From a virus, in the IMG/VR virus record IMGVR_UViG_3300047369_000061, positions 1 to 33,696 of that record: DNA of 33,696 nucleotides; one strand, given 5' to 3'. The notes under the pieces are model-generated. The model was not told where the DNA came from and searched no databases. It saw nothing but the letters and a program-made list of their open reading frames with translations. How positions within the stretch are numbered: the first letter of the stretch is position 1; each line of letters starts with the position of its first letter. The position numbers were made by a program, and so were the translations under genes. Shown in pieces: positions 1 to 33,696 of this stretch.

Positions 1-1199
1 TCACAAATGTATCTAACTTCTTCGATGGAAGAGGTTATGTAATTACAGACGAATTTAAAGTATACAAATGTTTAAGAACAGGTGTTGATTCAAATGGTGC
101 AACTATAAATTCTACAGTTAAACCAATAACTATTTCAACAACAGTTCCTGAAGTGACCGCAGATGCAAATGCATCTTTAGGATATATGTGGAAATTTATG
201 TACTCAGTTACCGCTTCAGATGTTATTAAGTTTGTCACTAACGACTTTATACCAGTAAAATCACTTGGTGCTAAATCTGCTGTAGTAGGTTCTGGTACAA
301 ATGGTGGGTTTGGTTCAACTGCTGATGATGATGGTTCTGCTCAATGGGATGTTGAAAACGCTGCCGTAGACGGCGCAGTTTATCATTATGTCGTAACCGC
401 TGCCGGTTCTGGTTACACAAGTGGTTCATCAAATACATTTACAGTTAATGTTCCTGTACAGGGAGATGGTTCTGGTGCAGAAGTCACTTTAAGTTTCGTT
501 TCAGGTAATTTAAAACAAGCATATCATCGTTCTGGTACTAGTTATTGGGGAACAGGTTATAAAAGAGCATCATTACCTACATTAGACTCCAATGTTTCAG
601 GTATTGCAGGTGGTTCAGGTGCTACAGTTCATATTATAATGTCGCCAATTAATGGTCATGGTGCTAACCCTATCGAAGAAATGGGTGGTAACTATGCAAT
701 CGTAAACTCTAGATTAGAGTTTGGTGAAGGTCTTGATGGTGGGTTTAGTGATTTCCCAACAGACAATGACTTCAGAAGAATTGGTCTTATTAAGAATCCA
801 GTAAAAGCATCATCTGGTGCTGTTTCTGGAGATGCAACAATGACTGCAACAAATATGTTGACAGTTGATAATGCTTCTTCAATTAATGTTGATGACTTAC
901 TTACAGATGCTTCATCTGAATCAGCAACCACTGCTAAAGTAAGAGTTGTATCTAAGACAAGTAATACTCTAAAAACCTTACCTGTTGCTAATTCAGGTGG
1001 CGAATATATCGCATTTGCAAATGATGATGAAGTCTATAAAGCTGGCACAAAAGTTGCTGATGTTACCGCATCTGGTGTCTCTTCTGCTCATCCAGAAATG
1101 CAAAGATTTACAGGTCAAATTCTCTATGTTGAAAATAGAGGCGCAGTTTCAAGAGCCGCTGACCAAATTGAAGATATTAAACTAATTATTGAAATGTAA
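1..1199 (+). CDS. gp8: Baseplate wedge subunit gp8 (5' truncated)
   Basis: This is the C-terminal part of a T4 gp8-like baseplate wedge protein, a structural component of the contractile tail baseplate. The frame is open from base 3 with no start codon of its own, so the gene begins left of the window; about 398 residues are visible. Family-like signatures are an early GRGYVITDEFKVYKCL stretch, then WKFMYSV with KFVTNDFIPV, and a later SPINGHGANPIEEMGG followed by DNDFRRIGLI. The GHG and EMGG region is what I recognise from gp8. Between these lie one or two Gly-rich modules with GSGYTSG and GTGY motifs, which look like an insertion absent from T4 gp8 (334 aa). A GTG at 153 is in frame but is internal. 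The gene is followed directly by a terminator. Confidence 0.8.
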   Translation, partial: TNVSNFFDGRGYVITDEFKVYKCLRTGVDSNGATINSTVKPITISTTVPEVTADANASLGYMWKFMYSVTASDVIKFVTNDFIPVKSLGAKSAVVGSGTNGGFGSTADDDGSAQWDVENAAVDGAVYHYVVTAAGSGYTSGSSNTFTVNVPVQGDGSGAEVTLSFVSGNLKQAYHRSGTSYWGTGYKRASLPTLDSNVSGIAGGSGATVHIIMSPINGHGANPIEEMGGNYAIVNSRLEFGEGLDGGFSDFPTDNDFRRIGLIKNPVKASSGAVSGDATMTATNMLTVDNASSINVDDLLTDASSESATTAKVRVVSKTSNTLKTLPVANSGGEYIAFANDDEVYKAGTKVADVTASGVSSAHPEMQRFTGQILYVENRGAVSRAADQIEDIKLIIEM

Positions 1200-1203
1200 T
1201 ATA

Positions 1204-1225
1204 GGGAGTTTAACTCCCCCTTTTT
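1204..1225 (+). terminator. Rho-independent terminator after gp8
   Basis: GGGAG at 1204-1208 pairs with CTCCC at 1214-1218 around a TTTAA loop. The arms extend to a perfect GGGAGTT/AACTCCC inverted repeat. Two C and five T follow (1219-1225). It begins five bases after the gp8 stop codon and separates gp8 from the 2328-aa gene. Confidence 0.85.
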
Positions 1226-1236
1226 ACATTCTTAAA

Positions 1237-1257
1237 TTTAAAGAAGATTAAACTATG
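1237..1257 (+). promoter_or_regulatory. Start-site hairpin of the 2328-aa gene
   Basis: TTTAA (1237-1241) and TTAAA (1248-1252) form a short perfect inverted repeat. The loop AGAAGA is the only Shine-Dalgarno-like purine run before the ATG at 1255. The stem is weak and AT-only. It is listed because the same layout recurs before several genes in this window. Confidence 0.3.
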
Positions 1258-4200
1258 TCAGAAAAAACAGACTTAAATATATCACCATACTACGATGACT
1301 ACAATGAGGATAACAATTATCACAAAGTACTCTTCAGAGCAGGTAGACCCCTACAGGCAAGAGAACTAACTCAGTCACAATCAATCTTACAAAACCAAAT
1401 ACAAAAATTTGGTAGTCACATGTTCAAAGAGGGTTCGATTGTCAATGGTGCAGAGACAGACATCGATATGGATGTCGAATATGTTAAAGTCGAGGCAACT
1501 AATCCTAACTCTACTGGAACAGCTGATGTCGCTACATATCTAAGTGGTTTCACAGGTAAACTAATTCAAGGAGAGACAACTGGAGTCGTTGCAGAGATAG
1601 TAAAAACAGTTGCATCTACAGGAACAGATTTAGCAACTATTATTGTAAGATATTTACAACATGGTACAGACGAAACTGCAACAACAAATCCTTCAGAAAG
1701 ATTTAGTCCTTCTGAAGAGATAAGTGAAGTTAATGTTAGTGCCGCTGGTGCAATAACCACTGCATCAAATAACAATGAATTCAAAGTAGCTGCACTTGGT
1801 CTTTCACCAGTCGGCCGTTCATCTATTGCAAGTATAAATGAGGGTGTTGTATTCTTAAGAGGATACTTCGTCAAAGTAGATGCACAAACAATTGTATTAG
1901 AAAAGTATAATGGTAAACCTTCTTATAGAATTGGTCTAGACATTGTAGAAGAACTTGTTGGTTCTGGCACTGATACAACTCTACTAGACAATTCACAAGG
2001 AACAACAAATGAAAACGCTGCTGGTGCAGATAGACTTAAGTTCACATTAACACTTGCTAAGTTCGCACTAACTGCTACAACAGATACAAACTTTGTAGAG
2101 TTGGGAAGAGTTAGTAATGGTGTTATAGAATTAGAAGTAAAAAGACCAGTATACAATCATATAGAAAACACACTTGCACAAAGAACATTTGATGCGAATG
2201 GTGATTTTGTAATACGACAATTCACACATTCATTTAGAGAACATTTACTAGACGGATTCAATAGAGGATTCTATGAAGCGTATCAAGGTGGAGATGAGAG
2301 TCAATTTGTTATGCAAGTCTCTCCTGGTAAAGCATATGTTAAAGGTTACTCTATTGATAAAACAGGCACAACGAATTTAACATTAAACAAGGCAAGAACA
2401 ACAGAGGCGCTTACAAACGCAAACACACCTGCAAGACTAGGAAACAAATTAAGAATTAAAGATTCACATGGTCAACCAGAGTTTGGTGATTCTACAAATA
2501 CAGAATCATATAAAGCAATTCAACTATTTGATAAGGCAACTGCAACACCAGGCACACTTAATGCATATGCAGGCACTGGATCAACAACAACAGTTGGTCA
2601 TATCGGTTTTGCAAGAGTAAGAAACATTGACGAACACTCAACTGCTTTTGAAAATCTATATCTATTTGATATCAAGATGTTCACAATGTTAAGTACTACA
2701 GTTGCGACAAACAACTTCAAAGTTGGTGATAAAGTCACAGGTTCAGCATCTGGCGCAGTAGGTATTGTTGCATATGCAGATACTACAAACAATCATATTA
2801 TGGTACATGATGTTGTTGGTACATTCAAAACAACAGATACCCTTTCACTAAAGGGACAAGGTACATGCGGTACGATTATAGTCAATGCTGGAAGTTTTGT
2901 TTCAACTACTCCATATATAATAACGGAACTTGGAAACACAACTCAAGCACAGTGGAATACGGCCGCAGGCACTTCTGGTCAGACATACGCAGTAGGTTCT
3001 ACTTTCACGGCTGCAGCTGCAGGAACTGGAACAGGTAAAGTAAAAGTAGATTTTAGTATTACTGCTGTTCGTAGTTTTCAAGTAGAAGATGCAAGAAGTG
3101 TTGGTCAAACTAAGTCTTCTGAAACAACAGGAACACAAAACTTTACTGCCAATATTGCATTAGACAACGACAAAGTTATATCGGGTCTAACAACAATAAC
3201 TAGTACAGCTTTAACAGGTGTTGGTACTGATTTCTTGACTGAACTAAGAAAGGGTGATATAGTCTTAGATGGTAATGGTGCTGAACAACTTATTGCATCC
3301 GTGACAGACAATTCAAATGCAACACTAGTTGCTGCCGGAACTAACATTAAACAAGTTGGACTACTCAGACGAAGAGCAAAACTTTACAATCAAGACCAAT
3401 CTTCTACAGTATTTGCATTCCCTAGAGACCATGTAAGTAAATCAACACCTACAGAGATTACAGTTAAGTATCAAAAAGAATTTGAAGTTGGTACTTCTGG
3501 TGAGATAACACTCACAAAAGAATCAAACGAATCATTTGAACCAACAAACAACGACAACTATCAGTTCGCAATTGTCAAAGAAGCGACAGGAAGTCCAACA
3601 AGAGCTAATGGTGTAGTATTAGGAGGCGATGATGTCTCTTCAGTCAATACATCATCTGGTGAAGTTGTATTGGGTGCAGCTGCTGACGATGGTGCAATCG
3701 TAAGGGCGACATATACAGTTAGTGTCACTAACCCAACATCGAAATCAAAGAACTTAAGAGAGTTTCGTGCATTAAGATTCACTAAGAACGATGCACATGC
3801 AGATAATCCATTCTATGGTACTGCATATGACCACAAAGAACTATCTCTTGGTGTTTCAGATGTATACAAAATCAGAGGCATATTTGAGGCAGTTCCAGGA
3901 ACAGATACAAGTGGTGTTGCAACACCACCAAATGCAGTTATAACTCTAACATCTGGTACAAGTACAACAGGAAATATAATTAAAGGTGCTACAACAGGTG
4001 TTCGTGCTAAACTTATGAAGTTTACTGATACGCAAACATGTTATTTTTACTACTTAGGAACCGAAAAGTTTACCGCAGGCGAAACAGTAGTAGATGAAAC
4101 AACAGGTGGAATTGCAACCATAACATCATTAGGAGTTCAATCTCCTGAAATAACAAATAGATACTCTTTAGACAATGGTCAAAGAGATGGTTATTATGAC

Positions 4201-7200
4201 CACGCAAAACTTATTTTAAAACAAGGACAGACAACACCAAATAATCAAATAACAGTATTATTTGATATGTTTGTAGGTGGTTCTGGTGATTTCTATGATG
4301 TAAATTCATATACAAATAGTATTTCATATAAAGACATTCCTAACTTCTCACCAAACAAAGTAGACTTGGGTGGTTTTGAACCAGATGGACAATTTGAACT
4401 TGCAGATGCAGTAGACTTTAGACCATCAGTTGGTCAACTATTTGGTAATGCAGATTTAGTTAGTCAGAGTTATGTATTCAATATTGCAAGTATATTAGAT
4501 GTATCAGACTACAGTAGTGGTGATGGTACAGGTCACTTAATATCTCCATTTGCATATGAAGCAAGAAGTTTTGAATCCTCTAGAGATAATCTATTAGGAG
4601 TATCTACTGCTGATATTACGACAGCACATTCATCATATTCAAGATGTCCTTTGCCAACATCAATGATTAAGTCAAACATAGAGTTCTATGTGCCTAGAAT
4701 CGATAAAGTATTCTTACATAGAAGTGGTAAATTCGAAGTTGCACAAGGTAATCCGACCTTAACACCACAAAGACCAAATTCAATTGATGATTCTTTAGAA
4801 ATGTTCGAATTGTTTATACCTGCATTTACAAGAAATGTAAAACAAATACAAGTAAAAACAAAAGACTACAGAAGATTTACAATGGGCGACATTGGTAAAA
4901 TCAATCAGAGAGTCACAAACTTAGAAAGAATTACTGCATTGTCTTTATTAGAGAAAGACACACAAACAAAACAGATATTAGATGCACAAGGTTTCGATAG
5001 ATTCAAATCTGGTTTCTTAGTAGATAACTTCAGAGGTCACAAAATTGGTGATGTATCTCATCCTGATTATCATGTTGGTATAGATACTAAATTGGGACAA
5101 TTAAGACCAGAATCAGTATCAAACTTCTTTGATATAGAATTAAATGCATCTGGTTCAACTGGTTATCAGCAGACTGGTGATTTAATTACATTACCTTACT
5201 CACAAGTATCATATGTAAATCAGGATAAGGCATCTAGACATGTCAATGTTAATCCATATCATGTATTTGCATTTATAGGTAATGTCAAATTAACTCCTGG
5301 TTCTGATATATGGAATGATACAGAACAATTACCAGAAGTTAGAATCAACAGAGAAGGAAACTTTGACGCTGTTCTTGCAGAGAATCAAAACTCACTTGGA
5401 ACAATATGGAATAACTGGCAGACAACATGGGTTGGTGAACCAACCGTAGTTAGTTCTTCAGTAGATGCAGCTGTTCCTGGCAATTGGTCTGGTGACCCTG
5501 CTCAAGGTGGTGAATGGGTTCAAGGTACAATCATAACAACAGAGATTACCGAAACACCAGAAATTCAATCAAGACAAGGTGTTAATACTTCAGTAGTTGA
5601 AGACTTTGTAGAAACAAGAAATGATAGAGTTGTTAGTGTCAGTGTTATACCTTTCATTAGAAGTAGAGAGATAACAGCAGTAGGAACTAACTTAAAACCA
5701 AACACAAAACACTTTGTATACTTTGATGGTATCAGAGTAGATGGTTATGTCACACCTAGTAGTGCTGACTTCTCACAAGACGGAACAACAAACAAGGGTG
5801 TTGGAATAAAAACAAATGGTAATGGTAAAGTAGAATGTAAGTTCTTAATACCTAATGACAACTTCCAAAGATTCCCAACAGGACAAAGAGAATTAAAGAT
5901 AACATCTCAGTCATCGAATCAAAGTAATCCAGATTCAATGGGTGCAGAGATTTATCAAGCACAAGGTCTCTTAAATAGTTCACAAACAGAAATAGTATCT
6001 ACTAGAAATGGTAGAGTGGTGACAGAAAGATTATCAGGCGAAAGAACAATTACAAGAAGAGGTGAAAGATTAAATGTGACAGGAGATGGTTCATTACCAC
6101 CCCCACCACCACCTATTGCGCCGCCTCCACCAATACCACCGACACCACCACCTATGCCACCAACTCCGGTATATGTGCCAGTGCCGAATCCGGTGCCTGT
6201 GCCTGTGCCAGTCCCTGTACCAGTTCCGGTACCTGTGCCTGTGCCTACACCGCCGGTGCCTGTTCCTGTACCACCTCCTGTACCATTACCTCCAAGGTTC
6301 CCACCCGCTGATTTAATGGTTCTTCCAAGAGAAGACAGAAGAATATTTGACTTTGATATTCCAGCAGAACCAAGAGGTTGGCAAGACCCATTAGCAGAAT
6401 CATTCATGGTAGAATCTGATGGCGGTATGTTCCTAACATCTATAGATGTATTCTTTAAGAGTAAGGCAACTAGTTTACCTGTATCAGTAGAAATCAGAAA
6501 TATGATAAATGGATATCCAGGACAGACAACTATACCATTCTCAATTGTGACAAAGAATCCAGATGAAGTCAATACTTCAGATGATGGTTCATCCGCAACT
6601 ACATTTACATTTGAGTCACCTGTATACCTAGAAGACAAACATGAATATTGTTTTGTTGTGTATACTAACTCAACAGATTACGAGTGTTTCATTTCCAGAA
6701 TGGGCGAAACAGATTTAATTACTGGACAGACAATATCAGGACAACCATACGCTGGTTCATTGTTCATGTCTCAGAACGCATCTACATGGACAGCAGAACA
6801 AACAGATGACTTGAAGTTTAATATGAGAGTCGCTAAGTTTAATACAACTACAGCTGCAAACATCGTGTTTAACAACGCACATTTACCACCTAAGAAATTG
6901 CAGAATAATTCAATAGAAACTTTTTCTAATCAATCATTCTTTAGAGTATACTCTTACTCACATGGTATGTACGACAATCAATCGAATGTTGTTATATATG
7001 GCGTAGAAGGAGATAAGAAGAATGGTGTATTAACTGTAGCAGGTTCAACAACAGGAACTCCAACTGCTGGTACATATAACAATAGTGGCGCCAATTGGGA
7101 TTCCACAGGATATACCTACAGTGGTACTGGTACAGGACTTAAGATTGATACAATAACAGTTAATAGTGGAAATCAAATTAGTTCAGTGACAATCAAAGAC

Positions 7201-8241
7201 CCAGGTGTAGGTTATACTGCAAACGAATCTATCACTATTAATAACTATGATGGTTCAAACAATGCAACTATAACATTATCAAGTGTTGGAGATACATTGG
7301 GTGGTTTCCCTGTAGATTCAATTAATAAAGTATTCAGTAGTATCAATAATTATGGTATCGACTCATTTGCATGTACACCAGACTTATCATCATATCACTT
7401 ATCATATACCAATGCAGTTGAATCAACTATTGCTGGTGGTGACCAAGCATATGCAACTACTAACATGTACTATGATGTATTGCATACAATGATACCTTCT
7501 TTAACATATAAAGACACAACATTATTGTCAAGTGTTAGAAGAACAGGAACTAATTCACCTGAAGATAATAATTTAGATTCAACATTTACATTACGCTCAA
7601 AGAATGAATTCATTACATTAAATGACAATAACTATTTCGAAAGACCTAGTATTATCGCATCGAGTATTAATGAATCAGAAGAACAGACTGGTGGCACAAA
7701 TAATAAATCATTTGAATGTAGATTACAGTTTACTAGTGCTAACCAGAACTTATCTCCAGTAATTGATATTGGTACGATTGGTTGTTTGGGTATCATGAAT
7801 AGAATCAATAATATTGATTCTGCTAATGACCTACCTGGTGGTTCAACTGGTTCTATGATTCATGTGCCTTCAACTGAACCAGATGGCGATAATAACGCCA
7901 TGGTCTATATCACTAGAAAAGTGAATCTTAAGAATCCTGCAACTACATTGAAAGTTATTGCAGATAACTATAGACCACCTGAATCTGATTTAAAATTCAT
8001 GTTTAAGATATTAAAGAATGACGAGACAACACCTATCGATGACTTAGGGTTCGAATACTTCAATGGAGATGGAGAACCAGATGTGGTGACCGAAAAAGAT
8101 GCAAGAAACTTTAAAGAGTATGAATATACTGCTGAAGGTTTACCAGAGTTCACAGGTTTTGTAGTTAAGATAGTTGGTCAATCAAGTAATACTTCGATTG
8201 TACCACTAGTGACTGCATTGAGGTGTATTGCTCTTGCGTAA
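1255..8241 (+). CDS. Giant virion structural protein with DUF4815-like N-terminus
   Basis: A 2328-residue structural protein, probably tail or baseplate associated, given its place just after gp8. The N-terminus (about residues 10-70: SPYYDDYN, RAGRPLQARELTQSQSILQNQI, FKEGSIVNGAE) matches what I know of DUF4815 proteins of marine T4-like phages. Several small beta modules with a GxxTGV or GDKVTGSASGAVG pattern occur in the first 1000 residues. A Pro-rich linker spans residues about 1615-1684, largely Val-Pro dipeptides. It is followed by DPLAESFMVES and an FFKSKATSLPVSVEIR domain that recurs in phage structural proteins. A GVGYT module lies near residues 1955-2015. There is no signal peptide. 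The ATG at 1255 follows the gp8 terminator. Family assignment is from memory; the exact baseplate position is unknown. Confidence 0.75.
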   Translation: MSEKTDLNISPYYDDYNEDNNYHKVLFRAGRPLQARELTQSQSILQNQIQKFGSHMFKEGSIVNGAETDIDMDVEYVKVEATNPNSTGTADVATYLSGFTGKLIQGETTGVVAEIVKTVASTGTDLATIIVRYLQHGTDETATTNPSERFSPSEEISEVNVSAAGAITTASNNNEFKVAALGLSPVGRSSIASINEGVVFLRGYFVKVDAQTIVLEKYNGKPSYRIGLDIVEELVGSGTDTTLLDNSQGTTNENAAGADRLKFTLTLAKFALTATTDTNFVELGRVSNGVIELEVKRPVYNHIENTLAQRTFDANGDFVIRQFTHSFREHLLDGFNRGFYEAYQGGDESQFVMQVSPGKAYVKGYSIDKTGTTNLTLNKARTTEALTNANTPARLGNKLRIKDSHGQPEFGDSTNTESYKAIQLFDKATATPGTLNAYAGTGSTTTVGHIGFARVRNIDEHSTAFENLYLFDIKMFTMLSTTVATNNFKVGDKVTGSASGAVGIVAYADTTNNHIMVHDVVGTFKTTDTLSLKGQGTCGTIIVNAGSFVSTTPYIITELGNTTQAQWNTAAGTSGQTYAVGSTFTAAAAGTGTGKVKVDFSITAVRSFQVEDARSVGQTKSSETTGTQNFTANIALDNDKVISGLTTITSTALTGVGTDFLTELRKGDIVLDGNGAEQLIASVTDNSNATLVAAGTNIKQVGLLRRRAKLYNQDQSSTVFAFPRDHVSKSTPTEITVKYQKEFEVGTSGEITLTKESNESFEPTNNDNYQFAIVKEATGSPTRANGVVLGGDDVSSVNTSSGEVVLGAAADDGAIVRATYTVSVTNPTSKSKNLREFRALRFTKNDAHADNPFYGTAYDHKELSLGVSDVYKIRGIFEAVPGTDTSGVATPPNAVITLTSGTSTTGNIIKGATTGVRAKLMKFTDTQTCYFYYLGTEKFTAGETVVDETTGGIATITSLGVQSPEITNRYSLDNGQRDGYYDHAKLILKQGQTTPNNQITVLFDMFVGGSGDFYDVNSYTNSISYKDIPNFSPNKVDLGGFEPDGQFELADAVDFRPSVGQLFGNADLVSQSYVFNIASILDVSDYSSGDGTGHLISPFAYEARSFESSRDNLLGVSTADITTAHSSYSRCPLPTSMIKSNIEFYVPRIDKVFLHRSGKFEVAQGNPTLTPQRPNSIDDSLEMFELFIPAFTRNVKQIQVKTKDYRRFTMGDIGKINQRVTNLERITALSLLEKDTQTKQILDAQGFDRFKSGFLVDNFRGHKIGDVSHPDYHVGIDTKLGQLRPESVSNFFDIELNASGSTGYQQTGDLITLPYSQVSYVNQDKASRHVNVNPYHVFAFIGNVKLTPGSDIWNDTEQLPEVRINREGNFDAVLAENQNSLGTIWNNWQTTWVGEPTVVSSSVDAAVPGNWSGDPAQGGEWVQGTIITTEITETPEIQSRQGVNTSVVEDFVETRNDRVVSVSVIPFIRSREITAVGTNLKPNTKHFVYFDGIRVDGYVTPSSADFSQDGTTNKGVGIKTNGNGKVECKFLIPNDNFQRFPTGQRELKITSQSSNQSNPDSMGAEIYQAQGLLNSSQTEIVSTRNGRVVTERLSGERTITRRGERLNVTGDGSLPPPPPPIAPPPPIPPTPPPMPPTPVYVPVPNPVPVPVPVPVPVPVPVPVPTPPVPVPVPPPVPLPPRFPPADLMVLPREDRRIFDFDIPAEPRGWQDPLAESFMVESDGGMFLTSIDVFFKSKATSLPVSVEIRNMINGYPGQTTIPFSIVTKNPDEVNTSDDGSSATTFTFESPVYLEDKHEYCFVVYTNSTDYECFISRMGETDLITGQTISGQPYAGSLFMSQNASTWTAEQTDDLKFNMRVAKFNTTTAANIVFNNAHLPPKKLQNNSIETFSNQSFFRVYSYSHGMYDNQSNVVIYGVEGDKKNGVLTVAGSTTGTPTAGTYNNSGANWDSTGYTYSGTGTGLKIDTITVNSGNQISSVTIKDPGVGYTANESITINNYDGSNNATITLSSVGDTLGGFPVDSINKVFSSINNYGIDSFACTPDLSSYHLSYTNAVESTIAGGDQAYATTNMYYDVLHTMIPSLTYKDTTLLSSVRRTGTNSPEDNNLDSTFTLRSKNEFITLNDNNYFERPSIIASSINESEEQTGGTNNKSFECRLQFTSANQNLSPVIDIGTIGCLGIMNRINNIDSANDLPGGSTGSMIHVPSTEPDGDNNAMVYITRKVNLKNPATTLKVIADNYRPPESDLKFMFKILKNDETTPIDDLGFEYFNGDGEPDVVTEKDARNFKEYEYTAEGLPEFTGFVVKIVGQSSNTSIVPLVTALRCIALA
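6097..6306 (+). repeat. Pro-Val dipeptide-encoding low-complexity tract
   Basis: This stretch encodes residues 1615-1684 of the 2328-aa protein: first a poly-Pro block, then a long alternating Val-Pro run, then mixed Pro. Codons vary (cct, cca, ccg, ccc; gtg, gtc, gtt, gta), so it is not a simple DNA microsatellite. A polyproline-II rod joining the two halves of the protein is the likely role, by inference. Confidence 0.85.
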
Positions 8242-8449
8242 GATAGTACATAAAGTGGAAGGATTTTCAGACCTAATTAGGGATGAATCCTCTCATGCCA
8301 TTATCAATACTAACGAAGAACAGTATAGGTTGACAATGAGAAGAAGAGAGTTTTTAAAAACTCAAAAGAATGAAATAAATACTCTTAAGAAAGAGGTAAC
8401 AGAAATTAAAGACTTATTAAAAGATATAGTAGAGAAATTACATGGCTAA
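8228..8449 (+). CDS. Small conserved phage protein with C-terminal coiled coil
   Basis: About 64-73 residues, depending on the start. No ATG lies near the front: in-frame options are TTG at 8228 (overlapping the previous gene by 14 bases), TTG at 8234, or GTG at 8255. The first in-frame ATG, at 8336, would remove the conserved front. The core GFSDLIRDESSHAIINTNEEQYRL resembles a short protein I associate with T4-like phages (pattern RD.xS.AIINT). The rest, from MRRREFLKTQ onward, is a charged Leu-spaced helix with KNEINTLKKEVTEIKDLLKDI, a probable coiled coil. It overlaps the next gene by 8 bases, suggesting translational coupling. Function unknown; a structural or assembly role is plausible from position. 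Confidence 0.65.
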   Translation: MLLRKIVHKVEGFSDLIRDESSHAIINTNEEQYRLTMRRREFLKTQKNEINTLKKEVTEIKDLLKDIVEKLHG

Positions 8450-10874
8450 AACAGTAGACAACTTCGCAACAATTGAAGACTTTAGAACTACCTATAACGA
8501 ACTCGCATATGATGTGGGTGAAGTTTCTGGTCTAAGAGAAGGATTAAAATCTGGAAACAACGGAACACTAGTTGATGCTGTCAATGTTTTAGAAGACAAA
8601 CAGTTTTTCTTCCAAGAGTTCGTATTCGTTGCATCAACAAACCAAACACTATTTACAGGTAACGATGAGTTTGCAAATAACTTAATTTTTGTAAAAGATA
8701 AGATTCAAGTATTTAAAAACGAAAGACATTTGATAGAAGATGTAGATTTCATTATTTCTAATCCTACTGGTACAGGTTCGCATGAGGGTATCACACTAAC
8801 AGGTACTTATGCATCTGGTCAAGCAAATGCAATGTCTACTAACGATAGACTTCATGTATACTCATACACTGGTGCATTTGTAGGAACAAATATTGCAAAC
8901 TCAGTTGCATCATTCTTCCAGAAAACAGTTGAGAACACAATCTATAACACCAATGCAAACGGTGTTATTATAAATGGAGATAGTTCATCACCAACAACTC
9001 TACTAGAATCTGGATATACAATACAACTTGCAGGTAAGACATTTGCAGAAGATGATATCTTACTCACAACAGGCAAGACACTAACTGCACCTACTATCAC
9101 TGATTCTACAATGAGTATCAACAGTGGTTCTATAACAGGCGCAGTCAACGGAACATTCTCAGGATTCTTAGATATCGAAGGCAACATCGATGTAAATGGT
9201 ACATCTCATTTAGATGCTGTAGACATTGATGGTGATGTGCATATGCAATCAACACTTCAAGTAGTTGATAATACAACCTTAAATGCAAACCTTACAGTAG
9301 ACGGAAACACAACATTAGGTAACGCCGCTAGTGATACAATTACATTCACAGGTTATGCAAACTCTCATCTAAGACCAGAAACAACTAATACATATTCATT
9401 GGGTTTAACATCAAAGAGATGGTCAAATGTATATTCAAACTTATCAAATGTATCAGGAACTGCAACAGTAGGAACTCTAACAGATGGTACATTGAATATC
9501 ACTGGTGGCGACATTACAAGTGTCGATGATATAACAGGTGATACTAACTCAGTATTCAAATCAGGTAGTTCTGTAGTTAATAACATTAAAAACTTTGCTG
9601 GTACTCACACAATACTAGATACAACATCTGACCACGACAGTAATGCAAACGCAGGTTCTTTGACTGGTACAGTTTCAAGTATTGCAAACCACACAACACA
9701 AAACTTAACAGAACATAATTCTAATCTATATTATACAGATGGAAGAGCAGACGCTAGAATCGCATTAAAGAATATAGATTATCTTGCAAATGTAGACCAT
9801 CCTATTGCGCTTGCAGAAGACCATGTTTTACTGTATAATGATACCACAGACCAATGGGAAAACACACCCATGCGAGAAAGAGTTGAAGATATCGCTGGTG
9901 CAATGTTCGCTGGTAATACTGAAACAGGTCTATCAGTCACATACAACGATGATACAGGCAAAACAAATCTAGTAGTAGACAATTCAACTTTCACATTAAC
10001 AGGTGGAGTCACAGGTACTGCTACTCAGACTGCAAAAGGTAATTTGACAATTGCAACTACTCTTAGAGCTTTGACTAAAGGAGATATTACTTCTACCGAA
10101 CTTGCTCTAAATGACTTATACGATGTTTCAGATGCAAACAATACTAATGACCAAATTTTAGTTCAAACTGGTTCTTCATGGTCAAATGTCACACTCACCG
10201 AGAAAGTACAAGACATTACTGGTGCTCAGATTGCAACCAATGGTACACATACAGGTCTTACAGCAACTTACAATGACGATGACGCTGATGGTGCAATAGA
10301 TTTAACAATTGCAAATTCAACTTTCACATTAACAGGTGCAGTCACTGGTACCCAGACTCAGACTGCAAAGGGTAATGTATCTATTGCAACTACTCTTACT
10401 GCTTTAACTCTATCAGACTTACCATCAATCGACTTAGAAGATTTAGCAAATGTCAATAGTGGTGCAAGTACTGGTCAAATACTAATATGGAGTGGTTCTG
10501 CTTGGAACCCTGGTGACCAAGCTGGTAGTACTAGTAATTTAACTGAAGACGCTTCTGCTGTGTTCTTTACAGACAACAGAGTCGCTAAACAATTTAAGTT
10601 CGATGCAAGTGGTGATGGAACAATAGCTCAAAATGGTACTGCAAATGTTGAACTAAATAAAGGTATAAAACTCACCTACAATGATAATCCAGACGGTGGT
10701 ACTAATACAACTACAGATGGTGAGATAACATTAGAAGCTTCAGTGAGTAATGGTATCACTCTAGATGGTAACGACATAGAGTTAGATTATAGTGTGATAA
10801 CAGACTCAGATTTATCTAGTGGTCTTCCTAGTGGTAGTGGAAAAGAGATAGGTCATCTTTTCTTTTTAATATAG
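8442..10874 (+). CDS. Modular tail fibre-like structural protein (810 aa)
   Basis: An 810-residue fibre-type protein. The N-terminal ~50 residues (ATIEDFRTTYNELAYDVGEVSGLREGL) are probably the virion-anchoring part. A domain at about residues 55-155 has the QTLFTGNDEFANN then VFKNERHLIEDVDFI pattern, a common phage fibre beta domain; the 274-aa protein at 15994 carries a relative (QTVFTGND, VFLNGVKL). Next come beta-rich repeats (LTVDGNTTLGNAASDTITF), then several GAQIATNGTHTGLTATYNDD and STFTLTGAVTGT repeats. The C-terminus GSGKEIGHLFFLI resembles the GDLWVLYS end of the 884-aa protein. It starts inside the end of the preceding small gene. Part of the repeat DNA is nearly identical to the 884-aa gene. 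A receptor-contact role is inferred. Confidence 0.7.
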   Translation: MAKTVDNFATIEDFRTTYNELAYDVGEVSGLREGLKSGNNGTLVDAVNVLEDKQFFFQEFVFVASTNQTLFTGNDEFANNLIFVKDKIQVFKNERHLIEDVDFIISNPTGTGSHEGITLTGTYASGQANAMSTNDRLHVYSYTGAFVGTNIANSVASFFQKTVENTIYNTNANGVIINGDSSSPTTLLESGYTIQLAGKTFAEDDILLTTGKTLTAPTITDSTMSINSGSITGAVNGTFSGFLDIEGNIDVNGTSHLDAVDIDGDVHMQSTLQVVDNTTLNANLTVDGNTTLGNAASDTITFTGYANSHLRPETTNTYSLGLTSKRWSNVYSNLSNVSGTATVGTLTDGTLNITGGDITSVDDITGDTNSVFKSGSSVVNNIKNFAGTHTILDTTSDHDSNANAGSLTGTVSSIANHTTQNLTEHNSNLYYTDGRADARIALKNIDYLANVDHPIALAEDHVLLYNDTTDQWENTPMRERVEDIAGAMFAGNTETGLSVTYNDDTGKTNLVVDNSTFTLTGGVTGTATQTAKGNLTIATTLRALTKGDITSTELALNDLYDVSDANNTNDQILVQTGSSWSNVTLTEKVQDITGAQIATNGTHTGLTATYNDDDADGAIDLTIANSTFTLTGAVTGTQTQTAKGNVSIATTLTALTLSDLPSIDLEDLANVNSGASTGQILIWSGSAWNPGDQAGSTSNLTEDASAVFFTDNRVAKQFKFDASGDGTIAQNGTANVELNKGIKLTYNDNPDGGTNTTTDGEITLEASVSNGITLDGNDIELDYSVITDSDLSSGLPSGSGKEIGHLFFLI
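10840..10867 (+). terminator. Weak AT-rich hairpin with T run at the end of the 810-aa gene
   Basis: GAAAAGA (10840-10846) is perfectly complementary to TCTTTTC (10856-10862), followed by five T (10863-10867). The structure lies inside the last codons of the gene, just before repeat protein A. The stem is weak, so it may be only an attenuator or chance. Confidence 0.3.
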
Positions 10875-10884
10875 TGAACAAAAT

Positions 10885-12486
10885 ATGTCAGACGATATTT
10901 TTATAAAACATGATAAGAATGGTGGAACTTTTCAGCAACCCTTTTTAGCCAGAGTACCTGCAGCCGGTCAACAACCGAATATCGCACAAAGAATTTATCA
11001 GGTTACTACTCAAGGAACACAACCATTTACATATCAAAGTAGAACACCTACAAATGTTCAGACGCCTAGTAATGCACAAAATCCAATAATTGCTCAAGGT
11101 GTCGCACAAAAAACCTATAATCACAGGTCGCCTGCTATATACACAAGTAGGGCGCCTTCAATATACAATATTCAAACACCTTCTACATATCAACATGGAA
11201 GTCCGTTGACATATCAACATAGGTCACCGTTTACTTATCAGTTAAATTATCAACATAGAGAACCTTCTACATATCAACATAGAAGTCCTTTGATATATCG
11301 TACACCGACTCAGACTAGAACGCCTAGCATCTATACAAATAGACAACCTTTAACATATGAACATAGAAGTCCTTTTACATATGACCACAGAAGTCCTTCA
11401 ACATATAACCACCAAAGTCCTTCTCGAACACCTTCTACATATCAAAATAGAGAACCTTTAATATATGACCATAGGTCGCCTTATAGAAGTCCGTTTACTT
11501 ATCAACATAGGTCACCATTTACCTATGACCATAGGTCACCTTCTACATACGATAATAGAGAACCTAGTATCTATCAACATAGAAGTCCAGACACTTATGA
11601 CCATAGAAGTCCGTTGATTTATCAGCATCAGTCGCCATTTAGAAGTCCGTCAATTTATCAGCATCAATCGCCAAGTACTTATCAGCATCAGTCGCCATTT
11701 AGAAGTCCGTCAATTTATCAGCATCAATCGCCAAGTACTTATCAGCATAGTTCACCATTTAGAAGTCCGTCAATTTATCAGCATCAATCGCCGAGTATTT
11801 ACCAACATAGGTCACCATTTACAACTCCAGTAATTGTCAATACACAAAACTCAAGAAATGCACGAACACCGTTTATCTTTAGTGAATTACAACAGCAAAA
11901 CATTGGTACTACGACTGCTCCATATACTGAAGTTCATTGTGAGGTTTCAGTTTCGGACCATAGCGGTCTAGAACCTTGGATTGTATTATATTGTGTTGAA
12001 TCAAGTAATGATGTTAATGTATATGTTTATGCTTCATCTGATGGTATACCACCTGGACAGAATGCTGATGCATATCTGGAAGAAACAAATACCGGCGGTA
12101 CTCAAAATGGTCAGCAGCAAAGCATTAATGCAAATAGTGCTATTCTTCTATACAAAATAGACGATGCTGGAACTAATTATTCTGTTGCTAGAAGTACCTC
12201 TACTCATGGTACCTTCAATGAGGGTACTCTGAGCGGAAACATTTCTACAGGCACTGCAATAACTAGCACTTCTTGGAGTTTTGGTACAACTAATGGTACT
12301 TTTACCAAGTGGAAATGTGATAATGCTAGCGGTGGAGATGTTAAGGAGTACGAGACAACTAATACATTTACATTTACAAGTCCAGATGCTAATATGGGAA
12401 CTCATACAATATCGCTAAAAGTGACTCTGTATTACGAAAACGAAGAACCAGAAGACGATGAAAACGATGATAATAACCAGGAGTAA
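10885..12486 (+). CDS. Repeat protein A: proline-led even-length repeats plus C-terminal beta domain
   Basis: 533 residues of unknown function. Residues about 30-332 are units that begin x-P and end in Gln or Arg, mostly 8 residues (type SPFTYQHR), interrupted by 4-residue (SPFR, SPYR) and 6-residue (SPLIYR) units. I count about 11 HRSP and 6 HQSP. The repeat closes with RTPFIF at 327-332. Residues 333-533 form a separate Ser/Thr-rich, probably beta domain with a few cysteines (EVHCEVSV, VLYCVESS), ending in a very acidic tail (PEDDENDDNNQE), in contrast to the Arg-rich repeat. No signal peptide or membrane segment. No clear Shine-Dalgarno precedes the ATG. Protein B follows after 6 bases. 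It is probably a virion fibre or appendage, from its place in the tail-fibre region. Confidence 0.75.
   Translation: MSDDIFIKHDKNGGTFQQPFLARVPAAGQQPNIAQRIYQVTTQGTQPFTYQSRTPTNVQTPSNAQNPIIAQGVAQKTYNHRSPAIYTSRAPSIYNIQTPSTYQHGSPLTYQHRSPFTYQLNYQHREPSTYQHRSPLIYRTPTQTRTPSIYTNRQPLTYEHRSPFTYDHRSPSTYNHQSPSRTPSTYQNREPLIYDHRSPYRSPFTYQHRSPFTYDHRSPSTYDNREPSIYQHRSPDTYDHRSPLIYQHQSPFRSPSIYQHQSPSTYQHQSPFRSPSIYQHQSPSTYQHSSPFRSPSIYQHQSPSIYQHRSPFTTPVIVNTQNSRNARTPFIFSELQQQNIGTTTAPYTEVHCEVSVSDHSGLEPWIVLYCVESSNDVNVYVYASSDGIPPGQNADAYLEETNTGGTQNGQQQSINANSAILLYKIDDAGTNYSVARSTSTHGTFNEGTLSGNISTGTAITSTSWSFGTTNGTFTKWKCDNASGGDVKEYETTNTFTFTSPDANMGTHTISLKVTLYYENEEPEDDENDDNNQE
11641..11820 (+). repeat. Three 60-nt tandem repeats inside gene A
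   Basis: Units 11641-11700, 11701-11760 and 11761-11820 are near-identical. Each starts agaagtccgtcaatttatca and encodes 20 residues laid out as 8+8+4 (SPSIYQHQ, SPSTYQHQ, SPFR type). Units 1 and 2 differ at only a few bases. Unit 3 has more synonymous changes. Confidence 0.9.
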
Positions 12487-12492
12487 TGTGAT

Positions 12493-13587
12493 ATGCCAGT
12501 AGGACAACAACCATCCATATACCAACATCCTATTGCTACACAGGTGCAACAACCAGCGCAACAACCTGTTATTAGAAACAAACAACATCCGTTTGAAAGA
12601 AATCGACAGCATCAGGCACAGCAACCTGTTATTAGAAACAAACAACATCCGTTTGAAAGAAATCAGCAGGAAAGTAATCAACAACCTAATATTAGAAACA
12701 AACAACATCCGTTTGAAAGAAATCAGCAGGAAAGTAATCAACAACCTAATATTAGAAATCAACAAGAACCTAATATTAGAGACAGACAAAATCCGGTTGA
12801 AAGAGCTCATCAAACTCCGTATACTGCAAACGCACAAGAACCTGTTATTAGAGACAAACAGGCGCCTAGTATAAGAAGCGCCCAACAGACTGCTCAAGAA
12901 CCTAATATTAGAAGCGCTCAAAGTCCTTACACCGCAGATGCACAAGCGAATACGCAGAATCCTTTTATTAGAAATCAACAACAACCTACTATTAAAAATA
13001 AACAGGAATCTGTTATAAGAAACAAACAGTCTGCTTATCAAGCGAGTAAACAAACTCCTTCTATAACAAGAACACCAGCGAGTCAACAAGAACCTAATAT
13101 TAGAAGCGCACAAACACCTTCTATTAGACAAGCGCTTAAAAATAAACAACAACCTAATATTAGAAGTCAACAAGAACCTAATATTAGAAATAAGAGAACA
13201 CCTTCAGCACATAACGCACAATATCTTAATACTCACAATAGACAAGACCCTGTTATTAGAAGGCAACCATTTACATATCCTTTCTCATATAGAAGTCCTT
13301 CTATTTACAGAAATCCTACTATTGGTCGACAACCATATATTGCACAAGGTCAGGCGTCTTATAGTTTTCAACAAAACAGACAACAACCATATGGATTCAG
13401 GTCTCCGTTTATATTTCAAGCAACAGAGAACTCTAATCGACCAATAACGCCAGTTGCAAAAGTGAAAGGAGTCTTTATAAAAGATAGTGATGGTGTTGTA
13501 AAAGCTTCAACTAAAGTCTTTGTTAAGAAAGATAGTTCAACAGTTGAGAAAATTCATCAGGTACCTGCTTTGCCGTTTGACGAATAG
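12493..13587 (+). CDS. Repeat protein B: EPNIRNQQ-type proline-led repeats
   Basis: 364 residues of unknown function. Residues about 5-308 consist of x-P...Q/R units of 8, 6 or 4 residues (QPVIRNKQ, HPFERNRQ, ESNQ, EPNIRSAQ). Near the end it shifts to the YR/SP dialect (QPFTYPFSYR, SPSIYR). The repeat closes with RSPFIF at 303-308. The C-terminal ~55 residues contain VKGVFIKDSDGVVKASTKVF, which resembles the WVKTDSGTWKAADQIYVKT unit at the N-terminus of protein C. A Shine-Dalgarno (AGGAG) overlaps the stop codon of gene A, so A and B are probably translationally coupled. Very rich in Gln, Asn, Arg and Pro; no signal peptide. Probably a partner of A in a virion appendage (inference). Confidence 0.75.
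   Translation: MPVGQQPSIYQHPIATQVQQPAQQPVIRNKQHPFERNRQHQAQQPVIRNKQHPFERNQQESNQQPNIRNKQHPFERNQQESNQQPNIRNQQEPNIRDRQNPVERAHQTPYTANAQEPVIRDKQAPSIRSAQQTAQEPNIRSAQSPYTADAQANTQNPFIRNQQQPTIKNKQESVIRNKQSAYQASKQTPSITRTPASQQEPNIRSAQTPSIRQALKNKQQPNIRSQQEPNIRNKRTPSAHNAQYLNTHNRQDPVIRRQPFTYPFSYRSPSIYRNPTIGRQPYIAQGQASYSFQQNRQQPYGFRSPFIFQATENSNRPITPVAKVKGVFIKDSDGVVKASTKVFVKKDSSTVEKIHQVPALPFDE
12541..12780 (+). repeat. 60-nt tandem repeats at the start of gene B
   Basis: Four consecutive 60-base units (12541, 12601, 12661, 12721). Three share attagaaacaaacaacatcc in the same place. Each encodes 20 residues made of two 8-residue units plus one 4-residue unit (QQPVIRNKQHPFE core, ESNQ or HQAQ spacer). The 60-nt, 8+8+4 size is the same as the tandem in gene A, although the residues differ. 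Confidence 0.85.
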
Positions 13588-13591
13588 GATG

Positions 13592-13599
13592 ACTAAATA
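13592..13599 (+). promoter_or_regulatory. Late-promoter-like motif ACTAAATA
   Basis: Matches the 3' six bases of the T4 late consensus TATAAATA (-13 to -6). With T4 spacing, +1 falls on base 13605, the A of the next ATG. The only Shine-Dalgarno-like bases (AGGAT, 13586-13590) lie upstream of that start and would be absent from the transcript. Confidence 0.5.
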
Positions 13600-13604
13600 G
13601 TAAT

Positions 13605-13937
13605 ATGGCTATAATCGCAAATTTATTTATCGACCAGGGAACAGACTTTCAAGTTGCTGTAGATGTTTCCGATTCAACAGGACAGGTTTTAAATCTCTCT
13701 GGTTATACATCAGCAGGACAAATAAGAAAGACCTATGGTTCTTCAACCATATCTGCCACATTCACTACCAGTAATGAGAATGTTACCGGTAAAGTGACAT
13801 TATCTTTGACTGATACTCAAACATCAGCATTAGAACCTGGAAGATATGTGTATGATATGAACATAACAAGTGCTGGTGGTATAACAACAAGAGTTGTAGA
13901 AGGTCAAGCAATAGTCACACCAGGAGTAACCAGATAA
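13605..13937 (+). CDS. Small beta-sandwich structural protein
   Basis: A 110-residue protein starting MAIIANLFIDQGTDFQVAVDV, followed by LNLSGYTSAGQIRK, a GKVTLSLTDTQTSAL strand pair, PGRYVYDM and a C-terminal VVEGQAIVTPGVTR. This pattern, an Ig-like or baseplate-upper-protein-like beta sandwich, is common in structural genes of marine T4-like phages. It is probably virion associated and may be an adaptor between fibre and baseplate. It overlaps the next gene by one base (TAATG), so the two are probably coupled. Its promoter motif sits so close that the message may be leaderless. Confidence 0.65.
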   Translation: MAIIANLFIDQGTDFQVAVDVSDSTGQVLNLSGYTSAGQIRKTYGSSTISATFTTSNENVTGKVTLSLTDTQTSALEPGRYVYDMNITSAGGITTRVVEGQAIVTPGVTR

Positions 13938-14179
13938 TGGCAATAAAAGGCGTAGTATCAAGAGTCGCTACCATAGGTGGCGTATTATCTAACACAACAA
14001 ATCTAAGAGCAAAACAAGTGACTGTTGGCAACCCAGGCGGTGCAACAGACTTATCTGCTAAATCTATCAATGAACTTGCAGATGTAAACGCATCTGAAAC
14101 AGATGATGGTCTTCTCTCATATGACCAGTCAACTGATAAGTGGACAACCACCACTACGATAGACGGCGGAACATTCTAA
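13937..14179 (+). CDS. Short tail or fibre protein ending in IDGGTF
   Basis: 80 residues. The start MAIKGVVSRVATIGGVLSNT and the section SAKSINELADVNASETDDGLLSYDQSTDKW resemble fibre modules of the type INELADVNxxxxxDGxxLxYDxxTxxW found in phage tail proteins. It ends TTTIDGGTF, a terminus shared with the 544-aa protein (AIDGGTF) and nearly with the 72-aa protein (TIDGGTI). The ATG shares a base with the stop of the preceding gene. Probably a small structural piece of the fibre complex; exact role unknown. Confidence 0.6.
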   Translation: MAIKGVVSRVATIGGVLSNTTNLRAKQVTVGNPGGATDLSAKSINELADVNASETDDGLLSYDQSTDKWTTTTTIDGGTF

Positions 14180-14182
14180 AAC

Positions 14183-14190
14183 ACTAAATA
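14183..14190 (+). promoter_or_regulatory. Late-promoter-like motif ACTAAATA with TAGTA extension
   Basis: CTAAATA followed by ATAGTAC. T4 spacing predicts +1 at the A of 14196. It would give a 126-base leader for the gene at 14322. Confidence 0.5.
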
Positions 14191-14195
14191 ATAGT

Positions 14196-14321
14196 ACAAA
14201 TCAAGGTTGTCGACCAGTGAGACAACGACCCTCATTGTGAGAGGACAGTTTTATATTATGTATTCACGACTCAGGAGTGCTGAGTCACAACAATTAATTT
14301 AATTTTTATAGGAAAATAAAA
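14196..14321 (+). promoter_or_regulatory. Structured 5' leader with four hairpins
   Basis: This gap holds GTTGTC/GACAAC (14206-14211 with 14221-14226), CTCA/TGAG (14231-14241), GACTCAG/CTGAGTC (14268-14274 with 14280-14286), and an 8-bp AT stem (14302-14309 with 14316-14323). The last stem displays the Shine-Dalgarno AGGA in its loop and includes the first two bases of the ATG. No ORF of note lies here. It matches no riboswitch I recognise. Confidence 0.5.
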
Positions 14322-15956
14322 ATGGCAACAGTAATTCAAATCAAAAGAAGTACAGGCGCATCTGCTCCGGCGATATCAGATTTATCGGAAGGTGAATTGG
14401 CGTATGTACAAGATAGAAGTAATTCTGGTGCATCTGCTAAACTATTCATCGAATCAGTAGATTCAGATAATTCTACAGCCCTAATCCATGCGATTGGTGG
14501 TAAGTATTATACTGATATGCTTGCTGGTTCTTCAGCAACACCTGCTAACTTTAAAGTTGGTAATGGTTCTACTGCTGGTGCAACTTTACAAATCATGGAA
14601 GATTCCGATAACGGAACAAACTTCGTTGGTCTTAAAGCTGCAGATACTCTTGGTTCTTCAGTAACCTTCACGCTGCCTACCGCAGACGGTTCTGCTAACC
14701 AAGTTATAGCAACAGATGGTTCAGGAAATCTTTCTTTCGCTTCAACAACTTCAACCCTTGCTGGTGGTAGTGATGTAAACATCACATCCGCAGGTGATGG
14801 TGCGATGTTATTATATGATACAGGAACATCAAAATGGATTGACAATGTAATGTCTGGTGACGCCACTATGGCCGACACAGGTGTTATGACAATCGCAAAC
14901 AACGCTATCAACGCTGCTAAATTAGCAGATGATGCAGTAGATACTGCAGCTATCTTAGATAGTAATGTGACATTAGATAAGATTAACTTCTTTGTAGACG
15001 AAGACAACATGGCTTCTAACTCAGCAGTTAAAGTTCCTTCTCAACAATCAGTAAAAGCATATGTAGACAGTAGTGTAACCGCTTCAGACTTAGATATGGC
15101 TGGTGACAGTGGAACAGGTGCAGTAGACTTAGACTCTCAGTCACTAACAATCGCTGGTACAGCAAACGAGATTGAAACATCAATGTCAGGACAAACTTTA
15201 ACAGTTGGTCTTCCAAACAATGTGACAGTCGCAAATAACTTAACAGTTTCAGGAAACTTAATATCAGACGATATTACAACTGCAACTTTAACAACATCTG
15301 GTAACTTAACAGTCACAGGAAACTTGGCAGTTAATGGTACTACAACAACAGTAAACTCAACAACAGTAAATATCGCTGACCCTGTATTCGAAATTGGTTC
15401 AGATAGTTCAGACGATAACCTAGACAGAGGTATTAAATTTAAGTACAACTCCGGTGGTGCTAAAATTGGTTTCTTTGGTATGGATGATACAGATGGTTCT
15501 TTTGTCGCTCTAACAAGTGCAACAGATAGTTCTTCAGTATTCTCTGGAACTGCTATGGCAGGTAAATTCGGAAACTTAACTCTTGCTAACGCAAGTATGA
15601 GTGGAAGTATTGACAGTTATGCAGGTTCAGCTCCTACAGATGGTCAAATCTTAATTGGTGACACATCTTCAGGTTTAATGGATGCTGCTACTCTTACTGC
15701 TGGTGATGGTATTGATATCACTAATGGTGCAGGTGCAATTACGATTGCTGCTGAAGTATCAACTGCTTCTAACTTAGGTTCTGTAATTGTCGCTGCTGGC
15801 GAAGGTATGGATGTAGCGTACTCAGGTGGTACAGCAACCATTACTGGAGAAGATGCAACGACATCTAATAAAGGTATCGCTAGTTTTGCTAGTGCTAACT
15901 TTACAGTATCAAGTGGTGCAGTTACCATTACTGCTATTGACGGTGGAACATTTTAA
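14322..15956 (+). CDS. Modular fibre protein with MATVIQIKRS/GELA N-terminus (544 aa)
   Basis: A 544-residue phage fibre protein. The N-terminus MATVIQIKRSTGASAPAISDLSEGELAYVQD is the common phage fibre start with a GELA motif and is shared with the next gene (MATVIQFKRS, GELAVN). Next come LPTADGSANQVIATDGSGNLSF, a DEDNMASNSAVKVPSQQSVKAYVDSSV module also seen in the 884-aa protein, and a GNLTVTGNLAVNGTTTTVNSTTVNI beta module with FEIG, typical of marine phage fibres. It ends ITAIDGGTF. Low-complexity Asp/Ser/Thr/Gly composition fits an extended trimeric fibre. A late-type promoter and a structured leader precede it. Host recognition is likely but inferred. Confidence 0.7.
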   Translation: MATVIQIKRSTGASAPAISDLSEGELAYVQDRSNSGASAKLFIESVDSDNSTALIHAIGGKYYTDMLAGSSATPANFKVGNGSTAGATLQIMEDSDNGTNFVGLKAADTLGSSVTFTLPTADGSANQVIATDGSGNLSFASTTSTLAGGSDVNITSAGDGAMLLYDTGTSKWIDNVMSGDATMADTGVMTIANNAINAAKLADDAVDTAAILDSNVTLDKINFFVDEDNMASNSAVKVPSQQSVKAYVDSSVTASDLDMAGDSGTGAVDLDSQSLTIAGTANEIETSMSGQTLTVGLPNNVTVANNLTVSGNLISDDITTATLTTSGNLTVTGNLAVNGTTTTVNSTTVNIADPVFEIGSDSSDDNLDRGIKFKYNSGGAKIGFFGMDDTDGSFVALTSATDSSSVFSGTAMAGKFGNLTLANASMSGSIDSYAGSAPTDGQILIGDTSSGLMDAATLTAGDGIDITNGAGAITIAAEVSTASNLGSVIVAAGEGMDVAYSGGTATITGEDATTSNKGIASFASANFTVSSGAVTITAIDGGTF

Positions 15957-15975
15957 TTAATATTCTTTAACACAC

Positions 15976-15996
15976 TTTCAATAGGAGATAGAAATG
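15976..15996 (+). promoter_or_regulatory. Shine-Dalgarno displayed in a hairpin loop before the 274-aa gene
   Basis: TTTC (15976-15979) pairs with GAAA (15991-15994). AGGAG lies in the loop (15983-15987). The A of the ATG at 15994 is in the 3' arm. The stem is only four pairs, so pairing is tentative; the Shine-Dalgarno itself is good. Confidence 0.35.
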
Positions 15997-16818
15997 GCAA
16001 CAGTTATACAGTTTAAAAGAAGTTCGACTCAGAACGCAGTTCCTGGTACTGGTGATTTATCACTAGGGGAATTGGCTGTCAATACTTATCACGGTAGATT
16101 TTATACCGAGAAGAATGATGGTTCTGCTGCTGTTGTAGAGATTGGGTCTAACCCAACATCTCTACAGATTAATGACGCTATAACATTTCCAACCAGTGAT
16201 GGTTCAAATGGACAAGTTCTTCAAACCAATGGTTCAGGAACAGTTTCATTTGCAACTTTAGGTGGTTCAGGTGTTTCAATTTACAAATACACCGTTTCGG
16301 GTAACCAAACTGTATTTACAGGTAACGATGATGACAGTAATGCATTGTCTTACACTGTAGGTTCAGAACAAGTATTCCTTAATGGTGTTAAGTTAGTTGA
16401 TGCTGGTGCAGATTATACTGCAACCAACACCACAACAATCACACTGGAAGAAAATGCAATTGCAGGTGATACATTAGAAGTAGTAGCAGTTACCGCTGCT
16501 AATTTAGTACAAGGATACTATACAAATAGTGTCTTTAGTGCAACTACTGCTAATCAAGTATTATCAAGTAATGCAGTATCTAATAAAGGTATTAAATATG
16601 TTATTACTGCCACTCATGCGAGTGCAGGAACACATTCAGCCGAAGTATTATTAATCAATGATGGATCCAATGCATATTTCGTTCAATATGGCGATATATT
16701 CAGTACTGCTTCATTATTTTCGTTGACAGCTGATGTTAATTCAGGAAACATGAGACTCTTATGTACACCTGCTAACACCAACACAACGGTTAATACTTTC
16801 CAAATAAGACAATCATAG
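15994..16818 (+). CDS. Fibre protein with GELA N-terminus and shared C-terminal tip domain (274 aa)
   Basis: 274 residues. Residues 1-50 repeat the MATVIQFKRS...LGELA start of the upstream 544-aa protein. Residues 64-90 carry FPTSDGSNGQVLQTNGSG. Residues about 97-170 carry the QTVFTGNDDDSNALSY then VFLNGVKLVDAGADYT fibre domain, related to one in the 810-aa protein. Residues about 196-274 are a domain (KYVITATHAS, LLINDGSN, VQYGD, DVNSGNMRLLCTPANTN) shared with the next two proteins. The gene has a strong AGGAG site. It is a mosaic of known fibre modules, and the C-terminal domain is a likely tip or assembly element (inference). Confidence 0.7.
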   Translation: MATVIQFKRSSTQNAVPGTGDLSLGELAVNTYHGRFYTEKNDGSAAVVEIGSNPTSLQINDAITFPTSDGSNGQVLQTNGSGTVSFATLGGSGVSIYKYTVSGNQTVFTGNDDDSNALSYTVGSEQVFLNGVKLVDAGADYTATNTTTITLEENAIAGDTLEVVAVTAANLVQGYYTNSVFSATTANQVLSSNAVSNKGIKYVITATHASAGTHSAEVLLINDGSNAYFVQYGDIFSTASLFSLTADVNSGNMRLLCTPANTNTTVNTFQIRQS

Positions 16819-16829
16819 GGGGATAGAAA

Positions 16830-17240
16830 ATGGCTATAACAAGAAGTTTTAAACTCGCTGAATTCATCCGTCACATGTCTTATAACTCTAGTACAGATAG
16901 AATAGAAACAGGTAAAGAGATTCAAGACGAGAATACAACAACAGGTGGTATCACTAAAACTGCTACTACTGAATTCTCACTTGATAACTTTGCTCATGCT
17001 ACCTATAGAGCTGCGAGATATATCGTGGCGATGTCAGAGGGAAGTAATTTCCACTCAACAGAGATAATGTTAGTACATGACGGTTCTACCGTGACATTAA
17101 CACAATACGGAACGCTTAAAGATACTAACTTAGCGACATTTGATGCAGACATTAATGGAGACAATGTTAGACTACTATGTACACCGGCGGGTACAAACTC
17201 AACGGTTATTAAGTTTAACAGAACTACAGTCGAAGCTTAA
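16830..17240 (+). CDS. Short structural protein made mainly of the shared tip domain (136 aa)
   Basis: 136 residues. A unique N-terminal ~50 residues (MAITRSFKLAEFIRHMSYNSSTDRIETGKEIQ) is followed by the shared domain: RAARYIVAMSEGSNFHSTEIMLVHDG, TQYGTL, DADINGDNVRLLCTPAGTNSTVIKFNR. The same domain ends the 274-aa and 272-aa neighbours. The gene is preceded by a GGGGGA ribosome site and followed by a strong terminator, so it closes a transcription unit. It looks like a stand-alone version of the tip domain on a different anchor. Confidence 0.65.
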   Translation: MAITRSFKLAEFIRHMSYNSSTDRIETGKEIQDENTTTGGITKTATTEFSLDNFAHATYRAARYIVAMSEGSNFHSTEIMLVHDGSTVTLTQYGTLKDTNLATFDADINGDNVRLLCTPAGTNSTVIKFNRTTVEA

Positions 17241-17258
17241 ATTCAGTAATATATTATG

Positions 17259-17289
17259 AAAAGGGGGACTTTAGAGTCCCCTTTTTTTT
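17259..17289 (+). terminator. Strong rho-independent terminator
   Basis: GGGGACT (17264-17270) pairs with AGTCCCC (17275-17281) around a TTAG loop. An A run upstream extends the stem into the T run, and eight T follow (17282-17289). It ends the unit that closes with the 136-aa gene. Confidence 0.92.
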
Positions 17290-17305
17290 GTCGGTAGATA
17301 AATTA

Positions 17306-17313
17306 CATAAATA
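17306..17313 (+). promoter_or_regulatory. Late promoter CATAAATA placed on the start codon
   Basis: CATAAATA matches the T4 late consensus at 7 of 8 bases. It lies just after the terminator. T4 spacing puts +1 at 17319, exactly the A of the ATG. No Shine-Dalgarno is present in the preceding 30 bases. Confidence 0.65.
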
Positions 17314-17318
17314 ACACC

Positions 17319-18137
17319 ATGGCATCGAAAGTAAAATTTTTCGCAGATTTAGGTGTACAGTCAAAACTAAACACCCAAGTAGATGGCGATTTAACAGTTG
17401 CAGGTGACTTAACGGTTACAGGGACAACTTTAACAGTCAATTCTACAACGACATCTGTTGGCGACTCAATGTTTGAGTTCGCAAATCAAAATACTAGTTC
17501 AGACCTAATCGATATTGGTTTCTACGGAAACTACAACGATGGTTTATCAGATGGTGGTGCATCTGAGTACACAGGTCTATTCAGAGATGCATCGGATTCT
17601 ACATGGACATTATTCGATGGTTTAGAGGTAGAACCAGGAACTACAGTTAATACTAGTGGTTCTGGTTATGCACTTGCTGATTTAAAACTTGGAGATTTAA
17701 CTTCTTCAACACTAACAGCAGGTGGATTATTATATCCAACTTCAGATGGTTCTAACAACCAAGTCTTAATGACTAATGGTTCTGGTACTTTATCTTTTCA
17801 AGATGCTGGTTCAGGACTTACTTCTGGTACAGTGACTACAACATCGACTACTATCACAAATTTAGATACAATGGCGATTGCAAGTTATAGAGGTGCAAAG
17901 TATACTATAACAGTCTCAGACGCTACTGGTGGTGATTATGAGATAACAGAGGTTCATGTAATACACGACGGTACTAACGCAAGTATAACGCAGTTTGGTA
18001 CAGTCCTACAAGGTACATCTAGTGAGTTAGGAAGTTTCTCAGTAGATATCAACTCGGGCAATCTCAGATTGAGAGTCACTTCTGCCAGTACAAACTCCAC
18101 AGTTTATAATTTTAAGCGAATAGACCACGCTGTATAA
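17319..18137 (+). CDS. Fibre protein with beta modules and shared tip domain (272 aa)
   Basis: 272 residues. The start MASKVKFFADLGVQSKLNTQVDGDLTVAGDLTVTG leads into the DLTVTGTTLTVNSTT module with FEFANQNT, a version of the beta module in the 544-aa and 884-aa fibres. YPTSDGSNNQVLMTNGSG follows near residue 145. Residues about 185-272 hold the shared domain (YRGAKYTITVSDATG, VHVIHDG, TQFGTV, DINSGNLRLRVTSASTNSTV). No ribosome binding site is visible and the promoter abuts the start, so this may be a leaderless message. A structural fibre role is likely. Confidence 0.7.
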   Translation: MASKVKFFADLGVQSKLNTQVDGDLTVAGDLTVTGTTLTVNSTTTSVGDSMFEFANQNTSSDLIDIGFYGNYNDGLSDGGASEYTGLFRDASDSTWTLFDGLEVEPGTTVNTSGSGYALADLKLGDLTSSTLTAGGLLYPTSDGSNNQVLMTNGSGTLSFQDAGSGLTSGTVTTTSTTITNLDTMAIASYRGAKYTITVSDATGGDYEITEVHVIHDGTNASITQFGTVLQGTSSELGSFSVDINSGNLRLRVTSASTNSTVYNFKRIDHAV

Positions 18138-18197
18138 AATAGTTATAACTAATTGAATTTTATTAGGGAAAATGAGGTCTTTAGAACGACACCAATC

Positions 18198-18205
18198 TAT
18201 AAATA
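18198..18205 (+). promoter_or_regulatory. Late promoter, exact TATAAATA
   Basis: Perfect T4-type late consensus followed by ATAGTAT; +1 is predicted at the A of 18211. It drives the 72-aa/884-aa fibre pair. The rest of the 18138-18246 gap holds a 12-base palindrome (18140-18151) and nothing else I can name. Confidence 0.8.
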
Positions 18206-18207
18206 AT

Positions 18208-18226
18208 AGTATTAATTACTAATACT
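18208..18226 (+). repeat. Inverted repeat overlapping the late transcription start
   Basis: AGTATTA (18208-18214) and TAATACT (18220-18226) are perfect complements with a 5-base loop, followed by TTT. The predicted +1 (18211) lies inside the left arm, so only read-through transcripts would carry the whole hairpin. Confidence 0.6.
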
Positions 18227-18246
18227 TTTACAAAAGGACACAAGCA

Positions 18247-18465
18247 ATGGCAACAACACAAACATTTGTAATCGAGTATGGGTTATCAGTAGGGTCATCT
18301 GAAGTCATAAATTCAAGTGGAAAAATCGTACCAGGTGCGTTATCCAATGTGGATTCAGACGATATAACAGAAGGTTCAACTAACCTGTATATGACTACTT
18401 CAAGATTCAACTCTTCATTTGATACGAGACTATCTAACGCCACCATTGATGGAGGCACTATCTAA
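18247..18465 (+). CDS. Short fibre-anchor paralogue of the 884-aa protein N-terminus
   Basis: 72 residues. The front (TFVIEYGLSVGSSEVINSSGKIVPGAL) parallels the start of the following 884-aa protein (NFIIKNGLTVGTTEVITSAGLITGAAV). The middle (DDITEGSTNLYMTTSRFNSSFDTRL) parallels its DEITEGSSNLYFTNTR repeats. It ends TIDGGTI. AAGGA eight bases before the ATG is a good ribosome site. Its stop overlaps the next ATG by one base (TAATG), so it is coupled to the large fibre. It looks like a stand-alone anchor module, either a degenerate duplicate or a short partner subunit. Confidence 0.65.
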   Translation: MATTQTFVIEYGLSVGSSEVINSSGKIVPGALSNVDSDDITEGSTNLYMTTSRFNSSFDTRLSNATIDGGTI

Positions 18466-21119
18466 TGACAAGTAAAAATTTCATAATCAAAAATGGTCTA
18501 ACAGTAGGAACTACTGAGGTCATAACATCTGCTGGTTTAATTACTGGCGCCGCTGTCAACGAGGCAGTTGACGATAGAGTTGATTCTCTACTAACTGCTG
18601 GAACAGGTATCTCATTAACATATGATGACGCTGCTGGCACACTAACAATTAACGGACAACAAGGTGACATCACAGGTGTGAACGCTGGTGCTGGTTTAAC
18701 TGGTACTGCAAGTTCAGGTGATGCAACACTAAACATTGGTGCTGGTACAGGTATTACTGTAAATGCAGACGATATTGCAGTCAACTTCAAAGATGAAGAT
18801 GACATGTCTTCAAACTCAGCAACTCATGCCGCTACTCAACAATCAATTAAAGCATATGTAGATGCAAGTATTCTAACAAAAGACAATACAGACGAGATTA
18901 CAGAAGGTTCAAGTAATTTATACTTCACAAATACAAGAGCAGATGCAAGAATTACAAACGCATTAGTTGATGAAGATGATATGTCTAGTAATAGTGCTAC
19001 TAAACTTCCAAGTCAGCAATCAGTTAAAGCATATGTTGACGCTCAAGTTGCAACAGTTCCAACTGGAGACATAACAAGTGTAGTCTCAGGAACTGGTCTA
19101 ACAGGTGGCGGAACAAGTGGCGATGTCACTGTAAATGTTGTTGCAGGTAATGGTCTTATCGCAAATGCAAACGATGTGACAATCGATACTTCGATAACAG
19201 CAGATTTAACTACTGCACAAAACTTAACAAACAAAACAATAACGACTCCAATTCTAAATGGAACAGTTTCGGGTACTGCTGTCTTAGACCAAGACAATAT
19301 GGCTTCTAATAGTAATACTCATCTTGCAACGCAACAATCAATCAAGGCATATGTAGACTCTTCAGTTGCAGGTAAAGATAATACAGACGAGATTACAGAA
19401 GGTTCAAGTAACCTATACTTCACAAACGAAAGAGTAGACGATAGAGTAGATGCTCTACTAACTTCTGGTGTCAATGTCGCTATGACATATGACGATGCAA
19501 ATGGAAGTTTAGAGATTAGAGTACCTTACGAGAATATACAAGATACAGTTGGTGCTCAAATTGCAACCAATGGTACACATACAGGTCTTACTGCATCTTA
19601 TGACGATGCAAACGATGGTGCAATCGACCTTGCAGTATCAACATCACATGTTAGAGGTTTAATATCTGCTGGTGGTGACTTATCATACAACAGTTCAACT
19701 GGTGTAATTAGTTTCACAAACGATGCTGGTGATATTTCTTCAGTAGTTGCTGGAACTGGTATGACTGGTGGGGGAACTTCTGGTGATGTGACAGTTAATG
19801 TTATTGGGGGAGACGGTATTACTGCAAACGCAAATGATATCGCATTGTCTTCTTCAGTCGCTGGTAATGGTCTTTCATTCTCAAGTGGTGTTCTTGCAGT
19901 AGGGGTTGACGATAGTTCAATCGAATTAGATTCAGATGCAGTTCAAGTAAAAGCACTTGGTGTCACAAATGCCATGTTGGCAGGGTCTATCAATGAAGGC
20001 AAACTTGCAGGTGGTATTACAAACGCAAAACTTGCTAATTCTTCAATCACTATTGATGGTACAGCAGTATCACTTGGTGGTAATATAACTACAACAAATA
20101 CACAATTAACAACAGAACAAGTCGAAGACATTGTTGGTGGTATGTTAGATGGTACCGAAACAGGTATCTCAGTATCATACGATGATACAAATGGTAATCT
20201 TGACTTTGTTATTGGTGATAACGACATTACTAATGCCATGTTGGCAGGGTCAATCAATCAATCCAAACTTGCAGGTTCAATTACAAATGCAAAACTTGCT
20301 AATAGTACGATAACAATTGATGGTCAATCAGTTGCATTGGGTGGTTCAGTCACAACAACTAACACTCAATTATCAACAGAGAATGTACAAGATATCGCTG
20401 GGGCGATGTTCTCAAGTAATACTGAAAGTGGTATTACTGCAACATATCAAGATGCAGATGGCACAATTGATTTGAATGTTAGTGACCCAACAATATCCTT
20501 GACAGGCGATGTGACAGGTTCTGCTACAATGACCAATTTAGGTGATGTTAGTATCTCTACTACAGTCGCTGCTAACTCAGTCGCACTTGGAACAGACACA
20601 ACAGGTAATTATATTGCAGGTGTAAGTCAAGGAACTGGTGTCTCAGTAAGTGGTTCTGGAGAAGGTGCAACCGCAACAATCTCTATTGGACAGGCAGTTG
20701 GAACATCAAGTAATGTTCAATTTGGAAACTTAGTTCTCACAGGCGACTTAACAGTTAATGGTTCAACAGTAACCAATTCGGCAACAAATACAACTATCGA
20801 AGACCAACTTATAGAGTTAGGGACAGGTAATAGTGGTTCTGCTTCAGGCGATTCAGGTTTTGTTATCGAAAGAGGAAGTGATGCCAATGTATTTATTGGT
20901 TGGGATGAAAGTGCTGATGCAGTCACATTCGGAACAGGAACATTTACAGGTGCATCAACAGGTGATTTAACGATTACCCCAAGTGCAGTAAACACTGGCG
21001 CATTGACAATTACAAATGCAACAAACAGTGGTGGCACAGCGAGAAACATATATCAGTCAACATCAGCACCAGGCGGAAGTGATGGCGCAGTTGGCGATTT
21101 ATGGGTTCTTTACTCTTAA
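18465..21119 (+). CDS. Large modular tail fibre protein (884 aa)
   Basis: An 884-residue fibre. The N-terminal anchor (residues 1-30, FIIKNGLTVGTTEVIT) matches the 72-aa neighbour. Repeated modules follow: DEDDMSSNSATHAATQQSIKAYVDASI several times, DEITEGSSNLYFTNTRADAR, GDITSVVSGTGLTGGGTSGDVTVNV, TNAMLAGSINEGKLAGGITNAKLANS, and GAQIATNGTHTGLTASYDDANDGAIDL. Near the end is the GDLTVNGSTVTNSATNTTIEDQLIELG module, then a C-terminus with TSAPGGSDGAVGDLWVLYS. These are typical fibre modules of T4-like marine phages. It is the largest candidate receptor-binding fibre here, by inference from domains and place. Confidence 0.75.
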   Translation: MTSKNFIIKNGLTVGTTEVITSAGLITGAAVNEAVDDRVDSLLTAGTGISLTYDDAAGTLTINGQQGDITGVNAGAGLTGTASSGDATLNIGAGTGITVNADDIAVNFKDEDDMSSNSATHAATQQSIKAYVDASILTKDNTDEITEGSSNLYFTNTRADARITNALVDEDDMSSNSATKLPSQQSVKAYVDAQVATVPTGDITSVVSGTGLTGGGTSGDVTVNVVAGNGLIANANDVTIDTSITADLTTAQNLTNKTITTPILNGTVSGTAVLDQDNMASNSNTHLATQQSIKAYVDSSVAGKDNTDEITEGSSNLYFTNERVDDRVDALLTSGVNVAMTYDDANGSLEIRVPYENIQDTVGAQIATNGTHTGLTASYDDANDGAIDLAVSTSHVRGLISAGGDLSYNSSTGVISFTNDAGDISSVVAGTGMTGGGTSGDVTVNVIGGDGITANANDIALSSSVAGNGLSFSSGVLAVGVDDSSIELDSDAVQVKALGVTNAMLAGSINEGKLAGGITNAKLANSSITIDGTAVSLGGNITTTNTQLTTEQVEDIVGGMLDGTETGISVSYDDTNGNLDFVIGDNDITNAMLAGSINQSKLAGSITNAKLANSTITIDGQSVALGGSVTTTNTQLSTENVQDIAGAMFSSNTESGITATYQDADGTIDLNVSDPTISLTGDVTGSATMTNLGDVSISTTVAANSVALGTDTTGNYIAGVSQGTGVSVSGSGEGATATISIGQAVGTSSNVQFGNLVLTGDLTVNGSTVTNSATNTTIEDQLIELGTGNSGSASGDSGFVIERGSDANVFIGWDESADAVTFGTGTFTGASTGDLTITPSAVNTGALTITNATNSGGTARNIYQSTSAPGGSDGAVGDLWVLYS

Positions 21120-21125
21120 TAAATA
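21118..21125 (+). promoter_or_regulatory. Late-promoter-like motif AATAAATA before repeat gene C
   Basis: Overlaps the stop codon of the 884-aa gene and matches TATAAATA at 7 of 8 bases. Predicted +1 is about 21131. Just downstream, ATAGT (21128-21132) and ACTAT (21142-21146) flank a 9-base loop containing AAGG, the Shine-Dalgarno for the ATG at 21152. Confidence 0.55.
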
Positions 21126-21151
21126 GAATAGTATTTTAAGGACTATATAAT

Positions 21152-23254
21152 ATGGCGACAGGCTCACAAAAGGTAAAAACACCAACCGGTTGGAATGCAA
21201 CCCGAGGTGCATGGGTAAAAACAGACTCAGGCACATGGAAAGCTGCAGACCAGATTTATGTAAAGACGCCTACCGGTTGGAATAATGCTTCTGGACAACA
21301 GAGTGTTCAACAACCTTATCCTTATATCGCAAACGCACAAGAACCCAATATAAGAAACAGACAGAATCCTTATCCTTATATTGCTAATGCACAAGAACCT
21401 AATATAAGAAACAAACAGAATCCTTATCCTTATATTGCTAATGCACAAGAACCTAATATTAGAGATAGAAGACAACCTGCGATTTATCAAAATCCAGTAA
21501 ATGCACAAGAACCTAATATTAGAAATCAACAAGAACCAAATATTAGGTCACAACAAGAACCTAATATTAGAAATGCTAGACAACCTGGCACATATCAACA
21601 TAGGTCACCTTCTACATATAGAGACCCTAGAACATATCAGGATCCTTCTACATATAATCATAGAAGTCCGTTGACATATCAACATAGAAGTCCGTTGACA
21701 TATCAACATAGGTCACCATTTACATATGACCATAGGTCACCTTCTACATATAGTAATAGACAACCTAATACATATGACCATAGGTCGCCTTATAGAAGTC
21801 CGTTCATCTATCAACATAGGTCACCATTTACATATGACCATAGGTCACCGTTTACATATCGTAATCCGTTTACTTATAATCACAGGTCTCCTTTAACATA
21901 TGACCATAGGTCACCTTATAGAAGTCCGTTTACATATGACCATAGAAGTCCGTTGACATATGACCATAGGTCGCCTTATAGAAGTCCGTTCACTTATCAG
22001 CATAGAAGTCCGTTGACTTATCAACATCAGTCACCGAGTATCTATCAGAATCCAAGTACCTATCAGAACAGACAACCTAGTACTTATCAGCATCAGTCGC
22101 CAAGTATTTACCAGAATCCGAGTACCTATCAGAACAGACAACCTAGTAGTTATCAGCATCAGTCGCCAAGTATTTACCAGAATCCTAGTACTTACAACAA
22201 TAGACAACCTGGTACATATGACCATAGGTCACCTTATAGAAGTCCGTTTACTTATCAACATAGGTCGCCATTTACATATGACCATAGGTCACCGTTTACA
22301 TATCGTAATCCGTTTACTTACAACCATAGGTCACCTACTACATATAATCACAGGTCACCATATACATATGACCATAGGTCGCCTAGTACATATCAACATA
22401 GGTCACCTAGTACATATCAGGCAAGACAACCTAACGCTGCTAGAAACCCATTTAGTGCAAGACAACCATTTACATACGACCATAGGTCGCCTAGTTCATA
22501 TAATCACAGGTCACCTAGTACATATCAGGCAAGACAACCGAATAGTGCTAGACAACCATTTAGTGCAAGACAACCGTTCACTTATCAGGCAAGACAACCA
22601 AACTCTGCTAGAAACCCATTTAGTGGAAGAAATCCTTTCACTTATCAACATAGAACGCCTTCGATTGCAAACAATCAGTCTCCTGCATCTTATGGATACA
22701 GAAATCCGTTTACCTTTGGTGGTGGAGGAGGAGGCGGAGGTTGCTTCGCTCCAGGTTCAATGATATGGTTAGGCGATGGTTCACATGCACCTATCGAGTC
22801 ATGTGTTATTGGTCAATGGGTCATGTCTTGGAACGAAAGTACTAAATTACTTGAACCTAAGAGAATACAACAAATTAATCCTCAACCAATCAGTTCTATA
22901 TGGGATATAACATTCTCAGATGGTAGAATTCTACAGATGACTGATACTCACCCATTGATGCTACCAAATGGCGAATGGGGTGCATTTGATGTTGAGAAAT
23001 CAGTCAAAGAACATAGTTGGATGGAAGATATAGAAACACATGAACTTACAGTTGGAGATAGTGTATTCAGTATGTTAGATGGAATAATGTTTGATAGACA
23101 AGATGAAATGGGACTAGAGATAGTATCAGTAGAAGAACATTCAGAAATGGAAGTTTATAACTTAACTGATATTGAAGATAACTCGAACTTCTTTGTTAAT
23201 GGAATGTTAGCACATAACTTTAACAACCAAGGTCTACCAATTGGGCAAAAATAA
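21152..23254 (+). CDS. Repeat protein C: proline-led repeats, Gly8 linker and C-terminal Hint domain
   Basis: 700 residues. Residues 1-50 hold a duplicated KTPTGWN unit with WVKTDSGTWKAADQIYVK, related to the C-terminus of protein B. Residues about 54-522 are x-P...Q/R units: first NPYPYIANAQ and EPNIRNKQ types, then about 22 HRSP-containing units (SPFTYDHR) with 4-residue SPYR and 6-residue SPSIYQ pieces. The cap RNPFTF (517-522) and eight Gly (523-530) lead to a Hint domain (531-689): Cys531 first, T597xxH600 as block B, His688-Asn689 last, then Phe690. Only 11 residues follow. The repeat domain is very Arg-rich. This is probably an autoprocessed virion appendage protein. The Hint assignment is firm; the repeat function is unknown. 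Confidence 0.8.
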   Translation: MATGSQKVKTPTGWNATRGAWVKTDSGTWKAADQIYVKTPTGWNNASGQQSVQQPYPYIANAQEPNIRNRQNPYPYIANAQEPNIRNKQNPYPYIANAQEPNIRDRRQPAIYQNPVNAQEPNIRNQQEPNIRSQQEPNIRNARQPGTYQHRSPSTYRDPRTYQDPSTYNHRSPLTYQHRSPLTYQHRSPFTYDHRSPSTYSNRQPNTYDHRSPYRSPFIYQHRSPFTYDHRSPFTYRNPFTYNHRSPLTYDHRSPYRSPFTYDHRSPLTYDHRSPYRSPFTYQHRSPLTYQHQSPSIYQNPSTYQNRQPSTYQHQSPSIYQNPSTYQNRQPSSYQHQSPSIYQNPSTYNNRQPGTYDHRSPYRSPFTYQHRSPFTYDHRSPFTYRNPFTYNHRSPTTYNHRSPYTYDHRSPSTYQHRSPSTYQARQPNAARNPFSARQPFTYDHRSPSSYNHRSPSTYQARQPNSARQPFSARQPFTYQARQPNSARNPFSGRNPFTYQHRTPSIANNQSPASYGYRNPFTFGGGGGGGGCFAPGSMIWLGDGSHAPIESCVIGQWVMSWNESTKLLEPKRIQQINPQPISSIWDITFSDGRILQMTDTHPLMLPNGEWGAFDVEKSVKEHSWMEDIETHELTVGDSVFSMLDGIMFDRQDEMGLEIVSVEEHSEMEVYNLTDIEDNSNFFVNGMLAHNFNNQGLPIGQK
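21771..22335 (+). repeat. ~120-nt segmental duplication inside gene C
   Basis: 21771-21891 and 22215-22335 (offset 444, divisible by 3) align without gaps and differ at about 8 positions by eye. They encode the same order of units (YDHR, SPYR, QHR, DHR, SPFTYR, NPFTYNHR). The interval between them includes the 66-nt tandem units. Confidence 0.8.
22016..22213 (+). repeat. Three 66-nt tandem repeats inside gene C
   Basis: Units 22016-22081, 22082-22147 and 22148-22213 each encode 22 residues as 8+6+8 (SPSIYQ, NPSTYQNR, QPSTYQHQ types). The base differences among the units are mostly synonymous. Confidence 0.85.
22742..23218 (+). other. Hint (Hedgehog/intein) autoprocessing domain of protein C
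   Basis: About 159 residues, the size of a mini-intein without an endonuclease. Block A: CFAPGSMIWLGDGSHAPIESC with nucleophile Cys531. Block B: TDTHPL (Thr597, His600). C-terminal blocks: VYNLTDIEDNSNFFVNGMLAHN, ending His688-Asn689. The +1 residue is Phe, not Cys, Ser or Thr, which in the family favours cleavage over full splicing, as in bacterial intein-like domains. Gly530 precedes Cys531, as expected for thioester formation. Confidence 0.88.
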
Positions 23255-23274
23255 TGAAGATGATAATTAAATTA

Positions 23275-23297
23275 AGATTAGGGAGTAAAATCTAATG
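23275..23297 (+). promoter_or_regulatory. Shine-Dalgarno in a 9-nt hairpin loop before gene D
   Basis: AGATT (23275-23279) pairs with AATCT (23289-23293). The loop AGGGAGTAA carries the Shine-Dalgarno. The ATG begins at 23295, one base after the stem. It resembles the layout before gene C and gp13. Confidence 0.4.
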
Positions 23298-24761
23298 CCA
23301 CAGCAACCTCTAATTGGCATCGCTCAATCGCCAAGCACTTCTAATGTGCAAACTCCGTCTATTGCTAATGGCCAGCAACCTTATACTGGTCAACAACCAT
23401 TTACATATCAGTCGCCATATATTGCATCTGGTCAGACTCCTTATACTGGTCAGACTCCTTATACTTTCCAGAGTCCTTATATTGCGAATAATCAACAACC
23501 TAATATTAGAAATAATCAACAACCTACTATTAAGAATGGTCAGACTCCTTATACTGGTCAACAACCTTATACTTTCCAGAGTCCATACATTGCGAATAAT
23601 CAAGAACCTAATATAAGGAACAATCAGCAACCCAATATTAGAAGCATACAACAACCTAATATTAGAAACCAACAAGAACCTAATATTAGAGATGCTCAGT
23701 CACCTAGTAATGCTCAGCAACCTACAATTAAGAACAAACAAGAACCTAATATAAGAGATTCTCAACAGTCTGCTCAAGAACCAAATATCAGAAACTTTCA
23801 GACTCCTTACATTGCTAATGCACAAGGGGCTAGTGCAGCTCAAGAACCTAATATCAGAAATGCACAAACACCTTATATTGCAAACAGACAAAACACTGCA
23901 AATGCACAAGAACCTAATATTAGAAACAGACAAACACCTTATATTGCAAACGCACAAACCACTTCAAATGCACAAGAACCAAACATAAGGTCACAACAAG
24001 AACCTAATATTCGTTCAGCGCAACAGTCAGCACAAGAACCAAACATAAGGTCACAACAAGAACCTAATATTAGAAACAAACAGCAGAGTGCTCAACAACC
24101 TACTATTAAGAATCAACAAGAACCTAATATTAGAGATGCTCAATCACCTAGTAATGCTCAACAACCTAATATTAGGGCAAAACAAGAACCTAATATTCGT
24201 TCAGGTCAAACGGTAACGCAAGAACCTAATATTAGAAATGCACAATCTCCGTATATTGCTAATGCACAAAATCCGTTTATTAGAAATGCTCAAGAACCAA
24301 ACATAAGGTCACAACAAGAACCTAATATTAGAGCTCAACAAGAACCTAATATTAGAAACAGACAAACAACAGCGAACTATCAGAATCCTGTAAATGCTCA
24401 GAATCCGTTTATAAGAAATAATCAGACTCCATTTACATATGACCATAGAAGTCCGTTGACATATGACCACAGGTCTCCTTTAACATATGACCATAGAAGT
24501 CCGTTTACTTACAGAAATCCTGCAAATAGTCAGACACCTCTTACATATCAACATCAGAGTCCTTCTACATATGCTAGACAAGGTCAAACACCAACGACTT
24601 ATCAACATAGAAGTCCTTCTACATATGCTAGACAAGGTCAGACACCAACGACTTATCAACATAGGTCACCTAGTACATATGCTAGACAAGGTCAAACACC
24701 TGTTATCCGTTGGGATGGTTCATTGTCACAAACATGGCCAGGAACACCTGTTAATTCCTAA
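23295..24761 (+). CDS. Repeat protein D: almost entirely proline-led even-length repeats
   Basis: 488 residues, of which about 3-470 are repeat. The first ~65 residues use TPYTGQ, QPFTYQ and SPYIANNQ units. The middle is dominated by EPNIR units (about 16 by my count) with 6-residue (SPSNAQ) and 4-residue (QSAQ, TVTQ) pieces. The last ~95 residues switch to SPLTYDHR and a TYQHRSPSTYARQGQTPT tandem. There is no separate C-terminal domain, only IRWDGSLSQTWPGTPVNS, and no R-x-P-F-[I/T]-F cap, unlike A, B and C. No membrane segment. It follows C after 40 bases with a clear AGGGAG site. Probably the partner of C, as B follows A. Function unknown. Confidence 0.72.
   Translation: MPQQPLIGIAQSPSTSNVQTPSIANGQQPYTGQQPFTYQSPYIASGQTPYTGQTPYTFQSPYIANNQQPNIRNNQQPTIKNGQTPYTGQQPYTFQSPYIANNQEPNIRNNQQPNIRSIQQPNIRNQQEPNIRDAQSPSNAQQPTIKNKQEPNIRDSQQSAQEPNIRNFQTPYIANAQGASAAQEPNIRNAQTPYIANRQNTANAQEPNIRNRQTPYIANAQTTSNAQEPNIRSQQEPNIRSAQQSAQEPNIRSQQEPNIRNKQQSAQQPTIKNQQEPNIRDAQSPSNAQQPNIRAKQEPNIRSGQTVTQEPNIRNAQSPYIANAQNPFIRNAQEPNIRSQQEPNIRAQQEPNIRNRQTTANYQNPVNAQNPFIRNNQTPFTYDHRSPLTYDHRSPLTYDHRSPFTYRNPANSQTPLTYQHQSPSTYARQGQTPTTYQHRSPSTYARQGQTPTTYQHRSPSTYARQGQTPVIRWDGSLSQTWPGTPVNS
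24543..24704 (+). repeat. Three 54-nt tandem repeats at the end of gene D
   Basis: Units 24543-24596, 24597-24650 and 24651-24704 encode 18 residues each (TYQHRSPSTYARQGQTPT type). The Arg-Ser pair is written AGAAGT in unit 2 and AGGTCA in unit 3; unit 1 has Gln-Ser there. Confidence 0.88.
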
Positions 24762-24763
24762 TC

Positions 24764-24771
24764 ACTAAATA
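24764..24771 (+). promoter_or_regulatory. Late-promoter-like motif inside a palindrome, before the glycosyltransferase gene
   Basis: ACTAAATA sits within the inverted repeat CACTAAATATTAGTG (24763-24777). Predicted +1 is 24777. The leader has AAGGA 8 bases before the ATG at 24799. TGTAG (24776-24780) can pair with CTATA (24792-24796) with one G-U, leaving the Shine-Dalgarno in the loop. Confidence 0.55.
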
Positions 24772-24798
24772 TTAGTGTAGAAATTAAGGAACTATATT

Positions 24799-26346
24799 AT
24801 GAGCGTAAAATCAGACTCACTCGAGCACACAAAGGAACTTCTCAAAGATTGGGATCCAACAGATAAGAACACACATGTTCAGTTGGGTTCTTTTGATGTA
24901 TCAAAAGATTATAAAGAAACAGAAGCATATAAATCTTTAAAATGGGTGACAGCGAACAAAACAGGAAAATTAAAACAGGTCAAATGGGGTGATATGACTA
25001 AGTTAATCAAGGAACAAAAGTTTCTTGGTTGGAACAAACTACAATCTCATTCATGGGCATATCATTACTTTCTTTCTAAAGGATACACTGCACCACCCGA
25101 AAATCCAAAACCAGGAATTGCAGGTATGGATTTTAAAAATTCAAATGATGAATATCAAAAGATAGAAGAATTTACAGGTACTAAGTTAAGCGAACAACAA
25201 GATGGTAGTCTTAATGCTGTATATTATCATGGTGCAAAGGCACATTGGTTAGTCGATAGTATCAGAAAAGAAGGTCTATGGAATGCAATTCAAGGTACTG
25301 TAGCTACAGCAGGTATGAACTCCAGAGATGAACGAATGTATCAATTATCTATACATCCAGGTTCTGTTCGTTCAGGTGTTTTCGAAACTATGGATGACCC
25401 AGACTTAGATTTATGGATATGGGATGACCACGATGCTATACCTCTTCCAGAAACACCCATAGATGAAATGATTGAGGAAATGAAGTCGCAACTTGTAGAA
25501 AGAAATGCAGCCCACTACTCAATGTCGTTTTCATTCACTCGTGGATATTTAGAAATACATAGTGACTTATTGAAGATGAACTTCAGAGGAGATGTGACAG
25601 ACTTCAATAAAAAAGTAAATAAACTTTCTGCTGGCAAACCCTTGACAATCTATGTCGGATATGATAGTAGACACAAAGACATTGCAGAACTAAGTGCTAA
25701 ATGTCTTAAGAGTAGTATATTATTTGGAGCAGGTCGTGGTGATGTACATGATATATTAGGAGATTGGACTCCTGAGATAAAGTTTCTTGACATATCAAAG
25801 ATTCCAGAGTATAATAGAGAGTATGCAGCTCAATCAACAGAGTTCACATATAGTAGATTCTTAATTCCTTACTTAGAAAACTATGAAGGATTTAGTATTT
25901 TTATTGATGATGATATACTATTCAATGAAAGTATCTTACCAATGTTCTACTACTTAGATTTAGATGATGCAGTTGCATGTGTTCAGTATGATTTTGATAC
26001 TTATGCTGAAACAAAATTTAACGGTGAAAAGAATGTATCTTATCCTAAAAAACTTTGGTCATCATTAATGATATTTAATAATGGTCATGAAGACTGTAAA
26101 AAACTTACACCAGAAGTTATCAATACTGAAAGTGGTAAATATCTACATCAATTTGAATGGACAGATAAGATATCAGAAATACCAGAATGGTATGTTATAA
26201 CTGAGGGGCATGATACACAGGAAGAAAAGTGGCGTGCTTGTGCTATACATTATACTAGAGGCGGTCCTTGGATTGAAGGTATGGATACTTCTGAAATAGA
26301 ACACCTAAATATGTATGAAAGATTTAAAAACAAACATCAAAACTAA
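24799..26346 (+). CDS. Glycosyltransferase (GT8-like) with ParB-like N-terminal part
   Basis: 515 residues. The C-terminal part (about 280-500) reads as a GT-A glycosyltransferase of the GT8 type: PLTIYVGYDSRH at 281-292, TEFTYSRFLIPYL at 347-359, the metal-binding triple Asp 370-372 in FSIFIDDDILF, LWSSLMIFNN at 419-428 and a late His484 in AIHYTRGGPW. The sugar donor and acceptor cannot be read from sequence. Residues about 130-195 (HWLVDSIRKEGLWNAIQGTV, then LSIHPGSVR) weakly resemble a ParB/sulfiredoxin-type fold. That region could instead be an acceptor-binding domain. It begins the enzyme cassette after the repeat genes and has its own late-type promoter. Modification of virion proteins is inferred from position. 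Confidence 0.72.
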   Translation: MSVKSDSLEHTKELLKDWDPTDKNTHVQLGSFDVSKDYKETEAYKSLKWVTANKTGKLKQVKWGDMTKLIKEQKFLGWNKLQSHSWAYHYFLSKGYTAPPENPKPGIAGMDFKNSNDEYQKIEEFTGTKLSEQQDGSLNAVYYHGAKAHWLVDSIRKEGLWNAIQGTVATAGMNSRDERMYQLSIHPGSVRSGVFETMDDPDLDLWIWDDHDAIPLPETPIDEMIEEMKSQLVERNAAHYSMSFSFTRGYLEIHSDLLKMNFRGDVTDFNKKVNKLSAGKPLTIYVGYDSRHKDIAELSAKCLKSSILFGAGRGDVHDILGDWTPEIKFLDISKIPEYNREYAAQSTEFTYSRFLIPYLENYEGFSIFIDDDILFNESILPMFYYLDLDDAVACVQYDFDTYAETKFNGEKNVSYPKKLWSSLMIFNNGHEDCKKLTPEVINTESGKYLHQFEWTDKISEIPEWYVITEGHDTQEEKWRACAIHYTRGGPWIEGMDTSEIEHLNMYERFKNKHQN

Positions 26347-26360
26347 ATTATGGAGTTGTT

Positions 26361-26912
26361 ATGAATATGTTAATTTATTGTGAGAATGGTCATCTCACTA
26401 TTAGAAAACCAAATGGCCTAGAATGGAGACATGATAATGTCGATAAACCTAATTTGGGGTTTGAGTATGATGTTCTTATCTATGATGACATCGAAGTCAA
26501 GATTATGGAATGGAAAGACAATGTTCAGTTTGATGAACAAGAAAAAATTTCATTAACAGATGTTGAGTTAGATGCAATCGAAAACTACATTGAAAATTCT
26601 GTTCCACCTTCCGATGTGACATTATCCAATCAATACAGTCAACAAATTAATGATGTTGGTAGAAATTACTTAGACCAACAAATTCAATCTTATGGATTTG
26701 AAAGTCTGGTAGATGTTATGGCTGCAGGTAGAGATGGTTCAAATCATCCTTTAAGGTCAGATGCAAGAAGAGTATTGGAATACTATGATGTACTGTGGAA
26801 CATCTATGTAAATGTTATGAATGATGTAAAATCAACTAGAGAAGATTTACTTCCAGATGTAGAAGAATATATTAATAGATTCCCACCTCCACAAAAAGCA
26901 TTAATAGAGTAG
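26361..26912 (+). CDS. Probable tail-fibre assembly or chaperone-like protein
   Basis: 183 residues. The N-terminal half (LIYCENGHLTIRKPNGLEW, VLIYDDIEVKIMEWKD) is a predicted beta domain of unknown type. The C-terminal half has QSYGFESLVDVMAAGRDGSN, then LRSDARRVLEYYDVLWNIYVNVMNDV. This resembles the YGYDSIxSAxSYA...EGxAxxxWRxxVW pattern of many phage tail-fibre assembly and DUF4376-like proteins. Such proteins usually sit next to the fibre they help fold, which suits this place. GGAG six bases upstream of the ATG is the ribosome site. Identification is by pattern only, so moderate. Confidence 0.5.
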   Translation: MNMLIYCENGHLTIRKPNGLEWRHDNVDKPNLGFEYDVLIYDDIEVKIMEWKDNVQFDEQEKISLTDVELDAIENYIENSVPPSDVTLSNQYSQQINDVGRNYLDQQIQSYGFESLVDVMAAGRDGSNHPLRSDARRVLEYYDVLWNIYVNVMNDVKSTREDLLPDVEEYINRFPPPQKALIE

Positions 26913-26915
26913 TTT

Positions 26916-27650
26916 ATGTCCCTAGAAATAGTCAAGGTAGATAAACCTTTTACTATTAAAGACTTTCCTTTAGGAAATAAAGTCTATGTAATCGATGATT
27001 ACTTAGAGACTTCTATACATCGATGGATTCATCGTAAAACTTCTGAGGGTCCTAGGTGGGCTAAACAAAATCAAGTAAACGCACAACATCCCACAGGTTT
27101 ACCTCATCATCAACTTTGGGGTGCATCATTCTTTAAAACAGATGATTATGGTAATCCAGAAATGGAATATGGAGAAACAACCGAAAGTGTAGAACACGCT
27201 AGATGGTTGAACAGAAGAATATGTACAGACTTTGGTTTTAAATGGAAAAGATTTCAGTATATGGGAACCAATTCTCAAACTCATGGTCAACATGGTACAA
27301 CTCATTGTGATTGTGATGAACAAGATGAATGGAACCTATCATTTCTATATTACTACAATAAATTCTGGAATCCTGCATGGGGTGGAGATTTAAGATTTTA
27401 TGATAAAGGTGTTTATCAAGCCGGTTTAGATGGAAGAGAAGAACACATAGAAAAACATTCTATAGGAAGTATAGAGTTTAAACCAAACAGATTGTTAATG
27501 TTTGATGGAAGAATACCACATGGTGCAGATGCACCAACAGAACGAGCTCGATATGCAGATAGATGTTCTATCGTACTTAGGGGTGACGAGATAGAACTAG
27601 TAGATAAGGAAGAATTATATAATGCCAACGATAGATTTCACTACATTTAA
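26916..27650 (+). CDS. 2OG-Fe(II) oxygenase, prolyl-hydroxylase type
   Basis: 244 residues. Iron ligands of the double-stranded beta-helix are visible: His130-Cys-Asp132 (HxD) in GTTHCDCDEQDEWNLSFLYYYN and distal His202 in FDGRIPHGADAP. Arg216, 14 residues later in RCSIVL, is the likely 2-oxoglutarate carboxylate binder. GGDLRFYD (156-163) is the usual Gly-Gly strand of prolyl-4-hydroxylase-like enzymes. The expected reaction is hydroxylation of a protein or small-molecule substrate with O2 and 2-oxoglutarate. It starts three bases after the previous stop and overlaps the next gene by 29 bases. The substrate is unknown; nearby proline-repeat proteins are candidates (inference). Confidence 0.82.
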   Translation: MSLEIVKVDKPFTIKDFPLGNKVYVIDDYLETSIHRWIHRKTSEGPRWAKQNQVNAQHPTGLPHHQLWGASFFKTDDYGNPEMEYGETTESVEHARWLNRRICTDFGFKWKRFQYMGTNSQTHGQHGTTHCDCDEQDEWNLSFLYYYNKFWNPAWGGDLRFYDKGVYQAGLDGREEHIEKHSIGSIEFKPNRLLMFDGRIPHGADAPTERARYADRCSIVLRGDEIELVDKEELYNANDRFHYI

Positions 27651-28458
27651 CGAAGAGAGTCTTAGAGACTGGAAACCAGTTCTTGCTAAATCGTTAAGTC
27701 CTGATTGGTGGAAAAAGATGAAAGTCTTTCAACACGATAGAGGACAAAGAATACAGACTATTCGTGCTTGTCCGGCAATGGATGATTGGTTAAAATCTGG
27801 TTGGTATATTCTTGCAAATAGAGATATGGAAGTTGTTTTTGATAACGGCAAAACATATACTCAAGAATTTGGCAAAGAGGTTTCACAATCTCAAGCATCT
27901 CCTTCTCATCCTGCAGCTCAGTTTGCACACTCATTCAGTTATTTGGGGGAAGAAGGTCCAATTAAAGATGCATTTAAAATGAGAAATGCTTGGAATATAA
28001 TAACGCCAAAAGGTTATTCTTGTTTCTATTTAGACCCCTTTTTATTTCAAAACAATCATTTTGCAACATGGCAAGGTGTTATAGATACAGATGACTTTAA
28101 TATCAATCAAGACAATTCACAAATTATTTTCTATCCTAAAGTTAGTCATTCGTTTGTTATACCAAAAGGAACTCCCCTAGTTCAAGTTATACCTTTTAAA
28201 AGAGAAGAATGGGTATCGACTTATCAGTTAAAAGACACTGCTGGATGGCACAAAGATAGAACCGAAGAAAGAGTACAAGAACTTCCTAGCATGGACCAAG
28301 TAAACAGAGAGAAGTACGATAAACTATTAAAAGAGAAACCCAACAATATGGGTGCATATAGAAGTGAAGGACATTGGAAACAAAAAGGTAAGAATTTCAA
28401 AGAAATGGAACCTCCACCAGAGTGTCCATTTCATAAAGGAGAAATAGATGGCGATTAA
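27622..28458 (+). CDS. DUF6065-like protein
   Basis: 278 residues. RACPAMDDWLKSGWYILANRDMEV, HPAAQFAHSF, NAWNIITPKGYSCFYLDPF and FYPKVSHSFVIPKGTPLVQVIPFKREEW match my recollection of DUF6065 proteins, frequent in marine phages beside oxygenases and of unknown activity. The SHSFVIPKGTPLVQVIP stretch is consistent with a cupin-like or dUTPase-like beta core, but no catalytic set is evident. AGGAAG upstream lies inside the previous gene. It overlaps both neighbours (29 and 11 bases), so the three genes are very likely translated as a unit. A function linked to the two flanking oxygenases is inferred. Confidence 0.6.
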   Translation: MPTIDFTTFNEESLRDWKPVLAKSLSPDWWKKMKVFQHDRGQRIQTIRACPAMDDWLKSGWYILANRDMEVVFDNGKTYTQEFGKEVSQSQASPSHPAAQFAHSFSYLGEEGPIKDAFKMRNAWNIITPKGYSCFYLDPFLFQNNHFATWQGVIDTDDFNINQDNSQIIFYPKVSHSFVIPKGTPLVQVIPFKREEWVSTYQLKDTAGWHKDRTEERVQELPSMDQVNREKYDKLLKEKPNNMGAYRSEGHWKQKGKNFKEMEPPPECPFHKGEIDGD

Positions 28459-29158
28459 ATTATTTAGTCCAGCAGTAATTTGTATTAGAGAATGGTTATA
28501 TAATCCAGAAGACAAAGTGGAAGGATTGACGCCAGAGTATTTTCAAATGTTGAAGGATGAAATGGACGCTATGAGAACTAGAGACCGTGAAGGTAGAAGA
28601 AGGTCTAATAAAGGTCTCGGTTGGCAATCAAACGATGGTATCGATAACAATCCCATATTCAATAAGTTGATGAGACAAATTAAAAGAACAGTGACGGAAG
28701 AGATTATGGGTTATTGTGGATTTGAAAAAGGAACTGCTCAATGTGTTATGCATAACTCATGGGGAAACATAAACTATCCAGGTGGATATAATGCACCACA
28801 TTTACATAATGGTTGTACTTATTCTGGTGCATGTTATATTAGGGCAGACGGAGACGAGGGAGATATTAAGTTTATAGAAACAACTAAACACTATGTTGGA
28901 ATGGCTCTATCTTCACCTAGAATGGAAGAATCTTGGGGTTGGCAACCAAAAACTGGAGACATACTTTTATTTCCTAGTGGCACCATGCATATGGTTGAAC
29001 CAAACACGACAGATAAAGATAGATATAGTATATCGTTTAATATAGAGATTCAACATCCCGATGGAGAAACTCTTATTGAAGAGAATGGCGAAGAATGGCA
29101 TAAAGAAAACATGGGTTTAGTGTTCAGAACAGATAGATTTGGTAAGTTGATACAGTAG
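28448..29158 (+). CDS. 2OG-Fe(II) oxygenase (TIGR02466-like)
   Basis: 236 residues. The core NSWGNINYPGGYNAPHLHNGCTYSGACYI carries His118-x-His120 where the usual motif is HxD. It continues with GDIKFIE, then GDILLFPSGTMHMVEPN with distal His181, and DRYSISFNIE with Arg192-x-Ser194. This order is that of the TIGR02466 putative oxygenase family, common in cyanophages, where the proximal motif often reads HxH. The reaction is presumably a 2-oxoglutarate-dependent hydroxylation; the substrate is unknown. It overlaps the DUF6065-like gene by 11 bases and ends the cassette. A late-type promoter follows at once. Confidence 0.78.
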   Translation: MAIKLFSPAVICIREWLYNPEDKVEGLTPEYFQMLKDEMDAMRTRDREGRRRSNKGLGWQSNDGIDNNPIFNKLMRQIKRTVTEEIMGYCGFEKGTAQCVMHNSWGNINYPGGYNAPHLHNGCTYSGACYIRADGDEGDIKFIETTKHYVGMALSSPRMEESWGWQPKTGDILLFPSGTMHMVEPNTTDKDRYSISFNIEIQHPDGETLIEENGEEWHKENMGLVFRTDRFGKLIQ

Positions 29159-29165
29159 TCATATT

Positions 29166-29173
29166 CATAAATA
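29166..29173 (+). promoter_or_regulatory. Late promoter CATAAATA placed on the start codon
   Basis: Same arrangement as at 17306: CATAAATAACA, then an ATGG five bases after the motif. T4 spacing puts +1 at 29179, the A of the ATG. No Shine-Dalgarno precedes it. Confidence 0.65.
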
Positions 29174-29178
29174 ACAAT

Positions 29179-29439
29179 ATGGATATAGTCATAGACCCAC
29201 ACTTACTTTGGAATATTGTTCTTACTGTTGTAGTAGTTCCTGTCGGATGGATGATTCGAGGAATCTTTGCTGAACAAAAGAGAATGGATATTCTTATCAA
29301 TAAAACAAGAGAAGAAATCGCCAAGGATTATGTCACTAGAGAACAGATGGAGAAGTCTTTTCAGAGAATTATCGATTCTATAGAGCGTATAGATGAGAAG
29401 ATAGATAGACTACAAACAAAAACTTTTTTCCAAGATTAG
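29179..29439 (+). CDS. Small membrane-anchored coiled-coil protein
   Basis: 86 residues. A hydrophobic segment at about 8-27 (LLWNIVLTVVVVPVGWMI) is followed by basic and charged residues, then a long helix with heptad-like spacing (MEKSFQRIIDSIERIDEKIDRLQTK). The topology is one N-terminal membrane segment with a cytoplasmic or virion-side coiled coil. Size and layout allow a holin-like or membrane-anchor role, but no family is recognised. The message is a candidate leaderless transcript. A second late promoter directly after it drives gp13, so this gene forms its own small unit. Confidence 0.6.
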   Translation: MDIVIDPHLLWNIVLTVVVVPVGWMIRGIFAEQKRMDILINKTREEIAKDYVTREQMEKSFQRIIDSIERIDEKIDRLQTKTFFQD

Positions 29440-29445
29440 AATTCA

Positions 29446-29453
29446 TATAAATA
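29446..29453 (+). promoter_or_regulatory. Late promoter, exact TATAAATA, before gp13
   Basis: Perfect consensus followed by GTAGTAT; predicted +1 is the A of 29459. It lies 6 bases after the preceding stop and gives a leader of about 19 bases to the neck-gene operon. Confidence 0.82.
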
Positions 29454-29478
29454 GTAGTATAAACAGGAAATACTACTA
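29452..29478 (+). repeat. 9-bp inverted repeat with the gp13 Shine-Dalgarno in its loop
   Basis: TAGTAGTAT (29452-29460) and ATACTACTA (29470-29478) are perfect complements. The 9-base loop AAACAGGAA holds the Shine-Dalgarno, and the last base of the right arm is the A of the gp13 ATG. The predicted late start (29459) falls near the end of the left arm, so late transcripts cannot form the stem while read-through transcripts can. Confidence 0.75.
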
Positions 29479-30293
29479 TGGCAACTCCAAACAGTAAAGC
29501 AACATTCAAAGAGTACATCAAAAGAAAACTTGGTGCACCTGTTCTGGAAATCAACATCGATGAAGACCAGTTTGATGATAGAATAGACGAAGCACTTCAA
29601 TACTTCTACAATTATCATTACGATGGAACGATTAAATGTTATCTAAAACATCAGATGACAGGTACCAAAAAACAAACAATGAAGAGTGATGAATCATTCA
29701 CTGAAAGCGCAGCTGGTACTCACGCATATACAGACGAACAATTCAAACAACAACAAAATTACATTGTTCTTCCAGAGTTTGTTATGGCAGTTATGAACAT
29801 ATTTCCATTCAATGATAAGTCAGCGCTCAACATGTGGGACATTAGATATCAGTTAAGATTAAATGATTTATATAGTATGAACGCTACTAACATGTTGCAC
29901 TATGAAATGGTTCAACAACAGATTCAAACAATGAATCACATTCTTATTGGTAGAACACCAATCAATTACAATCAACATCAAAACAGATTATACTTACACA
30001 TGGACTCAAACTTTGTACATGAAGGTGAGTATATTGTTATTGAATGTTATAGAAAGATAGACCCAAATAACTTTACAGATGTATACAATGACATGTGGTT
30101 AAAAAAATATGCAACTGCATTATGTAAATATCAGTGGGGAGAGAACTTATCTAAATTCTCAGGTATCGCATTACCAGGTGGTGTGACACTAGATGGACAA
30201 CAGATGAAACAAGAGGCACAAGAAGAAATAACAAGACTCGAAGAAGAGGCAAGACTAAATCATGACATGTTACCCATGGACATGATGGGCTAA
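29478..30293 (+). CDS. gp13: Neck protein gp13
   Basis: 271 residues; T4 gp13 has 309. The N-terminus MATPNSKATFKEYIKRKLGAPVLEINIDEDQFDDRIDEALQYFYNYHYDG is the conserved gp13 start of T4-like phages. gp13 and gp14 form the head-completion or neck complex that closes the filled capsid and joins it to the tail. FDDRIDEAL and YHYDGT are the clearest signatures. YIVIECYRKIDP and YNDMWLKKYATALCKYQWGENLSKF in the C-terminal half also fit. It starts with AGGAA 8 bases upstream inside a hairpin loop. It is the first gene of a tight gp13-gp14-gp15 operon. Confidence 0.92.
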   Translation: MATPNSKATFKEYIKRKLGAPVLEINIDEDQFDDRIDEALQYFYNYHYDGTIKCYLKHQMTGTKKQTMKSDESFTESAAGTHAYTDEQFKQQQNYIVLPEFVMAVMNIFPFNDKSALNMWDIRYQLRLNDLYSMNATNMLHYEMVQQQIQTMNHILIGRTPINYNQHQNRLYLHMDSNFVHEGEYIVIECYRKIDPNNFTDVYNDMWLKKYATALCKYQWGENLSKFSGIALPGGVTLDGQQMKQEAQEEITRLEEEARLNHDMLPMDMMG

Positions 30294-30299
30294 TAAATT

Positions 30300-31151
30300 A
30301 TGGCAACAAATGTATTTTTTAATCATGCAGTAAATTCTGAACAACATCTCTATGAAGATTTAGTTGTTGAGTCTTTAAGAATGTATGGTCACGAGACAAT
30401 GTATCTACCTCGACAAGTTATCGAAGAGGATAGTATACTCAATGAAGATGTGCAATCTAAATTTGGTGATGCATACTCAGTTGAAATGTACATTGAGAAT
30501 ACAGATGGTTTCGAAGGCGAAGGCGACCTTATGTCTAAGTTTGGTTTACAGATTAGAGACCAGGCGACCTTTGTTATATCATTAAGAAGTTGGGAAAGAT
30601 TCATCTCACTAGACTCAAATCTCGCAACATCATTTAGACCAAACGAAGGAGATTTAATCTACTTCCCTCTTAGTGGTTCTATGTTTGAAATTAAATTTGT
30701 AGAACATGAAGACCCTTTCTATCAAGTAGGTAAACTGTTTGTATTTAAACTAAGATGTGAACTGTTTGAATACAGTCAAGAAGATTTCGATACTGGAATT
30801 GGTGACATAGACTTGATAGAAGATGAACAAGCATACTCATTGAATATGACAATGAACAATGGTAATGCAACAGACTATATTGCGAATGAAACTCTCGCAC
30901 TCAATGGTACAGTTGTTGCAGAAGTTGTATCTTGGAATCAACCGACAAGTAAACTTCTCGCAAAAGATATCACAACAACACTACAAGTTGGCGATGTATT
31001 AAATGGTGCCAATGGCGCAACATTTACTATCTCATCTATAGACGATAGAATGACATTCAACAATGATGCAGCCGCTCAGAACTTAGACTTTGAGAATAAA
31101 GATTCATCATACTTAGACTTATCAGAAACAAACCCATTTGGTGAACCATAA
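30300..31151 (+). CDS. gp14: Neck protein gp14
   Basis: 283 residues; T4 gp14 has 256. MATNVFFNHAVNSEQHLYEDLVVESLRMYGHETMYLPRQ is the conserved start. DAYSVEMYIENTDGFEGEGDLMSKFGLQIRDQATFVISLRSW and YFPLSGSMFEIKFVEHEDPFYQVG follow. The last ~90 residues include a beta module (VGDVLNGANGATFTISSID) like those repeated in the 2328-aa protein, which probably accounts for the extra length. It acts with gp13 at the head-tail joint. It lies six bases after gp13 and shares one base with the gp15 start (TAATG). Confidence 0.92.
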   Translation: MATNVFFNHAVNSEQHLYEDLVVESLRMYGHETMYLPRQVIEEDSILNEDVQSKFGDAYSVEMYIENTDGFEGEGDLMSKFGLQIRDQATFVISLRSWERFISLDSNLATSFRPNEGDLIYFPLSGSMFEIKFVEHEDPFYQVGKLFVFKLRCELFEYSQEDFDTGIGDIDLIEDEQAYSLNMTMNNGNATDYIANETLALNGTVVAEVVSWNQPTSKLLAKDITTTLQVGDVLNGANGATFTISSIDDRMTFNNDAAAQNLDFENKDSSYLDLSETNPFGEP

Positions 31152-32188
31152 TGTTCGGTACATATTTTTACAATGAAACTATTAAACGATGCGTATCAGT
31201 ATTTGGTACAATGTTTAATAACATTCAATTCAAGAAAATCAAATCAGACGGAACAGTCTTATCTTCTCCTATGGTACCAATATCATATGGTCCTAAACAA
31301 AAGTTTTTAGATAGAATTGCTGAAGAGGCGAATCTATCAGATAGAAATAGGAGTGCAATATCGTTGCCAAGGATGGCATTTGAATTGACAGGTTTTGAAT
31401 ATGATGTACAGAGACAACAGAACAAACTCATAAGGGCAGTCAAACCTATAATGGAAACAAATGGTAAAAAAGGTTTTCAATACGCACCTGCACCTTACAA
31501 TCTAAACTTCACATTAACTATTCTAACTAAGAATATGAATGATGCATTGCAAATCGTAGAACAGATACTACCTTACTTTCAACCAGAATATACAGTCACC
31601 ATGAAGATGGTTGATGATATGGCAGACCATAGAGATGTACCCATAATATTAAACTCAGTATCATTTCAAGATGACTATGAGGGTTCAATGGAAGATAGAA
31701 GAGTTATAGAATATACTTTAGACTTTACAATGAAGACATACTTCTTTGGTCCTATCTATACAGGCAATATCATTAAGAATGTTATTGAAAGAACTTATAT
31801 TGGAGATGGCAATAAAACATTTACATCATCAAATATAGGTGTATCAGGACTTGTTAAAGAAGTTAAACACTATGAACCTGCATTCCAAGAGTTATCAAAT
31901 GCAGTAAGTGACCTAAACATAATCACCTTCCCTAGTGCAATAAATAGTAAGATAAGTGTAGGAGATGAAGTATTTGGTACCAACTTAGATACCAATCCCA
32001 CAATAACCACAATTGCAACTAACAGAGAACAAATAACAGTTTCGGCTGCTGTGAACATGACCGATGCTAGTAATAAATTACTCTTTGTTGGTTCAGTCGA
32101 TGCAGACGATACTTTCGTTGTTGCAGAGAATGTATCTTTCTATGACGATGGTGTCAAAGATGATTACAGTGAAGAAGACAATAGTTAA
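31151..32188 (+). CDS. gp15: Tail sheath stabiliser and completion protein gp15
   Basis: 345 residues; T4 gp15 has 272. MFGTYFYNETIKRCVSVFGTMFNNIQFKK, then PISYGPKQKFLDRI, SISLPRMAFELTGFEYD, PYNLNFTLTILTKNMNDALQIVEQILPYF and VPIILNSVSFQDDYEGSMEDRRVIEYTLDFTMKTYFFGP are strong gp15 signatures. The protein caps the tail and fixes the sheath to the neck. The last ~95 residues (ISVGDEVFGTNLD, ISV and ITV strands, acidic end DDYSEEDNS) go beyond the T4 core and resemble the small beta modules of other structural proteins here. One-base overlap with gp14. Confidence 0.92.
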   Translation: MFGTYFYNETIKRCVSVFGTMFNNIQFKKIKSDGTVLSSPMVPISYGPKQKFLDRIAEEANLSDRNRSAISLPRMAFELTGFEYDVQRQQNKLIRAVKPIMETNGKKGFQYAPAPYNLNFTLTILTKNMNDALQIVEQILPYFQPEYTVTMKMVDDMADHRDVPIILNSVSFQDDYEGSMEDRRVIEYTLDFTMKTYFFGPIYTGNIIKNVIERTYIGDGNKTFTSSNIGVSGLVKEVKHYEPAFQELSNAVSDLNIITFPSAINSKISVGDEVFGTNLDTNPTITTIATNREQITVSAAVNMTDASNKLLFVGSVDADDTFVVAENVSFYDDGVKDDYSEEDNS

Positions 32189-32203
32189 TTATGAATGAAA
32201 TAG

Positions 32204-32704
32204 ATGAAAATAATAGATAATGCATTAGACCAAAACTACTTTAATGAACTAGTAGATAAATTTACTCATCCAACTTTTCCATATTTTTTAAATACAGTCA
32301 ATAGAGATGGTGATGAGATACAATTTGTACATGCATTATACTTTGACAATCAACCTCAGAGTGATGCATATGAGTGGATTGAACCATTATTAGATAAATT
32401 AAATGTTTGTTCTTTAGTGCGATGTAAACTTAATATGTTGCCAAGAACTGATACAATTATAAAAAATGAATTTCATGTGGACATTGAGACTGCACCAAAA
32501 AATTTAAAAACTGCATTGTTATACTTAAATACAAATAATGGATATACTATGCTAAAAGAATCAGATGAAATAGAATGTATTGATAGTGTTGCGAATAGAA
32601 TATTGATGTTTGATGGACATACACAACACACAGGTACAACCAATACATGTAGTAAAAAATATAGACATGTACTGAATATAGACTATTTCGAGGCAATAAC
32701 ATGA
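32204..32704 (+). CDS. Small 2OG-Fe(II) oxygenase between gp15 and gp16
   Basis: 166 residues. The HxD motif is His91-Val-Asp93 (NEFHVDI), the distal His142 lies in FDGHTQHTGTT, and Arg154 in KKYRHVLNIDY is the probable 2-oxoglutarate binder. The strand order TALLYLNTNNGYTML and NRILMFDG fits the compact phage-type oxygenases. It begins 15 bases after gp15 without a strong ribosome site and overlaps gp16 by four bases (ATGA), so it is coupled to the terminase genes. Its place inside the conserved gp15-gp16 interval is unlike T4. Substrate unknown. Confidence 0.75.
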   Translation: MKIIDNALDQNYFNELVDKFTHPTFPYFLNTVNRDGDEIQFVHALYFDNQPQSDAYEWIEPLLDKLNVCSLVRCKLNMLPRTDTIIKNEFHVDIETAPKNLKTALLYLNTNNGYTMLKESDEIECIDSVANRILMFDGHTQHTGTTNTCSKKYRHVLNIDYFEAIT

Positions 32705-33096
32705 ATGATATAGATGAAAAATTAGATGACCTTTTAAATATAGAATCGGACATCAAAGAAGAAACAAAGATAGTTAAACTTCCTTCTCGACATGAGAACA
32801 TGGAAACAGATTACAAATACGCTAGAGAAAATCTGTATGGACTCGTAGAAAGAGGACAAGATGCAATCGAAGGCATACTACAATTATCAAAAGAAACAGA
32901 ACACCCTCGTGCATACGAAGTTGCAGGTCAGTTAATTAAAACAGTAGGTGAAACAGCAGAGAAACTTATAGATTTACAGAGTAAATTGAAGAAGTTAGAG
33001 GGCGAAGAACAACAGAAGATAGGACAACAACACAATCATTTGTATGTTGGGTCAACTTCTGAATTACAAAAGTTCCTTAAGAAGAACAAAGACTAA
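32701..33096 (+). CDS. gp16: Terminase small subunit gp16
   Basis: 131 residues; T4 gp16 has 164. NMETDYKYARENLYGLVERGQDAIEGILQLSKETEHPRAYEVAGQLIKTVGETAEKLIDLQSKLKKLE is the conserved helical core (YARENLY, SEHPRAYEV-type motif). It is mostly alpha-helical and forms the ring that recognises viral DNA and regulates gp17. The C-terminus has a short basic end (FLKKNKD). It overlaps the oxygenase by ATGA and is followed three bases later by gp17, the standard order of the packaging genes. Confidence 0.92.
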   Translation: MNDIDEKLDDLLNIESDIKEETKIVKLPSRHENMETDYKYARENLYGLVERGQDAIEGILQLSKETEHPRAYEVAGQLIKTVGETAEKLIDLQSKLKKLEGEEQQKIGQQHNHLYVGSTSELQKFLKKNKD

Positions 33097-33099
33097 AAT

Positions 33100-33696
33100 A
33101 TGGTTCAAGCGAAGAACGAAGGTTACTTAGGTAACAATTTAATCAAAAGAGCAGGTGTAGAAACAAAGTATACACCAGAAGAGATAGCAGAATATCAAAA
33201 ATGTTCTGAGGATCCTTGCCACTTTATACAAAATTATTGTCAGATTATATCACTAGATGAAGGTCTAGTACCGTTTAAACTTCGTGGATATCAAGATAAA
33301 CTCATAAATCATTTTAATGACAATAGATTCAGTGTCATTCTTGCCGCCAGACAGAGTGGTAAATCAATTACATCATGTGCATATCTTTTATGGTATCTAT
33401 TGTTCACTCCAGAAGTCACCACAGCGATTCTGGCGAACAAAGGTGCGATTGCCAGAGAGATGGTGTCTCGTATTGTAACCATGTTGGAGACCGTGCCATT
33501 CTTCTTACAACCAGGCGTAAAGATTCTAAACAAAGGAAACATCGAGTTCGGCAATGATAGTAAACTGGTTGCAGCTGCCACATCTTCATCGTCCATTCGT
33601 GGTATGTCAATTAACATGTTGTACCTTGATGAGTTTGCTTTCGTAGAAGATGCAGAGACATTTTATACTGCTACATATCCTGTTGTCACATCTGGT
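33100..33696 (+). CDS. gp17: Terminase large subunit gp17 (3' truncated)
   Basis: The first 199 codons of the packaging motor ATPase; the frame is still open at the right edge. LRGYQDKLI (61-69) is the adenine-binding Q motif. AARQSGKS (82-89) is the Walker A with Lys88 and Ser89. MLYLDEFAF (173-181) is the Walker B, with Asp177 and the catalytic Glu178. The visible end, YPVVTSG, enters the coupling motif region. T4 gp17 is 610 residues, so about one third is present and the nuclease domain lies outside. The ATG at 33100 is three bases after gp16. Confidence 0.95.
   Translation, partial: MVQAKNEGYLGNNLIKRAGVETKYTPEEIAEYQKCSEDPCHFIQNYCQIISLDEGLVPFKLRGYQDKLINHFNDNRFSVILAARQSGKSITSCAYLLWYLLFTPEVTTAILANKGAIAREMVSRIVTMLETVPFFLQPGVKILNKGNIEFGNDSKLVAAATSSSSIRGMSINMLYLDEFAFVEDAETFYTATYPVVTSG

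Follow-up and report, generated by a model that had tools for sequence, protein, structure and literature searches.

What do the four repeat proteins A, B, C and D build, and why are the proline-led units that compose them of even length? The question is raised by a 33,696-nt virus sequence (IMG/VR record IMGVR_UViG_3300047369_000061; hereafter, the window), whose source appears to be a marine virus of bacteria. An earlier note regarded the whole region 10885–24761 as one four-protein family. The unit grammar is indeed shared by A–D, but the data show two partner pairs, A/B and C/D, and the DNA at 13605–21119 encodes other tail proteins that lie outside the family (Table 1).

Table 1. Features of the repeat-protein locus in the window
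Feature	Coordinates	Strand	Evidence
Protein A, 533 aa: short N-terminus, repeat arm, C-terminal non-repeat domain	10885..12486	+	
Repeat arm of A, aa 18-327; antiparallel partner B	10936..11865	+	boundary coincidence, alignment, aromatic rule
C-terminal domain of A, ~aa 336-533; predicted distal tip, candidate receptor-binding domain	11890..12483	+	sequence
Protein B, 364 aa	12493..13587	+	
Repeat arm of B, aa 6-315; partner A	12508..13437	+	boundary register, alignment
C-terminal module of B (RPITPVAKVKGVF...EKIHQ); predicted to lie at the base	13438..13584	+	sequence
Tail-fibre-assembly-like protein	13605..13937	+	phrog_3304 'L-shaped tail fiber protein assembly' 2.7e-24; phrog_1084 unknown function 1.5e-26
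Five ORFs between the pairs, mostly of tail-fibre/structural type	14322..21119	+	PHROG
Protein C, 700 aa	21152..23254	+	
N-terminal module of C, aa 1-53 (KVKTPTGWN...); predicted to lie at the base	21152..21310	+	conservation
Repeat arm of C, aa 54-517 (464 aa); antiparallel partner D	21311..22702	+	boundary register, alignment
Hint / bacterial-intein-like domain of C, ~aa 531-689; predicted to lie distally	22742..23218	+	Pfam, AF2, Foldseek
Protein D, 488 aa	23295..24761	+	
Repeat arm of D, aa 4-467 (464 aa); partner C	23304..24695	+	boundary register, alignment
C-terminal tail of D (TPVIRWDGSLSQTWPGTPVNS); predicted to lie at the base	24696..24758	+	conservation
Protein with glycosyltransferase-8-like segment, syntenic 3' of D	24799..26346	+	24.4 bits vs cut-off 24.3
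Two 2OG-Fe(II) oxygenases (26916-27650, 28448-29158) and an unknown ORF between them	26916..29158	+	profile match, synteny

A strict parse, in which the sequences were cut after Q/R and before x-P, divided A–D into 187 units, mostly of 8 (108 units), 6 (39), 12 (12), 4 (9) and 10 (7) residues, with a few of 14 (4), 16 (3), 18 (2) and 24 (2). The only odd 'unit' (53 residues) corresponds to the C-terminal non-repeat module of B, so that 186 of 187 lengths are even, as the earlier note had read by eye. Recurrent 8-8-4, 8-8-6 and 8-6-6 groups of units were also noticed by eye. Many odd lengths, which the note had named as a refuting outcome of a full parse, did not appear in relatives either: among 104 repeat ORFs, which differ in sequence and include near-duplicates and copies of the window's own phage, 42 of 4,065 units of up to 18 aa were odd. 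Thirty-one of these were 13-mers, and 29 of the 13-mers are one and the same non-repeat motif, TPxxRWD[GN]..., at the C-terminus of D-like proteins. A real odd unit of 17 aa was found in the D proteins of loci L015 and L023.

Free loss of phase in homologues, also named there, was not seen: in the longest unit run of each of the 104 ORFs, with the RWD tail removed, proline kept one parity in 4,285 of 4,353 cases, and 63 of the 68 exceptions came from five phase-switching proteins (those of L015 and L023 and the fused A+B proteins of L039, L041 and L054). Odd-length gaps between aligned relatives were similarly rare (33 of 1,708). The two-residue, beta-like alternation proposed earlier was supported, with P, I and D 91–98% on one phase and F, Y, H, V, K, E and L 94–98% on the other.

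Beyond being even, the units of one partner protein mirror those of the other. When C was read from N- to C-terminus and D from C- to N-terminus, all 56 of the 56 D boundaries coincided with C boundaries in one register (maximum of 200 shuffles, 35), and 27 of the 33 B boundaries coincided with those of A in the same manner (maximum of 200 shuffles, 19). The best parallel arrangements in the window gave 32 for C/D and 19 for A/B, and the non-cognate combinations A/C, A/D, B/C and B/D stayed at the null level. In 27 dereplicated pairs with complete ends (23 C/D and 4 A/B; L018 with a frameshifted C, L046 with C split by a stop and L023 with C cut by the contig were dropped), the cognate antiparallel boundary match had a median of 0.97 and a minimum of 0.82, against a median of 0.58 and a maximum of 0.73 for parallel matching of the same pairs and a median of 0.50, a 95th percentile of 0.70 and a maximum of 0.91 for 702 non-cognate comparisons. 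Nine of ten new hold-out pairs exceeded all 200 shuffles, L171 narrowly (14 vs 13); the failure was L122, whose C ends at the contig end. With an unfitted register in 37 dereplicated C/D systems, which overlap the other sets, 1221 of 1329 boundaries coincided, and other even offsets gave at most 0.51. Arms may be unequal: in L036, C lacks 88 aa relative to D, and in L032, D is 44 aa short. These statistics indicate that mirrored unit boundaries characterize two cognate chains, and poorly characterize the single-chain forms described below.

Residues at facing positions are also matched. In the fitted register, no aromatic–aromatic facing pair was found over 11,418 residues of 36 dereplicated pairs (L122 left out), against 217 expected, and many such pairs arose in the same set at other even registers. 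At the unfitted register, the 37 C/D systems had 23 aromatic clashes vs 237 expected; 17 of the 23 fell in L147, which is mis-anchored and, like L064, was retained in the fixed-register totals for C/D and A/B, and four of the other six lay at the tip. Among 759 facing 8-8 units, 97.8% had exactly one aromatic residue at position 5, compared with 71–83% in a local control using D units one to six places off. Covariation of facing residues sits where in-register antiparallel strands predict: mutual information peaked at register 0 (1.52; next 1.24) and, in 8-8 units, was highest in cells (3,7), (7,3) and (5,5), with the off-register cell (7,5) just under these three. The even-face cells of 8-residue units were low, 0.15–0.16 at (4,6) and (6,4) and about 0 with proline. 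Favoured and avoided pairs were nevertheless found on odd and even faces alike at one register, the even-face pattern being partly fixed by unit position. Together, these observations show residue complementarity at p+q=L+2.

For A/B, the window pair had no aromatic clash vs 2.7 expected in the a-priori register, and the first 60 residues were clash-free in 17 of 18 pairs. Over full A/B arms at fixed register there were 34 clashes vs 68 expected (18 of them in the mis-anchored L064) and 153 of 344 boundaries coincided; the next even register (+2) was nearly as low, with 40 clashes vs 68 expected.

Length changes are mirrored as well. A gap of equal length was found at the mirrored place in D for 310 of 842 C gaps, compared with 72 in a same-direction control, and at 70% identity or more for 48 of 102 vs 3. 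The C and D gap lists were identical as sets in 3 of 100 comparisons, a one-to-one disagreement that is partly due to the arbitrary placement of gaps within repeats. No inverted DNA repeats of at least 18 bases were found within the C–D genes, and a DNA-level origin of the mirror was rejected on this ground.

Some related phages carry both partners in one chain. Three dereplicated fused C+D proteins showed 0, 0 and 1 aromatic clashes at the predicted register vs 5.3, 5.7 and 6.5 expected, and 8 of 19, 2 of 16 and 13 of 20 boundaries at the fixed register; for the fused C+D of L079, more boundaries coincide at another register (10 vs 9; shuffled maximum 12). By boundaries alone, only L069 and L054 of six fused A+B proteins exceeded 200 shuffles. 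At the predicted register, the two halves of a fused protein thus obey the aromatic rule, and their boundaries do not always agree.

The N-terminal module of C (mean pairwise identity 0.69 over 45 aa) and the C-terminal tail of D (0.67) are conserved in 32 pairs, L147 and L171 being left out, and these conserved ends meet only with an antiparallel arrangement. A module similar to the C-terminal one of B ends the fused A+B proteins. By eye, A-like proteins elsewhere carry different terminal domains. A Bflower_3 match to A (E=0.005, 17.2 bits vs a cut-off of 34) was taken as a composition effect.

The C-terminal domain of C matched Pfam Intein_splicing (E=2e-7, 31.3 bits, under the curated cut-off of 35.8); its AF2 model had a pLDDT of about 90 in this domain, and Foldseek returned BIL2 (E=1e-10) and a DnaB intein (E=8e-10) as the best matches. 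The Hint fold features an N-terminal Cys and a C-terminal HN; the domain begins with CFAPGS and ends with LAHN. By these similarities, it has a Hint/BIL fold. According to a crude motif, the domain is present in 12 of 32 members. Structure prediction of the repeats, which the earlier note had suggested, gave no usable model: AF2 yielded a pLDDT of about 35 and no regular structure for the repeats of C without D (27 sequences), and a pLDDT of 31 and no confident repeat model for a fused A+B protein (8 sequences).

A baseplate wedge gene lies upstream of the pairs, and a T4 neck protein and gp15 are encoded downstream. Four of the five ORFs between the pairs, all but 16830–17240, were scanned, and all four had tail or structural PHROG matches, weak for 15994–16818 (1e-4) and 17319–18137 (structural 9e-4; best match of unknown function, 4e-6). 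These neighbours place the A–D genes within a tail/baseplate cluster of T4-like type, and the gene order suggests placement of the proteins in tail fibres. Repeat ORFs, the glycosyltransferase-like gene and both oxygenases were present in all 33 loci whose sequence extends 7 kb or more upstream of the neck gene, a set that was not dereplicated and includes copies of the window's own phage; since no locus lacked the repeats or the oxygenases, this co-occurrence is synteny and no test of association. Moreover, 2OG oxygenases are common in cyanophages regardless (267 records match). The two oxygenases may be considered candidate modifiers of the repeats. No relative of C or D was found in genome contigs, and hence no host link, and BLAST with the low-complexity filter on found no match to D or fused A+B in annotated phage records. 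A match of C to Vibrio phage F23s1 (33% identity, three pieces at the end of the record, antisense to the feature annotated at that place) was judged to be low-complexity noise, and matches of D to Wzz chain-length proteins (E 0.4–0.6) were at chance level.

Antiparallel pairing of the repeat arms is very well supported by these sequence statistics. A+B and C+D are probably two cognate pairs of tail-fibre proteins forming antiparallel two-chain beta-ribbon shafts with complementary units and the prolines outside. By the mirrored boundaries and the register, each unit is set against a partner unit of equal length with first residue opposite first, position p against L+2-p; the side chains would alternate between two faces of a hydrogen-bonded ribbon in which the chains touch. 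On the odd face, a rung holds no more than one aromatic residue, with Tyr against Arg, Ala, Gly or Val, Phe against Ala or Gly, His against Asn, Leu against Gln and Glu against Ser; on the even face, Pro is opposed by Gln or Arg, and Thr/Ile by Asn, Asp or Ser. Prolines are confined to even positions, where the missing NH would point away from the partner chain; unit lengths would have to be even because the prolines must stay on that edge. The earlier idea that evenness preserves an inward/outward pattern is thus supported as to the alternation, and its single-chain framing gives way to two antiparallel partner chains. At the base, the N-module of C would lie beside the D tail and the N-terminus of A beside the C-module of B, and the variable ends, the Hint domain of C and the terminal domain of A, would form the tip. 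At 0.33 nm per residue, the ribbon may be roughly 55–180 nm long. A two-stranded ribbon of 100 nm would be thin, which is a point against a simple ribbon.

That slenderness over 300–500 residues, and the lack of a repeat structure from AF2, are what an alternative could draw on in which antiparallel pairing is real but builds a closed two-chain beta-helix, a face-to-face stack or a bundle of several pairs. We consider it rather unlikely, since neither boundaries (match at most 0.53) nor aromatic exclusion (ratio at least 0.65) revealed a second antiparallel register between offsets -60 and +60, and a face-to-face zipper would not need the observed pair preferences on both faces at one register. 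Even-length strands and the recurrent unit groups would also suit a single-chain beta-solenoid with variable side lengths, each protein folding alone; such a fold does not predict mirrored unit strings or complementarity between two genes, was not seen by AF2 in C (27 sequences, weak evidence), and is very improbable.

Mussel-foot proteins offer a disordered adhesive model, and the composition rich in P, Y, Q and R and the low AF2 confidence could point to a similar proline/tyrosine-rich adhesive without defined structure. Disorder is not expected to hold unit parity over about 4,000 units or to exclude 217 expected aromatic pairs, so that this reading is scarcely credible. Equally negligible in our estimate is a parallel homotrimeric fibre of the T4 tail-fibre or triple beta-helix type, although it is a usual architecture of T4-type fibres according to PMC3004832: parallel C/D matching is far under antiparallel matching, the conserved ends of C and D would sit at opposite ends, and a homotrimer gives no reason for the cognate matching of two genes. 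No result here supports the trimer suggested earlier; pairs of chains could still bundle further.

Returning to the antiparallel ribbon, its proposed resemblance to the T4-type long tail fibres (gp34–gp37) lies in a long slender fibre, a variable tip and probably a like tail gene cluster. PMC3004832 describes gp34 as a homotrimer of parallel chains and gp36 as a trimer, whereas here two different chains are matched antiparallel, and the sequence evidence favours antiparallel hetero-pairing. The triple-stranded beta-helix of T4 gp5, described in PMC4576200 and PMC3004832 as three interdigitated chains of one protein, shares an eight-residue beta repeat in a fibrous phage protein. Its octapeptide VxGxxxxx is not the unit of A–D, the units here being xP...[QR], mostly of 4–18 residues and mirrored in a second gene. 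Heterodimeric coiled coils are helical with a fixed heptad and pair via complementary residues at defined positions; the pairing proposed here would likewise be set by complementary residues, but with beta-type alternation, variable even units and unit lengths that themselves enter into the match. Collagen-like proteins with prolyl hydroxylases have Pro-rich repeats, and the repeats here likewise adjoin 2OG-Fe(II) oxygenase genes, their hydroxylation being putative; Gly-X-Y triplets are absent from A–D by sequence and parse. Likeness to BIL/Hint domains is limited to the tip domain of C in some members and does not extend to the repeats.

No account of such paired-repeat protein recognition was found in the literature, searched mostly at listing level. 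It is highly probable that each pair represents a protein 'double strand': two genes encode one and the same succession of variable-length units, each in the reverse order of the other, under a near-absolute complementarity rule reminiscent of base pairing, each partner matching the other over up to ~540 residues, with mirrored indels keeping the strings equal and single-chain versions in related phages. If true, this would be a protein–protein recognition code running along hundreds of residues, complementary in both unit length and residue type, and a new architecture of long thin virus fibres. It would suggest a role for the oxygenase and glycosyltransferase-like genes 3' of such pairs, provide simple rules to understand or build matched beta-ribbons of chosen length, and raise the evolutionary question of how two genes gain equal insertions at mirrored places.

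The four repeat proteins encoded in the window (A, B, C and D) were parsed by a strict rule, cutting after Gln or Arg and before x-P. Of the 187 units obtained, 186 are even in length, and the sole odd piece (53 aa) is the C-terminal module of B. With C as query, 61 related loci (designated by L-numbers) were retrieved from viral contigs, and 104 repeat ORFs of differing sequence were taken from them, near-duplicates included. Only 42 of their 4,065 units of up to 18 aa are odd, and 29 of these 42 represent the same tail of D-like proteins, TPxxRWD[GN], which lies outside the repeats. Thus, the even unit length proposed in the earlier note holds well beyond the window, with few natural exceptions, which were found in L015/L023 and in fused A+B proteins. 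Proline keeps to a single parity in 4,285 of 4,353 cases; relative to it, Phe and Tyr (98%) and Val (94%) lie in the opposite phase, and Ile (93%) and Asp (91%) in the same phase. In the D genes of L015 and L023, a 17-residue unit puts the N-terminal part of the protein out of phase by one residue; this unit is probably real because it is present in two metagenomes.

Comparison of unit strings strongly supports, at the sequence level, a pairing of C with D and of A with B. In the window, a single antiparallel register places 56 of 56 D boundaries on C boundaries; the maximum was 35 when the D units were shuffled (200 shuffles) and 32 in parallel orientation. The antiparallel match of A and B is 27 of 33 boundaries (19 shuffled, 19 parallel), and non-cognate combinations of the window proteins match only at the shuffled level. 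In the facing arrangement, SPFTYDHR lies opposite units of the EPNIRNQQ type, NPSTYQNR opposite TPYIANAQ, SPFTYR opposite NPVNAQ, SPSNAQ and the like, SPYR opposite QSAQ, and QPYPYIANAQ opposite SPSTYARQGQ.

In 27 dereplicated pairs (23 C/D and 4 A/B; L018, L046 and L023 excluded beforehand), the cognate match was 0.82–1.00 (median 0.97) and the parallel match at most 0.73, while 702 non-cognate pairings gave a median of 0.50, a 95th percentile of 0.70 and a maximum of 0.91. Ten further pairs, from loci retrieved via a different gene (neck protein), served as a hold-out; nine exceeded all 200 shuffles, L171 barely (14 versus 13), and the one failure was L122, whose C is cut by the contig end. 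When the register was fixed a priori by homology, such that the first unit of C faces the RWDG unit of D, 1,221 of 1,329 boundaries matched in 37 dereplicated C/D systems overlapping the earlier sets, versus a match of at most 0.51 at other even offsets (−24 to +24). The repeat spans of C and D are also nearly equal within each phage, although phages vary widely (r = 0.98 for 44 pairs, duplicates included). After dereplication with anchored ends, 16 of 33 spans are identical and 29 of 33 agree within 16 residues; r falls to 0.85 in the dereplicated set through one outlier, L171, due to the gap rule of the parse. C and D differ by 88 residues in L036 and by 44 in L032; either tandem blocks were collapsed during assembly, or these loci are genuine intermediates of mirrored evolution in which the partners do not match.

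The proposed pairing, in which position p faces position L+2−p of the partner unit (L, unit length), was further examined by residue. Mutual information of facing residues is highest where the first residues of both units face each other (1.52, next 1.24). In 480 distinct 8-8 unit pairs the top cells, (3,7) at 1.15 and (7,3) and (5,5) at 1.05 each, all satisfy p+q = L+2, with the off-diagonal cell (7,5) close behind (1.01); the even face of 8-units is nearly invariant and carries little information. The maxima for 6-units and 10-units also lie on this diagonal. At position 5 of the 8-8 pairs, exactly one residue is aromatic in 468 of 480 cases and both never, with 103 Tyr-Tyr pairs expected. 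In the fitted register of 36 pairs (the 27 plus nine hold-out pairs, L122 dropped), none of 11,418 facing residues is aromatic-aromatic (a clash), where 217 would be expected; at the remaining even offsets between −60 and +60 the ratio is 0.65–3.2. The a-priori register of the 37 systems gives 23 clashes versus 237 expected. Seventeen come from the mis-anchored L147 (1 of 48 boundaries; 46 of 48 in the fitted register), and the remaining six comprise four at the tip end and two internal ones (L171, L192).

A local control indicates that part of the aromatic pattern reflects regional blocks, but the exclusion itself does not: exactly one aromatic residue occurs in 97.8% of facing 8-units versus 71–83% with D units one to six places off, and two aromatics in 0 of 759 versus 0.6–18.8%. 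Favoured pairs, observed (expected), are R-Y 688 (142), A-F 621 (135), H-N 390 (48), E-S 398 (44), N-T 758 (138), P-R 1377 (392) and P-Q 1564 (559); excluded are Y-Y 0 (211), F-Y 0 (184) and even-face R-R 0 (91). Part of these preferences, e.g., Pro opposite Gln or Arg, follows from unit position.

Between relatives, 310 of 842 gaps in C are accompanied by an equal-length gap at the mirrored place in D, versus 72 in a same-direction reading of D; for relatives more than 70% identical, the values are 48 of 102 versus 3. Odd gaps number 33 of 1,708. Among the comparisons listed, L016 to L019 shows +10 and +20 in both C and D, L037 to L047 shows −18 in both, and the window to L025 shows −36, −118, −2, −6, −10 and −2 in both; the seventh gap, close to the tip, differs. 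Gap-by-gap agreement is absent in many comparisons, the sets being identical in 3 of 100. In L046, a single in-frame stop, either a sequencing error or a mutation, interrupts the C frame, and the two resulting pieces each retain the mirror relation to D.

In single-chain forms, unit boundaries are weaker evidence for the register. C and D occur in one chain in L079/L080 (identical there), L176 and L178; at the a-priori register these show 0, 0 and 1 clashes versus 5.3, 5.7 and 6.5 expected, with poor boundary matches (8/19, 2/16 and 13/20). For L079, an alternative register gains one boundary match but has 9 clashes; six of 121 same-parity registers are clash-free, the other five with shorter arms. 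The query being a fused protein, the 18 dereplicated A/B systems are a biased sample; 14 of them are fused A+B proteins. By boundaries alone, two of six fused proteins (L069, L054) exceed shuffles. Over the first 60 residues at a fixed register, 17 of 18 A/B systems have no clash, all 7 clashes being in L064, mis-anchored by the pattern (fitted: 21 of 23 boundaries). Full arms give 34 clashes versus 68 expected and 40 at register +2, which indicates that A/B proteins do not hold one register up to the tip. The fused A+B protein of L079 has a divergent grammar with YPFTYQARGR-like units and Tyr as first residue before proline; its pairing code may differ in detail.

Coordinates of features in the window and related loci
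Feature	Locus	Position
Baseplate wedge gene	window	start of window
2,328-aa ORF	window	1255-8241
A and B, adjacent repeat genes	window	10885-13587
C and D, adjacent repeat genes	window	21152-24761
Hint/BIL-like domain of C	window	22742-23218
Glycosyltransferase-8-like ORF and two 2OG-Fe(II) oxygenases, downstream of D	window	24799-29158
C and D of unequal span	L036	8001-11152
C and D of unequal span	L032	2326-5609
C-like frame interrupted by stop	L046	5723-9098
Divergent fused A+B	L079	8001-9407

The window, a 33.7-kb virus record, spans tail genes of a marine T4-like phage, including a T4 neck protein and a gp15-type sheath stabiliser. The best match of the terminase is phage C48C1 (filed under Kyanoviridae, 62% identity), followed by many other T4-like phages. 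B and C are separated by a tail-fibre-assembly-like gene and five ORFs. Four of these ORFs were scanned, and each gave a tail-fibre or structural match, a weak one in two cases. This gene order points to A–D being tail-fibre proteins. The 2,328-aa ORF adjoining the baseplate wedge gene contains, by eye, a proline/valine-proline stretch, PPPPPPIAPPPP ... VPVPVPVPVP. In all 33 loci of sufficient length (not dereplicated; none lacked repeats or these genes), D is followed in conserved synteny by the glycosyltransferase-8-like ORF and both oxygenases. Their products may act on prolines or tyrosines in the repeats, putatively by hydroxylation and glycosylation.

In 32 pairs, the C and D termini at the predicted base are conserved, with ungapped identities of 0.67 and 0.64 over 60 residues, and the other two ends are not (0.17 and 0.18 ungapped; 0.34 and 0.35 with gaps). 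Conserved ends lying together at the base fit best with antiparallel chains. A Hint domain is located on the tip side of C in 12 of 32 proteins, as counted with a crude motif of possibly incomplete sensitivity. That of the window gave a confident model resembling BIL and DnaB inteins; self-cleavage of this domain could release or crosslink the predicted tip.

Among T4 proteins, gp34 is described as a parallel homotrimer, gp36 as trimeric and the gp5 beta-helix as three intertwined chains of one protein (PMC3004832 and PMC4576200). C repeats matched no solved chain by sequence at E ≤ 1, and D repeats matched solved chains at chance level only. PHROG families gave no match to A–D at E ≤ 0.01, and Pfam gave only Bflower_3 on A, far below the cut-off, for the repeat arms. 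No account of mirrored partner repeats was found in the literature covered, most subscription journals and preprints lying outside it.

AlphaFold2 did not model the repeats in single chains. In the proposed mechanism, two strands would lie side by side, antiparallel and paired residue by residue, with the even positions (proline sites) having the backbone NH pointing away from the partner. If the register slipped by one residue, the faces would be exchanged and prolines would fall within the hydrogen-bonded seam. Such proline and edge geometry would account at once for the evenness of the units, the equality of the spans and the mirroring of indels. We infer the hydrogen-bonded ribbon, its bundling and its location on the virion. 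The best explanation, which we consider quite probable, is that the proteins form two antiparallel cognate pairs serving as two-chain beta-ribbon tail-fibre shafts. With 164–538 paired residues and ~0.33 nm for each, the fibre shaft would measure roughly 55–180 nm.
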